From Hymenobacter sp. DG25B (lineage in GTDB: Bacteria > Bacteroidota > Bacteroidia > Cytophagales > Hymenobacteraceae): DNA of 64,000 nucleotides. The stretch is taken from positions 1 to 64,000 of the forward strand of contig NZ_CP010055.1 of NCBI RefSeq assembly GCF_000801315.1, given 5' to 3'. The notes under the pieces are model-generated. The model had not been told where the DNA came from and did not search any database. It worked only from the letters and a program-made list of their open reading frames with translations. Both the position numbers and the translations under genes were made by a program. Below are positions 1 to 64,000 of the stretch, in pieces; the stretch's first letter is position 1, and each line of letters starts with the position of its first letter.

Positions 1-959
1 ACATAGTGGCTGACCAGCCCATCGAGGAACTGGCGCACCTGACTTTTAAAGGTATCCGACTCGCTGGCCAGCTGCAGGAGCGTCTCGGCAAAGCCATGCT
101 TGTCGTTGACCTGCTTGCCGTTGAGGTGGCGCAGCAGCTTTGATGTCGTGGTTGCCGGCACGCACAACGCCACTCCGTCCTGCACCATGCGCATGACCAG
201 GCGTAGTAACCTGCGGGGAAGCTGGGCCCGCGGTCCACCAAATCCCCAGGGAAAGAGCGCGCCGGCCTTCGGGGGGCCTGAACGCGCACGCCCAGGTCGC
301 GCACATCCGCCATGGGCTCGGCTTCCACCGAGTAGCCCAGCTCGGTGAGCAGCTGCAAGAGCTCATCATAGCAGCCGTGCACGTCGCCGATGATATCGAA
401 GGGGCCGGTTTCGTGTTTGCGGTTGTTGTAGAGCGGGTCGCGCACCACGGCCTGCACCATATCAATTTCCTCGGGGCCGTGCAGGTGATAGAGGTGGCGG
501 AAGCCTTCCGCCTTCAGGGTTTTTCAGGCTGCGCCGCAGCTGCTGGCGCTGCTGGGGGATGACGTGGCGCCCCATATGCATCCGCTCTTCGCGGGCCCGT
601 TGCGGTCCTCGGCGACCCGGTCGGGCACATCCAGCACAATGGCGGTCGGCAGCACATGGTAGTCCCGGGCCAGCTGCACGAGCGTCTTGCGGGCCTCGGG
701 CTGCACGTTGGTGGCATCCACCACGGTGAGCAGGCCGCGCTTCAGGCGCAGCCCCACCAGGTAGTGCAGCAGGGCAAAGGCATCCGGCGTGGCGGACTGG
801 TCATTTTTCATCATCGGCCACCAGCTCCCGGCACTGGTCCGAAGAGACGATTTCGGAAGGGCGAAACAAGCGGCGGGCAAACGTACTTTTTCCCGCCCCG
901 GAGGTACCGATGAGCAGGACCAGGGAGAGTTCAGGGACTTTGAGGGTCGTCAGGGACAT
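1..959 (-). pseudogene. pnkp: Polynucleotide kinase-phosphatase Pnkp, frameshifted, partial
   Basis: This is the 5' half of the RNA end-healing enzyme of the bacterial Hen1/Pnkp repair system; it runs off the left edge. Read from ATG 959 it gives a kinase domain with Walker A GTSGAGKST, then NDQSAT and VVDATNVQPEAR blocks, then a metallophosphoesterase domain with DIIGDVHGCYDE, GDLVDRGP and a GNHD-type block. No single frame covers it. I count at least seven one-base changes, for example an extra A after GATGA near 815, an extra A near 524, and missing bases near 600 and 165. Conserved sequence resumes in the next frame each time, so sequencing error is as likely as true decay. It lies just downstream of hen1 in the usual hen1-pnkp order. 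The ligase-adenylyl part would lie beyond the window. Confidence 0.85.
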
Positions 960-1034
960 GGAACAAACAATAGCGGGCGGCTTGGAATAAAAGCAAACCG
1001 GGAATAGGCTTGAAATAGAACTGGCAATAGAAAA

Positions 1035-2476
1035 TTACCGCTCAAACACGGCTAACTGGGAGGGGGCACCCACGCCGGCCGCTTCCGGCCCCAGCGCTTC
1101 CACGCGTACCCGGTACCCGTTACGCTCGGCCACCCCGACGGCCCACTCGGTGAACTGCGCCTGCGTCCATTCAAAGCGGTGATCCGTGTGCCGGAACTGC
1201 CCGGCGGAGAGCGTTTCGTAGCGCTGGTTGTACTCCGCGTTGGGCGTGGTGACCAGTACCGCCCCGGGGCGGGCCCGGGCAAAGACCACCTGCTCAAAGG
1301 AGGCCAGCCGGCTTTCATCCAGGTGCTCGATCACCTCTACCACGGCCGCGGCATCGTAGCCGCTCAGGCGCGGGTCCTGGTAGAGCAGCGAGCCCTGCGT
1401 GAGGGTCAGCCGCTCGCGCTGGCGCGGGGGCATTTCCGCCACGTGCAGCCGGTCCTGGGCCCGCTGCAGTTCCCGGTGCGAGACGTCCATCCCCAGGATG
1501 TGCTCCACGTGCGGAATAGCTAATAGCCGGCGCACCAGCTTGCCCTCGCCGCAGCCCAAATCCAGGACGCGCTTAGAGCCCAGCGGGCGGATTTCCTCGG
1601 CTACCCGGTCCAGGCGCAAATCGTGCAGACTTTGCTTTTCCCGGGAAGCGGACGGTTCAGAGGGCATGAGCGCCTCGGCCCCAAGGTCTGTCCCGGTTTC
1701 CAGCGCGTCCATAGCTATGGTCTCGTCCAGGCTAGGCTCGTCACCTTCCAATAACCGCTCTAAAGTAGGATTTACGTACTGCGCCAGGTTGCGCAGATAG
1801 CGGCGGGTGATGAACTCCCGGTCCGGATGCTGGGGCAGCCAGGCCGCACCGCGGTGCAGCAGCTTTTCGGCCTCACTTTCATTGACCCAATAGTGCTTGT
1901 CGTTATCTAGCACCGGAATCAACACATACAGGTGGGAGAGCAGGTCGCGCAGGCGCAGGGCGGGATGGCGCAGACGCAGGGTGAAGTAGCGACTGTCACC
2001 CCACGCTGGCACGGTCGGATCCAGCACATGGGCTTCCGTGCTTACCTCGTAGCCCAGCGGGTAAACAGGCGCTGCAATTGCTCAGCGTTGGCGGCGGGCA
2101 TCACAGCCACCAGAGCTTCCAGGGGCAGCAATACCTCGGGCAGCTCGGGGCGGTCCTTGCAGGTGCCGTTCATGGCCGTGTTGAAGGCCTTGGACAGGGC
2201 CGTGCTCAGAAACGACGAGGCCACATACGGCCGGTCATTGACGTACTGCTCCAGGGCGAAGCCTTCCCCGGCCGGGCCGCGGTGATTGCGCACTAGGGCC
2301 ACGGGATCAATGTCCAGTAGTAAGGCTGCCGTGCAGCGTTCCGCCGTTGCCTCCGGGTAGAAGATGTGGGCCTTTCCGGCGGCAATCTCGATGGATTGGA
2401 GCCGGGCAGGATTCTTATGTAGCAGGTAGCCTAAATCAGTGGCCGGTTGGTGAGTCGTGGTAATGGTTAATAACAT
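1035..2476 (-). pseudogene. hen1: Hen1 3'-terminal RNA ribose 2'-O-methyltransferase, one frameshift
   Basis: Hen1 methylates the 2'-OH at the 3' end of a cleaved RNA before Pnkp seals it, which protects repaired tRNA from being cut again. The N-terminal domain (ATG 2476 to about 2045) carries LLHKNPARLQ and GEGFALEQYVNDRPYVASS. The C-terminal part has the SAM-binding motif VLDLGCGEGKLV and the metal-binding region EVIEHLDE followed by HTDHRFEW. The two parts are out of register by one base near 2066; restoring it gives a continuous protein through the linker GYEVSTEAH and PAWGDSRYF. Total length fits full-length bacterial Hen1 (about 470-480 residues). It sits between the thuA-like gene (9 bp upstream) and pnkp on the same strand. 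Family identity is secure; whether the gene is active depends on the reality of the frameshift. Confidence 0.88.
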
Positions 2477-2485
2477 CGAATAGCC

Positions 2486-3319
2486 CTAAAACGGAGCCCA
2501 GTCGCAGGCCCACGGCCGAAGATAGGGCTCCCACGGCGGCTCTTCTGTGTCTAGAACAGAAATTGCGTAGTCTTCGGGCAATTTCAGGGCCCCAGCACGT
2601 ACTGCAGGCCACCCAGCAAGTGGCGGCGAAACAGCGGTTCGGAGTAGCTTTCCTCCGTATGGCCCCGGCCGTATAGAATGCCCGCCCTCCATCATAGGCG
2701 TGGCACCATACAATGGGGTGGTCCGCTCCGTGGGTGCCGCCATTGTAAGTGGTCTCGTCTAAGGTCGCCAGCACCCGCAGGTCGGGGGCCAGGTCGCGGA
2801 AGTTGTACCACTCATCCGTGCGCTGCCAAAGGGCAGGCAAGAAATTGGTGGCCGGGTGGGCCGTATCGGTTACCCGCACCGTGGCGGACTGCACAGCCGG
2901 GTGGCTTTTAAAGTAGGCCCCACCAACCCTTGATACCAGGGCCAGTTATATTCCGTGTCGGCGGCTGCATGCACGCCCATAAAACCATGACCCTGGCGGA
3001 TGTATTGCTCCAGGGCTGCTTGCTGGGCAGCGTCGAGCACATCGCCGGTGGTGTTGAGGAAGACGACGGCATCGTAGCGTCGCAGCGTGTCGGCCACAAA
3101 GCGTGCGGCTTGCCGGGTGGTGTCCACACGCAGGCCGTGCTCGCGGCCCAGCTGCTGCAACGTCGCCAGGCCGGCGGGAATAGAAGTGTGATGGAATCCC
3201 TGGGTTTTATAGAACACGAGCACCGCTCGCCCCTGGGAGGGAGGCGAAGGAGTCGGAGAGCGGGAGCAGCCCAGCAACAGGGTGCCCATCAGCAGCCAGC
3301 AACGGAAAACAGAGTTCAT
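2486..3319 (-). pseudogene. ThuA-like (trehalose utilisation domain) lipoprotein, frameshifted
   Basis: A secreted protein of the ThuA/glutamine-amidotransferase-like fold, common in Bacteroidota and of uncertain substrate. ATG 3319 begins a lipoprotein signal peptide with lipobox LLLGC. The mature part has VLVFYKTQGFHHTSI, YDAVVFLNTTGDVL and GFMGVHAAADTEYNWPWY, all typical of the family. After about residue 145 three frameshifts occur, near 2925, 2668 and 2590. Each is explained by one missing G in a run of about five. With these repaired the protein continues through HPATNFLP, TDEWYNFRD, HPIVWCHAYDGGRAFYT and a C-terminal stretch ending at 2486. It is upstream of and co-directional with hen1, but a functional link to RNA repair is not expected. 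Confidence 0.8.
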
Positions 3320-3722
3320 GGCAGGAATAGAAATAACCGGTATGCTGCGTACGGTATAAGGCCGGTAGGGGCTGCCCAAATGCAAGCTAGACTGATTTGC
3401 AGCATGAGAAATGACGCCCCCAGCCGCCCGATATCGAGTGTCAAAAGAGAGCCAAGAGGGGGTTAGTTGCTTTTATAACGTTTATTAAACGGACGTTCAA
3501 TAGAGGTGAAGCAGAGGGGATAGGTTCTGATAAAACTTCCTGATTGCACTCCAACGAAGTAGTGCTATGCCCAAGCTTATTGTACCTCGTTTCACGATGC
3601 TGGTGGTCAACTTCCACCCCGACCACGATAGCCAAAATTCGTCGGAATCGAGTGGCAAATTCTCACTCAAACAAAGACAGTCCCGTAGAGGAGCTAGCTT
3701 AGCGCCCCCCTTATCTTGCCGA
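3320..3722. other. Intergenic region with a dispersed-repeat copy
   Basis: About 400 bases between the divergent thuA-like gene and the gene at 3723. It contains one copy of the dispersed repeat (3516-3540) and, near 3478-3494, a stretch resembling CGTTTATTAAACGGACG that recalls the resolution-site-like repeats at 63,037-63,131. I see no gene here. Confidence 0.5.
3516..3540 (+). repeat. Dispersed repeat, copy 1 (GATAGGTTCYGATAAARYTTCC type)
   Basis: The core GATAGGTTCTGATAAAACTT matches copies at 19155 and 20451 with a few changes, and is preceded by GGG as in the reverse complement of the copy at 20451. See the finding on this repeat family. Confidence 0.55.
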
Positions 3723-4282
3723 ATGAATCCGATCTATTCGCTGCTCAGCTTTTTGCTTTTCCCTTTACTGCTGTCTGCCCCTACTGTGTCCGATTGGATT
3801 ACGTATCCGTTAGATGAACGCGTGTCTGTTCAGTTTCCTAGTGAACCGGAAAAGGAATATCCGGATAAGGCGACACAACAGCCCCAGTTTTTCATGAGTA
3901 AGGATTCAGCTGGCCTGTATGTGGTAATGCGTTTTGATGTCAGTAGCACCGGGCGTGATCTGGAGAGTACGCTGGGCCGCAAGCTCTTCTATGCCAGCAT
4001 AATCGATGGGGCCTTACAGCAAGAGAAAGGCATCTTCCTCTCCCGCACCCCCTTTTCTACGCCCGGTGGGGCGGCGTCGAAGTGACGTACAAAGGCCGGC
4101 ACGAGGGCACCGGCAAACGGCAGGTGAAATGCGTTCGGTTTTTGCTCCTCGAGCAACACGTGTATAAGCTCAGTTTCATTTCGCAGGATCGTGCCGATCT
4201 ATCGGGGACCAGTGGCCAGGCACAGCGCCGACGGTTCTTTGACTCCCTGGTAGTCAAACCGCTTTCTGCTTCCGCCCACTAA
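3723..4282 (+). pseudogene. Hypothetical secreted protein, one frameshift
   Basis: I do not recognise this protein. ATG 3723 begins a clear signal peptide (LLSFLLFPLLLSAPTVS). The mature part is a soluble, beta-rich-looking protein (DWITYPLDERVSVQFPSEP, LYVVMRFDVSSTGRDLE) of the sort often found as small periplasmic proteins in Hymenobacter. Its first frame stops at 4085. The second frame continues directly with VTYKGRHEGTGKRQ to a stop at 4282. One missing G in the run at about 4070 explains the break (GGVEVTYKG would be restored). Intact length would be about 186 residues. Confidence 0.6.
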
Positions 4283-4392
4283 GCCATTTGCCCAGTAGCC
4301 GAGATTTCAAAGGACCAAAGCAGGAGCAGAATCCTGCGGCTTCCGTTACCGGATGGCGAGCCCTGTAGTTCTCATCACATCCTCTAGTGCGC

Positions 4393-4968
4393 ATGTCCGC
4401 TTGCCCCACGTTGACAGCCTTTATCGCGCAGCATCCGACCGCGACGATTACCCGTGCCCAGACCACTTATTTGGAACTGCAAACGGAAGAAGGCTCCTAC
4501 CGAATAAAATTTAAGGAGAAAGCCGAAGCGAAGCTCAAACCAGGTCATGGCGGGGCATTGGCTTGCTTTACGCAGCATCCACTGTTGCTCGTGCACAACG
4601 AGGAGACCGCAACGGTCTACCTGCATTCGAAGCCAAAGGACCCACAAGCCTTACGCGAAGAAATCCAACAGGCCATTACGGCTCTGTACCAAGGCTGGCG
4701 CGATTGGCGGAGCCATTTCTTTGGGTGGCGGTATGCAGGTGCAGAGCACTTGCTAGTCCGAAACCTGACGGAAGGGAGCGGCATGCTCCTAGAGCGGGCA
4801 CCGGCCTCCGTGGCTCAGGTAGTGTTGGCCGCCTGTGAGAAATATGGTGCCGCTACCACCGTATTTGGTTCCGCCGCGCCTGACCCTACGGTACCCGCAG
4901 TCTTCTGTCTACTCTGCCTGGGCTCGTCCTATGTCATCGCCAAAGGCTTTGAAGTAGCTGCTATGTAG
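4393..4968 (+). CDS. Hypothetical protein
   Basis: A protein of about 191 residues with no family I recognise. It has no signal peptide, a mixed composition, and a stretch QGWRDWRSHFFGW in the middle that looks amphipathic. An in-frame GTG at 4387 gives two extra residues; ATG 4393 is preferred. It follows the frameshifted gene at 3723 by about 110 bases in the same direction, so they may share a transcript. Codon use is like that of neighbouring genes, which supports it being real. Confidence 0.55.
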   Translation: MSACPTLTAFIAQHPTATITRAQTTYLELQTEEGSYRIKFKEKAEAKLKPGHGGALACFTQHPLLLVHNEETATVYLHSKPKDPQALREEIQQAITALYQGWRDWRSHFFGWRYAGAEHLLVRNLTEGSGMLLERAPASVAQVVLAACEKYGAATTVFGSAAPDPTVPAVFCLLCLGSSYVIAKGFEVAAM

Positions 4969-5100
4969 GAAAGGAAGGGGAATGCTTCGTTTTAATGTTG
5001 CCTCTCCAACGACACTAGCCAGCCCGCATCTGCCGGTCTGAGCACTCGGGCATAGCCGGCATGAAACACTCGTCTACCAGGTGTTAGCCGGCCGACTCAA

Positions 5101-5173
5101 CCGAGTGTCACATTTCTTAAACGCTCCTTGAAGAGCGGTGACAACCGAGTAGATAGATTCCGCGAACTTTTCC
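5101..5173 (+). repeat. Dispersed repeat, copy 2 (long form)
   Basis: This copy lies in the 318-base gap between the gene ending at 4968 and the gene at 5287; nothing else is visible in that gap. It has two linked parts. One is GTGTCACATTTCTTAAACGC, closing with GTGACA as an interrupted inverted repeat, and this is shared with 17272-17318. The other is CGAGTAGATAGATTCCG, shared with 19121-19176. It therefore joins the two sub-families of the repeat. Confidence 0.55.
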
Positions 5174-5286
5174 TTCTCAGCCCTTACGGGAGTAGCAAGC
5201 CGCACCGCTACTGCGGGCCCCAAGGGGATAAGACTCTACGGAAACAGCCTGATGGGACGTGAGCAGCGACCCGCCCGAGCGGGTCG

Positions 5287-5652
5287 TTATTCCCCTTTTT
5301 GCTCCAATGCCTGTCGGAAGAGCTGCTGGAGCCGAGCAGGGTCCTTCCACTCGGCCAGCTCCTGCGCCAGGGTCTGCACCTGCTGCTGGTAGGTGGCCGC
5401 CTCTTGGGTTTTCGCCCAGAGTTGGTCCTGCACCTGTTGGAGCTTCTCGCGTAGGGCATCTTCCCGCTCGACATACTCGCCCATCAGGTGCTCGGCTTCC
5501 ATGGCTAAGGGCTGCTCGCCGCGTGCCAGCAGTAAGTGCCGCGCATACTGGGCGACACTCACGGTAGCTAAATAGGCTTCGGCGTCCAGCAGTTCATATT
5601 CGGCCGGCGTCAATTTAATATTGAGTTGCTTGATGCGATCGACGTAGGGCAT
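5287..5652 (-). CDS. Ribbon-helix-helix / coiled-coil protein, plasmid or mobilisation type
   Basis: A 121-residue protein. The N-terminal 45 residues (IKQLNIKLTPAEYELLDAEA, then TVSVAQYARHLLL) have the look of a ribbon-helix-helix DNA-binding domain as in MobC-like or plasmid copy-control proteins. The rest is a charged, Gln-rich coiled coil (about residues 55-115). The start at 5652 is directly downstream of five GGGGGTACCCCC-type palindromes (5682-5824), which are plausible binding sites for this protein and so for self-control. No relaxase or replication gene is visible beside it, so it may be a remnant of a plasmid or integrated element. The function is inferred from architecture only. 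Confidence 0.6.
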   Translation of the reverse strand: MPYVDRIKQLNIKLTPAEYELLDAEAYLATVSVAQYARHLLLARGEQPLAMEAEHLMGEYVEREDALREKLQQVQDQLWAKTQEAATYQQQVQTLAQELAEWKDPARLQQLFRQALEQKGE

Positions 5653-5681
5653 ATATCAAATCAGATAGGCGAGTGAAAGGA

Positions 5682-5824
5682 GGGGGTACCCCTTTTCCCC
5701 CCCGGGGGTACCCCCAGCTAGTGCAGGGTGCTGGAGGGGGTACCCCCGAGGCAAACCGGAGCGAAAAACGAAAATTAGTCATTTTTTCGGCCCCATTTCG
5801 GGGGTACCCCCTGGGGGTACTCCC
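5682..5824. promoter_or_regulatory. Array of GGGGGTACCCCC palindromes
   Basis: Copies lie at 5682-5692 (one base short of perfect), 5704-5715, 5736-5747, 5800-5811 and 5813-5824 (one mismatch, GGGGGTACTCCC). Centre-to-centre distances are 22, 32, 64 and 13 bp; the first three are close to whole helical turns. The array begins 30 bp upstream of the ribbon-helix-helix gene start, so it should overlap that promoter. It could be an operator array or iteron-like origin/partition site. Confidence 0.7.
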
Positions 5825-5952
5825 TCTGAAAAGACATTGCAAAGCCACGTTTACGGGGAATAGAAACGTCTAAAAGGGCTTTCGCACGCACTTTTTACCC
5901 GTTTTCAGCGCTTTTCTACGGATAGCATACCCGTATGAGTAGGCGTCATGCG

Positions 5953-6117
5953 TTAAAATAGGTCCCAGTAAGCCATTTCCTGCTGATCTGCTAGCGAAAT
6001 AGCGAGGCCGTCAAAGCGGCAAGAGGAATTGGAGCGGCGCCAGCCGATTGTTCCCCTAGTATGAGGTTCTAGAAGCGAATAGCGGTTTGTCACGTTTATT
6101 GAATGCTCGCTTAACAT
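5953..6117 (-). CDS. Small hypothetical protein (54 residues)
   Basis: A short open frame from ATG 6117 to the stop at 5953, in a stretch otherwise empty of genes. The C-terminus RFDGLAISLADQQEMAYWDLF looks protein-like rather than random, and the frame has no rare-codon clusters. It may be the tail of a decayed gene or a genuine small protein. I see no family match. The region 5825-5952 shows nothing else. Confidence 0.3.
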   Translation of the reverse strand: MLSEHSINVTNRYSLLEPHTRGTIGWRRSNSSCRFDGLAISLADQQEMAYWDLF

Positions 6118-6166
6118 CTGTTACTTGTTCCCCCTATGGTGGTGAGAAGATGTCTTGCTTACTGAT

Positions 6167-6285
6167 TGAGCCCTTTAGGAGCCCATTGCAATGGCAAGAA
6201 ATGGCCTTAAAAACAGGGCCTTTGCATCGTATTGGCACTTGGGCTAAACCTGGCGTGTCCGAGGTGAGCCCTTTAGGAGCCCATT
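6167..6285. repeat. 21-bp direct repeat at the 3' end of the AlbA_2-type gene
   Basis: The sequence TGAGCCCTTTAGGAGCCCAT(T) occurs at 6167-6187 and again, identical, at 6265-6285. The second copy contains the last codons and stop of the minus-strand gene ending at 6273. The first copy is a detached duplicate 98 bp further on. This resembles a recombination scar or attachment-site duplication. Confidence 0.65.
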
Positions 6286-7426
6286 AATGTGTATTGAGTC
6301 CCGACTCCCGTTTTTCCGGTTTTTTGCAGGAAGCCGGCCTTTTCCAGCTCGCCCAGGTAGCGCGTGGCGGTGGGCTTGCTCACGCCTAGCTGCTGCTGCA
6401 CCAAAGTATTGGTAATGCTGCCGTGCTGCCCGGTGTAGAGCAGCACGGGAATCAGATCGGGGCGCACCCCTTGCTGCTGCCAGTAAGCAGCGGAGTACGC
6501 AGCGAAAGCTACCACGAAACCCGAAGCCTCGAAGTAAAAGCGCGGCGGCGGCAGGTGCGCCGCGCGGCACTCACTGAGCATCTTAATAGTGCCCCGCCCC
6601 CAGGATTCAATGTAGCCGGCTCGGAACAGGGTGTTGGCCACGTCCGGGTTAAAGGGCTTAGAGGGGTGCTTGCGTAGCAGGTTCTCCACCGTCCAGCTGT
6701 CGGGCAGGTGGCCCTCGTTCCAGAACTGCAGGTGGTGCTCATACACGCTGATCTGCACCGGCGTGCCACCACTGTAGTCTTTATGGGCTAGTGCATTGAG
6801 CAGTGCCTCGCGCAGGGCTGCGGCGGGAAACGGAGGCACTTCGATGCGGCTGGCCCCCTGATAGCGTACCTGGGCTTTGGTGTACTTCGTCTGCAGCAAA
6901 TCCAGCGTGCGCTCCACCTGCAGGAGTAGCGGACCATGTACCTCGTCCTGGTAGCGCAGATCGTCGTCGGTGGCAAAGAAGCCGATTTTCACGTAGGCAC
7001 CCGTTACAAACTTCTCGGGCATGGGGTGAAAGAGCAGCACGGCCGCCCGCTTCAGGTAGTCCCCTTCAATCAGGTTCAGATTATCTAGCAGGGCTTCATT
7101 GCTGTCGTGCAGCACCTGCGCATCTACGCGCCCGCTTTTGGCCGCGCGCTGGCGAAACAAGTCGAAGGCCTCGGCCGACAAATCGGCTACCGCGACGCTC
7201 GGCACCGGCACGCCGTCCCAGCGCTTGCCCTGCTTTTGCAGCAGTAACGCACTTAGCGCGGGGCCTTTGAGTTCCTGCTTGGTGCTACCGCTGCGGTAGT
7301 GGTACTGCCCGCGGTAGCTGATGGGGTAGGGGTAGGGCTCGACGACAATTTCCAGGTATTCCTGCCCATCTTCCTCCTGGCGGTTGACCTCCACCAGGAT
7401 GCCCATCAAATCACGCACTTGGCCAG
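6273..7426 (-). pseudogene. AlbA_2/ATP-binding type transcriptional regulator, 5'-truncated
   Basis: A protein of the divergent-AAA/AlbA_2 group (putative DNA-binding regulators with a C-terminal winged helix). The visible part starts inside the AlbA_2 domain at QVRDLMGILVEVN, continues through YPISYRGQYHYRSGSTKQEL, the conserved ALREALLNALAHKDY block and the GYIESWGRGTIKML block, and ends in a winged helix (SKPTATRYLGELEKAGFLQK). The first 70-80 residues normally found in the family are missing. Upstream in-frame codons extend to 7634 but only read another gene (STAS-like) in the wrong register, so they are not a real N-terminus. The junction lies at about 7425-7430, exactly at the STAS-like stop codon. 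Confidence 0.75.
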
Positions 7427-7852
7427 TTAGGCCTTTGCTTTTGCCTGCTGCGCCTCGTGTAGCCACGTTTGGGCTTCGGCCATAGTCGTGAAGGTGTGCA
7501 TCTGGAACTTGTTCTCCAGGCTGACGCGCATCACCTCCGAGGAATAGGCCGCCAGCGTATCCAGGCTGACAACCTGAGCAAAATGGGTCAGTCCCGCGGC
7601 CATGGCCCGTGGCGTCCAGCTGGTAGTGACCCACTCCAGGATTTCATCCCACAGGCCCACGGAATGGCGATTGTCGTTGAGCAGGTAGACGCACTGGTGC
7701 TGTTGCAGCAAGGCCAGACAGGCATTCGTGCCGGCCACCATGCCTACATAGGTGAGCTCCCCGATCCAATTATTGTATACCCAGTGGTTTATAGGATCAT
7801 ACTCAGAGGTCATGTAGACTACTCCGGCGCTATTGATGAGCTCAGTCCGCAT
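7427..7852 (-). CDS. STAS/SEC14-like domain protein
   Basis: A protein of 141 residues of a type very common in Hymenobacter: INHWVYNNWIGELTYVGMVAG, a central LLNDNRHSVGLWDEILEWV, and a C-terminal MAEAQTWLHEA helix. This fits the STAS/SpoIIAA-like fold. Its role is unknown; relatives are small cytosolic proteins without catalytic motifs. It ends immediately before the truncated AlbA_2-type gene, suggesting a deletion or insertion fused the two. ATG 7852 has no competing upstream start in frame. Confidence 0.65.
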   Translation of the reverse strand: MRTELINSAGVVYMTSEYDPINHWVYNNWIGELTYVGMVAGTNACLALLQQHQCVYLLNDNRHSVGLWDEILEWVTTSWTPRAMAAGLTHFAQVVSLDTLAAYSSEVMRVSLENKFQMHTFTTMAEAQTWLHEAQQAKAKA

Positions 7853-7906
7853 GGCTTAGGAAGGATTGACACCCTAATATAGCGGCTAAAGCGAAAGAAT
7901 ATAGAG

Positions 7907-8140
7907 TTACACTAATTGAATGATAGCCTCACTCCTAGAGGCTTGTGCTAACTCCTCCTCATAGGTAGCCAGGTGCCGGAGCAGGAGGAAAGTGAGGGCT
8001 GAAGCGATGACACAGAATACCTGCGAGCCAATGACCACCAGATTCTGCTGCAGAATATCCTCCGAACGGGAAGCAATGACATCTTCCTCCTCAGAGCCTC
8101 TGATGATATAGTCTTTATCGGCCGAAGCAGTCCGGTTGTT
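7907..8140 (-). pseudogene. Remnant of a small membrane protein
   Basis: One minus-strand frame reads SEEEDVIASRSEDILQQNLV, followed by a single hydrophobic segment (VVIGSQVFCVIASALTFLLL) and a charged tail ending at a stop at 7907. No ATG is available upstream because of a stop near 8145, so it is either the 3' end of a truncated gene or uses a non-standard start. No family is recognised. Confidence 0.3.
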
Positions 8141-8150
8141 TTTAATTTAA

Positions 8151-8774
8151 TCAAGGATTGAAATTCTCCGCCGTAACCTTAAGCAAATCCATATCCGGGA
8201 AACTGCCAAGCAACGAAAGTGCATGTTTGGTTAATTCCTGGGGAATACGCCCCGCGAGGTGTTTTAAACGGGCACCATTGTCAGGAAAAACATCGAAAAT
8301 GCCATAATCACCATTAGGCAGGCGGATAGCAAACCACGCAATAGTCTCTTCTTCTGCCATGGCCAAAGGCTGGGCATCTTTTAGAAATTGTACCACCTCC
8401 TGCTCGTGGCCCTCTTTCGCTTTAAAAGTGAGCAAAAGTCCTTTTGTATTAGGTTCAACTGGCGGTTGGGATGGTAGTTTGCTGGCAAGTATCTCTAATT
8501 TCTGGATATGCGGGGAGGTTTCAAATAATTCATCTGCTTTTTGCCGCAAGGCGCTGGCAACTGCCCCGTTAAGATGTGCATCACGGGATTCTTCATCAGG
8601 GAAAAAATCGACTATGCCATATTCAGACCGGCCAAAACGAACGGCAAACCAGGCTTTTGTTCCGGCCTCCTGCCGTACTAATGGAAGGGCAGAAGAAAGA
8701 AAATCTTCCACCTCGTCATCTTTGCCATGTTTCGCCTCTAAACGAACGAGTAATCCTTTTGTAGTCATAGTCAT
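8151..8774 (-). CDS. Tandem antibiotic-biosynthesis-monooxygenase (ABM)-fold protein
   Basis: A 207-residue cytosolic protein made of two copies of a ferredoxin-like ABM domain. Repeat 1 (about residues 5-98) contains KGLLVRLEAKHGKDDEVEDF and AWFAVRFGRSEYGIVDFFPD. Repeat 2 (about 108-205) has the matching KGLLLTFKAKEGHEQEVVQF and AWFAIRLPNGDYGIFDVFPD. The internal duplication is obvious. Such proteins are quinone- or heme-degrading-like enzymes, or simply dimer-like sensors; the substrate cannot be told. The gene and its upstream neighbour (TMEM175-like) are visibly more AT-rich than the rest of the window, suggesting recent acquisition. ATG at 8768 is an alternative start. Confidence 0.75.
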   Translation of the reverse strand: MTMTTKGLLVRLEAKHGKDDEVEDFLSSALPLVRQEAGTKAWFAVRFGRSEYGIVDFFPDEESRDAHLNGAVASALRQKADELFETSPHIQKLEILASKLPSQPPVEPNTKGLLLTFKAKEGHEQEVVQFLKDAQPLAMAEEETIAWFAIRLPNGDYGIFDVFPDNGARLKHLAGRIPQELTKHALSLLGSFPDMDLLKVTAENFNP

Positions 8775-8854
8775 GGTTCAATGAATTAATATAATTCTTT
8801 GAAATTCATCTATTTAAGTGTTAGAAATTAATAGGTTTCTATGCTTATCTATTC

Positions 8855-9475
8855 CTAAGTGGGGTTTTTCTGTTTCACTCTTTTTTCACTAAGCCGAGGC
8901 AAGGCAAAATAGATATATAAAAACAAAACAGGTATGATACTAAAAGGTACGCTCCACAAACAAATGATTAAGGCAGCTAAGTGGAGCACAGGGGCAATTA
9001 CATATTCCTTTGAAAGTGATCGGATGAGCTTCCTGTCTGCATGTTCCTCCAAAAGTTCATCCGTTCTGGTGGCGTACCACCAGGTACAATTATATAACAA
9101 TGTCATCATCACCAATGTCCCATGATATATCAATGCTGCTGTACGTTCTTCTGGTTTGCCTACATGATGAGCCAGTAGCCCGGTGGTAAATGACTGCAGG
9201 GTGACAAACATCAAAAACAAAATATTCAGTATAAGGAGGTACTGATCCGTCTGCCTTATATAAATAAACATGTTGTGATGGTTAACCCAGGCAATACATA
9301 TAAACAGGAAAGACGCCGCGAACGCCGCATAAGCAGGCCATTGTTTGACAATCTCTTGTAGCAAGCCTGTTTCGGTTTCCGGTTTAGGCAGTTCGGTAGC
9401 AAGCAAGGTTGCCGCTATAGCTAAAACAGCATCACTAAAATATTCGAGCCGATCAGTTGGCCGATGATTGTACAT
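8855..9475 (-). CDS. TMEM175-family potassium channel-like membrane protein
   Basis: A 206-residue integral membrane protein. The N-terminus RLEYFSDAVLAIAATLLATE matches the hallmark TM1 motif (RxxxFSDxxxAI) of bacterial TMEM175 channels, which form tetrameric K+-permeable pores. About five or six hydrophobic segments follow, including FLFICIAWVNHHNMF and YVIAPVLHLAALIICLW. Length is normal for the bacterial family. It lies in the AT-rich patch with the ABM protein, about 80 bases upstream of it on the same strand, and may be co-transcribed. Confidence 0.78.
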   Translation of the reverse strand: MYNHRPTDRLEYFSDAVLAIAATLLATELPKPETETGLLQEIVKQWPAYAAFAASFLFICIAWVNHHNMFIYIRQTDQYLLILNILFLMFVTLQSFTTGLLAHHVGKPEERTAALIYHGTLVMMTLLYNCTWWYATRTDELLEEHADRKLIRSLSKEYVIAPVLHLAALIICLWSVPFSIIPVLFLYIYFALPRLSEKRVKQKNPT

Positions 9476-9517
9476 AAGAATTGTTTAAAGTATTTCAATA
9501 ATATTATCATGACATCA

Positions 9518-9852
9518 TCATTGGTTTCTTCTCTTTCCCGGGTTGGCTTCGTGGCAATTGCCGAAGAGTTCCTGCTTGCAAAAGGGGCAGCTGCCGCAGG
9601 CAATGTTGAAGGGCACCAGCACGTGGTCGCCCACTTTTAGCTTTTGCACGCCCGAGCCGACGGCTTCCACTATGCCGGTAAATTCATGGCCGAAGGTCAT
9701 GCCCACGCGCGTGTCGGGGACCAGGCCATGGTAGAGGGGCAGGTCCGAGCCGCAGATTAAGGAGCGGGTCACGCGCACAATGGCATCATCGGGGTGTTTG
9801 ATTTTGGGTCCGCACGGATGCGGAAGGGCCCGCGAAAGTTTACGGCTAACAT
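9518..9852 (-). pseudogene. Zinc alcohol/formaldehyde dehydrogenase, N-terminal fragment
   Basis: The fragment encodes the catalytic-domain start of a medium-chain zinc dehydrogenase: ICGSDLPLYHG (catalytic Cys), GMTFGHEFTGIVEAVGSGV (catalytic His-Glu region) and the structural-zinc cysteines in ACGSCPFCKQELFGNC. It stops at 9518 after about 100 residues, so the rest of the roughly 390-residue enzyme is gone. The first 30 codons are also disturbed: the ATG at 9852 reads MLAVNFRGPFRIRAD in one frame and the conserved PKIKHPDDAIV follows in another. It is broken at both ends next to the AT-rich patch. Confidence 0.8.
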
Positions 9853-9869
9853 AGACCAAGAAGGTTAAG

Positions 9870-10070
9870 AGGAGGTGGAAAAAAGGCAGGTGGTGAACCC
9901 GCGGGGCTCACCCAGCACAGGAAATGCTTCTGCCTGCTCCGAGGCGGATGGAACCCGTGGAGGCGAATGAGACAGAAGGGCAAGGGATTCTCCCCCGAAG
10001 GGGCGCATAGCGTCAACTACCGGTAATACAAGCTCTTACGGGTGGACCGGGGGGATGGCTAAAAACTAGA
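9870..10070 (+). other. Structured non-coding stretch, possible group II intron domain I remnant
   Basis: No protein-like frame is visible. The sequence is rich in short hairpins, such as GGTGAACCC/GGGGCTCACC near 9895 and CCCCGAAGGGG near 9995. Blocks such as GCATAGCGTCAACTACC and AAGCTCTTACGGGTGG remind me of the 5' domain of bacterial group II introns, but I cannot confirm this from memory alone and no intron-encoded reverse transcriptase is present. A small hairpin with a T run (10088-10107, arms ACGGAT/ATCCGT) follows. From 10108 to 10386 nothing convincing is seen. Confidence 0.25.
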
Positions 10071-10386
10071 AAATAAAACTAGAAAATACGGATTTCCCAT
10101 CCGTTTTAATACGGAATCTTCGTGCTTCAATCGGTTTTCAAGACTGGCGCAGCAGGGGCAGTTGGCCCAAATGTGCCCACCGCTCCACAGTGGGTTTAAG
10201 AAAAGGGAAGAATTGGTAATCGCGCAATAGCTGAATTCCTCATTCATCATGAATAAGGCCCCCTCAAGCTTAGCAAGGGCCGACATAAGTAGCTACTGCC
10301 TACCAAGTAAAGGTATTTGCCGAAAGATTACCCCTTGGTCCCCAGTCGCCTTTTCGGGCTGATACCAGCGTCGCTTTGATTCGATC

Positions 10387-10622
10387 ATGACCCAAAGAAC
10401 CCAGGCCCTGCTGTTTTTCCTGCTCCTGCCGACGGGCGCTATTGCGCATGGAGAAGAGGTGTTGACCACGGTTTTCCTCTTCCTGGGGTCCCTGTTGCTC
10501 ATCTTTGGGTTGGTGCTCCTGATCCCTGTGCCCTATGCGGAAAAAGCGGTACTGGTCGCCGTTTATCTGACCACCCTGAGTGTAGCAGCTTACTGGACCA
10601 GTGGCCTGCCGTACCGGGAGAA
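10387..10622 (+). pseudogene. Membrane protein, 3'-truncated
   Basis: ATG 10387 starts a good signal peptide (LLFFLLLPTGAIAHG) followed by two hydrophobic helices (VFLFLGSLLLIFGLVLLIPV and VLVAVYLTTLSVAAYW). After GLPYRENM the reading becomes low-complexity, Arg-rich antisense of another gene, so the true coding sequence is cut at about 10622. No family is recognised. The break coincides with the left end of a GAF fragment in the opposite orientation. Confidence 0.5.
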
Positions 10623-10625
10623 TAT

Positions 10626-10910
10626 GTCTTGTAGCTGGGTGCAGGTTCCTTCCCACTGCTCGGCGCTGCTCCGGGGCTGGGCCAGGCAGGTGAGGCGCAG
10701 GGCAATGGCTTGGCTGACCAGGGCGGCCAGCAGGTCGAGCACCCGTTGCTCGGCGGCGGTGAAGGTGCGCGGGCGGCGGTCGATGCTGCAGCGCGTGCCC
10801 AGGGGCGCTGGTCGGGCAGGCGCAGCAGGGATCCGGCGTAGCAGCGCAACTCATTGCCTTCGGCGGTGTGCAGGAGCCCCCTGCCTGACCTGCCAAGAGC
10901 GCTACGATGA
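10626..10910 (-). pseudogene. GAF-domain fragment (sensor kinase type)
   Basis: Read on the minus strand this piece gives NELRCYAGSLLRLPDQRPLG, then TRCSIDRRPRTFTAAEQRV and LDLLAALVSQAIALRL. This is the second half of a GAF domain as found in bacterial phytochrome-like or hybrid sensor kinases. One missing C near 10803 shifts the frame. Both flanks are broken: a membrane-protein fragment to the left and a 51-bp repeat to the right. It is a translocated gene fragment rather than a gene. Confidence 0.6.
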
Positions 10911-10914
10911 CCAG

Positions 10915-10965
10915 CAGATGATACGTTGGGACCCCGGGAAGAGGCGCCTGGGGGAAAACGCCGAG
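10915..10965 (+). repeat. 51-bp repeat, copy A
   Basis: This starts CAGATGATACGTTGGGACCC and matches 63235-63285 at 47 of 51 positions, same orientation. In both places the repeat directly follows a truncated coding sequence (GAF fragment here, serine recombinase there), so it looks like the end of a mobile element. Confidence 0.75.
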
Positions 10966-11011
10966 GCAGCGGGGCACGTTATACCCCGAAACGCCCATCT
11001 AACTCCTTCCC

Positions 11012-11770
11012 ATGCCTGCCCTCCTTGGCACCCTGCGCACGGGCACCAGTGGCATCGTCGTGCCCGGCCCGAAGGCTACCTTTCCGGCGGCCTACCAGGC
11101 GACGAGCCGCCTCACCTACTACGCCACCCTGTTTAACTCGGTGGAGGTTAACAGCACCTTCTACCGCATCCCCCAGCCCAAAACGTTTGCGGCCTGGGCC
11201 GCGGAAACCGGCCCGGCGTTTGACTTTACCCTCAAGCTGTGGCGCGATATTACACACACCAAGACGCTGGCCGATGACCTCTCCGGCCTGGTCCGCTTTA
11301 TCGATGCCGCCCGGGCGTTGGGCCCCAAAAAGGGATGCCTGCTCCTTCAGTTCCCGCCCAGCAACACCATTCGCCAGCTACACGCGGTCAGTGCCCTCTT
11401 GCAGGCGCTTACCGCGGCCGACCCCGCCCACGAGTGGCGCCAAGCGGTGGAGTTTCGCCACCCCAGCTGGTATGCCGAGGATACGTTTGAGATGCTGGAC
11501 CACCACGGCGCCAGCCTGGTGCTGCACGACAAAGGTCCCGCCCGAAACGCCCAGCTCAATGAGGGAGCAGACTTTGTCTATATGCGCTTCCACGGCCCGC
11601 AGGGAAACTACCGCGCGTCCTATGAGCGCGACTTTCTGCACGACCAGGCCGAGCAGATACACGACTACCTCCAGGAGGGGAAAAACGTGTATGCCTACTT
11701 CAACAATACCATGGGCGCCGCTTTTGAAAATGCCCAAGACCTGCAGCGGCTGGTAGCGGAGCGGGCGTGA
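11012..11770 (+). CDS. DUF72 (YecE-like) domain protein
   Basis: A full-length 252-residue DUF72 protein, a TIM-barrel family of unknown catalytic role. Characteristic blocks are RTGTSGIVVPG at the N-terminus, YYATLFNSVEVNSTFYRIP, FDFTLKLWRDITH, GCLLLQFPPS, AVEFRHPSWY, and YMRFHGPQGNYRASY, with YAYFNNTMGAAFENA near the C-terminus. ATG 11012 follows 47 bases after the 51-bp repeat. The gene is alone on this strand. It looks intact, unlike its left-hand neighbours. A hairpin (11799-11819, arms GGGCGCT/AGCGCCC) downstream may act as a weak terminator. Confidence 0.88.
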   Translation: MPALLGTLRTGTSGIVVPGPKATFPAAYQATSRLTYYATLFNSVEVNSTFYRIPQPKTFAAWAAETGPAFDFTLKLWRDITHTKTLADDLSGLVRFIDAARALGPKKGCLLLQFPPSNTIRQLHAVSALLQALTAADPAHEWRQAVEFRHPSWYAEDTFEMLDHHGASLVLHDKGPARNAQLNEGADFVYMRFHGPQGNYRASYERDFLHDQAEQIHDYLQEGKNVYAYFNNTMGAAFENAQDLQRLVAERA

Positions 11771-12133
11771 GCCGTACGACGCGCGTGCGGGGGCAGGGGG
11801 GCGCTGGTTTAAAGCGCCCGGTCGTGTTTAACCACGGCGCGGGCCTGTCTGGGTAAACCCTCGTTTTGCTTTACGATGCTCGTTGAATGAGTTTCCGAAA
11901 CACCTATCCCCCATAGGTTTTCTGTACTTAATTGATGGAACCCAAGCTAGCCCGTCAGGTGGGATAGCAGGGCTTACCAGTGCCTTGGTGATGCGGTTCA
12001 GGAAAAGGTGCGTGTAGGTTCACCCCGAAACATGAGCTTGGGACCTTTGTGGGTCGATAAGTCACTTTATGTCCACTATCTAGGATGTTGTTAATCCAAT
12101 TAGGATAAACCATTCGACTCAGCTCTTCGCAAA
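11771..12133. other. Intergenic region with a partial dispersed repeat
   Basis: This 363-base gap contains the half-copy GTTTCCGAAACACCTATCCC at 11891-11910, matching the right half of the repeat at 20451-20490. I see no gene here. Confidence 0.45.
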
Positions 12134-13038
12134 CTACCTGACCTCGTAGGGGCCAAATCGCTCCTGCCAGGCCTCCTCCAGCCGGTGGTTGCTTAGCTGC
12201 GGGTCTACCAGGCCCTGCACCCCCACGCACCAGCTGCCGCACAAGGCGCCGTACTGCAGGCATTTTTGCGCCGGCTCCTGGCGCAAAAAGCCGTACAGGA
12301 AGCCCGCTAAAAAGTTGTCGCCGGCCCCGTTACTATCCACTACCGTAGCAGCGGGCACGGCTGCCTGCTCCAGCCACTGGCCCGCGGCGGTGAGCAGCGT
12401 GGCCCCCGCGCGCCGTGGGTACATACCACCAGGCGCTTTCCCGCGGCCCGCAGCTGCTGCATGACCGGGCGGTAGTCGGGCAGGTTGTCGGAGCTGAGGT
12501 GAATGTACTCGGCGGCGTCAATGAAGGGCTGGTGGTAGGGGTTATGGTCGTCGTAGTCGTGCAGGTCGGTCCAGATAGGGTGGGGGTAGCCGCGCAGCAG
12601 CGGAAGCAGCAACTGGCAGTAGCTGATGATGTTCACTACCAGGCACTCACTGGCCTGGATAAGGGCCGTTACCTCGGCGTAATCGACCGGCAACGTGGGT
12701 GAGGCCTGCGTAATAAACAGGGAAATGCGCTGTCCTTGGGCATCCATCAGGTTGACGTGCCGCTCGGTGCCGGCCGGGTCCAGGACGTAGTGGGCCGTTA
12801 CCCCCTGCGCCAGAAGGTCATCCCTGATGTGGCGGCCATAGGCATCGTCGCCCACCGCCGAATACAGGGTGGTCGGTTGTCCCAGCTTGGTCAGCGCCAG
12901 TGCTTTTCCGGCGCCGGTTGAGCCGGTGCCTTCGTGAAAAGGTGCCTGGTGAAGGGTCTGCGGACGTGGAGCCGGCAGCTCGGGCAGGGTCACAATATGG
13001 TCGAAGGTGGTACCTCCCAGAATGAGCGTGCGTACCAT
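12134..13038 (-). pseudogene. PfkB-family sugar kinase, one frameshift
   Basis: A ribokinase/fructokinase-like protein of about 300 residues. N-terminal part: TLILGGTTFDHIVTLPELPA, GSTGAGKALALTKLG, YSAVGDDAYGRHI; C-terminal part: VVDSNGAGDNFLAGFLYGFL, the PfkB signature with the catalytic Asp in GAGDNF. The frame changes near 12410. One missing G in the run before GCCACG would restore HGARGATLLTAAG, so only one base separates it from an intact gene. The substrate is not clear. It is followed at 50 bases by the GH13 gene on the same strand. Confidence 0.82.
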
Positions 13039-13088
13039 CGGACGGAGTCAAGAATCAATACAAGCAACCCAGGCGCCAACGGCCCGGC

Positions 13089-14984
13089 TTAGCGGAGCTC
13101 CCACACCAAGGCGGTGTAGGCCGGCACCTGGGCAGTTTGCAGGTTAGGCACGACGGTATCCGTCAGCACGTCCTGTGCAGAGGTGTAGCCTTTTAACTGT
13201 TCGGCAAAGCGGGTCAGGGGTACCGATTTTGCGGCCGGGTTGCAGTTCAGCATGACCATGACGCTCTGCCCCTGGGCATTGTGCCGGAAGTACGTATACA
13301 CGCCATCCTCCGGCACGAAATGCGTGAGCTGCCCAGTGTGCAGCACCGGGTGGGTTTTGCGGTAGTTGGCCAACTGGCGCACGTACGCATGCACGTCCTG
13401 CTGAGCGGGGGTGCGGCCGGCGGCCGTGAAGGCATTCTGTGGGTCGCTGGGCCAGCCGCCGGGGAAGTCAGACCGCAGCAGCCCGTCGGGGCGGCTGAAG
13501 TTCTTCATGAGCACCTCGGTGCCGTAGTACAGCTGCGGAATGCCGCGCTCGGTGAGCAGCCAGGCCAGGGCCATTTTCTGCTTGCGCACGTCCTCCCCCA
13601 GCACCGAAAATACCCGGTCCACGTCGTGGTTGTCCAGAAAAATGACGTTGCGGCTGGCATCTTCGTACATCCAGTCACCCTGCACCGCGTAGTAGAGCTT
13701 GGCGATGCCTTCAGCGAAACCGGCCGGTTTGGTCAGGCCTTCCAACAGCGCATAGCGCAGCTCAAAGTCAATGGCCCCGGGCAGGTTGCTTTTAAAGCCG
13801 TTCACGGGTGGAAACACGTTGCGGGTCCAGAACGCCTGCTGCGCGACGCCCTCGGCCTCCTGCATCCAGGTTTCACCAAACATGCCCAACTGCGGGTACT
13901 CCTCCAGGATAGCCTGGCCCCACTGCATCAAAAATGTTGGGTCAGAGTAGGTATAGGTATCCACGCGGTAGCCGTCCACGCCGGTGTATTCCACCCACCA
14001 CAGGAAATTCTGGATCAAATATGTCGCTACCAGCGGGTTTTCCTGGGCCGGATCGGGCATGGTGGTGTCAAACCACGTGTTGCTGAACAGCTGGCGGTCC
14101 AGCTGCGCCACGTGCGGGTCGTTCACGGTCCCGTTGCGGTAGTTGCCCCGCGTGAAGGTGGGCCACTGGTGAAACCAGTCTTTGGCCGGCTGGTCCAGGA
14201 ACAGGTAGTTGTTGCTCCCGATGTGGTTGAGCACTACATCATGAATTACTTTCAAACCCTGCTGGTGGGCGCGCTGCACGAAACGCACGTAGCCCTCATT
14301 GCTGCCGTAGTGCGGGTCGATGGCGTAATAATCGGTGAGAGCGTAGCCGTGGTAGCCGGCCTTGGGCATGTTGTTGTCGACCACCGGGGTGGGCCAGATG
14401 GCCGTCACGCCCAGCTCCTTGAGGTAATCAAAGTGCTGCTCAATGCCTTTTAGGTCACCGCCGTGGCGGGCGTACATGGAGTCGCGGGCTACGCCGGGGG
14501 CGCGGTTGCCCTTCACCACGTCGTTCTTTGGGTCGCCGTTGGCAAATCGGTCGGGCATGAGCAGGTAAATGAAGTCGGCGCTGGTGATGCCCTGTACTTT
14601 GGACTTGTCGCTGGGCGTCGTGCGGGCGCGCAGCTCATATTCGTACTGGGTCTTTTTGGCGCCTTTGAACGCCAGCTTCAGCTTGCCGGGCTTGGCCTCG
14701 GGGCTGATGGTGAGATTCACCAGCAGGTAGTTGGGGCTCTCCAGCTTCTGGAAGCCTTCCAGCGTCACGCCGGGGTATTGGCTGAGCGTTACCTGGCTGC
14801 CGGCAATGCCAGGGCCATGCACCAGCAATTGCAGTTTGGGGTTTTTCATGCCCACCCACCAGAACGTGGGGTCGATACGGGTAATAGGCGGGTTGGATGA
14901 CCCGGCGACAAGGGAGGAAGCGGTGGCAGCAAGGCAACTGGCGGTGAAGGACAGCAGCACAAGGAGCAGTTTGGCAAATGACAT
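13089..14984 (-). CDS. GH13 cyclomaltodextrinase/neopullulanase-like enzyme
   Basis: A secreted or periplasmic alpha-glucan hydrolase. ATG 14984 begins a signal peptide (LLLVLLSFTASCLAATA); in-frame codons upstream to 15110 are low quality and were rejected. Domain order: N-terminal Ig-like cyclomaltodextrinase domain (PTFWWVGMKNPKLQLLVHG), GH13 catalytic barrel, and a C-terminal beta domain (VMVMLNCNPAAKSV). Catalytic motifs: GYRVDTYTY (nucleophile Asp), GETWMQE (acid/base Glu) and FLDNHDVDR (third Asp), with VVLNHIG as region I. At about 631 residues it is full length for the SusA-like group. It faces a membrane AraC-type regulator with a putative glucan-binding domain, which may control it. 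Confidence 0.9.
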   Translation of the reverse strand: MSFAKLLLVLLSFTASCLAATASSLVAGSSNPPITRIDPTFWWVGMKNPKLQLLVHGPGIAGSQVTLSQYPGVTLEGFQKLESPNYLLVNLTISPEAKPGKLKLAFKGAKKTQYEYELRARTTPSDKSKVQGITSADFIYLLMPDRFANGDPKNDVVKGNRAPGVARDSMYARHGGDLKGIEQHFDYLKELGVTAIWPTPVVDNNMPKAGYHGYALTDYYAIDPHYGSNEGYVRFVQRAHQQGLKVIHDVVLNHIGSNNYLFLDQPAKDWFHQWPTFTRGNYRNGTVNDPHVAQLDRQLFSNTWFDTTMPDPAQENPLVATYLIQNFLWWVEYTGVDGYRVDTYTYSDPTFLMQWGQAILEEYPQLGMFGETWMQEAEGVAQQAFWTRNVFPPVNGFKSNLPGAIDFELRYALLEGLTKPAGFAEGIAKLYYAVQGDWMYEDASRNVIFLDNHDVDRVFSVLGEDVRKQKMALAWLLTERGIPQLYYGTEVLMKNFSRPDGLLRSDFPGGWPSDPQNAFTAAGRTPAQQDVHAYVRQLANYRKTHPVLHTGQLTHFVPEDGVYTYFRHNAQGQSVMVMLNCNPAAKSVPLTRFAEQLKGYTSAQDVLTDTVVPNLQTAQVPAYTALVWELR

Positions 14985-15324
14985 AAGCGGGGAAAAGCTG
15001 CGCGGCGCTAGCGGCCGCTGGGTGGGAGAAACATGGCTTCCCCCGGCAGACCGAAGCCTTACTGTGGGGGCTGGCAAACGTAGTCCCCCGCTTTTCGGGC
15101 TACGCCCCACTTTGTAAAGCCGCCCCCTTATCTTTTCGGCGGTATATCAAACACCTGTCTATAAGTTATTTACTTCCGCAGCAAGCTGGTCCGCCTTTCC
15201 GAAAGTGGTACGTAAGCGGTGGCCCCTTCAGCAACAAGGAAGCGGGATCGGGGCCCAAAGCTTCCGATCGTATGACGGTAGGCCGGCAAGGGCCATGCGG
15301 TCTACCCCCGCCGCCAAGGGGTTG
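14985..15324. other. Intergenic region upstream of the GH13 gene
   Basis: This 340-base stretch should hold the GH13 promoter. I cannot identify a clear operator. Both flanking genes are on the minus strand. Confidence 0.4.
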
Positions 15325-16977
15325 CTACTCCTCGCGGATGCCGCTGAAATACTCGCGCGGTGTTTGATCGGTGTGCTTTTTAAAAGCGCGGTTGAAGGCC
15401 GTTTTGGAGTTAAAGCCCACCTCCTCGGCCAAGGCCAGCAGCGTATACTGCCGGGCCTGCGGGGCGCCCATGAGCTGCTTGACTTCCGCTACTCGGTAGG
15501 CATTGATGAAGTCAAAGAAGTTTTGACCGAAGCCCTCATTGATGACTTTGGACAGCACGTGCGGGGGGAGTTGTAGCCCCGTAGCCAGCTCGTGCAGCGT
15601 CAGGCTAGGGTTGCGGTAGGGTTTGTGCTGCTGCATGAAGCCGGTCACCGTGGCCTGCACGGCGGGGAGGTCAAGCATCTTTAAGGGGCGGGCCGGGCGC
15701 GGCGTAGCCGGCAGCAGCGCCGGTTCTGAAAGCGCGGCTGTCTCTGCCGGGGCCTGGTGCGGAATAGAGGCAACGGGGGCCGGTACCAGCCGGAAGATTT
15801 CAGGCTGATGCAACACGACGTACCCCAAGAAATAGGGCAGCGTAGAAAACGCCAGCCAGATTAGCGCCTGGGTGCGGGCCGCCAGCGTATAGACGTCGAA
15901 CGCGGCCCAGTGGCTGACCAGGACAAGGCCAAACAGAAAGCTCCATAAGATTAGGCACACTGCCTGAATGCCTAGCACCGTGGACAGGTAGCGCAGGTTC
16001 TGGGCGTAGGACACGCTCGCCTCGTACTGCTGAGTGTAGGCCCGGATAACCCGGCGGCAGGCCACCCAGTAGGCCGCGTTCACCAGCAGTGCCACTAGTC
16101 CCGTGACCAACAGCACGGCCCGCAACCCGGTCTCATGACTGATCAGCCGCAGCTGAAACTCGTAGCTGTCAAGCAGAAAGTACGGCAGGTAAGCGAGCAG
16201 CTGCAATGCTGCGGGCAGAAAATACAGCCACTGCCGCTGCGGCGGAGCCTCATGGAAGAGCAACCGGCGGATGTAGCCATAAAACAGTGGCCCGTAGAGA
16301 AACCAGATAAAGTCCGGCACCAGCGTCAGCTGCGGGTAAGCGTTGGCCACCGCCCGGTCACTGCTGATCACTGTGAGCAGGGTACAACCGGCTCCCAACC
16401 CCAGCAGCCACAACAGCCAGCGATTGGCCTTCCGGTTGGCCTGCTGAATGCTGGGAATGGCAATTAGGAGCAATACCCCCTGAAAACACGAAAAAAGGAG
16501 CAGCAGGTCGTAGAGCGAGTAGAATTGGAAGGTACCGCTTAGGTCTTCCCAGCTTTGCACGCGCACTTCTACGGGGCCGGCCTGGGCCTGCTGGCGTGTA
16601 GCCACGCGGTTGGCCCGCACCTGCCCGTGCCCGCTTCCTTCAATGGTGGCCCAACTCCCGCGCGAGACTTTGTATTCGAGCCGGGGCTGCGCCGTGCACA
16701 GCGTGAGGCCATACAGGCCATTAGCCTGCCGACGGAACCGGTAGCGGGCCTCGGCCGGCTGCCAGTGGTTGAATGACCCGACCAGGTAGAGGGCCGCATC
16801 GCTGGGTGTATGGGCCGGTAAGCTGGTCAGGAGGAAGTGATAAGCGACGGGGCGCCGCAGACTGTCGTTGGTCACCCGGGCGAGCGGACGGGGCGGAGCG
16901 GCCGCCCACCCGGTTCCCGGGAAAATGGAAAGCAGGACAAAGGCTAAGAAAAAACCAAAGCTAGTTCGAGCAAACAC
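15325..16977 (-). CDS. Membrane-bound AraC-family regulator with periplasmic CBM-like domain
   Basis: One polypeptide seems to combine sensing and DNA binding. GTG 16977 is the chosen start because it begins a signal peptide (FGFFLAFVLLSIFPGTGWA); no ATG is available in frame near it. A periplasmic domain of about 120 residues follows, with LYLVGSFNHWQPAEARYRF and LEYKVSRGSWATIEG, typical of the AMPK/CBM20-CBM48-like glycogen-binding fold. About seven transmembrane helices come next (residues about 170-390). The C-terminal 110 residues are an AraC/HTH_18 DNA-binding domain (SLTLHELATGLQLPPHVLSK, then LALAEEVGFNSKTAFNRAFK). Its neighbour is a GH13 enzyme, so maltodextrin sensing is a reasonable inference. 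The ligand is not shown by the sequence. Confidence 0.8.
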   Translation of the reverse strand: MFARTSFGFFLAFVLLSIFPGTGWAAAPPRPLARVTNDSLRRPVAYHFLLTSLPAHTPSDAALYLVGSFNHWQPAEARYRFRRQANGLYGLTLCTAQPRLEYKVSRGSWATIEGSGHGQVRANRVATRQQAQAGPVEVRVQSWEDLSGTFQFYSLYDLLLLFSCFQGVLLLIAIPSIQQANRKANRWLLWLLGLGAGCTLLTVISSDRAVANAYPQLTLVPDFIWFLYGPLFYGYIRRLLFHEAPPQRQWLYFLPAALQLLAYLPYFLLDSYEFQLRLISHETGLRAVLLVTGLVALLVNAAYWVACRRVIRAYTQQYEASVSYAQNLRYLSTVLGIQAVCLILWSFLFGLVLVSHWAAFDVYTLAARTQALIWLAFSTLPYFLGYVVLHQPEIFRLVPAPVASIPHQAPAETAALSEPALLPATPRPARPLKMLDLPAVQATVTGFMQQHKPYRNPSLTLHELATGLQLPPHVLSKVINEGFGQNFFDFINAYRVAEVKQLMGAPQARQYTLLALAEEVGFNSKTAFNRAFKKHTDQTPREYFSGIREE

Positions 16978-17271
16978 GTTAGAGACCTGGTGAAAGGAAT
17001 AAAGGTACGCCGCGAAAGTAGCTTTCCTTCCCGATAGGAAGGGGAATGCTCCCCCGGAAGCCGGGCATATAGCGTCGTCGGGTCCCTTCTGCAGATGGCC
17101 TTTTTCAATAGCAGTAGGCAACAATTAGGGATTCATCTAGCTAGGTCGCTCCCCTGTTGGACGCCCTCCGCCACGGTTGCTCTGCTGCCTAGTCCGATTC
17201 TATACTTCCTCCAGCCCGCTGATAACGCTTATAAAACACTCGGTCAATAGGAGTTTCCATTGGATTTAGTC

Positions 17272-17318
17272 CCGTGTCACCTTTCTTAAACGCTGGTTGA
17301 AACGAAGTGACAGTGGGG
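17272..17318 (+). repeat. Dispersed repeat, GTGTCAC...GTGACA form
   Basis: It begins GTGTCACCTTTCTTAAACGC and closes with GTGACA, an interrupted inverted repeat; the first 20 bases match 5105-5124 with one change. Confidence 0.55.
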
Positions 17319-17465
17319 GCTGACGACCCGCTTCCCGACGCCAGCTGGGCCCTGGCGTTAGACCCGGCCTGCCGCTGCGCCTTTGGGGGCAAAGTGAACC
17401 GCGGCCCGGGAAGTGCCTACCCCAATAACTATTTTTTTCGCTGATCGGATCCACCAGCGCATTAC

Positions 17466-17507
17466 TACGAAATGTTTCGTATGATTGCACCTACGAAATA
17501 CTTCGTA
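17466..17507. promoter_or_regulatory. Pair of TACGAAATNNTTCGTA operators
   Basis: TACGAAATGTTTCGTA lies at 17466-17481 and TACGAAATACTTCGTA at 17492-17507, 26 bp start to start. Each has perfect outer arms of at least 6 bp. They sit 50-90 bases upstream of the S41 peptidase ATG, where a repressor would cover the promoter. The regulator that binds them is not in this window as far as I can tell. Confidence 0.72.
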
Positions 17508-17556
17508 CACCTTGCCGCTCGCCAGGTGGTTCTACTCCCTCCCCCTAAAACCACCT

Positions 17557-18885
17557 ATGAAACCTTCCCCGCTGTTGGCCCTGCTCACGCTGTTGGCTTT
17601 GGCCGTTCCCTCTGTTTGTCGGGCGCAAAGCGCCGGAACCCCTCCGGTGAACATCCTCCAGTTGATGGATTCGCTGACCCTGCGCCTGAACCAGCACTAC
17701 GTGTTTCCCGAAGAAGCCCAGCGCATGGCCGCGTATGTGCAAGCACAAGCCAAAAAGAAGGCCTACGCCGCGCTGGTTAATCATCCCAAAGCCCTGGTGA
17801 AGCAATTGCAGGCGGACCTACAAGCAGCTCATCGCGACCCGCATCTGTTTGTCGAGTACAATCCGGCGCTAGCGCACAATAGTCGGGTGAGCCCACAGCC
17901 GACCGCGGAAGAAATGGGGCAAGCTAAAAAGTACTGGAAAGCGAACAACTACCTCTTCAAAAAAGTAGAGGTGCTGCCCGGCAATATTGGTTACTTCCCC
18001 TTTACGGGCTTTGTGCCGGACCTGGCCGGGGCGCAGCCGACCATCAGCGCGGCCCTGCAGTTTTTAGCCCATACCAATGCCCTCGTCATGGATCTGCGCG
18101 AAAACATGGGCGGCAGCCCGGAAATGGTGAATCTGTTAGAAAGCTACTTTTTCCAGGAAAAGATGCACATGAATGACCTGATTAACCAGTCAACCAACGA
18201 TACGACGGTGTTCTACGCGGATCCGGCGAAGGTTCCGTTTACTTTGTCAATGCCGATCTATATTCTGACCAGCCACCACACGTTCTCCGGGGCCGAAGAC
18301 TTCGCCTACGCCCTGCAGCAGGCCAAACGGGCCATTGTGGTGGGCGAAACCACGGGAGGCGGTGCACACCCAACGAAGCCGGTGTCGGTAGGGCAGGGGT
18401 TCGTGGTTTCCATCCCCTTTGCCCGGTCGCTGAACCCGGTCACCCACACGGACTGGGAGGGTACTGGGGTCGTCCCGGACGTAAAAGTCGAAGCTAGGCA
18501 GGCATTGGATAAGGCCCGGGAACTGGCGTTGCGCGCCCAACGCCAATTGGCGCCGAGCGCGCAGGAAAAACGGCAAGCGGACTATTTGCTGGAGGAGTTG
18601 GCTGCCCAGCATCCGATTCCCCCCGTGCCGGTGAGCCGACTGCAGCCGTATACGGGCACGTATGGTCCGCTCACCATTTACCTGGCCGGTAACAAGCTGC
18701 TCTGTAAAAATGTAGAGGCGGGCAATCTGGTAACCGAATTAAAGCCGATTGCCGTTCATCGGTTTGTGCTGGATGACAATGCGCATGTCGAATTTGTGAA
18801 AGACAGCAAAGGCGCTTACTCGCTCATCAAGCTCTACGTCAGTGACGGGAATGTATTCGAAGAGCGGAGAAAAGGGGGAAACTAA
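17557..18885 (+). CDS. S41-family peptidase (tail-specific/IRBP-like)
   Basis: A secreted serine peptidase of about 442 residues. ATG 17557 begins the signal peptide (SPLLALLTLLALAVPSVCRA); earlier in-frame starts (17485) read through the operator region and were rejected. The N-terminal helical region (INILQLMDSL-like, residues about 30-110) resembles the IRBP/C-terminal processing peptidase N domain. The catalytic core shows ALVMDLRENMGGSPEMV, then TSHHTFSGAEDFAYALQQ with the probable nucleophile Ser in TFSGAE, and VVGETTGGGAHP. The C-terminal 80 residues form an extra beta domain (VSRLQPYTGTYGPLTIYLAG). The two palindromes upstream suggest tight repression. Confidence 0.87.
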   Translation: MKPSPLLALLTLLALAVPSVCRAQSAGTPPVNILQLMDSLTLRLNQHYVFPEEAQRMAAYVQAQAKKKAYAALVNHPKALVKQLQADLQAAHRDPHLFVEYNPALAHNSRVSPQPTAEEMGQAKKYWKANNYLFKKVEVLPGNIGYFPFTGFVPDLAGAQPTISAALQFLAHTNALVMDLRENMGGSPEMVNLLESYFFQEKMHMNDLINQSTNDTTVFYADPAKVPFTLSMPIYILTSHHTFSGAEDFAYALQQAKRAIVVGETTGGGAHPTKPVSVGQGFVVSIPFARSLNPVTHTDWEGTGVVPDVKVEARQALDKARELALRAQRQLAPSAQEKRQADYLLEELAAQHPIPPVPVSRLQPYTGTYGPLTIYLAGNKLLCKNVEAGNLVTELKPIAVHRFVLDDNAHVEFVKDSKGAYSLIKLYVSDGNVFEERRKGGN

Positions 18886-19285
18886 CCGAGCTGGGCTTCT
18901 ATGCCTATCGGACGGACCGCTTCCTGGCAGAGCGACCGCATGGGCGCTCGCGGTGGCGACGGGTGGCCGGTGAGGTACCCAGTTCCGGGGAGGGCTTGTC
19001 GCCAGGAGACTTTCCCGGCAGCCCAGTACCCGCCGACTCAGGGTCGGCAGCCACGTGGCACTATGCACCGCGAAGGGAGAAGCGGGTGAAAGCAAGGCCA
19101 AGGGGGAGCGGCTCCTTTCTGGAACGCTCCTAGAGTAGCCGTGACAATCGAGTAGATAGGTTCCGATAAAGTTTACTTATCCGACCCTAGACGCTCCAGA
19201 TCACGGGAGGTTACTCCTAAGCGCAGCTCGCCCCATAAAGGATCCCAGAATCAGTTGCGGAGAATAGTGGCTATATTTACCGCAT
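18886..19285. other. Intergenic region with dispersed repeat and 14-bp duplication
   Basis: This 400-base stretch contains a dispersed-repeat copy (19121-19176). A 14-bp direct repeat TGCGGAGAATAGTG lies at 19256-19269 and again at 19290-19303, the latter inside the first codons of the Fic gene. No gene is evident. Confidence 0.45.
19121..19176 (+). repeat. Dispersed repeat, left of fic
   Basis: It contains AACGCTCCT...CGTGACAATCGAGTAGATAG followed by GTTCCGATAAAGTTT. The first part matches 5120-5160, and the second matches 20454-20470 exactly. It lies about 110 bases before the Fic start. Confidence 0.6.
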
Positions 19286-20398
19286 ATGATGCGGAGAATA
19301 GTGCCTTATATTCATCATCTGCCGGATTGGCCGCAGTTCACCTGGCAGCCGGCGGCCTTAGAAAGCCTGCTGGGAGAAGTGCGTCACCAGCAGGGACGCT
19401 TGCTTGGGCGGCTCGACGGGCTCGGATTGGACCTCCAAGCCGAGGCCACACTCCAAACGCTCACGCTGGAGGTTCTGAAGTCCAGTGAAATCGAAGGCGA
19501 AGTATTACCGCCGGCGTCGGTGCGCTCTTCGATCGCCTACCGTCTGGGATTAGAGCAGGGAGGACTGCCGCCCGCAGATCGCCGGGTGGAAGGCGTCGTG
19601 GCCCTGATGCTCGACGCCACCCAGCAAGCGGCGGCACCCTTGACGGAAGAGCGCCTCTTTGCCTGGCATCAGGCGCTGTTTCCCACGGGGTACAGCGGAC
19701 TGTATGCGGTGCACGTGGGAGGCTGGCGCACGGGGCCCATGCAGGTGGTCTCCGGGCCGATGGGACGAGCGCGCGTGCACTATGAGGCGCCACCGGCCGA
19801 CGTACTACCCGCCCAGATGCAGCAATTTCTCGCCTGGTTCAACGCCCCGCTCGACCTGGACCCCGTACTAAAAGCCGCCGTGGCTCACTTCTGGTTTGTG
19901 ACCATTCACCCCTTCGACGACGGCAACGGGCGCATAGCCCGGGCCATCGCCGATCTGCAGCTGGCCCGGGCCGACGGCACTGCCCAGCGGGGCTACAGCA
20001 TGTCGGCACAGATTCAAGCCGAGCGTCAGACGTACTACGACCTGCTGGAAACCAGCCAGCGCGGCTCGCTGGACCTGACGCCCTGGCTGACCTGGTTTTT
20101 GCAGTGCCTGGGCCGGGCGCTGACTAGGGCCGAGCAGACGCTGGCGCAGGTCTTGGCCAAAGCCCGGTTCTGGGAGCAGCATCGCCTCATCCCGTTGACG
20201 GAGCGACAGCAGCGGCTGGTGCGGCGGCTGCTCGACGGCTTCGAGGGCAAGTTGACTACTTCCAAGTGGGCGCGTATGGCCCGGTGCTCCCAGGACACAG
20301 CCGGCCGCGACATCGCCGACCTGATCGCCAAGGGCATTCTGGTAAAGGAGAGCGCCGGCGGACGCAGCACGAGTTACCGACTAGCGCCGGAAGGCTAA
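19286..20398 (+). CDS. Fic family protein with DUF4172 and winged-helix domains
   Basis: A Fic-domain enzyme, expected to transfer AMP (or a related group) from a nucleotide to target proteins. The N-terminal DUF4172 part has FTWQPAALESLLGEVRHQQG. The inhibitory helix motif SSEIEGE is present near residue 70, so this is a class II Fic protein with its own active-site block. The catalytic motif HPFDDGNGRIAR is complete, including the His and the second Arg. A C-terminal winged helix follows (TTSKWARMARCSQDTAGRDI). Length 370 fits this subgroup. The gene is alone between two similar copies of the dispersed repeat (about 19155 and 20451), like a single-gene cargo. Confidence 0.9.
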   Translation: MMRRIVPYIHHLPDWPQFTWQPAALESLLGEVRHQQGRLLGRLDGLGLDLQAEATLQTLTLEVLKSSEIEGEVLPPASVRSSIAYRLGLEQGGLPPADRRVEGVVALMLDATQQAAAPLTEERLFAWHQALFPTGYSGLYAVHVGGWRTGPMQVVSGPMGRARVHYEAPPADVLPAQMQQFLAWFNAPLDLDPVLKAAVAHFWFVTIHPFDDGNGRIARAIADLQLARADGTAQRGYSMSAQIQAERQTYYDLLETSQRGSLDLTPWLTWFLQCLGRALTRAEQTLAQVLAKARFWEQHRLIPLTERQQRLVRRLLDGFEGKLTTSKWARMARCSQDTAGRDIADLIAKGILVKESAGGRSTSYRLAPEG

Positions 20399-20450
20399 GC
20401 CGCTAGTGGAGGGCAACGCAAAAGGATAGTACGCAGCGTTCGACAGCCCT

Positions 20451-20490
20451 GATAGGTTCCGATAAAGTTTCCGAAGCAAAACCTATCCCC
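20451..20490 (+). repeat. Dispersed repeat, right of fic
   Basis: It reads GATAGGTTCCGATAAAGTTT, then CCGAAGCAAAACCTATCCCC, so it is itself bounded by GATAGGTT and AACCTATC in inverted orientation. The first 20 bases are identical to 19155-19174. Confidence 0.6.
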
Positions 20491-20522
20491 TGGTAAGGGA
20501 ATGACCTGGGTATGGCTGGTTT

Positions 20523-20756
20523 CTATCCGGTCCTCCCGGGAGAGGAGTCTGCCTTTTTCGGAAAGAGCACGAGCAACAGGGCGAGCAAAGACACGCCCAG
20601 GGCCAGCCAAGCTGCCCAGGTGCCCGCTGAGGGAGGCTTCGGCGCCGGCGGGTGCCGCCGATAGGCCCTTAAGAGCGGGTATTCGGTGAGCCAGTGCTGC
20701 AGGAACAGCACTCGTTGCTCCGTCAGGGCCGCTTGGTATCGTTGCTCGCGGGCCAA
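20523..20756 (-). CDS. Hypothetical single-pass membrane protein
   Basis: A 77-residue product with a helical, charged N-terminal part (ALTEQRVLFLQHWLTEYPLL), a Pro-rich linker and one C-terminal transmembrane helix (WLALGVSLLALLLVLFPKK). The only start in frame is TTG 20756; the open frame actually extends a further 60 bases upstream without an ATG, so the gene could be 5'-truncated. No family is recognised. Confidence 0.4.
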   Translation of the reverse strand: MAREQRYQAALTEQRVLFLQHWLTEYPLLRAYRRHPPAPKPPSAGTWAAWLALGVSLLALLLVLFPKKADSSPGRTG

Positions 20757-20815
20757 CGAGTCGCCGGGCCATCGAGGATCCGGGGGTGGTACTAGGAGGT
20801 CGGGCTCCGTGAGCT

Positions 20816-21095
20816 AGCCGGAGAACGTACAGCTGTTGAGTGCGGGGATATTGCCGGTCGCATCCAAGCGGGTGTAAAAGATCCAGACCCCTTCCGTGAC
20901 GTTCATACTGCAGCTGCTGTACTTAGCATACCGGCCCTGGAGCAAAGGCAGCGGAGCCTGGAATCAGTGGGAATTATGGGGTAGGGGCGAACCAAAGGCC
21001 GATTCCAGTGCTACCAAGCGCCTGATTTCGCTCACGTTGCCCTGAGCCCGGCCGCCCGCTGACCGCGGGTTGAAGGGATCGGGTCCCTGAAATAC
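20816..21095 (-). pseudogene. Remnant of a hypothetical protein, in-frame stop
   Basis: One minus-strand frame reads VFQGPDPFNPRSAGGRAQG, LVALESAFGSPLPHNSH, a TGA stop at about 20970, then in the same frame QGRYAKYSSCSMNVTEGVWI and FYTRLDATGNIPALNSCTFSG to the stop at 20816. It has no start codon of its own and abuts the end of the GH127 gene. I read it as a decayed gene cut by the arrival of the PUL edge. Confidence 0.4.
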
Positions 21096-21097
21096 CC

Positions 21098-23152
21098 CTA
21101 CTTGCCCACCGTTGTTTGCTTCGCCTCGCGGGATATAAGGTCCACATCGGTAAGCTGCTGGGGGAACCACACGGTCATTTCTCCCTTGCCGCGGTTGGCC
21201 CAGGCATAGTAGGGAATGGCAGTCATGGTCTGGCGGGTAGTGCTGATGGAATTATTTGCGGCATCTATCAACACCACGGGCACGACAGCAGTCAGCTGCA
21301 TAATTCCGTTCAGCACCTCGGGCCGGTACGTGCTGGTGAAGGAAGTAGCGGCCGGGACGATGATGTTGCTGGCCTTGCCGCCGTTGTCTTTCCACTCCGC
21401 GCAATACACCACCGGGCCCCGCTGCAGCGCTACTTTACCCAGGTTATCCTGCACATTGGGGTTGGCTACCACCTGGCGCACTTCCATTGGGAGGTTTACC
21501 TCAACCACATCATTCTTATGCCACTGGCGGGCTAGCACGGCGTAGCAGTTACGGGTGGTATAGGGTACGGGCTTGCCATTAACGCTGAGGGTTACTTTTG
21601 GCCCGTCCGGCGAAGCAAACTGGTACAGGTCGGAGGGGATGGCTTCGTTGCGGGCCCAGCCGGGAATTCGGATCAGTAGGTTAAACTCAGTCACGGAGGC
21701 CGGGTTGACGGTGAATTTCAGGTTTCCCTGCCAGGGGTAGTTGTTTTGTTGGGTAATGCGCACCGCCTTTTTATTCACCTTCAGATCTGTAGTGCCGCTA
21801 ATAAACAGGTTGGCGTACACGTCGCTGCCTTTCTGTGCATACACATACCCGGGCAGGGAAGGCATAAGGCGGGCCAGGTTGGTGGGGCAGCAACTGCAGT
21901 CGAACCAGCCGGCCCGGGCGGGCTCTGTCTGCGGGAAGCCGGCGCTGTTCTTTATCTGCATGGCATTGCTGTAAAAGAAGGATTTGCCATCCAGGCCCAC
22001 CCCCGAAATCAGACCATTGTAGAGCACTTTCTCCAGCACATCTATATAGCGGGAGTCGCCATGCAGCAGGAACATGCGCTGGTTCCAGTACACATTGGCT
22101 ACGGAAGCGCAGGTTTCATTATAGGCGGTGGTGTTGGGCAGTTCATAATTTCCGCCAAACCTTTCCCCGCCGGGCACGGCGCCGGTGCCGCCCGTTACAT
22201 ACATTTTCTTGCCTACCATGTTATTCCAAATGGTATCCACAGCCGCCAGCATTTTCCGGTCACCGGTCAGGGCCGCCACATCGGCCATTGCCGAGTACAG
22301 ATATTCGGCGCGCACGGCGTGCCCTTCGGCTTCCTTTTGGTCTACTACCGGCTTGTTATCCTGCCAGTAGGAACCATTTCGGAAGGGGTCCTGGCTCTTG
22401 GAGTCGTAGCCTTTGAACTTGCCGCGCTCCTCCAGGAAGAACTTAGCTGTGCTCAGGTACTCCGGTTTGCCCGTTACTCGGTATAGCTTCACCAGACCCA
22501 TTTCCACAATTTCGTGCCCGGGTGCTACACCCCGTTTGCCGGGTCCAAAAACTGAGCAGACGAGGTCAGCATTCTTCAGGGCAATGGTGAGCAGGCTTTT
22601 CTTGCCGGTAGCCTCATAGTGGGCTACCGCCGACTCATACAAATGACCGGAGTTATAAAGCTCATGACTCATTTCCCGTTCATTTACCCAGCGCTCCGGG
22701 CCCGACCAGGGGTGCGGATGCGCAGGGTCAATGGTGCGGGCGGTGTACAGGTAGCCATCGGGCTCCTGGGCCGCGCCTACTTTTTTGATGAGCTCATCGA
22801 TGTAGCCGTCCAGCTTTTCATCGGGGTAGAGCCTCAGGGAGTAGGAGGCCCCTTCAATGGTCTTATAGATGTCAGTATCATCGAAGGGAAAGATGGTGGC
22901 AAACTTTCCCGAGCGGGCCGCTGCCATCTCAAAATTCTTGACCCGGTTGGTCGCCTCGCAGCGCTGAAACGAAGCCGGAATGGTTACCTCAGTGTTGGTT
23001 TTAAGGCGGGGAAGCCAGAAGTTGTCGGCCAGCTTTACCTTGGTAAACGACACGCCCTGAATAGGGTAGTCTGACCGTTGCACGGACTGAGCGGCCGCCG
23101 GCAGGCTAAGTAGCCCGGCAACTAGCAGGGAAGGAAAAAACGCTTTCATCAT
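21098..23152 (-). CDS. GH127 beta-L-arabinofuranosidase (DUF1680)
   Basis: A secreted enzyme expected to release beta-linked L-arabinofuranose. ATG 23152 (or 23149) starts a signal peptide (FFPSLLVAGLLSLPAAAQ). The body has the (alpha/alpha)6 DUF1680 signatures VKLADNFWLPRLKTN, PDGYLYTARTID and NSGHLYESAVAHYEATGK. The zinc-cysteine active site of the HypBA1 type is present: Glu and Cys in YNETCASVANVYWNQRM and the Cys cluster in FDCSCCPTNLARL, where one Cys is the nucleophile. A C-terminal beta-sandwich follows. At about 685 residues it is full length. It is the last gene of a GH27-GH43-GH127 unit; the next operator upstream is at 26263. Confidence 0.92.
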   Translation of the reverse strand: MMKAFFPSLLVAGLLSLPAAAQSVQRSDYPIQGVSFTKVKLADNFWLPRLKTNTEVTIPASFQRCEATNRVKNFEMAAARSGKFATIFPFDDTDIYKTIEGASYSLRLYPDEKLDGYIDELIKKVGAAQEPDGYLYTARTIDPAHPHPWSGPERWVNEREMSHELYNSGHLYESAVAHYEATGKKSLLTIALKNADLVCSVFGPGKRGVAPGHEIVEMGLVKLYRVTGKPEYLSTAKFFLEERGKFKGYDSKSQDPFRNGSYWQDNKPVVDQKEAEGHAVRAEYLYSAMADVAALTGDRKMLAAVDTIWNNMVGKKMYVTGGTGAVPGGERFGGNYELPNTTAYNETCASVANVYWNQRMFLLHGDSRYIDVLEKVLYNGLISGVGLDGKSFFYSNAMQIKNSAGFPQTEPARAGWFDCSCCPTNLARLMPSLPGYVYAQKGSDVYANLFISGTTDLKVNKKAVRITQQNNYPWQGNLKFTVNPASVTEFNLLIRIPGWARNEAIPSDLYQFASPDGPKVTLSVNGKPVPYTTRNCYAVLARQWHKNDVVEVNLPMEVRQVVANPNVQDNLGKVALQRGPVVYCAEWKDNGGKASNIIVPAATSFTSTYRPEVLNGIMQLTAVVPVVLIDAANNSISTTRQTMTAIPYYAWANRGKGEMTVWFPQQLTDVDLISREAKQTTVGK

Positions 23153-23195
23153 GCTGTTTTTAGCTCGGTGAGAAATGGCGGGCGGCAACCCGGCC

Positions 23196-24191
23196 TTACA
23201 AAGCCGGCTCCACGCCCTTACTGGTCATCACCACTTTCTGAAGGGTGTGGTCCGTATTATAGTTCAGGTAATCCACGCTCACGGAACGCCGAAAAGAGCC
23301 CCCGTTGGGGCTGATGGCACCGTTATGATAGATGGAGTACCATTTGCCTTTAAACTCGATAATGGCCTGGTGATTGGTATTGGAGTTCACCGGCAGCTCA
23401 TTCAGAATTCCCTGGTATTCCCAGGGGCCTTCAGGACTGCGGCTCATGGCGTAGGCTATGCGCTCCGGAAAGCCGGTGGCGTAAGACAGATAGTACCACT
23501 CGCCCCGCTTATGCACCCAGGGTGCCTCGGTGAAAGCCGGTAAGCTAATGGTTTGGATGGGGCCGTCCAGCTCGGTCATGTTTTCCTTGAGGCGGGCGTA
23601 GTAGCAGGCGGTGTTGCCCCAGTATAGGTAGGCCTGCCTGGAGTCGTCGATGAATACGGTCGGGTCAATGTCATCGAAAAAGCTGTTCACCGCCTGGGTC
23701 ATATCATTGGTAATGAGAGCCGAGCCCCGGGCATCTTTGAAAGGCCCCGTCGGGCTGTCGGATACGGCCACCCCGATGCTTTTACCCGGAATAGTGGCGT
23801 GGTCAACGGTGGCGTACCAATAGAACTTGCCGTTGCGCTCCACTACCTGGGAAGCCCAGGCGTCAGCCCGGGCCCAGGTAAAATCCGTTACCCGCAACGG
23901 CACGGGGTGCTCGGTCCAAGTCACCATATCCGTGGAAGAATAGCACAGCCACTCGTTCATGATGTACTGCTCCTGGGACACGGGCGCCTCGTCGTGGCCG
24001 GCGTACAGGTACACGGTGCCGTTATGTACTAAAGCTGCCGGGTCGGCGGTGAACTTGTCCTTGATGATGGGGTTGCGGTACACCACGCTCGGAGATGTAG
24101 GGGTTGGCCCGGGACTGGATTTTTCTTTCTGGCAGGCGGCCAAGAAAACCACTACACCCAGCAGCAGAATCAAAAGGCTGTTTTTTATCAT
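23196..24191 (-). CDS. GH43 glycosidase, lipoprotein
   Basis: A five-bladed beta-propeller arabinosidase/xylosidase-type enzyme, anchored as a lipoprotein (signal LLILLLGVVVFLAAC). The three GH43 acids are visible: base Asp in FTADPAALVHNG, pKa-tuning Asp in DDIDPTVFIDD, and acid Glu in FTEAPWVHKRGEWY. About 331 residues, single domain. It is a close paralogue of the enzyme at 47727 (same order of motifs, such as GKSIGVAVSDSPTGPFKDAR and NSNTNHQAIIEFKG). It lies 12 bases after GH27 and 43 bases before GH127, so all three are probably on one transcript. The exact linkage specificity is not evident. Confidence 0.9.
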   Translation of the reverse strand: MIKNSLLILLLGVVVFLAACQKEKSSPGPTPTSPSVVYRNPIIKDKFTADPAALVHNGTVYLYAGHDEAPVSQEQYIMNEWLCYSSTDMVTWTEHPVPLRVTDFTWARADAWASQVVERNGKFYWYATVDHATIPGKSIGVAVSDSPTGPFKDARGSALITNDMTQAVNSFFDDIDPTVFIDDSRQAYLYWGNTACYYARLKENMTELDGPIQTISLPAFTEAPWVHKRGEWYYLSYATGFPERIAYAMSRSPEGPWEYQGILNELPVNSNTNHQAIIEFKGKWYSIYHNGAISPNGGSFRRSVSVDYLNYNTDHTLQKVVMTSKGVEPAL

Positions 24192-24203
24192 ATATGGGCT
24201 GGC

Positions 24204-26066
24204 TTACTGGCTTTTAAGCTTGGAAATCCGGTACAGACGGCCCCCGTGTCGGCGCACGTAGGGTGCAAACTCATAAGTCGTAAGGGTCTGGCTTTTGCCC
24301 GTCCAGAGGTCTTTCACCAAGCACGGCCCCTGCAGTCCCAACTGGGTCAGGGACACCGCTATGCGGGCGGAGTCGGCGGGCATGGGCCGGTAGGGGTTTT
24401 TGGTGAACACCAGAAACTGCAGGGTGCCACCGGTGTTCTGCGCCGCCCCGGCATTGTCGAGCCCGGCCAGGGCCTGAAAGTGGGTGAAGCCCGAAGGCAG
24501 GTCAAACTCAATCATGGAGTTGGCGTGCGTGCCAATGCCTAGTGCGAAAGCCTTACCGGCTACTTGCAGCCCGGCACCCGACACGCTTTTGTTTACCGTG
24601 GTCTGACCCCAACCGGCGGAGGCCGCTTTCCAGGGGATGGTGGTCAGCGAAACCGTGCTGCTGGCATTCCGCAGCACGGGGTTAAGCCAGTTGGCGTGGT
24701 CCCAGGCTATATCATCGCCGCCGTCCCGCACATTCAGGTACAGTTTGGTGGCGCCGGCAATATCGATGTCCACTTTCTGACTTTGGCCGGGCGTCTGGCG
24801 GGTGATGACATCACTGGCCCATACGGCTTCACTGGCCGGGGCCAGCTCCTGATCCTGGGCATTAAATAAGGCCAGGAACTTGTCTCCGGTAGCCGGGTCG
24901 TCGGCCGTCCAGGCAATGAGGTTATCGCGGCGAAAAAGCTGCCGGTTATTGGTGCTGTTGCGGTTTACGGCCAGTACTTCCTTATTGGTAAGCAGCGACA
25001 GGGTAAAGGCATCATTACTCGGCAAATCCCCGCCAAACATTAGCGGCGAACGGAAGATGCTCCACAAGCTCATCAGCGTGTATTGCTCATCCTGAGTGAA
25101 GCGGCTCATCCGGTCATTGCCGCGCTCTGCCCGAATGCCTAGGCGGCCCAGTGGAAGCATATCGGCATCGGGGAAAGCGCCGGGTTGGATGTAGGGTGCC
25201 CAGCGGTTGCACACTTCAAAATGCTCTTTCAGCTGCTCCCAGCTGTCCCAGAAATCACCCACGGTACGCCACATATTGGCGTGTGCCTGCACGTGCCGGG
25301 CCTCGGCAACGGGCGTTTCGCCGGGGGAGGTGCTGAGCACAATTTTACGGCCCGTGAGGTCAATGGCCCGCCGGATCATTTCTACTTCGCCTTTATGATA
25401 CGGGGAAGACAGATCATCCACCTTCACTAAATCCACGCCCCAGGAAGCATACAGTTGGAATATCGAGTTGTAGTACTCCTGGGCGCCGGGCCGGCCCGCC
25501 ACCACGGTGTACATATCATGCAGCCAGCCGGCCTGTCCTTCCGGAGAGTAGATATCAGCGGCCGTGGCGGTGCTACCCAGGATGAGCAGTTTGCGCTGCA
25601 CGGCTACGACGGGCACCCCGCGCATAATATGAATCCCAAACTTCAGGCCCTGGGCGTGCAGGTAGTCGGCCAGGGGCCCAAAGCCCTTCCCGCCGGCCGC
25701 GGAGGGAAACCGGTTGACGGCCGGAATAAAGCGTCCGTTGGCATCAATAGAAAAATCGGGGTCTTTTTCGTTGTAGCCGTGGGCCGTGTCATTGCCAACG
25801 TACCAGCGGATGTCCACCACCACATACTCCCAGCCAGCCGGCCTCAGGTGCCGGGCCATGTAGTCGGCGTTGGCCTTCACCTCGGCTTCCGTCACGGTGG
25901 GCCCGTAGCAGTCCCAGCTGTTCCAGCCCATGGGCGGGGTAGGGGCCCACTGATGAAAGTCGGCCGGCCTGGCAGCAGGGCCGGCCGGAATAACCCTTGG
26001 CGTACAGGCGGCGCCAGCCAGGGCCAGGACCCATAGCAGCAGTCGGGAATGGAAGCTTCGCATCAT
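24204..26066 (-). CDS. GH27 alpha-galactosidase / beta-L-arabinopyranosidase with NPCBM domain
   Basis: A lipoprotein-type secreted retaining glycosidase. ATG 26066 (or 26063) gives a signal peptide ending LALAGAAC. The GH27 barrel shows PPMGWNSWDCYGPTVTE at the N-terminus, VDLVKVDDLS with the nucleophile Asp, and GAFPDADMLPLG with the acid/base Asp. After about residue 430 an NPCBM-type carbohydrate-binding domain is inserted (VSGAGLQVAGKAFALGIGTH). Bacterial GH27 enzymes of this kind act on alpha-galactose or beta-L-arabinopyranose; the arabinan context favours the second but does not prove it. First gene of the unit controlled from the operator at 26263. Confidence 0.9.
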   Translation of the reverse strand: MMRSFHSRLLLWVLALAGAACTPRVIPAGPAARPADFHQWAPTPPMGWNSWDCYGPTVTEAEVKANADYMARHLRPAGWEYVVVDIRWYVGNDTAHGYNEKDPDFSIDANGRFIPAVNRFPSAAGGKGFGPLADYLHAQGLKFGIHIMRGVPVVAVQRKLLILGSTATAADIYSPEGQAGWLHDMYTVVAGRPGAQEYYNSIFQLYASWGVDLVKVDDLSSPYHKGEVEMIRRAIDLTGRKIVLSTSPGETPVAEARHVQAHANMWRTVGDFWDSWEQLKEHFEVCNRWAPYIQPGAFPDADMLPLGRLGIRAERGNDRMSRFTQDEQYTLMSLWSIFRSPLMFGGDLPSNDAFTLSLLTNKEVLAVNRNSTNNRQLFRRDNLIAWTADDPATGDKFLALFNAQDQELAPASEAVWASDVITRQTPGQSQKVDIDIAGATKLYLNVRDGGDDIAWDHANWLNPVLRNASSTVSLTTIPWKAASAGWGQTTVNKSVSGAGLQVAGKAFALGIGTHANSMIEFDLPSGFTHFQALAGLDNAGAAQNTGGTLQFLVFTKNPYRPMPADSARIAVSLTQLGLQGPCLVKDLWTGKSQTLTTYEFAPYVRRHGGRLYRISKLKSQ

Positions 26067-26262
26067 CAGAAGTCTTAGACAGTTGCAGCAGTTGCGGAAA
26101 GGAAAGAGCGGGGGCAGAACTGCGCCCAGCATGTAGTCCTAGTCCCTTACCTCTAGTTCTACCGCCCAGCAGTTAGCACCCGCTCTTTTTACCCACCTTT
26201 TTTCACGCACACTCTTTTAAGCTAATCCATTCACTATCCATGCTTTGCCCGGTAGTATTTCA

Positions 26263-26278
26263 ACACAACCGATTGTGT
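26263..26278. promoter_or_regulatory. Arabinan-regulon operator O1, upstream of GH27
   Basis: ACACAACCGATTGTGT, perfect arms ACACAA/TTGTGT. It lies 197 bases upstream of the GH27 start and just beyond the terminator of the symporter gene. Confidence 0.8.
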
Positions 26279-26290
26279 ACGGCAGGCAAA

Positions 26291-26317
26291 AGGAGGGCGG
26301 AACAGCTCCGCCCTCCT
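26291..26317. terminator. Rho-independent terminator after the symporter gene
   Basis: A perfect 11-bp stem (AGGAGGGCGGA/TCCGCCCTCCT) with a 5-base loop. On the minus strand it is followed by TTTTG. It starts 5 bases past the symporter stop codon and separates the two PUL units. Confidence 0.85.
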
Positions 26318-26322
26318 TTCTG

Positions 26323-28026
26323 CTACCAGAACTTCACGTACAGAGCCGTTATCATCAGCAGCGTCACGACAATCATCGACATCGTGGGCGGACTTACCTT
26401 GAACATGCGCGCATCCACGTGGATGGAACGGGGGTTCACAACCGGCCCGGCCAGGCTCATGCCCACCATCAGTACAAAGGTGAAGGCAAAGGAAAGGCCC
26501 ATGCAGATCAGGAAGGGGATTTCATAACCACCGCGCCCATTGGGGAAAGCCGTGTAGAACCAGGTTTCATGGCCAAAAATGGCCGGCGCGTAGTTGTTGA
26601 AGAATACTGACAGCACAAAGCCCGACAGGATACCGGCAATGCCCGCCTGCGCCGTGGTGCGCTTCCAGAACAGGCCCAGAATAAACACGGCCACAATACC
26701 AGGGGAGATGAAGCCCGTGTACTTCTGAATGTAGGTGAAGCCCCCTTCGCCGCCAATGCCCAGCAGGTCCTTCCAGGTCAGCAGAATGGCCAGGAACATG
26801 GCCGCGAAAACCGTCAGCCTACCCACCCACACCAGTTTCTTCTCATCCGACTCGGGGTGCAGGTAGCGCTTGTAGATGTCCAGGGTAAAAATGGTGGAAA
26901 TGGAGTTGGCCTTGCCGGCCAGGGAGGCCACGATGGCCGCCGTGAGGGCCGCTAAAGACAGCCCTTTCAGACCATTGGGCAGGAACGTGAGGATGGCCGA
27001 GTAGGCGTTGTCGGCGTTGAAGGCGCCCGTCGAGCTCATTTCCGGCTGCAAAGAGCCATTCTTGTGCAGCACGTAAGCCGCAATACCGGGCAGCATCACA
27101 ATCACGGGCATGAGCAGCTTCAGGAAACCGGCAAACAGGATACCGGTACGGGCCGTCTTCAGGTCGGCGCCCAGCGCGCGCTGGGTGATGTACTGGTTGC
27201 AGCCCCAGTAGTTCAGGTTTACAATCCACTGGCCGGCGGCGTACATGGCAATGCCGGGCACCATCAGGTATTTATTGATATCGACCTGGGGCGTGGTGGC
27301 GGTGGGCTTCTCAAAGACCATATGGAAGTGGTCCCCGGCATCATGCATCATGGCGTTGAAACCCGCCAGGGCATCGTGACCCAGCCCAAATTTCTCACTG
27401 ACCAGCGTCAGGGCCAGGTAGGTAGTGGCCAAGCCCCCAATGATGAGCACCGTTACCTGAATGACATCGGTGTAGCCCACCACCTTCATCCCACCCAGGG
27501 TAATGATGAGGGCAAACACGGCCAGGGCCACCATAATCAGGTGGAAGCTTTCGCCCCCGCCAATCAGGTTGCTGATGGCCAGCGCCCCGAGGTAGAGGAT
27601 GGATGTCAGGTTGACCAGCACATACAGGAACAACCAGAAAATACTCATGATCAGGCTCAGGGCCGCGTTGTAGCGCTGTTCCAGAAACTGGGGCATGGTG
27701 TAGATCTTCTGCTTGAGGTAAATGGGCATAAAGAACACGGCCACAATGATGAGCACAATGGCCGCTACCCACTCGTAGGCCGCTACCGCAATGCCCACCT
27801 GAAACCCGTTGCCGGACATGCCGATGAACTGCTCGGCCGAGATATTGGAGGCAATCATGGAGGCGCCAATAGCCCACCAGGTCAGGGAGCCTTCGGCCAG
27901 GAAGTAGTCCTTGGTGTCCATCTGCGCCTTCTGCTTGCGCTTGTAGACGTAGAAGCCGTAGGCGGATACGCCAATCAGGTAAAAGAGAAAAACCGCTAGG
28001 TCCAGCGTGTTAAAGGCATTTTTCAT
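26323..28026 (-). CDS. SSS-family sodium:sugar symporter (SGLT-like)
   Basis: An inner-membrane carrier of 567 residues and about 14 transmembrane helices, of the solute:sodium symporter family near vSGLT. Recognisable blocks are the N-terminal LDLAVFLFYLIGVSAYGFYV, the core motif LTWWAIGASMIASNISAEQF(IGMSG), YLKQKIYTMPQFLEQRY and NLNYWGCNQYITQRALGA. It is the last gene of the mutarotase-araB-araD-araA-symporter set, so L-arabinose is the most likely substrate. Gap to araA is 123 bases. A strong terminator follows. Confidence 0.92.
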   Translation of the reverse strand: MKNAFNTLDLAVFLFYLIGVSAYGFYVYKRKQKAQMDTKDYFLAEGSLTWWAIGASMIASNISAEQFIGMSGNGFQVGIAVAAYEWVAAIVLIIVAVFFMPIYLKQKIYTMPQFLEQRYNAALSLIMSIFWLFLYVLVNLTSILYLGALAISNLIGGGESFHLIMVALAVFALIITLGGMKVVGYTDVIQVTVLIIGGLATTYLALTLVSEKFGLGHDALAGFNAMMHDAGDHFHMVFEKPTATTPQVDINKYLMVPGIAMYAAGQWIVNLNYWGCNQYITQRALGADLKTARTGILFAGFLKLLMPVIVMLPGIAAYVLHKNGSLQPEMSSTGAFNADNAYSAILTFLPNGLKGLSLAALTAAIVASLAGKANSISTIFTLDIYKRYLHPESDEKKLVWVGRLTVFAAMFLAILLTWKDLLGIGGEGGFTYIQKYTGFISPGIVAVFILGLFWKRTTAQAGIAGILSGFVLSVFFNNYAPAIFGHETWFYTAFPNGRGGYEIPFLICMGLSFAFTFVLMVGMSLAGPVVNPRSIHVDARMFKVSPPTMSMIVVTLLMITALYVKFW

Positions 28027-28149
28027 GCGAAGGGTGGGAAGACAGAAGGAATAGCGTGGAAAAAGATACGGGGAGAAGTCTGATTTGAAAGAATAGTCAT
28101 ACTTCGGAAAAAAGCAGAATGCAACGTGGGGACTTCTCCGGGCTTCTGC

Positions 28150-29640
28150 CTACCGCTGGCTGAAGGCTATTTCGTTGTAGCGCAGCTCGTTTTTGAAAGC
28201 CCGCAGCTTGGTTTCATCATCAATGATGAGGTACTCTATGCCAGCCATTTCCGCGAAATCCTCCAAATACTCGGCCGTCAGGTTCTGGCTGTAGCCCGTG
28301 TGGTGGGCGCCGCCGGCCAGAATCCAGGCGGCGGCCCCCGTGCTCAGATCGGGCTTTACTTTCCACAGCACCCGGGCTACGGGCAGCTTCGGCAAATCCT
28401 GCTCCGGCGCAACGGCTTCCACCTCGTTTACCACCAGCCGGAAGCGGTGACCCAGGTCGACGATGGTAGCATTCAGCGCCGGGCCGGCGGGGCAGTTGAA
28501 TACCAGGCGGGCGGGGTCGGCTTTGCCCCCAATACCCAGGGGATGGACTTCGACCTTAGCTTTACCTTCGGCAATACTCGGGCAGATTTCCAGCATGTGC
28601 GAGCCCAGTACCTGCTCGTTGCCGGGCTGGAAGTGGTAGGTATAGTCTTCCATAAAGGAGTTGCCGCCGGGCAGGCCGGCGCCCATCACTTTCATGGCGC
28701 GCACCAGCGCAGAGGTTTTCCAGTCACCCTCGCCGCCAAAGCCGTAGCCCTCCGCCATCAGGCGCTGGGTGGCTATGCCGGGCAGCTGCGCCATGCCGTG
28801 CAGATCCTCGAAAGTATCGGTAAAGCCAATAGCCTTGTTGTCCTGCAGGAACCTGCGCATGCCCACCTCAATTTTGGCGGCCTCAAACAGCGACTGGCGC
28901 TGGCTGCCACCGCTCTTGAGTGACTCGCCCAGCTCATATTCCCGCTCGTAGGTGGCCAGGAGCTCATTTACCTGCTCCTCGCTTACTTCGTTGATAACTG
29001 CTACCAGGTCACCGATGCCGTAGGTATTCACCGAGTAGCCAAACTTCAGCTCGGCTTCCACCTTGTCACCTTCCGTCACCGCTACGTAGCGCATGTTGTC
29101 GCCGAAGCGCACGATGCGCGCCCCCTGCCAGTCGGCCCAGGCGCAGGCCGCGCGGGCCCAGATGCTCAGGCGCTCCTGCACAGCAGCACTCTGCCAATGG
29201 CCTACCACCACCTTGCGCTTGAGGCGCAGGCGGGCCCCAATGAACCCAAACTCCCGGTCGCCGTGCGCCGATTGGTTGGTGTTCATAAAGTCCATGTCGA
29301 TATCACCCCACGGAATGTCGCGGTTGAACTGGGTGTGCAGGTGGGCCAGGGGCTTCTGCAGAATCTTCAGGCCGTTAATCCACATTTTGGCCGGCGAGAA
29401 GGTATGCATCCAGGCCACCAGTCCCACGCAGTTAGCGGTGGTATTGGCTTCCTGCACCAGCTTGGTAATGCCATCGGGGCCGGTTAATACGGGCTTATAT
29501 ACGACCGTAACCGGCAGGGCCTGGCCCAGGGCCGTGGCAATCTGCTGGGAGTGCTGAGCAACCTGCTCCAGAGTTTCCGGGCCGTAGAGGTGCTGGCTGC
29601 CGGTGATAAACCAAACTTCGTACTGAGAAATGTCGATCAT
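28150..29640 (-). CDS. araA: L-arabinose isomerase
   Basis: Converts L-arabinose to L-ribulose in the cytosol. ATG 29640 gives [20 protein letters not shown], the usual beginning of AraA; upstream codons to 29685 are unlikely. About 496 residues, full length. Conserved blocks include [54 protein letters not shown], and [17 protein letters not shown] and [10 protein letters not shown], which contain Glu residues that bind the metal. The His of [10 protein letters not shown] and of [12 protein letters not shown] complete the site. It sits between araD and the symporter on the same strand, 125 bases from araD. A lone half-operator TTGTGT lies at 29697. Confidence 0.97.
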
Positions 29641-29765
29641 GGGAGAAAAGGCAAAAAGAACGTCTGGCGAAGCTGTCCACAGCATTTCGCTGGCGTTGTG
29701 TTATAATTGATTACTGTTGCAGGCGGCTGACTTTTGAAGCTTACACCGGCTAGCAAATGAGAGGC

Positions 29766-30470
29766 TTAGGAGCTTTGTCCGTAGTAGGAGTTGGCGCCGT
29801 GCTTGCGCTCGTAGTGCTTCTGAATCAGCGCTTCCTTCAGGCGGGGCACGTCGGGCCGCAGGGTGCAGCTGAGGTAGGCCATGCGGGCTACCTCTTCCAG
29901 CACTGCGCTGTGGTACACGGCTTTCTCCACGGTTTTACCCCAGGTAAAGGGCGCGTGGTTGCTAAGCAGCACCATTTCCACTTCCTCGGGGGAGAGCCCG
30001 CGACGCTGAAACTCATTGATGATCTGCCAGCCCGTCTGGTGCTCGTAGTCGCCGGCAATCATGGCATCGTCCATGGGCGGGGCGCAGGGCACGTCGGCGG
30101 TCAGGTGGTCGGCGTGGGTGGTTCCCAGAACCGGGATATCCAGCTGCGCCTGGGCCCAGGCCGTGGCATAGGTAGAATGCGTGTGCACAATGCCGCCGAT
30201 ATGCTCCCAATGGCTGTAGAGCACCGCGTGGGTTTTGGTATCGGAAGAAGGACGCTTGCTGCCTTCCACGATGTTGTTGGCGAAGTCCACGATAACGATA
30301 TCATCCGGCCGCAGCGCTGCGTAGGGAACCCCGCTGGGCTTAATGGCAAACACCTGCTGTTCGCGGTCTGCCACGCTGGCGTTGCCGAAGGTGAAGAGCA
30401 CCAGGCCCAACTCGGGTAGCTGCATATTCGCCTCGTAGCAGGTTTGCTTTAGGGCTTGAAAATCACTCAT
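29766..30470 (-). CDS. araD: L-ribulose-5-phosphate 4-epimerase
   Basis: Interconverts L-ribulose 5-phosphate and D-xylulose 5-phosphate. Class II aldolase/epimerase fold, 234 residues. Visible signatures: LVLFTFGNASVADRE, IKPSGVPYAALRPDDIVIVD, GGIVHTHSTYATAWAQA (zinc-binding His pair), GTTHADHLTADVPCA and LLSNHAPFTWGKTVEKAVYH (third His). It begins 2 bases after the araB stop codon, so translation is probably coupled. Confidence 0.97.
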   Translation of the reverse strand: MSDFQALKQTCYEANMQLPELGLVLFTFGNASVADREQQVFAIKPSGVPYAALRPDDIVIVDFANNIVEGSKRPSSDTKTHAVLYSHWEHIGGIVHTHSTYATAWAQAQLDIPVLGTTHADHLTADVPCAPPMDDAMIAGDYEHQTGWQIINEFQRRGLSPEEVEMVLLSNHAPFTWGKTVEKAVYHSAVLEEVARMAYLSCTLRPDVPRLKEALIQKHYERKHGANSYYGQSS

Positions 30471-30472
30471 AA

Positions 30473-32200
30473 CTAAACAGCCATTTCGGTTGCGACTACT
30501 TCTCCAGCGTGCTGCAGAGTTGCCTGCTCTACATAGCTTCCAAAGGCCTGATACTGCTCGTAGCGGCGCTGGTAATCTGCTACCCGGGCGGGGTTGGGCG
30601 TGTAGGTTTCGGCAAAGCCGCTACCCATCACGCGTTGGGCCGTGAGCACATCCGGGTGAATACCAGCGGCTACTGCGGCGTACATGGCCGAGCCCAGCGC
30701 CGGGGCCTGGTCCGATTCTGCCACCTTGATAGGGCGGTTCAGCACGTCGGCCAGCGTCTGCATCAGGAAGCTGGATTTCTTGGCTACCCCGCCCAGCCCG
30801 ATTACCTGCTTGATGGGAATACCTTCCTGCTCGAAGCGCTCCACAATCTGCCTGGAGCCATAGCAGATAGACTCTACCAGGGCCCGGAAAATATGCGGGG
30901 CGCTGGTGCCCATCGTCAGGTTCATGATAGCACCTTTCAGGGCCTGGTTGGCGTCGGGCGTGCGGCGGCCATTTACCCAGTCCAGGGCCAGCACCGCCGA
31001 CTCCTCGGGGTTTACGGCTGCGGCCGCTTTGGTCAGCTCGGTGAACAGCCTGTCGCTCATCTCGGCCTCTAGTGCCGCCTGCTGTTCAGCGGTCAGGTTA
31101 GCTGAAAGAGGCAGCAGGGTGCGCAGGGGCCACTCAATCACCTGGCGGAACCAGGCCAGCAAATCACCTACCGCCGACTGCCCGGCTTCCAGGCCCAGCA
31201 TGCCCGGGATGACCGAGCCATTTACCTGGCCGCAAATACCGGGAACCAGCTTGCCGCCCACTTCCTTCATGGGAGCCACCACAATGTCGCAGGTAGAGGT
31301 GCCCATCACCTTCACCATGGAGTAGGGCTCGATTTCTCCCGCAATTGCACCGGCGTGGGCATCGAAAGTACCCACTGCTACCACCGTCTTGGTGGTCAGC
31401 CCCAGGCGCCGGGCCCATTCCTCTGATAGGGTGCCGGCTACCTCATTGGCGGTATACGTTTCCTCGAACAGGCGCTGGCGCAGGCCACCAAGCTGAGGCT
31501 CCAGTAATGTTAAAAACTCTTCCGAGGGCAGACCACCCCAGCTCTCGTGCCACATGGCTTTGTGGCCGGCGGCGCAGCGGCTGCGCTTAAAAGTAGCCAG
31601 GTCGCCGCCCGTGAGGAGCAGGGTCAGCCAGTCGCAGTGTTCCATCCAGGAATAGGCTGCTTTGGCAACGGCCGCATCCTCCCGGGTTACGTGCATAATC
31701 TTTGCCCAGAACCACTCCGAGGAGTATATGCCGCCTTCAAACTGCGTGAAGTCCTCGCCGCCCCAGGTTTTGGCTTTGTGGTTGATTTCGGCTGCTTCGG
31801 CCAGACTGGTATGGTCTTTCCAGAGCACGAACATGGCATTCGGGTTTTCCTCGAAGCCCGGGGTAAGGGCCAAAGCCACGCCCTGCTCATTGACGGGCCC
31901 CGGCGTGGAGCCGGTGGTATCAATGGCCAGCCCTACAATCTGCTCCGCCGGGACTTGCTGCGCAACCCGGCGCACCGTGGCTTCCAGCCCTTCAATATGA
32001 TCTAACGGGTGCTGGCGAAACTGATTTTTGGCAGCGTTGCAGTAACGCTGGGTTTTCCAGCGGGCGTAGTTATGCACAGCCTGGGCTACTTCGGCGCCGG
32101 TGCGGGCATTTACCAGCAGAGCGCGCACCGAATCAGTGCCGTAGTCGATGCCGATAACGTAAGCTTCCGCGGAGGAAGATGCTGAGTCGGGTGTTTGCAC
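30473..32200 (-). CDS. araB: Ribulokinase (FGGY family)
   Basis: Phosphorylates L-ribulose to L-ribulose 5-phosphate. The protein starts VQTPDSASSSAEAYVIGIDY if GTG 32200 is used; there is no ATG close by, and the codons further upstream read through the end of the mutarotase gene in a poor frame, so the start is uncertain by a few residues. FGGY features: GIDYGTDSVRALLVNARTG (phosphate 1), LAIDTTGSTPGPVNEQG, WKDHTSLAEA, VVAVGTFDAHAGAIAGEIEP, and the C-terminal VIGLGGVAKKSSFLMQTLAD (adenosine motif). About 576 residues, normal. It follows the mutarotase by 43 bases and leads directly into araD. Confidence 0.95.
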   Translation of the reverse strand: MQTPDSASSSAEAYVIGIDYGTDSVRALLVNARTGAEVAQAVHNYARWKTQRYCNAAKNQFRQHPLDHIEGLEATVRRVAQQVPAEQIVGLAIDTTGSTPGPVNEQGVALALTPGFEENPNAMFVLWKDHTSLAEAAEINHKAKTWGGEDFTQFEGGIYSSEWFWAKIMHVTREDAAVAKAAYSWMEHCDWLTLLLTGGDLATFKRSRCAAGHKAMWHESWGGLPSEEFLTLLEPQLGGLRQRLFEETYTANEVAGTLSEEWARRLGLTTKTVVAVGTFDAHAGAIAGEIEPYSMVKVMGTSTCDIVVAPMKEVGGKLVPGICGQVNGSVIPGMLGLEAGQSAVGDLLAWFRQVIEWPLRTLLPLSANLTAEQQAALEAEMSDRLFTELTKAAAAVNPEESAVLALDWVNGRRTPDANQALKGAIMNLTMGTSAPHIFRALVESICYGSRQIVERFEQEGIPIKQVIGLGGVAKKSSFLMQTLADVLNRPIKVAESDQAPALGSAMYAAVAAGIHPDVLTAQRVMGSGFAETYTPNPARVADYQRRYEQYQAFGSYVEQATLQHAGEVVATEMAV

Positions 32201-32243
32201 AGCGAAAAGGGTAAAGAGTGTAAGCGGAAATTGCGGGGTCGGG

Positions 32244-33443
32244 CTACTTGCGCAAGCCGAACTGATAGGTCGTGGAGGACTGCAGCGTCTGGCCCGGCTT
32301 GAGAATGGTGCTGGGGAACTTGGGTTGGTTGGGCGAGTCGGGGAAGTGCTGGGTTTCCAGGCAGAAGCCCGCGTGCTGGCCGTACACTTTACCGCCTTTT
32401 CCCTTGAGCGTACCATCCAGGAAGTTGCCGGTGTAGAATTGGAGGCCCGGCTCGGTGGTGCGCACCTCCATCGTCCGGCCCGAGGTGGGCTCGTAGACTG
32501 TGGCAGCGGCATGCATCCCGGTCGTCTCGTTTAGTACCCAGTTGTGGTCGTAGCCACCAGGTACCTGCCCAATCCGCTCGCCAATGGCGTGGGGCGTGGT
32601 GAAATCAAAGGGCGTGCCCTTAACCGCACGCAGCTCCCCGGTCGGAATCAATCCGGCGTCCACTACCGTGTAGCGGTCGGCGGGAATCGTCACCACATGG
32701 CCCAGGATATCCTTTCCGCTGCCCAGGTTGAAGTAGGCGTGGTTGGTCAGGTTGACGGGAGTGGCTTTATCCGTAGTGGCCGTGTAATCAATCTTCAGCG
32801 CATCATCGGGGGTCAGGGTGTAGACCACCGTCACGGTCAGATTGCCAGGGTAGCCTTCCTCGCCGTCCTTGCTCAGGTAAGTGAGCTGCAGCGTCTGGCC
32901 ATCGGCCGAAGAGCCTGGCTGAGCCTGCCAGAGGACTTTATCGAAGCCTTGCTTACCCCCGTGCAGCGTGTTTGCGCCGTTGTTCTGAGCCAGCGAGTAC
33001 GCCTTGCCATCCAGCGTGAATTTGCCCTGCGCAATGCGGTTGCCGTAGCGGCCGATGAGGGCGCCGAAATACGGCCCGGCCTTCAAGTATGCCGGGCTCT
33101 GGTAGCCACTCACGTTGTCGAAACCCAGCACCACGTCGCCCAGCTTACCATCTTTATCGGGTACGAGCAGGCTTGTGATGATGCCGCCGTAGTTAGTAAT
33201 GCTTACCTGCACCCCGTGCGCGTTGGTTAAAGTGTAGAGTTGAACCTCCTGGCCATCCTGGGTTTTGCCGAAAGGAGCAGACTTAGGCGCAGCGCTTACC
33301 GTGCTGGCGGCCGCCTGGGAAGTATCAGCCATCGTTTGGGTGGTTTTTTTGGTTGACTGCTCAGTGGGCGAGGACTGGTTGCAACTTGTCAGGGCGAGCA
33401 AACCAGCCATTCCAAATAAGCTGACACGTAGTGATGGAATCAT
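32244..33443 (-). CDS. Aldose 1-epimerase (mutarotase), lipoprotein
   Basis: Speeds the interconversion of sugar anomers; here probably prepares L-arabinose for uptake or isomerisation. A signal peptide with lipobox LLALTSC places it in the cell envelope. After a Ser/Thr/Ala-rich linker comes a galactose-mutarotase domain with GALIGRYGNRIAQGKFTLDG, the catalytic His in NLTNHAYFNLGSG and the catalytic Glu in GFCLETQHFPDSPN. 399 residues. It is the first gene of the mutarotase-araB-araD-araA-symporter unit, with operators at 33526 and 33668 upstream. Confidence 0.94.
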   Translation of the reverse strand: MIPSLRVSLFGMAGLLALTSCNQSSPTEQSTKKTTQTMADTSQAAASTVSAAPKSAPFGKTQDGQEVQLYTLTNAHGVQVSITNYGGIITSLLVPDKDGKLGDVVLGFDNVSGYQSPAYLKAGPYFGALIGRYGNRIAQGKFTLDGKAYSLAQNNGANTLHGGKQGFDKVLWQAQPGSSADGQTLQLTYLSKDGEEGYPGNLTVTVVYTLTPDDALKIDYTATTDKATPVNLTNHAYFNLGSGKDILGHVVTIPADRYTVVDAGLIPTGELRAVKGTPFDFTTPHAIGERIGQVPGGYDHNWVLNETTGMHAAATVYEPTSGRTMEVRTTEPGLQFYTGNFLDGTLKGKGGKVYGQHAGFCLETQHFPDSPNQPKFPSTILKPGQTLQSSTTYQFGLRK

Positions 33444-33525
33444 GATCTAATGGATGGGAATTAGAAAGTGAAAGAGCCGGGCTGTTCGGAAAAAGCGTCT
33501 ATCTGGTTAACACGTTGTTTGCTTT

Positions 33526-33541
33526 AAACAATGGATTGTGT
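33526..33541. promoter_or_regulatory. Operator O2 (degenerate), upstream of the mutarotase-ara unit
   Basis: AAACAATGGATTGTGT: the right arm TTGTGT is perfect, while the left arm and centre differ at two positions. It lies 83 bases upstream of the mutarotase start. Confidence 0.5.
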
Positions 33542-33667
33542 TAGCGTCAAAACGGCTGATGCGTCGATTATTCAAATTATTAGGGCTTGTTCTTCTCTCA
33601 GCAAAATGTGCCTAATGCTATAGCAGCGCCCTAACAGGAGTGTAAAGTAGAAAATCATTTTCACTTT

Positions 33668-33683
33668 ACACAATCGTTTGTGT
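33668..33683. promoter_or_regulatory. Operator O3, upstream of the mutarotase-ara unit
   Basis: ACACAATCGTTTGTGT, an exact match to the consensus. It lies 225 bases upstream of the mutarotase gene; together with O2 it could support looping. The rest of 33444-33745 shows nothing else. Confidence 0.85.
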
Positions 33684-33745
33684 ATTCTGATCTAAAAAAA
33701 GAGTTGAAACAGCCCGTAACCAGCCGCCTCAACTCTCTTGGCCAG

Positions 33746-35467
33746 CTACTGAATGGCTGTTTTGTGCTGCCAGTAGGCACTGCCTTGTTTTACCTGCACC
33801 AGGTAGATGCCGGGTTGTAAATCAGCTACTACCCTGAGCTTGGTTTGCTGGCGGGAGAAAGTCTGATGAAACACAACTTGGCCCCGCATATCATAAACCT
33901 GAACCTCGGTAGCCTTTGCCTGGCTTGGATTACCTAACTCAATCGAAAACCCGTTACGCGGAGCAGGCATCGGGAATAAACTCACGCCCTGCAGCTTCGC
34001 TTTATTCACGGAAGCCGTTGGAACGGTGGGGGAGCTCAGCACCCACTGCTGGCAGGCGCAGCCATTATATTCCCACAGTGCCAGCTGCTGGCCAGCGGTT
34101 GTGGAGGCGGAAGGTACTTCTACTACCTTGTTGCCATTAGTGGAAGAAAATACCAGGCTGCCGTCGTTTACCCGGTCTAGGCGGTAGAGCTGGCAGTCAA
34201 GCTCGCTGAATGGCTTGAGCTGCAGCTTAGCTCCATTTTGCGAGGAGCAGCTGATAACATCGGCCGCCAGGCCACCCAGCGCATTGGTAATTTTATACTC
34301 CCCGTTCCCCATTGCCGTAACATCCCAGCGCTGGCAGTCCTGGCCGGCGGGGGTGGTTTGCGCAATAGCCTGACCGGTTACGCCCGTACAGCCTAAGGCG
34401 CCCCAAATGAGTTGGCTGTTCTGGTTCTTGATTTCGTAACGCCCGGTCTTCACCCAGTCCCGGCTAACTACCGGCCAGCCATCACTACTCCAGGTTAGCT
34501 GCGCCAGACCCAGCTTGGCCACGCCATTGTCCTGGCCATCATAGTAATGATGAGAGAAGTAGCTCACTCCGTTTTCCTGGTAAATGCCCGTGTGACCGGG
34601 CCCGATGTAGCGCCCGGACGTATTGAGCACCACGGTACCGCCGCCGCTATTCAGGTCCACGCCTTTCTGATCGAGAAAAGGGCCGGTGGGGGAGGAAGAA
34701 CGCCCTACCAGAATATGATAGGTGCTGTTTATGCCGCTGCAGCAGGCACCCCGGTTGATGAATAGATAATAGTAGCTCCCGTTTTTGGTGAGATAAGCCG
34801 CTTCGGGGTTATTGTTGGCCACCGCATGTTGCGTGCTCCCGGTGGGTTTGCCGGTGGTAGCATTCAGCTGAGTAATGCGAATACCGCCGAAGAAGGAGCC
34901 GTAGGACAGCCATACATCCCCGTTGGTATCCTTGAACACGGCCGGGTCAATGGCATTTACCGCGCTATTGGCATCCGTAGAAATCACCTCGCCCTGGTCT
35001 TCCCACTTATAATTGGGGCTGGCAGGGTCCAGCGTTACGTTGGTGGCCAGCCCAATGGCCGATACCTTGGAGCCGAAAGTGGAGCAGGAGTAGTACAGGT
35101 AAAATTTCCCATTCATGGAAATGACCTCCGGAGCCCAGAAGATGCCTTTGAAGTCGGGCACTTTGGTATTAATCCAGCTGGGGTAGGCATTATTTACGAA
35201 TACCGGCTTGGGGCCGGCGGTCCAGTTTACCAGGTCAGTAGAATACATACTGTAGATGCCCTGCCCGGTGGCAAAAATCCAGTACTTATTGCCATCCTTC
35301 ACCATAGTGGATGGATCATGAACCCCGATGGCGCCCTGCAGGGCATAAGCGTTATAGCCGATGCCCGCCTGTAGCAGCATTACCATAAATAGGGTGTGCA
35401 ACAGCTGCCGAACCCGGCCACTAAAACTGACCAGGGTAAACTTTCCGGGATGTATAGATGGGTTCAT
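33746..35467 (-). CDS. GH43 endo-alpha-1,5-L-arabinanase with ricin-type lectin and T9SS tail
   Basis: A surface or secreted enzyme that cuts the arabinan backbone. After a leader, the GH43 propeller starts at GAIGVHDPSTMVKDGNKYWI (base Asp), then NAIDPAVFKDTNGDVWLSYG (second Asp) and NNPEAAYLTKNGSYYYLF (acid Glu); IFWAPEVISMNGKFYLYYS is also typical. Residues about 345-475 form a ricin-B/CBM13-like beta-trefoil with QxW-type repeats (DCQRWDVTAMGNGEYKI, CACQQWVLSS). The last 75 residues are a type IX secretion sorting domain (VYDMRGQVVFHQTFSRQQTK, LQPGIYLVQVKQG). 573 residues. It lies 45 bases after another GH43 on the same strand. Confidence 0.92.
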   Translation of the reverse strand: MNPSIHPGKFTLVSFSGRVRQLLHTLFMVMLLQAGIGYNAYALQGAIGVHDPSTMVKDGNKYWIFATGQGIYSMYSTDLVNWTAGPKPVFVNNAYPSWINTKVPDFKGIFWAPEVISMNGKFYLYYSCSTFGSKVSAIGLATNVTLDPASPNYKWEDQGEVISTDANSAVNAIDPAVFKDTNGDVWLSYGSFFGGIRITQLNATTGKPTGSTQHAVANNNPEAAYLTKNGSYYYLFINRGACCSGINSTYHILVGRSSSPTGPFLDQKGVDLNSGGGTVVLNTSGRYIGPGHTGIYQENGVSYFSHHYYDGQDNGVAKLGLAQLTWSSDGWPVVSRDWVKTGRYEIKNQNSQLIWGALGCTGVTGQAIAQTTPAGQDCQRWDVTAMGNGEYKITNALGGLAADVISCSSQNGAKLQLKPFSELDCQLYRLDRVNDGSLVFSSTNGNKVVEVPSASTTAGQQLALWEYNGCACQQWVLSSPTVPTASVNKAKLQGVSLFPMPAPRNGFSIELGNPSQAKATEVQVYDMRGQVVFHQTFSRQQTKLRVVADLQPGIYLVQVKQGSAYWQHKTAIQ

Positions 35468-35512
35468 ATTAAGTTGAGTTTCTGAGTCAAGAAAAGAACA
35501 GGTCTATGTGCT

Positions 35513-36595
35513 TTATTCCCCGCCAGGCTTCAGAATGGGCGTGCTGATGGCTACAGGTACGCCAAAGTCAGGAGTACCATCGGCCTTCCAGGCGAACTTC
35601 TGCATGCGGGGGTTGCGCTTTTCCACGCATCCTTCGTTGGGGTTGGAATTGGCGTGGTAGATTATCCAGTCTTCCTGCCCGTCTTTGGATTTGAAAAAGG
35701 CATTATGACCAGTAGCATAAGCCCGGTTAGCAGGGTTTTGGGTAAAAACGGGCTTGGTTGATTTAGTCCAGGAGGACAGCAAGAGCGGGTCAGCGGTGCT
35801 GCTGGCCGTGAGCATGCCCAACGCATACTGATCGGTGCCGCAGAAGCTGGCAGAGTAGACCAGGAAGGTTTTGTTGTCATGCTTCAGGATTTCGGGGCCT
35901 TCGTTTACGTAGGGTGGGCCCACGGTTTCCCAGTTATACTCCGGGTGCGAAAGTTCTACCCGAGGGCCCACCAGTGTCCAGGGGGTGCTCATTTCTGAGA
36001 TGTACAGCCGCTGCACTCCATCCACCCCATTGTGCCCCGACCAGATAAAATAGCGCTTATCATTTTGCTCCATCACAGTACCATCAATGGCCCAGTTATC
36101 AGCCTCCGGACTGACCACCTGGCCTTTGCTGATCCAGGTCCCGGTGGTCGGGTCGGCGCTGGCGTTTTCCAGCACCCAGGTCCGCTGACGACCTAAATCG
36201 GAACCAGCAGGGCCAGCGGAATAATAGATGTACCATTTGCCATCCAGGAAATATAGCTCCGGCGCCCATAGGTTGCCGGCGGCCAGTCCGGTTTGCGGCG
36301 GCGTCCAGGCCAGGATGCTGGAAGTTTTGCCCAGGTCCGACATCTTAGCCGTTTTCCAGATGCGCAGACTGGTATTAGTGGTGTGCATGTAGTAGTAGTA
36401 CCCATCCTTCTGGTACACCCACGGATCGGGCCCGGAGGATAGCAGCGGATTGGTAAACGTAGTGCCCGCCGCGGGTGGAACGACAACCGGGGGCTGAGGT
36501 GCCACCACGGTTTCTTCGCTGGTAGTACAGCTTAGCAACACCCCCAGCAACAGGGCCGGAAATTGCCGGAATATCGATTTGTAAAAATCCCTCAT
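35513..36595 (-). CDS. GH43 exo-acting arabinofuranosidase-type lipoprotein
   Basis: A single-domain GH43 of 360 residues with a lipoprotein signal (ALLLGVLLSC). Catalytic acids: Asp in LLSSGPDPWVYQKDGYYYYM, Asp in NWAIDGTVMEQNDKRYFIWS, Glu in PYVNEGPEILKHDNKTFLVY. The ending NSNPNEGCVEKRNPRMQKF is typical of the subgroup that includes Streptomyces exo-1,5-alpha-L-arabinofuranosidase. The enzyme at 56102 is its paralogue. No regulon operator lies directly upstream; it follows susD with a hairpin (36652-36685) between them, so it may be expressed by read-through from the susC promoter. Confidence 0.9.
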   Translation of the reverse strand: MRDFYKSIFRQFPALLLGVLLSCTTSEETVVAPQPPVVVPPAAGTTFTNPLLSSGPDPWVYQKDGYYYYMHTTNTSLRIWKTAKMSDLGKTSSILAWTPPQTGLAAGNLWAPELYFLDGKWYIYYSAGPAGSDLGRQRTWVLENASADPTTGTWISKGQVVSPEADNWAIDGTVMEQNDKRYFIWSGHNGVDGVQRLYISEMSTPWTLVGPRVELSHPEYNWETVGPPYVNEGPEILKHDNKTFLVYSASFCGTDQYALGMLTASSTADPLLLSSWTKSTKPVFTQNPANRAYATGHNAFFKSKDGQEDWIIYHANSNPNEGCVEKRNPRMQKFAWKADGTPDFGVPVAISTPILKPGGE

Positions 36596-36651
36596 GGGTG
36601 GATAGGAATAAACGGATGGGGAAATGCCTTTATGGGTGGGCCTTCAATAAA

Positions 36652-36685
36652 ACAGCCGCTCCCGAAAGTGGCCGGGAGCGGCTGT
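36652..36685. terminator. Intercistronic hairpin after susD
   Basis: A perfect 13-bp stem (36652-36664 with 36673-36685) and an 8-base loop. On the minus strand it is followed by TTTTATT. It could end the susCD transcript or act as an attenuator ahead of the two GH43 genes. Confidence 0.8.
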
Positions 36686-36712
36686 CTGAATTAGTAATTA
36701 TACCAGGCTGGC

Positions 36713-38239
36713 TTAGTAGCCCGGGTTCTGATGCACGTTTGGATCGATGTCGATATCACGCTGCGGAATCGGCAGCAGCTTCGAAACACCCAGGCGGAAG
36801 TTACCAAAGTCGGGGTCGCGGCTCTTCAGCTCGTCAATACCGGCCTGGGTATCCATCAGGCCCCAGCGCAAGATATCAAACCACCGGGTGCCCTCGCCGG
36901 CAAACTCCTTGGCCCGCTCACTGCGGATCAGCTGGCGCATATCTTCCTGGGAGTAGCTGCCGGTTTTGGGAGCCAGATCTACGCGGGCGCGCACCTGGTT
37001 TACCAGGGGCAGGGCATCTTCCATGCGGCCCAGCTCCGTCAGTGCTTCGGCCTGCATCAGCAGAATATCCGCGTAGCGAATTACGCGGTGGTTAATGCCG
37101 GAGGTGAAGTTCTCGTTCTCACGGGTGCGGTCATTCAAGTACTTGCGCCAGTATTGCTGGCTGGAGTTCCAGCCCCATTCCTTGAAGGTTTTGCCGTAGA
37201 ACTTATCGGGGTTCCCGGCGTGGATGATGCTGATGTCGCGGCGGGGGTCAATCATGTGCTTTTTGGTGCTGCCGGGCGCAAAGGAAACGGTGGAGTCCTG
37301 GTACTCGTCCAGCAGCCAGCGGCGGGGCTGCACGTCGGCAAACGTGGGGCCGGGAGGGCCAAAGAAGTTCGGCCGGTCGTGGCTTTCCGAAGCAGAGGCG
37401 TTGTCCTGCCCCTGACCTACTTCCAGCACGGCACCGGTAAACTGCACCTCAAACACCGACTCCTGGTTGTTCTCGTTGGTGTCCGTAAAGTTGTCGAGGT
37501 AGTTGCTCACCAGCGCGTACTGGCCGGAACCCATAATCTCGGTGAACAGGGCCGATGCCTCCGCCCATTTATGCTGGTGCATGTACATTTTGGCCAGTAG
37601 GGCCTGCGCTGCCCCTTTAGTAGCCCGGCCTTTCTCGGCGTCAGAATACGAGAGCTCCAGATCCGGAATGGCGGCCTGCAGGTCAGCAATAATCTGGGCT
37701 TCAGTCTCGGCAGGGGTAGCCTGCTTTACGCGGGTTGTTACCACCGGCTCTTCCACAATCAGCGGCACATTACCGAAGAAGTAAACCAGATCATAGTAAG
37801 ACAGGGCCCGCACAAACCTGGCCTCCGCCACCAGGCGGCTGCGCAGCTCGGCGTCCATCTCAATAGAAGGCACGTGGGTTACTACTTGGTTGGTCCGGAA
37901 AATGGTCCGGTAGTAGTCGTTCCAGGCAAAGGAGGAGATAAAGAAGTTGTTGTCGGGCGTGATAAACCGGGTAAACTCGGCCAGGGCAACGAAGGGGCTC
38001 TGGCTGAACGACTCATCGGAGCGGTGCGCCATAAAGTGCCAGCTGCGGTAGTAGCAGGCAAACTGCTGCAGGCCGGAATAACACGCGTTAACTCCTTTCA
38101 CGGCATCATCCTGGGTTTTCCAGAACTGGGAAGTGGAAGGAGCGTTAGGGTTGGTTTTATCCAACAGGTCTTTCTCGCAACCAGTGGCGAGCAGCAGACT
38201 GCCAGCCAGCAACAGTGCAGGGATTTTATGTAGTTTCAT
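36713..38239 (-). CDS. SusD-like outer-membrane glycan-binding lipoprotein
   Basis: Forms the lid of the SusC transporter and captures oligosaccharide at the cell surface. ATG 38239 gives a lipoprotein signal with lipobox LLLATGC; upstream codons to 38281 were rejected. RagB/SusD family blocks: ALSYYDLVYFFGNVPLIVEE (N-terminal domain), TPAETEAQIIADLQAAIPDL, KGAAQALLAKMYMHQHKW (TPR helices), HRVIRYADILLMQAEALTEL and the C-terminal LRWGL region ending PIPQRDIDIDPNVHQNPGY. About 508 residues, full length. It is 57 bases downstream of susC. Confidence 0.96.
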   Translation of the reverse strand: MKLHKIPALLLAGSLLLATGCEKDLLDKTNPNAPSTSQFWKTQDDAVKGVNACYSGLQQFACYYRSWHFMAHRSDESFSQSPFVALAEFTRFITPDNNFFISSFAWNDYYRTIFRTNQVVTHVPSIEMDAELRSRLVAEARFVRALSYYDLVYFFGNVPLIVEEPVVTTRVKQATPAETEAQIIADLQAAIPDLELSYSDAEKGRATKGAAQALLAKMYMHQHKWAEASALFTEIMGSGQYALVSNYLDNFTDTNENNQESVFEVQFTGAVLEVGQGQDNASASESHDRPNFFGPPGPTFADVQPRRWLLDEYQDSTVSFAPGSTKKHMIDPRRDISIIHAGNPDKFYGKTFKEWGWNSSQQYWRKYLNDRTRENENFTSGINHRVIRYADILLMQAEALTELGRMEDALPLVNQVRARVDLAPKTGSYSQEDMRQLIRSERAKEFAGEGTRWFDILRWGLMDTQAGIDELKSRDPDFGNFRLGVSKLLPIPQRDIDIDPNVHQNPGY

Positions 38240-38296
38240 GGGAAATCGAAGGAAAAAGATGGTCGGGGCAACAGAAAACAACGATTAGCGCCTGGG

Positions 38297-41200
38297 CTAG
38301 AAGTTCACCTGCAGACCGCCCGTGAAGCTGCGCACGTTGGGGTAAGCGCTGTTGTCTACCCCACGGCTGTAAAAACCGGTACCGGTAATCTCGGGGTCAA
38401 AGCCGGTGTACTTCGTGAAGGTCACCACGTTGCGGCCAGTCAGGTACACGCGCACACCGCCCAGGCTGGGCACCCGGCTGGTCAGCGTTTTGGGGAAGGT
38501 GTAGCCAATCTGAATATTCTTCAGGCGCAGGTAGTCACCATCCTCCAGCCACCGGGTAGTGTTGCCCAGTGCATTTTTGCTGGCTGCCTCGGCCAGTTTC
38601 GGATCGGGGCTCAGGCCCTGCAGCATGCGCGGCACCGTAGAAGACCGGTTTTCCGGCGTCCAGGGCTGTACATCGGCATTGTAGTTATTGGGGCCGTTGA
38701 AGCTTTCCAGCGCTACCCGGGCGGAGTTGTAAATTTTGTTGCCGGTAGCCGACTGCATGAATACCGAGAAGTCGAAGCCTTTGTAGCCGGCATTCAGGTT
38801 CAGGCCCATCTGCAGGTTAGGAATAGCCTTACCCGCAAACACCCGGTCACTAGCGGTAATCTCGCCGTCACCATTGGAATCGATGTAGCGCACGTCGCCC
38901 GCCGAGGCATAGGGCTGAATTACCTTACCGTCCGCATTCTTATGGTTTTGAACTTCTTCATCTGACTGGAAAATGCCGTCGAAAGGAATCAGATAGAAGT
39001 CGCCCAAAGACGAACCCAGTTCGGAACGGGTAATCAGCTCACCACCTTCAAAGGCAGTGCCTTCCACGGGCACAGCAGTAATTTCATTTTTGATGGTCGT
39101 CAGCGTGAAGTCTGCCCCGTAGGTAAACTCATTCTTGCTTTCATGGTAGCCCAAGGCCAGCTCGAAACCGCGGTTTTCAATGTTGCCCGCGTTTTGATAG
39201 AGGATATCCCCGAAGTGGCCCAGATAGGTAGGAACCTGCACCGGGGCCAGGGCCTTGCGGGTTTCGGAGATATAGTAATCAGCCGACAGTGAAACGCGGT
39301 TATCCAGTACGCTCAGATCCAGACCAGCGTCTTTGGTGTAGCGCTCTTCCCACTGGAGATCAGGGCTGCTCAGCGCCAGCTGCGTAGAGCCATTTACAAT
39401 GGTCTGACCGGTACCCAGAACATAATTTACGTTCTGCCCAATGAAGGGAGTAGTCAGGTAGTTTCCGCCATAGCGGCCAATGAGGGCATCGTTACCGTTG
39501 CCACCGTAGCTGGCGCGCAGCTTCAGGTTGTTCACGCCGGGAAGCGCATTCTTGAAGAAGTCTTCCTCGCTGATGCGCCAGCCCAGGGAGCCGGCGGCAA
39601 AGTTGCCCCAGCGGTTTTGCTTAGCAAAGCGCGAAGAACCATCCCGCCGGAAAGACGCGGACACCAGGTAGCGGTTTTTGTAGTCGTAAGTACCCTGGGT
39701 GAAGTAGGAGCGCTTGGCGTTTTCCGTGGTTTCGCCCCCAATAACGCCTTTCTCACTACCAGCGCTCAGCTCAAAGTAATACTGTGGCTGGCTGGTAAAG
39801 CCTTGCGTACCGGCCTGCACATTATGCTGGCGGTATCTCTGCTCCGAGTAGCCTACCAGCGCATTAAGGTGGTGGTCGCCCAGGCTCTTATTAAAGTTCA
39901 GGGTATTTTCCGTCAGCAGGAACACATCATACCCCAGAAACTCATTCAGCTGGGAGGTATTAATCTTGGTGTTCTGGCGCAGGATGCCTTCTTTCTGCGT
40001 ATCCCGGTTGCTGTATGTATGGCCATCCAGGGCGGTATTCAACCGGTAGGTCAGGAAGTCAAACAGCGAAACGTCCACGCTCACGTTGCCAGCCAGCCGG
40101 TTATCCGCCTGGGTACGACGCAGCAGCTCCTGGTTGCCGATGGGGTTGGTAGCAAACGTATTCAGGATGCTGGAGCCCGTACCATAACCGCCTTCATTGG
40201 CGGGATCATACACGGGAATGCTGGGCAGCATCGTCAGTACATCAATAAAAGAAGCCCCGTTGAGCAGCGTTGCATCCAGGTGGGTAAACTGGGCATTCTG
40301 CTGAAACTTCACCCGCCCGCGGGTCAGTCCCGAGTTCAGGCGCAGGCTGTAGCGGTTGAAATCCGGGCCTTTTACTACGCCTTCCTGATGAAAGTATTCC
40401 CCTGAAATGAGGAAGTTGCTGGCACTCTTATCTCCGGTAGTACCACCTGAAAAAGAGAGGTTGTAGTCTTCCAGAGTACCTGTCTGGAAGAACTCATCCT
40501 GCCAGTCGGTATCAATATTAGGGTTAAAAGCTCCCCCCGGGCCTTTTACGGCGCCGGCAAGGCTGTTCTGGCCCGCGTTCAGCGGATCAATACCGGCATT
40601 AGCGTAAGCCTGCACGGCCCGGTCAGCCCAGTCGCTGGCGTTGGTCAGGTTATAGCGCTTGTAGATCTGATCAAAGCCACGGTAGCCGTTGAAGCTGATG
40701 GCCGGGGTACCGGCCTTCCCTTTTTTGGTGGTAATTAAAACCACGCCATTGGCCCCGCTGGATCCATACACGGCCGTCGAGGACGCATCTTTCAGGACCG
40801 TCAGGCTTTCAATATCGTTCGGGTTCAGGTCCCGGATATTGCCCGTCCACAAACCATCAATTACATAAAGCGGCGAGCTGCCCGCCAGGCCAAGCGTGCC
40901 AATTCCGCGGATCAGCACTACGGGTGCATCACCGGGGCCACCGGAGCCCTGCACCTGCACGCCCGGCAGGCGGCCCTGCAGCGCCTGGGTAGCGGTGGCT
41001 ACCGGCGCCTTCACAGCCTCTTTCACGTCCAGGCTGCTCACGGCGCTGGTCACGTTCTGGCGGTCCTGGGTCAAATAACCCACTACCACTACTTCCGAAA
41101 GCGCCCGGGCATCAGGTGCCAGATTTATTGACAGAGACGTGCGGCCATTAATAGCTACTTCCTGACCGGTATAGCCCACAAAGGAAAAGACCAGGGTGCC

Positions 41201-41470
41201 ATTATCGGGAGCATTCAGGGAAAACCGGCCATCCATGTCGGTCTGGGTGCCCAGGCTAGTGCCCTTCACTACCACGTTTACGCCCGGCATGCCGGCTCCC
41301 CTTTCATCAACCACCCGACCCGAAACCGTGATATCTGGTTGCGGAGCCGCCGCCGTAAGCGGGGTATTCATAAATTCTGAATAAGCCGCCGCCAGCGCAG
41401 GTTGCAAGGGCAGGCAGCAGAGCAAAGCTGGCAGTGACATCCAGCGCATTTTGGGTACGGGCTTCTTCAT
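38297..41470 (-). CDS. SusC-like TonB-dependent outer-membrane transporter
   Basis: Imports arabino-oligosaccharides across the outer membrane, powered through TonB. ATG 41470 (MKKPVPKMRWMSLPALLCCL) gives a normal signal peptide. A carboxypeptidase-regulatory-like domain follows (ITVSGRVVDERGAGMPGVNV), then the TonB-box region and plug (LSEVVVVGYLTQDRQNVTSA; VLIRGIGTLGLAGSSPLYVI; GVVLITTKKGKAG). The barrel runs to an aromatic C-terminus (SFTGGLQVNF). About 1,057 residues, full length. Two regulon operators lie 34-75 bases upstream. Confidence 0.97.
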   Translation of the reverse strand: MKKPVPKMRWMSLPALLCCLPLQPALAAAYSEFMNTPLTAAAPQPDITVSGRVVDERGAGMPGVNVVVKGTSLGTQTDMDGRFSLNAPDNGTLVFSFVGYTGQEVAINGRTSLSINLAPDARALSEVVVVGYLTQDRQNVTSAVSSLDVKEAVKAPVATATQALQGRLPGVQVQGSGGPGDAPVVLIRGIGTLGLAGSSPLYVIDGLWTGNIRDLNPNDIESLTVLKDASSTAVYGSSGANGVVLITTKKGKAGTPAISFNGYRGFDQIYKRYNLTNASDWADRAVQAYANAGIDPLNAGQNSLAGAVKGPGGAFNPNIDTDWQDEFFQTGTLEDYNLSFSGGTTGDKSASNFLISGEYFHQEGVVKGPDFNRYSLRLNSGLTRGRVKFQQNAQFTHLDATLLNGASFIDVLTMLPSIPVYDPANEGGYGTGSSILNTFATNPIGNQELLRRTQADNRLAGNVSVDVSLFDFLTYRLNTALDGHTYSNRDTQKEGILRQNTKINTSQLNEFLGYDVFLLTENTLNFNKSLGDHHLNALVGYSEQRYRQHNVQAGTQGFTSQPQYYFELSAGSEKGVIGGETTENAKRSYFTQGTYDYKNRYLVSASFRRDGSSRFAKQNRWGNFAAGSLGWRISEEDFFKNALPGVNNLKLRASYGGNGNDALIGRYGGNYLTTPFIGQNVNYVLGTGQTIVNGSTQLALSSPDLQWEERYTKDAGLDLSVLDNRVSLSADYYISETRKALAPVQVPTYLGHFGDILYQNAGNIENRGFELALGYHESKNEFTYGADFTLTTIKNEITAVPVEGTAFEGGELITRSELGSSLGDFYLIPFDGIFQSDEEVQNHKNADGKVIQPYASAGDVRYIDSNGDGEITASDRVFAGKAIPNLQMGLNLNAGYKGFDFSVFMQSATGNKIYNSARVALESFNGPNNYNADVQPWTPENRSSTVPRMLQGLSPDPKLAEAASKNALGNTTRWLEDGDYLRLKNIQIGYTFPKTLTSRVPSLGGVRVYLTGRNVVTFTKYTGFDPEITGTGFYSRGVDNSAYPNVRSFTGGLQVNF

Positions 41471-41503
41471 GGGAAAATAAGTGTGGGAAGTAGGGTTGGG
41501 CAA

Positions 41504-41519
41504 GCACAATCGTTTGTGT
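41504..41519. promoter_or_regulatory. Operator O4, upstream of susC
   Basis: GCACAATCGTTTGTGT, one base from consensus. It is 34 bases before the susC start, so it probably covers the transcription start or leader. Confidence 0.82.
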
Positions 41520-41529
41520 TTAGGGTTCT

Positions 41530-41545
41530 TCACAAACGATTGTGT
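41530..41545. promoter_or_regulatory. Operator O5, upstream of susC
   Basis: TCACAAACGATTGTGT, one base from consensus, in the opposite orientation to O4 and 26 bp from it. The remainder of 41546-41782 shows nothing else. Confidence 0.82.
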
Positions 41546-41782
41546 ATATACTTAAAAAAAATGCTCTAAGAGCAAAAGTGGGTTTGGAGAGAGTAGGCAG
41601 GGTTTTTATGGACAATGAACTGCCTCAACGCCTGCCGTTTAAGGATGATTGAGTAAGGTTAATGAAATCACAGCAATTAACCAACAAATAATTTTGAGCT
41701 TATTTTTTAGAGCTGAGTTCAAGTTAAAGAGCAAGTGGTTCGCAATAGGTTTAAAGAGGTGTCAGAGAATAACGTTTTTGTT

Positions 41783-42955
41783 TTACCCGGCTACTCTGGT
41801 TGCCTGCACCGGAGCCGGGGCGGGCGTACTACGTGCGGCCAGCAGGCTAATGGCTGCTCCAATGCCGGCTACCAAAGCTAAGGAAACCCGGAGGTTAAAA
41901 ATTTCTGCCACCATTCCGATTAAAGGCGGGCCCAGCAGAAAGCCAAAGAAGCCAACTGTCGTCACAATGGCCAGGGCAACCCCGGGAGAAACCGTGGTTG
42001 CCCGGCCCGCGGCGCTGTAGGCCAGCGGGGTAACGGAGGCAATGCCAAAACCAACCAGCAGAAAACCCAGCAAGGCCGGCACGAAAAAGGGCCACACCAC
42101 TGCCAGTAAAAGCCCGCTGGTAATTAAGGCGCTGCTGATCTGCATCATGCGGGTAGCGCCCAGGCGGTGCGTCAGGTAGTCAGAGATAAACCTTCCCAGG
42201 GCCATGGTACTCATGCAGGCCACGTAGCCTAAGGTTACCAAAGGAGCATCGGGCCGGACCACCTTCTGGAAATACACGCCACTCCAGTCAAACATGCAGC
42301 CCTCGCAGAGCATGCCGCAAAAGGCAATCAGGCCCAGGCGCAGCAGATAGGGCTCGGGGCGCCGCAGGCTGGGGCCGGGCGCATCAGCGCCGGTATCCTG
42401 CCTTACAGTGCGCTGATGCGCCAGCAGCGTAATAACTAGCCCGATGACCATGACCAGCAGGAAATGGCGGAACGGTGGCTGCTCCGCCCGAATCAGCAGG
42501 GTACCTAAAGCCCCCCCCAGAAAGCCGGCCAGGCTCCACAGCCCGTGGAAGGAGGCCATAATGGGCTTATCATAAGCCTGCTGCACTCCAATGGCCTGGG
42601 TATTAACGGATACATTGAGCAGGTTGCCGGCAAAACCAAATACCGCCACACTGGCCGCCAAAGTCCAGAAATTATCCATCCAGCCCAGCAGGGGCAGAGA
42701 GGTAGCATAGAGCCCGGCGGCCAGCATCACTACCACCCGGCTGCCGTAGGTGTGTACTGCCCAGCCCGCCAGGGGAAGCCCCACCAGTGCCCCGGCCGGT
42801 AAGGCCAGCAACAGCTGCCCCAATTCACCCTCACTTAAACGAAGCTTGTGGGCAACATCCGGAATACGGGAGGCCCAGCTGGCAAAGCACAGGCCCGCCA
42901 CAAAAAACAGGGCACTGACGGCCACCCGGCGCTGGTGAGGGGTAATGTCGGACAT
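41783..42955 (-). CDS. MFS transporter (YbjJ/fucose-permease-like)
   Basis: A 12-helix inner-membrane carrier of 390 residues. Features are the N-terminal RRVAVSALFFVAGLCFASWA, motif-A-like LAGWAVHTYGSRVVVMLAAG between helices 2 and 3, and LTHRLGATRMMQISSALITS in the second half. It belongs to the MFS group that includes E. coli YbjJ and is distantly like FucP. Being 51 bases downstream of the transaldolase gene and in the tkt-tal unit, it may carry a pentose or a released side-chain sugar; the substrate is inferred from context only. Confidence 0.85.
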   Translation of the reverse strand: MSDITPHQRRVAVSALFFVAGLCFASWASRIPDVAHKLRLSEGELGQLLLALPAGALVGLPLAGWAVHTYGSRVVVMLAAGLYATSLPLLGWMDNFWTLAASVAVFGFAGNLLNVSVNTQAIGVQQAYDKPIMASFHGLWSLAGFLGGALGTLLIRAEQPPFRHFLLVMVIGLVITLLAHQRTVRQDTGADAPGPSLRRPEPYLLRLGLIAFCGMLCEGCMFDWSGVYFQKVVRPDAPLVTLGYVACMSTMALGRFISDYLTHRLGATRMMQISSALITSGLLLAVVWPFFVPALLGFLLVGFGIASVTPLAYSAAGRATTVSPGVALAIVTTVGFFGFLLGPPLIGMVAEIFNLRVSLALVAGIGAAISLLAARSTPAPAPVQATRVAG

Positions 42956-43006
42956 AAGTTATAAACCGCTCGGGCAGTGAGACTTTCCTCCCTGGCTGGC
43001 TCCTTC

Positions 43007-44149
43007 CTAAGCGGTAGTAGCCGCCAGCGCCTCCTGGCGTTTCTGCTCCAACACGGCCAGGAGCTTGGCAAATGGTTCCGAGAACTTGCGGGCCCCTTCC
43101 TCTTCCAGCTGATTGGTCAGCGCAGTCAGGTCCAAGCCCAGCTCGGGCAGGCGAGCCAGGACCTGCTTATCGGCGCCCTCAGATAAACGGCCGGCCGGCC
43201 GGCCTTTGGCGCGATACAGGTCCAGGGTTTCCACCGGAATGGTGTTCACCGTGTTCGGCCCAATCAGGGCTTCCACGTATTTCAGGTCGTCGTACTTGGG
43301 GTTCTTGTTGCCGGTGCTGGCCCAAAGCAGGCGCTGGGGCTGGGCACCCAGCTTACGCAACCTTTCCCAGCGGGGGCCGGCGAAAATCTCCTGGTATATC
43401 TGATAAGCCTGCCGGGCGCTGGCAATGGCCACTTCGCCCACCAGGGAGGCAGCCAGCCCGGCTTGCTCGCCCCCGGCTGCAGCTAACTTTTGCAGCTGCG
43501 GGTCAATCAGCACGTCAATTCGGCTCAGAAAAAAGCTGGCCACCGAATCCAGCCGGGTCACGGGCAGGTCGGCTTTCACCCGGTCTTCCAGGCCAGCCAG
43601 GAAAGCCTCAGCCACTTCCCGGTAGCGGTCCACCCTGAAAATCAGGGTGACGTTGACGTTGACGCCGGCCGCAATCAGGCGGCGAATGGCGGGCAGGCCA
43701 GCCCGCGTGGCCGGCACCTTAATCATGACGTTGGGGCGGTTTACCGCGTGCCAGAACTGCAAGCCCTCGGTTACGGTGCCTTCGGTGTCGTTAATAAGCT
43801 CCGGCGATACTTCCAGGCTGACGTAGCCGTCGCCCCCACTATTGGGCTGATCATATAGCGGGCGCAATAGGTCACAGGCCTGCTGCACATCCGCCACCGC
43901 CAGTTGCGCATAAATCTGCTCGGCCGTGAGGCCCTGCCGGGCCAGCTGACGGATGTCGTCGGCGTAGTCATCACTGCCGGCAATGGCTTTTTCAAAAATG
44001 GCTGGGTTGGATGTCACGCCCCGCAGGCCATCTTCCTCAATCAGGCGCTGCAGCTCCCCGTTATGCAGGATGTTGCGGCGGATATAGTCCAGCCAGATGC
44101 TTTGGCCAAATGAATGAATAGCAACCAGGGGATTAACCGATGAGCTCAT
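43007..44149 (-). CDS. tal: Transaldolase
   Basis: Pentose-phosphate enzyme that moves a dihydroxyacetone unit from sedoheptulose 7-phosphate to glyceraldehyde 3-phosphate. 380 residues, the longer TalAB subgroup. Visible: FGQSIWLDYIRRNIL, GLRGVTSNPAIFEKAIAGSD, VSLEVSPELINDTEGTV, the Schiff-base Lys in NVMIKVPATRAG, and LLWASTGNKNPKYDD. It lies 25 bases after tkt on the same strand. Together they move arabinose carbon from xylulose 5-phosphate into glycolysis. Confidence 0.96.
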   Translation of the reverse strand: MSSSVNPLVAIHSFGQSIWLDYIRRNILHNGELQRLIEEDGLRGVTSNPAIFEKAIAGSDDYADDIRQLARQGLTAEQIYAQLAVADVQQACDLLRPLYDQPNSGGDGYVSLEVSPELINDTEGTVTEGLQFWHAVNRPNVMIKVPATRAGLPAIRRLIAAGVNVNVTLIFRVDRYREVAEAFLAGLEDRVKADLPVTRLDSVASFFLSRIDVLIDPQLQKLAAAGGEQAGLAASLVGEVAIASARQAYQIYQEIFAGPRWERLRKLGAQPQRLLWASTGNKNPKYDDLKYVEALIGPNTVNTIPVETLDLYRAKGRPAGRLSEGADKQVLARLPELGLDLTALTNQLEEEGARKFSEPFAKLLAVLEQKRQEALAATTA

Positions 44150-44174
44150 TGTGAGGAAATAGCAAAGTCAATAA

Positions 44175-46226
44175 TTAAGAAAGCACCTCTTTGGGCTCAA
44201 TAGCCGCGGGCAGATGCTGCAGTACCAACTGAGCCTGCTTAACCACGTTGTCCACGGAGAAGCCGAACAGCTCCATGACTGCCTCGCCCGGGCCTGACTC
44301 CCCGAAGCGGTTCATGGCAATGACAGTGCCCTCATCGGTGGCGTACTTGTGCCAGCCCATGGGCGAGCCGGCCTCAATAGCCACCCGCTGGCGCACGCTG
44401 GGGGGGAGCACCTGCTGCTGGTAGGCCTTGTCCTGCTTTTCGAACAGCTCCCAGGAAGGCATGCTCACTACCCGGGTAGGCACGCCCTGCTGTTGCAAGA
44501 CGTCCTGCGCTTGCAGGGCCAATGAAACCTCCGAGCCCGTGGCCAGCAGCAACAAGTGAGGCTGGCCGCCCTCAGCCTCGCGAAGAATATAAGCACCCTT
44601 CGCCACGCCTTCCCGGGCTGAGCCATACTGACTCTGGTCCAGCACCGGCAGCTTCTGGCGGGAAAGAATCAGCACCACCGGCGACTCGGGCGTAGTCATG
44701 GCCACGCGCCAGGACTCCACTGTTTCGTTGGCATCGGCGGGGCGCAGCACTACAATATTGGGAATGGTTCGCAGGGCCGCCACCTGCTCCACCGGCTGGT
44801 GGGTAGGACCGTCTTCACCCAGGCCGATGCTGTCGTGGGTGAACACGAAGGTGGCGTTTGACTCGGCCAGGGCCGTGAGGCGGATGGCGCCGCGCATATA
44901 GTCGGAGAAAGTTAGGAAGGTGCCCCCGTAGGTGCGCACGCCCCCGTGGTGAGCCATGCCGTTCATGGCCCCGCCCATGGCGTGCTCCCGCACCCCAAAC
45001 CAGATGTTGGAATGCTCATAGGCCCCGGGCTGGAAGCTCAGATCCCCGCTGGTGGGCATTTCGTTGGAGCTGGCCAGGTCGGCGGAGCCCCCGAACAGGA
45101 AGGGTACGCTTTTCTTGAGGGCATTTAATGCCTTGCCGGAAGCCTGCCGGGTGGCCAGGGCCCCATCGGCGGCGGTAAAGACTGGCAGCGAAGCGTCCCA
45201 GCCTGCGGGGAGCTCTCCCGCAAACGAAGCCCTGAATAGGTCCCACCCCGCCCGGTACTCCTGCTGGTACGCTTCTGTTGTCTGCTGCCACTCTTCCTGC
45301 AGGCGGGCGCCCCGCTGCCCGGCCTCGGCCAGGTGGGTGCGCACTTCTTCAGGCACTATAAACGTTGCTTCCGGGTCGAACCCGAAAAATTCCTTGGCTT
45401 TCTTCAGGTTTTCCGCGCCCAGGGGCGAGCCGTGCACTTTGCTGGTGCCTTCCTGCGGGGAGCCATACCCGATGATGGTTTTCACGGAAATCAGAGAAGG
45501 CCGGCCCGTTTCCTGCTGGGCCGCCCGGATGGCGGCTTCAATAGCGTCCAGGTCGTTGCCGTCCGTGACGCGCTGGGTGTGCCAGCCGTAGGCCTCGAAG
45601 CGGGCCAGGGCATCCTCGGTGTAGGAGAGGCTGGTAGGCCCATCTAGGCAGATGTCGTTGTCGTCGTAGAGGTAAATGAGCTTGCCCAGCTTTAAATGGC
45701 CGGCCAGGGAAGCGGCTTCGGCGGCAATACCTTCCATCAGGTCCCCGTCGCTGACAATGGCATAGGTGTAATGATCCATCAGCGTGTGGCCGGGCTTATT
45801 GTACACGGCCGCCAGGTGAGCCTCCGCCATGGCCATGCCCACCCCGTTGGCAAAGCCCTGTCCCAAAGGCCCGGTGGTAACCTCCACGCCCGGAGTCAGG
45901 TGCGACTCGGGGTGACCGGGTGTTTTAGAGTGCAGGTGGCGGAATGCCTTCAGATCATCCAGGGAAAGATCATAGCCATACAAGTGCAGCAGGCTGTAAA
46001 GCAGCGCAGAGCCGTGCCCGGCGGACAATACAAACCGGTCCCGGTTGGGCCACCCGGGGTCCTGGGGGTTAAAGCGCAGAAATCGGGAGAATAGCACGTA
46101 GGCCATAGGCGCCGCGCCTAACGGCAGGCCGGGATGACCGGAGTTAGCCGCCTGCACCATGTCCACCGACAACAGGCGGATAGTATTCACACTGAGCTCG
46201 GCGGTAGAAAGGGTGGAATTGGTCAC
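44175..46226 (-). CDS. tkt: Transketolase
   Basis: Thiamine-diphosphate enzyme of the non-oxidative pentose phosphate pathway. 683 residues, full length. The N-terminal part has [20 protein letters not shown] and the ThDP motif [20 protein letters not shown] to DDNDI. The middle domain has [16 protein letters not shown] and [20 protein letters not shown] with the cofactor-activating Glu. The C-terminal domain has VLLIL-like [15 protein letters not shown]. It is the first gene of the tkt-tal-MFS unit, with an exact regulon operator 143 bases upstream, so this copy is probably dedicated to arabinose. Confidence 0.97.
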
Positions 46227-46368
46227 GGGAAGGCGGGTTTAAAGGGCAAGAATAGAGGAAGATTTATCGGGCGGGGAGGGTAAATCCAGCCCGCCCGATA
46301 ACCAGTACCTCACTACCCCTGACGGGGGTAAATCTTATGGTCTGAAAAGTAGAAATTAATATCGGATT

Positions 46369-46384
46369 ACACAAACGATTGTGT
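46369..46384. promoter_or_regulatory. Operator O6, upstream of tkt
   Basis: ACACAAACGATTGTGT, the exact reverse complement of the consensus ACACAATCGTTTGTGT. It lies in the gap between tkt and the frameshifted GH43. Confidence 0.87.
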
Positions 46385-46408
46385 AATTAAACCCAAATTA
46401 TGCCGCCC

Positions 46409-47414
46409 TTACGGCTGCACAAGGGGCCAGCCGGCGGCATCCCAACTGAGCTTCTCCAGGCGAAGCTTGGAGCGGCCCTGGTCAGCAGCATCGTAGCCGT
46501 GGAAAACCAGATAATCCTGCTTATCGAAGGTATATACCGAGTTATGTCCCAGGCCAAACCAGTTTTTGTCGCCGGCCAGCACCTGCGTGCCGCCGCCTTG
46601 TTCCAGGGCTACGCCTTCCCGGTCTACGTAGGGACCCGTAACGTTTTTAGAGCGCCCCACCATGATTTTATAAGTGCTCTGAGGGCCGCGGCAGCAGTAA
46701 TCGAAAGAAGTAAACAAGTAATAGTAGCCGTTGCGGCGGAAGATAAAGGGCGCTTCAATGGCCCCGTCCCCGGGCAGGGAATCATTCAGCTGGGGTTACG
46801 GGGGCGGCGGGCCAGCGTGCGCCACTGCTCGGGCTGGGCGGGGGCTTGCAGGTCCGGGCGCAGCTGCACCAGCTTGATGCCATCCCAGAACGAGCCAAAG
46901 GAAAGCCAGGGCGTACCGGCCTCATCCCGGATCAGGTTGGGGTCAATGGCATTCCACATATCCCGGCCGGGCACCGACTGCACCACCATTCCCTGGTCTA
47001 CCCACTTGAAGTCCTTGGCCCTGGGGTCCAGGGTTTTATTGGTGGCCAGCCCGATGCAGGAGGTGTTTTTCCCGAAAGCGGATATGGAATAGAACAGGTA
47101 ATATACCCCGTTATGAAAGGAAATATCAGGGGCCCAGATGTGGTTTCTTGTGAAGCCCGGCACAGCCTTGGTGGCCCACTGCGGGGCTGCGGCGAAGATG
47201 GGCTTTTCCGGCCGCCAGTTTTTCCGGTCTTTGGAAGACCATACTGCAATACCGGGCCCGGTGCAGAACATGAAGTAGGTGCCATTCTGCTGAGCCATGA
47301 CCGGGTCGTGGGCCGGAATCAGGGGGAGGAGTCTTTGGGGGACTGGGCCGAGCCGGCCACGCAGCCAGTCAGCAAAACCAGCAGAAATAGGGGCTTTAAC
47401 AGTGAGGAATACAT
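46409..47414 (-). pseudogene. GH43 endo-arabinanase-type lipoprotein, two frameshifts
   Basis: Paralogue of the endo-arabinanase at 33746 but without lectin and sorting domains. ATG 47414 starts a lipoprotein signal (LFLLVLLTGC). Catalytic blocks: HDPVMAQQNGTYFMFCTGPG, HIWAPDISFHNGVYYLFYS, WNAIDPNLIRDEAGTPWLSF, then GAIEAPFIFRRNGYYYLF and FTSFDYCCRGPQSTYKIMVG. The frame breaks near 47322 and 46795; at each, one missing C in a run (CCCCC for CCCCCC; CCCC for CCCCC) restores the protein. If the frameshifts are sequencing errors this is an intact enzyme of about 335 residues. Operator O7 overlaps the start codon. Confidence 0.85.
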
Positions 47415-47426
47415 AAACGATTGTGT
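47411..47426. promoter_or_regulatory. Operator O7, overlapping the GH43 start codon
   Basis: ACATAAACGATTGTGT, one mismatch to consensus. The GH43 ATG (47412-47414 on the minus strand) lies inside its left arm. Confidence 0.75.
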
Positions 47427-47669
47427 TGGGAAGGAACCTTTATTTTGTATGACCTGCTCCCTGATAAAATAGATCAGGTTGGCAGGATTATTTGAGCGTC
47501 AGCTCCAGCACGTAGCTGCTTAGAGGTTTGGCTTCCCAGTCACTGACTGGGATGCCCACCTGCATGCAGTAGTTGCCGGTATAGATTTGTATTACCAGGG
47601 GCGGGAACAGGTCAGAGTAGGAGCTTGACCGGATTGGCGATTTGCCAGCCGCCGAAGGGAAGTGGAAGG
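47427..47669. other. Gap with a possible coding tail
   Basis: About 240 bases upstream of O7. One minus-strand frame ends YTGNYCMQVGIPVSDWEAKP plus LSSYVLELTLK at a stop at about 47488, with no start. It may be the 3' relic of another glycosidase gene, or chance. Confidence 0.25.
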
Positions 47670-47695
47670 AAAAAGCCCGGAAGCCCGGGCTTTTT
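47670..47695. terminator. Rho-independent terminator after the GH51-GH43 unit
   Basis: An 11-bp perfect stem (AAAAAGCCCGG/CCGGGCTTTTT) with a 4-base loop; the T run is present on both strands. It lies 31 bases past the GH43 stop codon at 47727. Confidence 0.85.
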
Positions 47696-47726
47696 AAGAG
47701 GAAGGGCAGTGGAAGGAAGGATGGGC

Positions 47727-48716
47727 TTACTTAGCCGGCTTCACACCTTCCGTGGTCATGACTACGCGCTTCATCGTGCCATCCTTGTTGTAGTACAGGT
47801 AGTCGATGCACACCGAGCGGCGGAAGGAGCCCCCGTCGGTGGGGATGCTGCCGTTGTGGTAGATGAAATAGCTCTGCCCCTTAAACTCAATAATGGCCTG
47901 GTGATTGGTATTGGAGTTACCGGCAACTTCATTGAGAATGCCCTTAAACTCCCAGGGCCCTTCGATGCTGCGGCTCATGGCGTAGGCAATCTTCTCGGGG
48001 AACTGGTAGGCGTAGCTCAGGTAGTACCACCCCTTGTTTTTGTGAATCCAGGGGGCCTCCGTGAAGTTGGGCAGGTTGGAAACCTTGTTGATGGGGCCGT
48101 CCAGCTCCGTCATGTTGGGCTTCAGCATGGCCCAGTAACAGTTCGTGTTGCCCCAATACAGGTAGGCCTGCCCCTTATCGTCCACAAAAACGGTCGGGTC
48201 AATGTCATCCCAGGATATGGGACTCTCCGTCATATTATTGGTGATCAATGCAGAGCCCCGGGCATCCTTAAAGGGGCCGGTCGGGCTGTCGGACACCGCC
48301 ACCCCGATGCTTTTACCCGGAATGGAACCGTGCTCCACGGCCACGTACCAGTAGAACTTGCCGTTGCGCTCTATCACCTGCGAAGCCCAGGCATCGGCCT
48401 TGGCCCAGGCAAAGGCCCTTACATTAAGCGGGGAGGGGTGCTCTTTCCAGTTCACCATGTCGGTGGAGGAGTAGCACAGCCACTCGTTCATCACGTAGCG
48501 CTCCTGGCGGGCGGGGGCCTCATCGTGGCCGGCGTAGAGGTACACCGTGCCGTTGTGGACCATAGCCGCCGGGTCTGCCGTGTACTTATCCTTGATGATG
48601 GGGTTGCCAGCCACCGGCACTGCCGTCGTCTGAGCTACCGCGCAACCCGTTGTCAAGGCCAATACACTACTCAGGAAAAGGTTCGCAGCGGGCAAAAGCA
48701 GGTTTTTCAACTTCAT
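47727..48716 (-). CDS. GH43 glycosidase
   Basis: A 329-residue GH43, secreted by a signal peptide with a Cys near its end (LFLSSVLALTTGC), so probably a lipoprotein. Catalytic acids: YTADPAAMVHNGTVYLYAGH (base Asp), WDDIDPTVFVDDKGQAYLYW (Asp) and NFTEAPWIHKNKGWYYLSY (acid Glu). It is a close paralogue of the enzyme at 23196. It lies 12 bases after GH51 and is probably on the same transcript from operator O8. Confidence 0.9.
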   Translation of the reverse strand: MKLKNLLLPAANLFLSSVLALTTGCAVAQTTAVPVAGNPIIKDKYTADPAAMVHNGTVYLYAGHDEAPARQERYVMNEWLCYSSTDMVNWKEHPSPLNVRAFAWAKADAWASQVIERNGKFYWYVAVEHGSIPGKSIGVAVSDSPTGPFKDARGSALITNNMTESPISWDDIDPTVFVDDKGQAYLYWGNTNCYWAMLKPNMTELDGPINKVSNLPNFTEAPWIHKNKGWYYLSYAYQFPEKIAYAMSRSIEGPWEFKGILNEVAGNSNTNHQAIIEFKGQSYFIYHNGSIPTDGGSFRRSVCIDYLYYNKDGTMKRVVMTTEGVKPAK

Positions 48717-48728
48717 GATACTGCTCGC

Positions 48729-50847
48729 TTAGCGCTTGCCGGGAATCCGCAGCACGGTGAAGGAATTGGGGGCCAGCGTGTAGGACACGTTAGCCGAGGA
48801 CACCTTGAACTTCTCCTCCTTGGGGGCCACATTCATGGGCTGCTCCAGGCTGTTCACCGCGTTCAGGTCGTTGCTGGCCAGCACAATGGCCCTGCCGGCT
48901 TTGCCCAGCTTTTTCACGCCCTGCAGATTGATGGTAACCGGGCGGGCTTCGGTGGAGTAGTTCACCAGCTTCACAATGATTTCGCCGGTTTTATCGTCGG
49001 CCACGGCGCTGCTGAACAGGTTGTCCTGGCCATTTTTGGCGTTGTCGCCGCGCTGCACCGGCAGCATGGTGGTGCCGGGGTTGGTGGAGTACATCTTCTG
49101 CACGTAGTAGTTGGGCGTGCCGTAGGACTTCAGGTTGTCAAACCAAATCATATCCGGGGTCCACTGCCAGGCCTCCACGTGGGCAAACAGGGGGGCGTAG
49201 GACGCCATAATCACCTTGTCGGCGTTGCGCTCCAGGCCGGTCATAAAGGCGGCTTCGGAAATGGCCGCATCCCAGCTGTTCTTGTTGTCGGGGGAGCCGA
49301 TGGCTACCGTTTGGGCAGCGTACTCGCCGGCAAAGATCTTGGAGCCGGTGGTGGGGTAGTTGTCATAGCGGCCCACGTTCTGGCGGAACCACTCCGGCTT
49401 GGCGTAGTAGTGCTCGTCAATTACCTCGGCCTTTAGCTCGCGCAGGCGCTTGGTGGCCATGTCGAACAAAGGCCCATCGGGCGCGGGGCCGGCGCTGGAC
49501 ACAATGTTGATGGTGGGGTACTTGGCTTTCACGGCCTTCATAAAGGGCTCGTAGCGCTCCAGGTACTGGGGCCCCACTGCTCATTGCCGATGCCAATGTA
49601 TTTCAGGTTGAAGGGGGCCGGGTGGCCCATGGCCACACGCTTGGCACCCCAGGCGCTGCTGGCCGGACCGTTGGCAAACTCAATCAGATCCAGGGCATCC
49701 TGAATAAAGGTTTCCAGGGTCGGGTCATCGTCGGCGTGGTTATGGCCGGCGGGAGCCGCAGAGGCGCTGGGGCCCGCCGTACCACCCGTGCTGCTGATGG
49801 GAGCCAGCTCGGCGGAGTTAAACTGGCAGGCCATGCCTACGTTCAGAATCGGCACGGGCTCGGCGCCAATGTCTTCGGAAAGCTGGAAGTACTCAAAGAA
49901 GCCCAGGCCAAAAGACTGGTAGTAGTCCGGGGTGGAGCGGTGCTTGAACTCCATGTTCCAGCGGTTCACCAGCGGCACGCGGGAGGCCAGGTCGCCAATG
50001 GTTTCTTTCCACTGGTAGCGCTCCGTCAGGTTGCGGCCTTCCACAATGCAGCCGCCGGGGAAGCGCAGGAAGCCGGGGTTCATATCCTTGAGCAGCTGCA
50101 CCAGATCCGTGCGCAGGCCATTCTCCCGCTTGTTCCAGGTGTCTTTCGGGAACAGGGATACTACGTCCAGGTCCAGGGTGCCCGCGCCTTCCATGGTCAG
50201 CTTCAGGCGGGCTTTGGGGCCGTGCCCGCTGACTTTAATACGGCGGTGTATTTTTTCCACTCCCCGGTAAGGCCGGTGATTTTGGTTTGCGCCAGTACTC
50301 TGCCGGAGACGGCCGCCTCCGGGCCGGGGCCGCGCTGGCCTTCTTCCTCCAGGGTCACGTTCAGCCCGCTCACGCTGCCGGGCCCTTTCCGCAGGTACAC
50401 GGAGAAGGTGTACTCGCCCCCTTCCTTTACGCCCATGCCGCGGAAACCTTCATTTACAAAGCCCGCATCCGGACTGGCCGTGGCCGCCGTCATCCGCAGA
50501 AAGTGGCGGTTGGCATTGCTGATGGGCTCCTGGCTGGATACGGTGTAGGTAGACAGGGCCGCGGCGCCGTTAATACCGCGCCAGCCCAGCAGGTGCTCAT
50601 CCAGCTCAAACGACTTGTTCTTGACCAGCTCCGGGTACAAACCGCCATCCGCCGCGAAGTTGATATCCTCGAAAAAGAGGCCGTACATGGTTTTGGCGAT
50701 GGGTGCGCCGGGCTTGTTTACCTGAACCGTGATGGTGTTGGCGGCATTTTTGGACTGGGACAGGGCCGGGGAATAAACAAACGGGCTGCACAAAGCCAGG
50801 CTGCCGGCCAGCAGGGCAAATCGGGTGGGAGAGGATGGGGGCATCAT
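48729..50847 (-). pseudogene. GH51 alpha-L-arabinofuranosidase, two frameshifts
   Basis: A large exo-enzyme that removes alpha-L-arabinofuranose from arabinan and arabinoxylan. ATG 50847 (or 50844) starts a signal peptide (RFALLAGSLALCSPFVYSPA). N-terminal part: VNKPGAPIAKTMYGLFFEDI, FAADGGLYPELVKNKSFELD and a carbohydrate-binding-like insert. Catalytic barrel: NPGFLRFPGGCIVEG, YIGIGNEQWGPQYLERYEPF with the acid/base Glu, and SKIFAGEYAAQTVAIG with the nucleophile Glu; a C-terminal beta domain ends SFTVLRIPGKR. Frame changes near 50225 and 49567 are each repaired by one extra base (a G after AAAG; a C in CCCC). Intact length would be about 705 residues. Confidence 0.9.
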
Positions 50848-50966
50848 AAAGTAAATGGCGAAGCGCAGAACACCTGGCGGCAAAGAAATACCCGGCCGGT
50901 CTGCCGCAAATGGGAATAAGATGGAAGATCCACTGAGCTGGCCACTGAGATAACAGCAGGCAGCGG

Positions 50967-50982
50967 GCACAATCGTTTGTGT
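50967..50982. promoter_or_regulatory. Operator O8, upstream of GH51
   Basis: GCACAATCGTTTGTGT, one base from consensus, 120 bases before the GH51 start and 191 bp from O9 in the shared divergent promoter region (50848-51187). Confidence 0.85.
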
Positions 50983-51150
50983 AAAGTAATAAGTAAATCT
51001 TAACAATTGGTTAATTTAATCTGAAAATAATTGCGGAGTATTCCTTTCCTAGGGAGGTCGGCTAAGAAGCTATTATGCCTCTCCTACTCGGGGATACGAT
51101 AAAAAATGAGAATATATTTCGGCTTCTGACGCTAGCTTTCCAGATAATCC

Positions 51151-51173
51151 TATCTTTACACAAAGCATTGTGT
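51151..51173 (+). promoter_or_regulatory. lacI-type regulator promoter box with operator O9
   Basis: TATCTTTA at 51151-51158 fits the Bacteroidota -7 box (TAnnTTTG) at 7 of 8 positions. ACACAAAGCATTGTGT at 51158-51173 is an operator with perfect arms and a variant centre, directly on the expected transcription start and 14 bases before the regulator's ATG. This points to self-repression. Confidence 0.7.
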
Positions 51174-51187
51174 AGCTCTCCCTCCTC

Positions 51188-52288
51188 ATGGCACCTCGAA
51201 AAAAACAAGCTCCGGACCTAACCTCCAGCAACCCAGTATCCATGGCCGACCTGGCCCGGGAGCTGGGCGTGTCCATGACCACCATTTCCCGGGCCCTGAG
51301 CGACCACCACAGCATTGGCCCGGCCATGAAGCAGAAAGTGCTCAAGCTGGCCAAGAAATACAACTACCAGCCCAACCGCCTGGCCTCCGCCCTGCGCAAA
51401 GGCAAAAGCCAGCTGCTGGGCATTGTGGTGCCATATATTGAGGGCCGGTTCTTTCCTTCGGTAGTGCACGGCATTGAGTCAGCCGCCAGCAAAGCGGGCT
51501 ACAATGTTATCATCTGCCAGTCCAACGAGGACGTGGCCCAGGAGCGGCGCAACCTCGATATTCTGCTTAGCGCCCAGGTAGCCGGCATTCTGGTGTCGCT
51601 CTCCCGCACTACCCTGGATTACCGCCACTTTGATAAAGTGCGCAGCCGGGGCATGCCCCTGGTGTTTTTTGACCGGGTAGTGGAGGGCGACAATGTAAAT
51701 GCCGTCATTCTCGATGACCAGGAAGGCGGCTACGTCTCCACGCGCCACCTGATCAGCCAGGGCTGCCGCCGCATTGCGCACCTGGCCGGACCCCAGCACC
51801 TGAACATCTACAAAAACCGTCGCCAGGGGTACTTCGACGCCCTGCGCGAAGCCGGCCTGCCCGAGGATGAAAGCCTGGTGCTTTACTCCGACATGGGGCA
51901 GGAGCAGGGTGCGGAAGGCCTGCGTCAGCTGCTGGCCCTGCCCAACCCGCCGGATGCGGTGTTTGCGGCCGGCGACTACAGTGCCCTGGGCGCCATGCAG
52001 GAAGCCAAGCGCCAGGGCCTGCGCGTGCCCGAGGACATTGCCATCAGCGGCTTCAGCAATGAGGCCTTCACCGTCATCACCGAGCCCACCATCACCACCA
52101 TTGATCAGCGCTGCGAGGAAATGGGCCAGGCCGCCGTACGCCTGCTGCTGGAAGTAATTGAGGCCGATGGCCGCCCCTTCGCTCCCCGGCAGGTGGCCCT
52201 GCGGCCAGAGCTGCTGGTCCGCAAGTCATCGGTGCGGCAGGTGGAAGAGTTGGTGGCTACCTCCGGGGTAATCCCGGTAACCGCCTAA
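51188..52288 (+). CDS. LacI/GalR-family transcriptional regulator of the arabinan regulon
   Basis: A 366-residue repressor-type regulator. An N-terminal extension of about 20 residues precedes the helix-turn-helix (SMADLARELGVSMTTISRAL), then the hinge helix (NYQPNRLASALRKGKSQLLG) and a periplasmic-binding-protein-like effector domain (LGIVVPYIEGRFFPSVVHGI; VFFDRVVEGDNVNAVILDDQ; PEDIAISGFSNEAFTVITEP). It is the only gene of the PUL on the plus strand, at its edge, divergent from GH51, and has the regulon palindrome in front of its own start. The effector (arabinose, an arabino-oligosaccharide or a phosphorylated intermediate) is not shown by the sequence. Bacteroidota usually control arabinose by other regulators such as a NrtR-like AraR, so use of a LacI protein is of interest. 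Confidence 0.93.
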   Translation: MAPRKKQAPDLTSSNPVSMADLARELGVSMTTISRALSDHHSIGPAMKQKVLKLAKKYNYQPNRLASALRKGKSQLLGIVVPYIEGRFFPSVVHGIESAASKAGYNVIICQSNEDVAQERRNLDILLSAQVAGILVSLSRTTLDYRHFDKVRSRGMPLVFFDRVVEGDNVNAVILDDQEGGYVSTRHLISQGCRRIAHLAGPQHLNIYKNRRQGYFDALREAGLPEDESLVLYSDMGQEQGAEGLRQLLALPNPPDAVFAAGDYSALGAMQEAKRQGLRVPEDIAISGFSNEAFTVITEPTITTIDQRCEEMGQAAVRLLLEVIEADGRPFAPRQVALRPELLVRKSSVRQVEELVATSGVIPVTA

Positions 52289-52297
52289 CTCCGCAGG

Positions 52298-53011
52298 ATG
52301 ATGGCGCCCGGGCACCTGCTTTTTCTGGACACGGAAACCACCGGGCTGCCCGCCCGCTGGGATCGGCCGTACGCGGAAAAGCAGGCCTGGCCGTATGTAG
52401 CCCAGCTGGGGTGGTTGATTTATACGCAGGAGGGCGAACTGGTCAAGACCACCAAGGCCTACCTGCAGATTCCGCCCGGCAGCATGCCGGCCTCCGCCAC
52501 GGCCATTCATGGGCTGAGCTCCGAATTTATGCGGGTGCATGGCCGCGACCCCAAAGCCGTGCTGCGCCTGCTGCTGCAGGATTTAGCCAGGTATCAGCCC
52601 CGGGTGATTGGCCACTTCCTGCAGCTGGACTTTCACGTTTTGGGCGCAGCCTTTGCGCGGGCAGATCTGGGAAATCCTCTGCCGGATTTACCCCAGTTCT
52701 GCACGATGCAGCCCACCTGGCCTTCCCTGCAAGGCGAGCCCCAGCAGCGCCATCTGCGTCTGCATGAGCTACACGAGCTGCTCTTTAATGAGCCGATGGA
52801 GCGCCTGCATGATGCCTTTGTAGATGCTCAGGCCACCGCGCGCTGCTTTTTTGAACTGCGCCGCCGGGGGCTAATCTCCCCGGAGCTCATGGAGAACCAA
52901 CCCCGGCTAACTACGCCTACCCAGCAAATCAAACCACACCCGTTCAGATGGCTGTTCCTGCTGGCGTCGGCTGGTAGCTTTCCGCTTGTAGCCTGGCTTG
53001 TATATGGATGA
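52298..53011 (+). CDS. DEDDh 3'-5' exonuclease (DnaQ-like) with C-terminal membrane helix
   Basis: Exonuclease-fold protein related to DNA polymerase III epsilon. ExoI: LLFLDTETTG (metal-binding Asp and Glu). ExoII: VIGHFLQLDFHVLGAAF (Asp). ExoIII: RLHDAFVDAQATARCFF (His and Asp). A C-terminal hydrophobic stretch (WLFLLASAGSFPLVAWLVY) suggests membrane anchoring. It overlaps the next gene by 8 bases. This exonuclease plus DUF294/CBS pairing is widespread and its physiological role is unclear. It starts 9 bases after the LacI gene, so it could be co-transcribed with the regulator. Confidence 0.87.
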   Translation: MMAPGHLLFLDTETTGLPARWDRPYAEKQAWPYVAQLGWLIYTQEGELVKTTKAYLQIPPGSMPASATAIHGLSSEFMRVHGRDPKAVLRLLLQDLARYQPRVIGHFLQLDFHVLGAAFARADLGNPLPDLPQFCTMQPTWPSLQGEPQQRHLRLHELHELLFNEPMERLHDAFVDAQATARCFFELRRRGLISPELMENQPRLTTPTQQIKPHPFRWLFLLASAGSFPLVAWLVYG

Positions 53012-54908
53012 CCGTCTTGCTTTTGTCCGCACCGTAACGCCCTTCAACCTGCTGCCCGATGAGGTGCTGCAGGGCGTGGTAAACCTGCTGCAGGAAGTAC
53101 GCCATCCGCGTGAGGCCCTGCTCTACCAGCAGGACACCTCCAAGCTGCGCAGCCTGGATATTATTGCGGAGGGCGAGTACGAAACCTTCTTTTACGACAG
53201 CGGGCAGCACAAGCGCCTCCCGGAAACCTACGGTCCTGGCACCTGCTACGGGGGCATGTCCATTCTGCTCAACAAGAAACGCTCCCTGCGCACCGTGGTG
53301 GTGCACAAAGGCACCCGCGTACTGCAGCTGCCGCGCCGCGACTTCCGCGCCCTGTGCCAGGCCTACGAGCCTTTCTTTCATTATTTCACGGCCCGCTACG
53401 GGGAGCGGATGCAGGACGAGGAATACGCCCACTTCGTGAAGCCCGTTACTACCCCGGAGCAGAACTTCCTGGTGGCCGACCAGCTGTTTTCCCGACGCAT
53501 CAACACCCTGGAGGTGCGCGAGCTGGTGACCTGCCCCGCCGACCTGCCCATTTATGAGGCCGCCCGCCGCATGGCCGCCGCCAAGGTTAGCTGCCTTTTC
53601 GTGACGGAAGCCGGAACTGACCAGATTATCGGCTACTGCACCGACATCACCCTGCGGGACAAAGTCATTGCCCGGCAGCTGGACGCCGCCCGCCCGCTGG
53701 GCGAGGTAGTGGCCACACCCATTGTATCTATTCCGCAGGATGCTTATGTGTATGAGGCTATTCTGCGCATGTTCCAGACCAAAACCCGCTATTTGCTGGT
53801 AGAGAAGAACGGAATGTACAGTGGGTTTCTGAGTCGCAATAAGCTGCTCAGTGACCTGGCGCAGTCGCCCTTCATGTTCATTCAGGCCGTGAAGCTGGCC
53901 CAGAGTACCAGGGAGCTGAAGCGGCGCTGGGAAATGGTGCCCGACATTGTCAGCCAGCTGCTCAGCCGGGGGGTGAAGGCGGAAATCGTGAACCAGGTGA
54001 TATCCACCGTGGCCGACACCATTGCCCTGAAGGTGATTGAAAACGTGCTGGCCGAGCACGGGCCCGCCCCGGCCAGGTTTGTGTTTATGGTGCTGGGCAG
54101 TGAGGGCCGCCAGGAGCAAACCCTGCTCACCGACCAGGACAACGCCATTATCTACGAGGACAAGGCCAATGAGCAGCGGGAGCTGGTGCGCGCCTACTTC
54201 CTGCGGTTTGCCGCCGCCGTTTCCGACCAGCTCGACCACATTGGCCTGCACTACTGTACGGGCGGCTTCATGGCCAAAAACTCCAAGTGGACGCATTCCC
54301 TCTCGCACTGGAAGCGCAACTACCACACCTGGATGAGCGAGTCGAACGCGGAGACGGTCATGCAGTTTGCCACTTTCTTCGACTGCCGGTATCTGTATGG
54401 GGAAGCCTCCCTGATGGAGGAGCTGCAGGTATTTCTGCACCAGGAGCTAACCCAGCCCCTGGACCGATTCCTGTTCTTTATGGCCAGGAATGCTTTGCAG
54501 TATGAGCCGCCCCTGACCTTTTTCCGGAGCTTCCGGACTTTCGCCCAGGAAGGCCACCAGGTTTTCGACCTGAAGAAAACCATGTCGCCCATTGTCGACC
54601 TGGTGCGGGTGTATGCCCTGAAGCACCAGATTTTCAGCACCAACACCGGCGAGCGGCTTGCCCGGCTTCGGGAAAAGGGAGTGTTCAAGGAAAAGGAATA
54701 TCAGGAGCTGCTGCAGGCCTATTACTACCTGATGGGAATGCGCCTGAAAAAACAGGCCCATCAGCTCAGCAGCGACCGCACGCCTCCAACCAACTACCTG
54801 GATCCTTCCACCTTAACGCAAGTGGAGCAGGTTACGCTCAAGGAAATCTTCAAGGTAATTGGTGACTTCCAGGTCAAAATCAAAGTCAATTTCACGAAGT
54901 CAATTTAA
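53004..54908 (+). CDS. DUF294 putative nucleotidyltransferase with cNMP-binding and CBS domains
   Basis: A multidomain signalling protein of about 634 residues. Order: cyclic-nucleotide-binding-like domain (residues about 10-130, LDIIAEGEYETFFYDSG and GPGTCYGGMSILLNKK), two CBS domains (about 165-290), a DUF294 nucleotidyltransferase core (about 340-480, VLGSEGRQEQTLLTDQDNAI with the GSxxR and DxD-like acidic motifs), and a DUF294 C-terminal helical domain (MGMRLKKQAHQL near the end). ATG 53004 overlaps the exonuclease stop, so translation is probably coupled. The family resembles GlnD-type uridylyltransferases but the target is unknown. Confidence 0.9.
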   Translation: MDDRLAFVRTVTPFNLLPDEVLQGVVNLLQEVRHPREALLYQQDTSKLRSLDIIAEGEYETFFYDSGQHKRLPETYGPGTCYGGMSILLNKKRSLRTVVVHKGTRVLQLPRRDFRALCQAYEPFFHYFTARYGERMQDEEYAHFVKPVTTPEQNFLVADQLFSRRINTLEVRELVTCPADLPIYEAARRMAAAKVSCLFVTEAGTDQIIGYCTDITLRDKVIARQLDAARPLGEVVATPIVSIPQDAYVYEAILRMFQTKTRYLLVEKNGMYSGFLSRNKLLSDLAQSPFMFIQAVKLAQSTRELKRRWEMVPDIVSQLLSRGVKAEIVNQVISTVADTIALKVIENVLAEHGPAPARFVFMVLGSEGRQEQTLLTDQDNAIIYEDKANEQRELVRAYFLRFAAAVSDQLDHIGLHYCTGGFMAKNSKWTHSLSHWKRNYHTWMSESNAETVMQFATFFDCRYLYGEASLMEELQVFLHQELTQPLDRFLFFMARNALQYEPPLTFFRSFRTFAQEGHQVFDLKKTMSPIVDLVRVYALKHQIFSTNTGERLARLREKGVFKEKEYQELLQAYYYLMGMRLKKQAHQLSSDRTPPTNYLDPSTLTQVEQVTLKEIFKVIGDFQVKIKVNFTKSI

Positions 54909-55002
54909 GTGGTTTACCGGTATCGGATTATCCTTACCTGATTGCGCCAGCGCCGAATGGCTCGCAGCTTTTCTCTGATTTTTCTCCCCTATGTCTGCCC
55001 GT

Positions 55003-56100
55003 ATGAAACAACTGCTTCTCCTGTGTTGGCTGCTGCTGGCGGCGTTTGGGGCCTCGGCCCAGAAAACGAAAATCAAAACCAAGGGTGCTGTTGCGGAAGC
55101 TACCACCACAGACCGGCGCTGGACGCCAGAGAAAGCCCAAGCCTGGTACAAGGCCCATCCCTGGATTAGCGGGGCCAACTTTGCGCCCAGCTCGGCCATC
55201 AATCAGCTGGAAATGTGGCAGGCCGCCACATTTGACCCCACCACCATTGACCGGGAGCTGGGCTGGGCCGAGAGCATCGGCTTTAATACCATGCGGGTGT
55301 TTCTGCACAGCGTGGCCTGGCAGCAGGACCCCGCCGGCTTCAAGAAGCGCCTGAATGACTACCTGGCGCTTGCCGACAAGCACCACATCCAGACCATCCT
55401 GGTGTTTTTTGATGACTGCTGGAACAAGGAGCCCAAGCCCGGCCCGCAGCCCGCGCCCAAAACCGGCATTCACAACTCCGGCTGGATGCAGGATCCCGGT
55501 GACGTCATTTCCCGGGACTCTGTGTCTTTTGTTAAGCTGAAACCCTACGTGCAGGATGTGCTGCAGGCATTCAAAAACGACAAGCGCATTCTTTTCTGGG
55601 ACCTGTACAACGAGCCGGGCAACTCTGGCAAGCGCACTGCCTCTTTGCCGCTGGTGCGCAACGTTTTTGCCTGGGCCCGGGAAGTAAACCCCGAGCAGCC
55701 CCTGAGCGTGGGGCTTTGGGCCTGGGACTTTGCCGAGCTGAACGCCCTGCAGCTGCGCCACTCCGACATTGTCACGTATCACGACTACGAAGACGAGGCC
55801 TGGCACCAGCGCGTAATTCAGCTGCTGAAAGCCAGCGGCCGCCCTGTTATCTGCACTGAGTACATGGCCCGGCCCCGCAACAGCCGCTTTGCGAATATTC
55901 TGCCCCTGCTAAAGCGGGAAAAAGTGGGCGCTATCAACTGGGGGCTGGTGGAAGGCAAAACCAACACCAAGTATGCCTGGGACACGCCCCTGGCCGATGG
56001 CAGTGAGCCAATAGAGTGGTTTCACGAAGTCTTCCGCCAGGATGGGCAGCCCTACCGCCGGGATGAAACCGACCTGATCAAGAAGCTCAACGGCAAGTAG
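55003..56100 (+). CDS. GH5-like (clan A) cellulase-family glycosyl hydrolase
   Basis: A secreted retaining glycosidase of about 366 residues; ATG 54991 gives four more residues, but 55003 (MKQLLLLCWLLLAAFGASA) makes the better signal peptide. The TIM barrel has WISGANFAPSSAINQLEMWQ, IGFNTMRVFLHSVAWQQDP, the acid/base Glu in FWDLYNEPGNSGK, and the probable nucleophile Glu in PVICTEYMARPRNSRF. Such proteins are often labelled 1,4-beta-xylanase or cellulase without proof. It heads a three-gene plus-strand cluster with two GH43 genes; the next gene starts 1 base after its stop codon. Confidence 0.8.
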   Translation: MKQLLLLCWLLLAAFGASAQKTKIKTKGAVAEATTTDRRWTPEKAQAWYKAHPWISGANFAPSSAINQLEMWQAATFDPTTIDRELGWAESIGFNTMRVFLHSVAWQQDPAGFKKRLNDYLALADKHHIQTILVFFDDCWNKEPKPGPQPAPKTGIHNSGWMQDPGDVISRDSVSFVKLKPYVQDVLQAFKNDKRILFWDLYNEPGNSGKRTASLPLVRNVFAWAREVNPEQPLSVGLWAWDFAELNALQLRHSDIVTYHDYEDEAWHQRVIQLLKASGRPVICTEYMARPRNSRFANILPLLKREKVGAINWGLVEGKTNTKYAWDTPLADGSEPIEWFHEVFRQDGQPYRRDETDLIKKLNGK

Positions 56101-56101
56101 G

Positions 56102-57187
56102 ATGGCTGCGCATCTAGCTGGCGTATGCGCGGCGTGGCGCCGGCGACTACCGGTGGCCGGGCTGGTCCTGTGCCTTTTTATTGCCGCTCCGGGCCTGGCG
56201 CAAGCGCCTGCCCCTACGTTTGTCAACCCGCTGCTGCCCTCCGGGGCCGACCCGTGGAGCATTTACCACGAAGGCTACTACTACTATACCCACACCACCG
56301 GCCACAATATCACCCTCTGGAAAACCCGCTCCCTGAGTCAGCTTTCCCAGGCGGCGGGCCAGGTGGTGTGGACGCCGCCCGCCGAAGGGCCTAACGCGCA
56401 CGGCATCTGGGCCCCGGAGCTGCACCGCATCCAGGGCAAATGGTATCTGTATTACTCCGCCGATGCGGGCAGCAACCGGACTCACCGGCTCTGGGTGCTG
56501 GAGAATTCTTCTCCCGACCCGCTGCAGGGCACCTGGGTCAGTAAAGGGCAGCTCTCCGATGGCAGCAATACATGGGCTATTGATGGGTCCGTGTTCGAGC
56601 ACCGAAACAGGCTGTACCTGGTCTGGTCGGGGTGGGAGGGCGACGTGAACGGGCGGCAAAGCATTTACCTGGCCCGGCTGAAAAACCCCTGGCAGGTGAA
56701 GGGCCGGCGCCGGCTCATCTCCACTCCCCAGTATGCCTGGGAAAAGGACGGCGACCTGCACGACCCGGAGAACCCGCCCCACGTGGATGTAAACGAAGGC
56801 CCACAGCTGTTGCAGCACGGCGGCAAGCTGTTCCTGGTTTACTCCGCCAGCGGCTGCTGGACCGACTCCTACGCCCTGGGCATGCTCACGGCCCGGGCCG
56901 GCCGCAATCTGCGCCGGCCGCGGTCCTGGGTTAAGTCCAGGGAGCCGGTGTTCCGGCAAAACGCCACCGCGGGCGTGTTTGCTCCGGGGCACAACTCGTT
57001 TTTTAAGTCGCCGGACGGCACCCAGGACTGGATTCTGTACCACGCCAACAGCCAGCCCGGGCAGGGCTGCGGCAGCCAGCGCAGCCCCCGCATGCAGCCC
57101 TTTTCCTGGAATCCGGATGGCTCGCCCAACTTTGGTTCTCCGCAGCCGGCCGGCCGGGCCCTGCCCCGGCCCTCGGGCGAGCACTAA
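56102..57187 (+). CDS. GH43 exo-arabinofuranosidase-type enzyme
   Basis: A 361-residue single-domain GH43, paralogue of the enzyme at 35513, secreted (LVLCLFIAAPGLAQA). Catalytic acids: Asp in NPLLPSGADPWSIYHEGYYY, Asp in NTWAIDGSVFEHRNRLYLVW, Glu in VDVNEGPQLLQHGGKLFLVY. It shares the C-terminal pattern GCGSQRSPRMQPFSW. No operator of the ACACAANCGNTTGTGT type is seen in front of this cluster, so it is probably controlled separately from the main PUL. Confidence 0.89.
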   Translation: MAAHLAGVCAAWRRRLPVAGLVLCLFIAAPGLAQAPAPTFVNPLLPSGADPWSIYHEGYYYYTHTTGHNITLWKTRSLSQLSQAAGQVVWTPPAEGPNAHGIWAPELHRIQGKWYLYYSADAGSNRTHRLWVLENSSPDPLQGTWVSKGQLSDGSNTWAIDGSVFEHRNRLYLVWSGWEGDVNGRQSIYLARLKNPWQVKGRRRLISTPQYAWEKDGDLHDPENPPHVDVNEGPQLLQHGGKLFLVYSASGCWTDSYALGMLTARAGRNLRRPRSWVKSREPVFRQNATAGVFAPGHNSFFKSPDGTQDWILYHANSQPGQGCGSQRSPRMQPFSWNPDGSPNFGSPQPAGRALPRPSGEH

Positions 57188-57256
57188 CCCGGCCTGAGTA
57201 TGGGTCGGCACCCCCGGGCAATACCCTGTTATCCACTCCTCTGAATACCCCCCGCT

Positions 57257-58867
57257 ATGCCCCGTTTTCTGGCCCATCAACTCTATACCGCCCAGGCTTT
57301 GGTAGTAGGCCTGGGGCTGCTGGCAGCCTGTCAGCGCCCCTTATCCACCACAAGCCCGGACACCAGGCCCGGGAAATCCGGTAATACGCCCCCGGTTTCC
57401 CTGCCTAACCCGGTGCTGGCCGGCGACTATCCGGACCCCTCCGTTACCAAGGTGGGCAATACCTACTGGGCCACGGCCACCTCCTCCAACTGGGGGCCGG
57501 CGTTTCCGCTGCTGAAATCCGGCAACCTGACCAGCTGGGCGCTGGTGGGCCACGTGTTTCCGGATGGCCCGCCCGCCTGGGCCGACTATTACTTCTGGGC
57601 CCCGGAAATCAGCCAGGAAAATGGCAGGACCTACGTGTACTACACGGCCCACCAGCGCGGGGGCAATCTGGCCGTGGGCGTGGCCAGCGCCCCCAACCCC
57701 GCCGGCCCCTACACCGACCATGGCCCCCTGGTGGGGCAGCCCCACGGCTCCATTGACGGCTTTCCCATGCGCGACGAAAGCGGCCGGCTGTACCTGATCT
57801 GGAAGGAGGACGGCAACAGCGTGCAGGAGCCCACGCCCATTTGGGCGCAGCGGATGAATGAAGAGCGCACGGCCCTGGTAGGGGAGAAAGTGGAGCTGTT
57901 CCGCAACGATGCCAGCACCTGGGAGGGGAACCTGGTGGAAGGCGTTTCTCTGGTGCGCCACAACGGTTACTTCTATGCGTTCTATGCGGCCAATGGCTGC
58001 TGCGGCAGCGGCTGCACCTACGCCACCGGCGTGGCCCGCGCAGAAAACCTGCTGGGCCCCTGGGAGAAATACTCCCGGAATCCGGTACTGATGAACAATG
58101 ATACCTGGAAGTGCCCGGGCCACGGCACTGTAGTGGAGGACAAAGGGCGCTGGTACCTGCTGCACCACGCCTACAATACCGACGGGCAGCAGTTTGTGGG
58201 GCGCCAGGGCGTGCTCAGTGAGTTTGTGTGGACCGAAAGCGGCTGGCCCTCTTTCAAGGGGGGGAGCACGCCGGTAGCCAGTACTGCAGCCGGGCCGCGG
58301 TCTTTTAATGATGAGTTTACCGGCCCGGCATTGCGAAGCTCCTGGCAGTGGCCAATCGAGCAGCGCCCGTCTTATCGGCTGCAGGGTGGCCGGCTATATC
58401 TTACGGCCCGCCCCGACCATAGCGGAGCCGCCCTAGGGCAGACTACTACCTCCCCGAATTATACGGCTGTCACCACCCTATTGAATTACACCGCTCTTCC
58501 GGCCGGCACCCGAGCGGGAGTGGCCGCGCACGGCGACCAGGACAACGCGCTGGCCCTCCTGGCCGATTCCCAAAAGCTGGCTCTTACCCGTATTGAAAAA
58601 GGAGAAACCAGGATTTTAGAGGAGGCCGTCCTTCCGGCCGATAAGTCGGTGCAACTATGGCTGCGGGTACGGGAAGGCCGGCGCTTTTCCTTTCTCTGGA
58701 GCGTAGATGAGGGGAAAACCATGCATCCGCTCCCCGCGGACGGAACTTCGGTAGATGGCAGCTTCCTGCCACCCTGGGACCGGGGAATTCGGGCCGGCCT
58801 GCTGGTACAAGGGCCCAGCTCCACAAAAGCGGTGTTCGATTTCTTCTCCCTTAGCAACCAGCTCTGA
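57257..58867 (+). CDS. GH43 glycosidase with C-terminal beta-sandwich
   Basis: A 536-residue lipoprotein-type enzyme (signal LVVGLGLLAAC). The GH43 propeller has DYPDPSVTKVGNTYWATATS (base Asp), GSIDGFPMRDESGRLYLIWK (Asp) and NLVEGVSLVRHNGYFYAFYA (acid Glu). From about residue 350 a concanavalin-A-like domain (FNDEFTGPALRSSWQWPIEQ; DQDNALALLADSQKLALTRI) matches the beta-xylosidase C-terminal module. It probably acts on arabinoxylan or arabinan side chains. It is 69 bases downstream of the GH43 at 56102. Confidence 0.88.
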   Translation: MPRFLAHQLYTAQALVVGLGLLAACQRPLSTTSPDTRPGKSGNTPPVSLPNPVLAGDYPDPSVTKVGNTYWATATSSNWGPAFPLLKSGNLTSWALVGHVFPDGPPAWADYYFWAPEISQENGRTYVYYTAHQRGGNLAVGVASAPNPAGPYTDHGPLVGQPHGSIDGFPMRDESGRLYLIWKEDGNSVQEPTPIWAQRMNEERTALVGEKVELFRNDASTWEGNLVEGVSLVRHNGYFYAFYAANGCCGSGCTYATGVARAENLLGPWEKYSRNPVLMNNDTWKCPGHGTVVEDKGRWYLLHHAYNTDGQQFVGRQGVLSEFVWTESGWPSFKGGSTPVASTAAGPRSFNDEFTGPALRSSWQWPIEQRPSYRLQGGRLYLTARPDHSGAALGQTTTSPNYTAVTTLLNYTALPAGTRAGVAAHGDQDNALALLADSQKLALTRIEKGETRILEEAVLPADKSVQLWLRVREGRRFSFLWSVDEGKTMHPLPADGTSVDGSFLPPWDRGIRAGLLVQGPSSTKAVFDFFSLSNQL

Positions 58868-58912
58868 TAAAAAGCGGATTCGCTTTCTAAACTTGACTGG
58901 GATGGGTTCTGG

Positions 58913-59152
58913 TCAGCACCACTTTGTTCTTAGCGGGCTGCAAGGCAGCAAAGAGGGCTTGCCTTTTGGTATTTGTAGCGCCGTTTCTACCGAATATGCT
59001 TTGCCATTGTTCAGATAGATGAATAACTGTCGGTACTTCTGGTCCTCCCGATACAAGCTGTTCAGCGCCTGTTTCAATTGTGGGTTAAGTCAGGCTTGAG
59101 CAAAAGAGGAAACGGCTAACAACAGCATCCCGAATTAGAGTAGGCATTTCAT
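58913..59152 (-). pseudogene. Decayed small secreted protein (DUF6624-like)
   Basis: From ATG 59152 one frame reads a signal peptide (FGMLLLAVSSFAQA) and LNPQLKQALNSLYREDQKYR, then a tail, but is interrupted by a TAA at codon 6 and a TGA just after the signal peptide. The LxxLYxxDQxYR pattern recalls DUF6624 proteins. This is a pseudogene. Confidence 0.5.
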
Positions 59153-59986
59153 ATGAATAAAAGGAAGCAATGGTAATCCCAACCGCCTGTGGGCTACCTG
59201 TCCTGGTATAGCTACTGGCTTTAAGCTAGGCACTGGTGCTCTAAAGAATTCTTGCGAAACCGGCCCAGCAATGGGGCGCATTTACAAAGTGTTGGGGTTA
59301 TGACGAAGGTGGCAACAGCGCGTAGCTTACTCCCTTCGTTGGGGCAAATTCCAAATGATATTCCTCTTTCAATTCAAAGGCATGAGGGTCGTTAACATTC
59401 ACACGCGAAACATCTCTCAATCCGCGCTTCGGAGAGGCGGACTCTTGAGGACCCTGTCTTCTGAAAATGACTTGATGCTGGCCACCGATAAGTGGTCCCC
59501 CATGCTGCTGGACAAGGAATTGGCAGTCGGGTCATAAGGGGGACACGGCCCCATAAGGTATCTTGTGGAAGACTATAAGCCAGATACCTATATTCAAGAT
59601 TTACCATCCCCCAAGGGTTTGAAGGGCTTCATCGGTTTGATATCACGGCCGTAGCTCCGGAGGAGAGCAAACTAAAACACCATTGAGATGACAACCCCTT
59701 CAGTTCCTACGTCAAGCTGACCAAGGATTTCGACACCGGCCAGTCCGAACCCGTAGGCTCGCCCCTAAAGCCGCGATTCGCGCAGCCGGAAACCGGCCTG
59801 GCTACCGGTATTCTATGCTTTCCCCATCCCTTTGGCCGTTATAACTACCAGCCTGGTCGTTTGTCAGGCTGGCTTTTGTCCTTAACCCAGCAGCTATCTA
59901 CAAGGGAGATACCTGCTAGGGAGAAAAGGGGCCTTAACATCCCTGCCCCGATATTTGCTTTCCTTAGCCATTCTGTAGCCCAGCCC
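59153..59986. other. Degenerate intergenic DNA
   Basis: More than 800 bases without an intact gene. Pieces such as HRFDITAVAPEESKLKHH near 59640 (plus strand) look like fragments of a lost coding sequence broken by stops. Nothing can be named. Confidence 0.35.
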
Positions 59987-61285
59987 GTGCAGCTCTCCCT
60001 GACCGACCAAAGTCCACCCCGCGTTGTGCTTTCCCGCGCGTCCCTGATCGTGGCCGCCTGCTCGACCATCATTGAATGGTATGACTTCACGCTTTGCCTG
60101 TATTTCGCCACCGTTCTCTCGCGGGTGTTTTTCGGCCCCGGAGAAGCGTCGCTGCTCCTCGCCCTGGGTGGGTTTGCCGTCTCCTATCTCATGCGCCCCT
60201 TGGGTGCGATGGTCTTCGGGCACATCGGCGACCGGTACGGCAGGCTGCGGATGATGCTGTTATCTATGGCCCTGATGACGGGGGCCATGCTGGCCACGGC
60301 CCTGCTGCCCACCCACGCGCAAATCGGGCCGTGGGCCGGGTGGCTGCTCCTCTTGCTGCGCTGCCTGATGGCCTTCTCCGTGGGGGGCGAGTACACGGGG
60401 GTAGTCGCCTACCTGCTGGAAGGGGCCCGACCCGGCCGCCGCGGCCTGATTACCTCCCTGGCGGCGGCGGCCAGTGAAGTAGGGGCCTTGCTGGCGGTGG
60501 GCGTGTGCGCCGTGCTCGTGTACCGGCTGCCGGCCGGCAGCGTGGATACCTGGGGCTGGCGCCTGCCTTTTCTGCTGGGCGCGGTCCTGGCCGGCGGCGT
60601 CTGGCTGGCCCGTTCCACCATGCAGGAGTCGCCGGACTTCGAGCGGCAACTAGCCGCGGGCACCGTGCCCGAGGAGCCGCTGCGCTACACGCTGCGCCAC
60701 CACCGCGCCGCCATCTTCCGCACGTTCTCCATCTCGGCGCTGGGTTCTATTACCTACTACGTGGGCATTACCTATGTGCCTACATTCCTGGCCACTACCG
60801 GGCAGCGCGGGGAGGGTGAAGCGCTGGGGCTGTCGACCCTGGCGGCCCTGGTCGTCATTCTGGTCACGCCCCTGGTGGGGATGCTCTCCGACCGGGTGGG
60901 CCGAAAACCGGTGCTGGCGGTGCTGGCCGGAGCCAGCGCCCTGCTGCCCATCACTATGTTTTCGCTCATGCACGGCGGCAGCTCCCAGCAGGCAGTCCTT
61001 GGAGCCGCCCTGCTGGCGGCCGTGGCGGGGGGCATCAGCGCCGTTGGGGCTGCCGCCACCGCCGAGCAGTTTCCTGGTGAAGGCCGGCTGAGCGGGCTGG
61101 CCCTGGGAGCGACAGCGGCCACGGCCATCTTTGGGGGCTTGACGCCCTTCGTCGCGGAGCTGCTCATCGCCCGCACGGGCTGGCCCCTGGTGCCGGGCGC
61201 CATGATTGCCCTGGTCGCGCTGCTGGTGCTGCCCGTCCTGCTGACCATGCCCGAAACTGCTTTCCCTTCCAAACCCCAGAAATAA
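59987..61285 (+). CDS. MFS transporter, metabolite:H+ symporter (MHS/ProP-like) family
   Basis: A 12-helix carrier. GTG 59987 (VQLSLTDQSPPRVVLSRASL) is the likely start; codons upstream to 59861 lie in degenerate sequence. MHS signatures: ACSTIIEWYDFTLCLYFATV at helix 1, YLMRPLGAMVFGHIGDRYGR with motif A, FSVGGEYTGVVAYLLEGA, and TPLVGMLSDRVGRKPVLAVL in the second half. About 432 residues. Substrates in the family are organic acids, betaine or proline; the one here is unknown. It stands alone. Confidence 0.85.
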   Translation: MQLSLTDQSPPRVVLSRASLIVAACSTIIEWYDFTLCLYFATVLSRVFFGPGEASLLLALGGFAVSYLMRPLGAMVFGHIGDRYGRLRMMLLSMALMTGAMLATALLPTHAQIGPWAGWLLLLLRCLMAFSVGGEYTGVVAYLLEGARPGRRGLITSLAAAASEVGALLAVGVCAVLVYRLPAGSVDTWGWRLPFLLGAVLAGGVWLARSTMQESPDFERQLAAGTVPEEPLRYTLRHHRAAIFRTFSISALGSITYYVGITYVPTFLATTGQRGEGEALGLSTLAALVVILVTPLVGMLSDRVGRKPVLAVLAGASALLPITMFSLMHGGSSQQAVLGAALLAAVAGGISAVGAAATAEQFPGEGRLSGLALGATAATAIFGGLTPFVAELLIARTGWPLVPGAMIALVALLVLPVLLTMPETAFPSKPQK

Positions 61286-61575
61286 CCTAGCCCCGCTCTT
61301 CCTCCTTTGGGAAGGGCCTGATTGTCGGGCCTCCGGCTTAAGGGGAAGCTATAATACCCGGGGCCAGGTAGCCTGACCTGCCCCGGCTGTGCTGATAAAA
61401 AAGCCCCGGGCAGGGTGCTGCCACCGAACGCCCGCCGCTCAAAAGGCCCCTGTATGCTTTTGATCGAACCTTTAGCCGGCGCCCGGTTTATAGTCCCGAT
61501 TCTCCGGGGGCGGCTCCTATCGCCCCATTGCATCGGAAAGTCAGGTATCTCCTCTTAACCCACCGGTCCAAACTG

Positions 61576-61797
61576 ATGAAACTTACTCTTGTTCTCACGG
61601 CCGCGCTGGCGGCGCTGGCCCTGCCCTCGACGGCTCAATCCACCACCCCCGCCGCGCCCGACCAGATTTCCACTAAGAAAGGACCACTCACGGTGCAGCC
61701 CATCACGCACGGCAGCGTGGTGTTGCCCCGCGGGCTGGCGGCCGGGATATACGTGGTACGGGCTTGGAACTCGGCCCTGCACTTGGCCATGGAGTAG
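61576..61797 (+). pseudogene. Chimeric remnant: MBL-fold hydrolase 5' end joined to a T9SS tail
   Basis: ATG 61576 begins a signal peptide (LTLVLTAALAALALPSTAQS) and the start of a secreted metallo-beta-lactamase-fold hydrolase (APDQISTKKGPLTVQPITHG then SVVL). At about 61722 it changes to PRGLAAGIYVVRAWNS, which is typical of the last strand of a type IX secretion sorting domain. The active-site HxHxDH region is absent. It is a fusion of two gene fragments, not a working enzyme. Confidence 0.6.
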
Positions 61798-61900
61798 TAG
61801 CAGCCCGCTAAACGATGGTAGGTACTGGTTAGCGAATTCAGCGGGTATGCAAGATACCTGCGCGATCTAAATATACCCTATCGGGTGTTAAAAGCTGAGC

Positions 61901-61965
61901 TGGTCTAGGAATGATGGACAGCAGAAGGAAGATACGTCATTCTGCTGTCCATCATTCCTAGACCA
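61901..61965. repeat. Perfect 26-bp inverted repeat
   Basis: Arms 61901-61926 and 61940-61965 are perfect reverse complements (core GGTCTAGGAATGATGGACAG), with a 13-base loop. It has no T run fitting a terminator role. It lies upstream of the tyrosine recombinase and contains the CTAGACCACCTCA motif at its right edge. Confidence 0.85.
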
Positions 61966-61977
61966 CCTCACTATCGG

Positions 61978-62023
61978 ATAAGGTCCGATAAGCTTCTCTT
62001 ATCGGACCTTATTATTATATTTG
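61978..62023 (+). promoter_or_regulatory. Recombinase promoter with 15-bp inverted repeat
   Basis: The arms ATAAGGTCCGATAAG (61978-61992) and CTTATCGGACCTTAT (61998-62012) are perfect, with a 5-base loop. TATATTTG at 62016-62023 fits the Bacteroidota -7 box exactly. The palindrome would cover the -33 region, suggesting control by the recombinase or another protein. Confidence 0.65.
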
Positions 62024-62070
62024 ATTTCGAGCCCAAAAATCCCCGGTTTACTCCTTTATATATAGGTTAC

Positions 62071-63033
62071 ATGGAAAACTCCGCCGAGCTCTCGATTCCC
62101 GGTAACACCTCGTCGGCGCTCGCCCACCTGGCCGAGCACACTTCCCGCTACGTGGAGGCCGGCCTGAGCGGGGCGGCGAATACGGCCAAAGCCTACGCCG
62201 GGGATTTAAAGCGGTTCGGCATTTGGTGCGCCGAGCACGGGCTCGAGCCGCTGCCGTGTTCGGTGGACACGCTCGCGGGATTTGTGACGCACCTGGCTGA
62301 AACTGGTAAAAAAGTGTCGACCATTCAGCGGCACTGCGCGGCCGTGACCAAAGCGCACGCGTTGCGCGGGATTGACTCGCCCACGGACGACAAGAAATTT
62401 AAGGTACTCATGGAAGGCATTGCCCGGGTTAAGGGTGTACGTCAGAAACAGGCCCCGGCGTTTACGCTGGCCAACTTCAAGCGGACCGTGAAAAGCATCG
62501 ATGCCAAAACCCTGGCGGGGCTGCGCGACCGGGTGGTTCTGCTGCTGGGGTTTACCGGAGCCTTTCGCCGCTCGGAGCTGGCGGCGTTGAATATTGAAGA
62601 CTTGTCGTTTTCGGAGGAAGGCTTGATTGTCAACCTGGCCAAGAGCAAGACGAACCAGTACAGTGCGGCCGAGGAAAAAGCTGTCTTCTACTCGCCGGAT
62701 TTCAAACTGTGTCCTATTCGTACGCTGGAGGCCTGGGTGAAGAGGCTGGACCGTACCACCGGGCCGGTGTTTGTGTCTTTCCGCAAGGGCGAGCGACTAA
62801 CCGAAAGGAGGCTAACGGATAAGCACTTGAACTTGATTGTGCAGCGCTATCTGGGACCAAAGTATTCAGCTCACTCACTCAGAGCATCATTCGTAACTGT
62901 GGCTAAGCTAGCTGGGGCTGACGACTCCGAGGTGATGAACCAGACGAAACACAAGACCAGCGAGATGATTCGGCGCTACACTCGCCTCGATAACGTGCGT
63001 CAACACAATGCTGCCCAGAAACTAGGGCTCTAG
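62071..63033 (+). CDS. Tyrosine recombinase (phage-integrase family)
   Basis: A 320-residue site-specific recombinase. N-terminal SAM-like core-binding domain (residues about 15-110, YVEAGLSGAANTAKAYAGDL). The catalytic domain has the Arg in GFTGAFRRSELAAL (about R176), a Lys in the beta-hairpin (about K193), HSLR (H268, R271), His in QTKHKTSEMI (H294) and the nucleophile Tyr in RRYTR (Y303). All active-site residues are present, so it should work. It is a paralogue of the recombinase that begins at 63797. It resembles the stand-alone recombinases of plasmids and small genomic islands in Hymenobacter rather than XerC/XerD. Confidence 0.92.
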   Translation: MENSAELSIPGNTSSALAHLAEHTSRYVEAGLSGAANTAKAYAGDLKRFGIWCAEHGLEPLPCSVDTLAGFVTHLAETGKKVSTIQRHCAAVTKAHALRGIDSPTDDKKFKVLMEGIARVKGVRQKQAPAFTLANFKRTVKSIDAKTLAGLRDRVVLLLGFTGAFRRSELAALNIEDLSFSEEGLIVNLAKSKTNQYSAAEEKAVFYSPDFKLCPIRTLEAWVKRLDRTTGPVFVSFRKGERLTERRLTDKHLNLIVQRYLGPKYSAHSLRASFVTVAKLAGADDSEVMNQTKHKTSEMIRRYTRLDNVRQHNAAQKLGL

Positions 63034-63036
63034 CCT

Positions 63037-63131
63037 CTAATAAACGGTCGTTTTTTGTAGGGCTGTACATGATAGCTATACCGTCCGTAGATGCAGGTTT
63101 TTTGCGTCATTTTTGTACACCGTTTATTGGA
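63037..63131. repeat. Resolution-site-like inverted repeats
   Basis: TAATAAACGGT at about 63037-63048 and ACCGTTTATTGG at about 63118-63129 are inverted relative to each other and lie directly upstream of the truncated serine recombinase start. That arrangement fits a res site. Confidence 0.45.
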
Positions 63132-63145
63132 GGGCGATTTTCAGC

Positions 63146-63241
63146 ATGCGAGTAGCCATCTACGTCCTGGTATCAACCCGCGACAAAGGCCAGGACCCAG
63201 AGAACCAAGGACACCAGCTTCGCGCCTTTGCCGACAGATGA
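63146..63241 (+). pseudogene. Serine recombinase (resolvase), 5' fragment only
   Basis: ATG 63146 reads MRVAIYVLVSTRDKGQDPEN and QGHQLRAFADR, the standard N-terminus of a resolvase/invertase with the catalytic Ser in the VST motif. It stops after 31 residues where the 51-bp repeat begins (63235). The remaining 150 or more residues are missing. Confidence 0.75.
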
Positions 63242-63285
63242 TACGTTGGGACCCCGTGAAGAGACGCCAGGGGTAAAACGCCGAG
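63235..63285 (+). repeat. 51-bp repeat, copy B
   Basis: Matches 10915-10965 at 47 of 51 positions in the same orientation. It truncates the serine recombinase gene. Confidence 0.75.
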
Positions 63286-63796
63286 CGGCAGCATTCTTCA
63301 CTCGGCTATCCAGCGCCTAACCACTTCAAAACTCTCCTTCAAACAACGTCCCAACTCTGTCCGCCTAAACTAGACCACCTCATAGGTCCTCGCGTTTTAC
63401 TATAGGGCATCATCATCCATCCAGAAATCGTCCGGATTGCTTGCTCCACGAAGCGCTGCGTACTAGTAAGTTTCAAGTTAAGGACGAACGTCATTAACAT
63501 GAAATTTCAGCATTTCTGTGTGATGCGAACCATTTTTTTTGCGTGCCTTATAGAGCATAGCCCTGCCATCTTTAAAGAGCGCCTTGTGTCTGAAGCAGGA
63601 AACGGCCCTTATTACATTCTGGATAGATAGTGATTAGGAAGTCTTATCACTACCTACAACTTTAAGTAGTTTAGGTACGATAATCATTCATTATCATCCC
63701 TAATCTTTTCGTACTTTTACCCGGCCGATTTATAACAATCGGCTGCGCACGGGAGTCTGTGAGCACGACGTCGGACGGTCCTTCACGCCTGCACCC
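63286..63796. other. Intergenic region before the second recombinase
   Basis: About 510 bases. A minus-strand tail ALRGASNPDDFWMDDDAL ending near 63400 looks like the end of a lost small gene. The inverted repeat GATAATCATTCATTATC lies at about 63680, ahead of an AT-rich promoter-like stretch for the next gene. Nothing else is seen. Confidence 0.4.
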
Positions 63797-64000
63797 ATGA
63801 ACGAACAAAAGGGAAAGAAAGAGCAAGTGGCCGTCGTGCCCGCCTCGTCGCTGGCCGAGATGGGCGAAGCGCTGGCCGCGCACGTCGGCCGTTACTTTGT
63901 CGAGGGACTGCACGGCGCGGATAACACGCGCTTGGCGTACTCGGCCGACCTGAAAAGCTTCGAGGCGTACTGCGAAGCCAACGGCCTGACGCCGTACCCG
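63797..64000 (+). CDS. Tyrosine recombinase, partial (runs off the window)
   Basis: ATG 63797 starts a protein whose 68 visible residues contain the core-binding-domain pattern VGRYFVEGLHGADNTRLAYS and ADLKSFEAYCEANGLTPYP. This aligns with YVEAGLSGAANTAKAYAGDL in the recombinase at 62071. The catalytic domain lies outside the window. Two related recombinases in tandem suggest a mobile-element recombination module. Confidence 0.8.
   Translation, partial: MNEQKGKKEQVAVVPASSLAEMGEALAAHVGRYFVEGLHGADNTRLAYSADLKSFEAYCEANGLTPYP

Follow-up and report, generated by a model that had tools for sequence, protein, structure and literature searches.

The 64,000-nucleotide stretch of Hymenobacter sp. DG25B DNA analysed here (the window) very probably carries a Hymenobacter arabinan and L-arabinose regulon under the control of one local LacI-family repressor. 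We put the probability of this reading at about 0.86. It relies on sequence comparison, namely on the operator sites, their conservation, their co-occurrence with the lacI gene, the gene content, some promoter geometry and a pattern of regulator exchange within the family. If true, it tells which regulator, operator and target genes a large genus of environmental bacteria uses for arabinan, a sugar polymer of plant cell walls.

Gene content of the cluster

The gene content claimed in the original prediction was borne out by domain searches. SusC/D, GH27, GH43, GH51, GH127, AraA-, AraD- and AraB-like proteins, transporters, transketolase and transaldolase were all found:

21098..23188, minus strand, GH127 beta-L-arabinofuranosidase
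23196..24191, minus strand, GH43, closest solved chain Gly43N
24204..26132, minus strand, GH27, closest to beta-L-arabinopyranosidase 4nx0
26323..28026, minus strand, sodium:solute symporter
28150..29685, minus strand, AraA, L-arabinose isomerase
29766..30470, minus strand, class II aldolase-type protein, AraD by context (L-ribulose-5-phosphate 4-epimerase)
30473..32160, minus strand, FGGY kinase, AraB by context, start estimated inside a 679-aa ORF
32244..33443, minus strand, aldose 1-epimerase (mutarotase; galM)
33746..35467, minus strand, GH43 endo-arabinanase with ricin-type lectin domain and Por secretion tail
35513..36595, minus strand, GH43, closest solved chain the secreted alpha-L-arabinofuranosidase 3akf
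36713..38281, minus strand, SusD-like binding protein
38297..41533, minus strand, SusC-like TonB-dependent transporter, probable ATG (read from sequence) at 41470, downstream of both operators
41783..42955, minus strand, MFS transporter
43007..44149, minus strand, transaldolase
44175..46226, minus strand, transketolase
46412..47414, minus strand, second GH43 endo-1,5-arabinanase, frame broken (one frame in BT730)
47727..48716, minus strand, GH43, closest solved chain Gly43N, xylosidase/arabinofuranosidase
48729..51006, minus strand, GH51 alpha-L-arabinofuranosidase with CBM4_9-like domain, start provisional
51188..52288, plus strand, LacI-family regulator, 366 aa (Pfam LacI and Peripla_BP), proposed arabinose/arabinan repressor

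The SusC/SusD pair with its linked glycoside hydrolases identifies the cluster as a polysaccharide utilization locus, and the nearest solved sequences include an endo-arabinanase, a beta-arabinopyranosidase and an arabinofuranosidase. Two enzyme genes are frame-broken in the present assembly, those of the second endo-arabinanase and of GH51; the latter, split into three frames in the window, is a single frame in Hymenobacter sp. BT730.

Candidate operators

The palindrome ACACAANCGNTTGTGT or a near match had been noted at nine positions, and a scan of the window at up to three mismatches recovered all nine:

26263..26278, minus strand, candidate operator of the GH27-GH43-GH127 operon (palindrome scan, no mismatch)
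33526..33541, minus strand, weak second site of the galM promoter, uncertain (two mismatches)
33668..33683, minus strand, candidate operator of the galM-araB-araD-araA operon (palindrome scan, no mismatch)
41504..41519, minus strand, second candidate operator of the susC promoter, 26 bp from the first (one mismatch)
41530..41545, minus strand, first candidate operator of the susC promoter (palindrome scan, one mismatch)
46369..46384, minus strand, candidate operator of the transketolase-transaldolase-MFS operon (scan and conservation, no mismatch)
47411..47426, minus strand, candidate operator of the second endo-arabinanase gene (scan and conservation, one mismatch)
50967..50982, minus strand, candidate operator of the GH51-GH43 operon (scan and conservation, one mismatch)
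51158..51173, plus strand, candidate operator of lacI with the variant GC centre ACACAAAGCATTGTGT, 14 bp before the ATG (two mismatches)

The only additional place, at 48184, has three mismatches and lies within a GH43 gene. These ten places compare with a mean of 1.77 in shuffled sequences, and none of 100 shuffles reached ten. At up to two mismatches there are nine places, whereas 60 dinucleotide shuffles averaged 0.08 and never exceeded 1. Of the exact core CACAANCGNTTGTG, the 4.36-Mb genome has six copies, each inside the arabinan cluster. An equal motif density elsewhere in the genome, the outcome that had been named as speaking against the prediction, is thus not what is seen for exact sites. 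Outside the cluster, the core at one mismatch is found at three places, all on contig C1 and each within an open frame 150 codons long or more. When two mismatches are allowed, the core shows no enrichment genome-wide (73 places versus 133 for the reversed pattern). For this reason, comparisons between genomes were limited to exact cores, and site 33526 is uncertain as an operator. The support for sites 47411 and 51158 comes more from cross-species conservation than from their match score. A chance origin of the palindromes was ruled out by the shuffles, the genome-wide scan and the conservation described below.

The spacing between site and start varies widely: at one extreme the 47411 site overlaps the start codon, at the other the 33668 site lies about 224 bp away. 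The right half of the 47411 site, TTTATGT, includes an ATG, which serves as in-frame start codon in 9 of the 18 relatives checked, and the 50967 site falls within the 5′ part of the GH51 frame as listed, the start of which is provisional. The GH5-GH43-GH43 genes at 54991-58867 are without a site of their own. The palindrome has an even length of 16 bp, with a CG centre in seven of the nine listed sites, GC at lacI and GG at 33526. Operators of LacI/GalR regulators are usually even palindromes with a central CG (PMC4052901).

The LacI-family protein and its association with the operators

The protein encoded beside the last operator has the LacI/GalR architecture, with an N-terminal LacI helix-turn-helix (HTH) and a periplasmic-binding-protein-like sensor domain. 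Together with 59 orthologues it forms one clade (SH-aLRT 99). A recognition helix with SMTT is present in 58 of these 60 proteins, as compared to none of 21 paralogues. The AlphaFold model has a mean pLDDT of 84, with CcpA and PurR as closest solved chains. The fold does not point to one effector, as the matches of the model to CcpA, PurR, RbsR, CelR, LacI and B. subtilis AraR differ by no more than a few Z units.

Scanning related genomes for the motif together with the LacI orthologue, as had been proposed, gave a clear association. Among 150 genomes of the family, exact sites occur in 54/54 with the orthologue versus 12/96 without it, and within the genus in 49/49 versus 0/17, all counts ignoring shared ancestry. 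Orthologues were defined by E < 1e-150, a cut-off chosen after the list had been inspected; the two genomes just outside it (G098 and G136) have no site. Two of the twelve genomes with a site but no orthologue were examined. In G001 (locus L159) the site falls where a long frame ends, and in G019 (L160) the single site precedes a susC-like gene. At the level of loci, at least one site with up to two mismatches was found at 49 of 59 orthologue loci versus 2 of 21 paralogue loci; the other ten orthologue loci have no site in the flank examined, some of these flanks ending at contig ends.

In the four promoters compared, the putative operators are nearly invariant while their flanks drift, with 1.86-1.98 bits per base as compared to 0.24-1.12 in the 40-bp flanks. 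The GH51-GH43 operator and the upstream TTATTACTTT are conserved in 12 sequences. The 26-bp-spaced pair of susC is also present in three other loci (L017, L018 and L027), and perfect operators precede galM or araB in L032, L042 and L070. A candidate site is located 11-15 bp before lacI in 13 relatives, and all 13 have the GC centre seen in the window.

These data bear on the idea that the palindromes belong to another regulator, for instance a LacI paralogue, with lacI as a bystander. Many relatives indeed have several LacI paralogues, and the two paralogue loci with a nearby site (L074 and L077) would agree with it. However, the genome of DG25B contains only one other LacI HTH, frame-broken and on contig C3, exact sites are missing from all 17 genus members that lack the orthologue, 14 of which do encode a paralogue at E up to 1e-60, and lacI has its own conserved operator in the 13 relatives. 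We therefore consider this idea very improbable and retain the lacI product as the presumed owner of the sites.

Promoter geometry and proposed mode of action

Two -7-like boxes could be placed relative to operators:

46344..46351, minus strand, -7-like box TACTTTTC, located 20 nt beyond the right-half TTG of the 46369 operator
51151..51158, plus strand, -7-like box TATCTTTA, abutting the lacI operator

The motif TAnnTTT occurs at the same offset in 7 of 13 transketolase (tkt) promoters and in 10 of 14 lacI promoters, against a background of 0.0014 per position. The operator covers the -33 position in these 7/13 tkt promoters and abuts the -7 box in these 10/14 lacI promoters, positions that are typical of repressors. 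The other six tkt promoters and the galM promoter of the window lack a strict -7 box, and at the GH43, susC and GH27 promoters no -7 box in a constant position was seen. The placing of operators on or beside promoter elements at tkt and lacI suggests repression by occlusion. A LacI protein that binds the same sites as an activator or dual regulator, repressing at some promoters only, would account for the several promoters where no operator lies on a recognisable promoter element, as well as for the two operators of susC. Against it stands the repressor-like geometry at tkt and lacI, and we regard it as unlikely.

We thus favour repression and propose the following model, in which operon extents, binding, repression and inducer are predicted. 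Without inducer, seven transcription units would have a LacI dimer bound to their operators of the ACACAAWCGWTTGTGT type: GH27-GH43-GH127; galM-araBDA-symporter; SusC/D-GH43-GH43; transketolase-transaldolase-MFS; the second endo-arabinanase; GH51-GH43; and lacI. RNA polymerase would be blocked where the operator covers -33 or abuts the -7 box. LacI would be released by a ligand derived from arabinose, L-arabinose itself being the likeliest candidate judging from the gene content, so that capture, hydrolysis, uptake, catabolism and pentose-phosphate entry would be switched on together. The GC-centred lacI operator is probably weaker and would set autoregulation, a trait of over three quarters of local LacI regulators (PMC4052901).

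Probable exchange of the arabinose regulator

In the model, LacI would take the place that an NrtR-type AraR holds in sister genera. The contrast with AraR that had been put forward holds. An NrtR domain lies within 10 kb of araA in 30 of 34 araA genomes of the family without the LacI orthologue versus none of 52 with it. NrtR_WHD has no match in the genome of DG25B, whose regulator shows LacI domains instead of a Nudix domain with a winged helix.

At the DNA level, the AraR-like operator AAGCGTTAATTTGACA has no match at up to three mismatches in the window, while AAGYGTTAATTTGACA or a one-base variant is present near araB in all nine sister-genus ara loci fetched. A strict palindrome search of the NrtR-type loci found none in common; a near-palindromic word is common to them and was compared with the published BtAraR site. 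The claim of an AraR-like operator rests on this shared word and its place at araB, because the matches of single loci to the BtAraR 18-mer are mostly weak (2 to 5 mismatches, with 27 of 200 shuffles of one region reaching 5 or fewer). A looser degenerate form was dropped, as it also matched two other loci (L069 and L112); it has one 1-mismatch match in the window, with 2.67 expected.

Overall, the lineage probably exchanged its arabinose regulator. We somewhat favour a scenario in which a Hymenobacter-lineage LacI displaced the NrtR-type AraR and the arabinose/arabinan promoters acquired an operator unrelated to the old one. Control would also have spread to transketolase/transaldolase and, in several species, to arabinosidase genes that are unlinked; AraR, not LacI, would then be the ancestral state. 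If true, the near-exclusive NrtR/LacI pattern offers a clear-cut natural example of a regulator being exchanged inside a single family, where both end states survive and can be compared directly.

Relation to known systems

In Bacteroides, the NrtR-type AraR (BT0354) governs both the catabolism and the transport of L-arabinose as well as a SusC/SusD-endo-arabinanase operon, and its DNA binding is impaired by L-arabinose (PMC4666351, PMC3878776). This joint control is shared with the regulon proposed here. In contrast, Bacteroides AraR is a Nudix-winged-helix protein with a different operator, and the B. thetaiotaomicron SusC/SusD-endo-arabinanase operon is also under a hybrid two-component system (HTCS), whereas in Hymenobacter a LacI protein is proposed, the genome has no NrtR domain and transketolase/transaldolase have a candidate operator. 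No HTCS was found among the subset of window ORFs scanned; Y_Y_Y has one match over cut-off in the genome, on contig C1, and the window encodes an AraC-type regulator at 15325-17124, outside the cluster. An HTCS may also take part in control of the locus.

Arabinose regulators that belong to the LacI family have been described in other bacteria, so that the kind of regulator is not new. A review assigns the AraR/XylR repressors of bacterial arabinanase and xylanase genes to the LacI family (PMC10766802). In Bifidobacterium, the LacI-family AbfR, AauR and BauR are predicted local repressors of arabinofuranosidase/endo-arabinanase genes and AraQ is predicted to control araBDA (PMC5928203). The likeness lies in LacI-family control of arabinose and arabino-oligosaccharide genes, at the level of the protein family; these are Actinobacteria with ABC transporters, and the tasks are split over several regulators. 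Shewanella AraR was dropped as a LacI-type precedent, AraR-II being GntR-type in the published paper. Within Bacteroidota, UxaR, UxuR, UxmR and KdgR of Bacteroides (PMC3878776, PMC4052901), UxuR2 of Algoriphagus (PMC5507952) and a lacI gene in Gramella flava xylan PULs (PMC5306329) share family, phylum and local sugar control, with uronate or xylan genes as targets; the parts of their literature consulted describe no arabinan control. In the openly accessible literature, judged by titles, abstracts and passages, no report of a LacI arabinan regulon in Bacteroidota or of arabinan regulation in Hymenobacter was recognised. If true, the present reading adds a LacI-type arabinan regulon to a phylum in which AraR, HTCS and ECF-sigma control of such genes have been described.

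Sites outside the cluster

Nineteen off-cluster regions with a site were examined in relatives. Fourteen agree with the proposed regulon: the site accompanies an arabinan-type enzyme gene in ten, a SusC/D pair beside GH127 in one and a transketolase gene in three. The remaining five have other genes at the site. If the regulon is as proposed, a role in arabinan use is predicted for unlinked GH51, GH43, GH42 and transketolase genes of the genus. The same regions speak to whether the LacI protein is a CcpA-like global catabolite regulator, with the arabinan genes as part of a wide regulon. CcpA provides its closest solved sequences and folds, and the CG-centred palindrome resembles cre sites. 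But the gathering of all six exact genome sites in one arabinan cluster and the predominance of arabinan-type or transketolase genes off-cluster make such a role hardly credible, and we keep to a local arabinose/arabinan repressor.

As a separate observation, a pair of two-mismatch sites lies near a GH3 gene and SusC/D genes on contig C1, at about 3,035,000.

Candidate operators in the window and genome

According to the original prediction, nine palindromes stand in front of the arabinan genes or lacI. Scanning the window with ACACAANCGNTTGTGT recovered all nine:

26263, candidate operator
33526, weak candidate operator
33668, candidate operator of galM
41504 and 41530, candidate operators of susC
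46369, candidate operator of tkt
47411, candidate operator of the endo-arabinanase gene
50967, candidate operator of the GH51 gene
51158, candidate operator of lacI (gene at 51188..52288, forward strand, 366 aa)

One extra match, with three mismatches, was located within a coding region. At no more than two mismatches, ACACAANCGNTTGTGT occurred at 9 places, whereas 60 dinucleotide shuffles gave 0.08 on average and never more than 1. The exact core CACAANCGNTTGTG has six copies in the 4.36-Mb genome (4 contigs), all within the arabinan cluster. Allowing two mismatches, the core was not enriched genome-wide (73 places versus 133 for the reversed pattern), and site 33526 is therefore uncertain. 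Sites 47411 and 51158 were retained because they are conserved across species. Two degenerate palindromes spaced by 168 bp (contig C1, 3034922 and 3035090; L154), close to a GH3 gene and SusC/D, perhaps belong to another regulon.

Co-occurrence of the LacI orthologue and the palindromes

Orthologues of the LacI protein occur in Hymenobacter with up to 92% identity. Of 120 relatives' loci encoding LacI matches, 80 were compared. In a quick tree of 81 proteins (60 orthologues and 21 paralogues), all proteins sharing 65% identity or more, 60 with that of the window, formed one side of a branch (SH-aLRT 99). The recognition helix carries SMTT in 58 of the 60 orthologues (exceptions L026 and L069) and in none of the 21 paralogues. 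With flanks of up to 10 kb on each side, at least one site at no more than two mismatches was found at 49/59 orthologue loci as compared to 2/21 paralogue loci; the ten orthologue loci without a site are partly due to contig ends. Besides lacI, the own genome yielded a single LacI HTH, near a contig end (C3, about 1-3500; L130, L157), in a gene that seems broken into two frames.

Orthologues, defined by a best E below 1e-150, a cut-off chosen once the list had been seen, were present in 54 of 150 family genomes. Consistent with one regulator acting on these sites, as originally predicted, exact sites were found in 54/54 genomes with the orthologue versus 12/96 without it, kinship being ignored. 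The 54 genomes contain 210 exact sites altogether, as compared to 25 for the reversed pattern, and the 12 site-bearing genomes without orthologue have exactly one each. Within the genus, the contrast was 49/49 versus 0/17, kinship again being ignored. Neither G098 nor G136, two genomes just past the cut-off, has a site. Order-wide, the same cut-off gave orthologues in 12/194 genomes, all 12 in this genus, and exact sites in 35, 23 of them without orthologue. In G019, which has no LacI orthologue, a perfect 16-bp palindrome lies upstream of a susC-like gene (L160, 5018).

Footprints and promoter geometry

The 80 loci contain 127 sites at no more than two mismatches; 111 were assigned to a downstream gene of a type found in the window and 16 to none. 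Four alignments of sequences chosen among the assigned sites were centred on the operator. Information inside the operator reached 1.86 bits per base for tkt (12 sequences), 1.94 for endo-arabinanase (19), 1.92 for GH51 (12) and 1.98 for lacI (14), as compared to 0.24-1.12 in the 40-bp flanks. The lacI operator has a GC centre in the window and in 13/13 relatives with a lacI-proximal site. The susC pair is spaced by 26 bp in the window, L017, L018 and L027. In the endo-arabinanase operator, the right half TTTATGT or a near variant is conserved. Among 18 relatives checked, its ATG starts an open frame of 331-334 codons in nine and is followed by a stop in the other nine; in the window, the frame has only 31 codons.

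The Bacteroides promoter consensus given in PMC7366714 comprises -7 TAnnTTTG and -33 TTTG, the same source noting that in Flavobacterium johnsoniae the -33 motif had not been detected; the -7 box is also reported in PMC9723704. TAnnTTT (background frequency 0.0014 per position) begins 33 bases past the operator start in 7/13 tkt promoters, 2/6 galM-assigned sites and 1/2 araB-assigned sites. In the window, tkt has the box at this offset and galM does not. Counted from the TTG in the right half of the operator, the distance to the box is 20 nt, which puts the operator over the -33 position. In 10/14 lacI promoters, operator and box lie directly side by side. No fixed -7 box was found at GH43, susC and GH27 promoters. 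We thus infer that the candidate operators would occlude RNA polymerase at some promoters but not all.

Most likely, the protein would act as a classical LacI-type repressor freed by an arabinose-derived ligand. Its fold and domains (Pfam, structure model) are consistent with this; the ligand could not be read from the model.

Sites outside the cluster in relatives

Nineteen off-cluster regions around exact sites, selected among the matches listed in ten genomes of the genus, were inspected. In ten, an arabinan-type enzyme gene lies at the site, which is at its 5′ end or upstream.

Genes at off-cluster sites
L138, L146, L147, L149: GH51
L139, L140, L144, L148: GH43
L145: GH42 and GH43
L135: GH127
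L136: SusC/D pair directly following a GH127 gene, downstream of the site
L134 (Pfam), L142 and L150 (tblastn): transketolase N-subunit, downstream of the site
L137: GH35 next to SusC/D
L143: FecR next to SusC/D
L141, L151, L152: no comparable gene

In L134, L142 and L150, from three genomes, other genes separate the transketolase halves, with the same operator upstream. Pfam finds a von Willebrand A protein in L134 and L142, and a PhyH protein in L134; the L150 layout is the same by tblastn only.

Gene content of the cluster

The predicted gene list was confirmed by Pfam, which finds SusC/D, GH27, several GH43, GH127, GH51 pieces, transketolase, transaldolase, the LacI protein, AraA, an AraD-type aldolase, an FGGY kinase, an aldose epimerase and SSS and MFS transporters. 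L-arabinose is converted to D-xylulose-5-phosphate, which enters the pentose-phosphate pathway; transketolase and transaldolase under the same candidate operator would suit this route. Among solved sequences, the nearest to two GH43 proteins are endo-1,5-arabinanases, to one a secreted alpha-L-arabinofuranosidase, to two Gly43N, a xylosidase/arabinofuranosidase, and to the GH27 a beta-L-arabinopyranosidase. This comparison of five GH43 proteins and the GH27 supports a probable arabinan-type substrate; the window also encodes a GH5 and two further GH43 proteins (56102 and 57257).

Two of 11 genes compared with Hymenobacter sp. BT730 show frame breaks: GH51 (48729-51006) is split over three frames and endo-arabinanase (46412-47414) over at least two, each being a single frame in BT730. 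Either assembly error or true decay may account for them. BT730 has an additional 743-aa gene, alpha-galactosidase-like by eye, between its endo-arabinanase and GH43 genes (L016, 4140-6371), with no counterpart in the window by tblastn.

Probable exchange of LacI and NrtR-type AraR

In the cited literature, as far as it covers Bacteroidota, arabinose control is by NrtR-type AraR and HTCS. LacI-family arabinose regulators are described in Bifidobacterium (PMC5928203), a review terms AraR/XylR of arabinanase genes LacI-family (PMC10766802), and in Bacteroidota, LacI regulators are on record for other sugars (PMC3878776, PMC4052901, PMC5507952, PMC5306329); this kind of regulator is therefore already known.

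araA was found in 86 of the 150 family genomes, 52 with and 34 without the LacI orthologue; G130 and G132 have the orthologue and no araA match. The predicted contrast with NrtR-type AraR held. An NrtR domain lies within 10 kb of araA in 0/52 orthologue genomes, and in 47 of these araA and the LacI gene are no more than 35 kb apart, whereas 30/34 without orthologue have an NrtR domain 3.1-6.6 kb from araA. The other four are G024, with the domain on another contig, G034, where it is 113 kb away, G102 and G139. Ten genus members have an NrtR domain away from araA; a search of the own genome for the NrtR winged helix gave no match.

Eight NrtR-type ara loci were fetched. All seven NrtR proteins scanned contain NUDIX, NrtR_WHD and AraR_C domains, and the closest solved structures to one of them are AraR entries 5bs6/5deq (E 5e-63). 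AAGYGTTAATTTGACA or a one-base variant lies near araB in these eight loci and in L170 (G034). In sister-genus loci it resembles the BtAraR site as printed in PMC4666351; it has no match in the window. All support for the proposed arabinan regulon is sequence-derived. The putative Hymenobacter LacI regulon would be a clear example of one regulator exchanged for another. Most simply, AraR control would be the older state and LacI its replacement.

After lacI, the window encodes a DnaQ-like exonuclease and a CBS/cNMP/DUF294 nucleotidyltransferase (52298-54908). A related pair lies near araA or its symporter in the sister-genus NrtR-type loci L161, L164, L165, L166 and L168.
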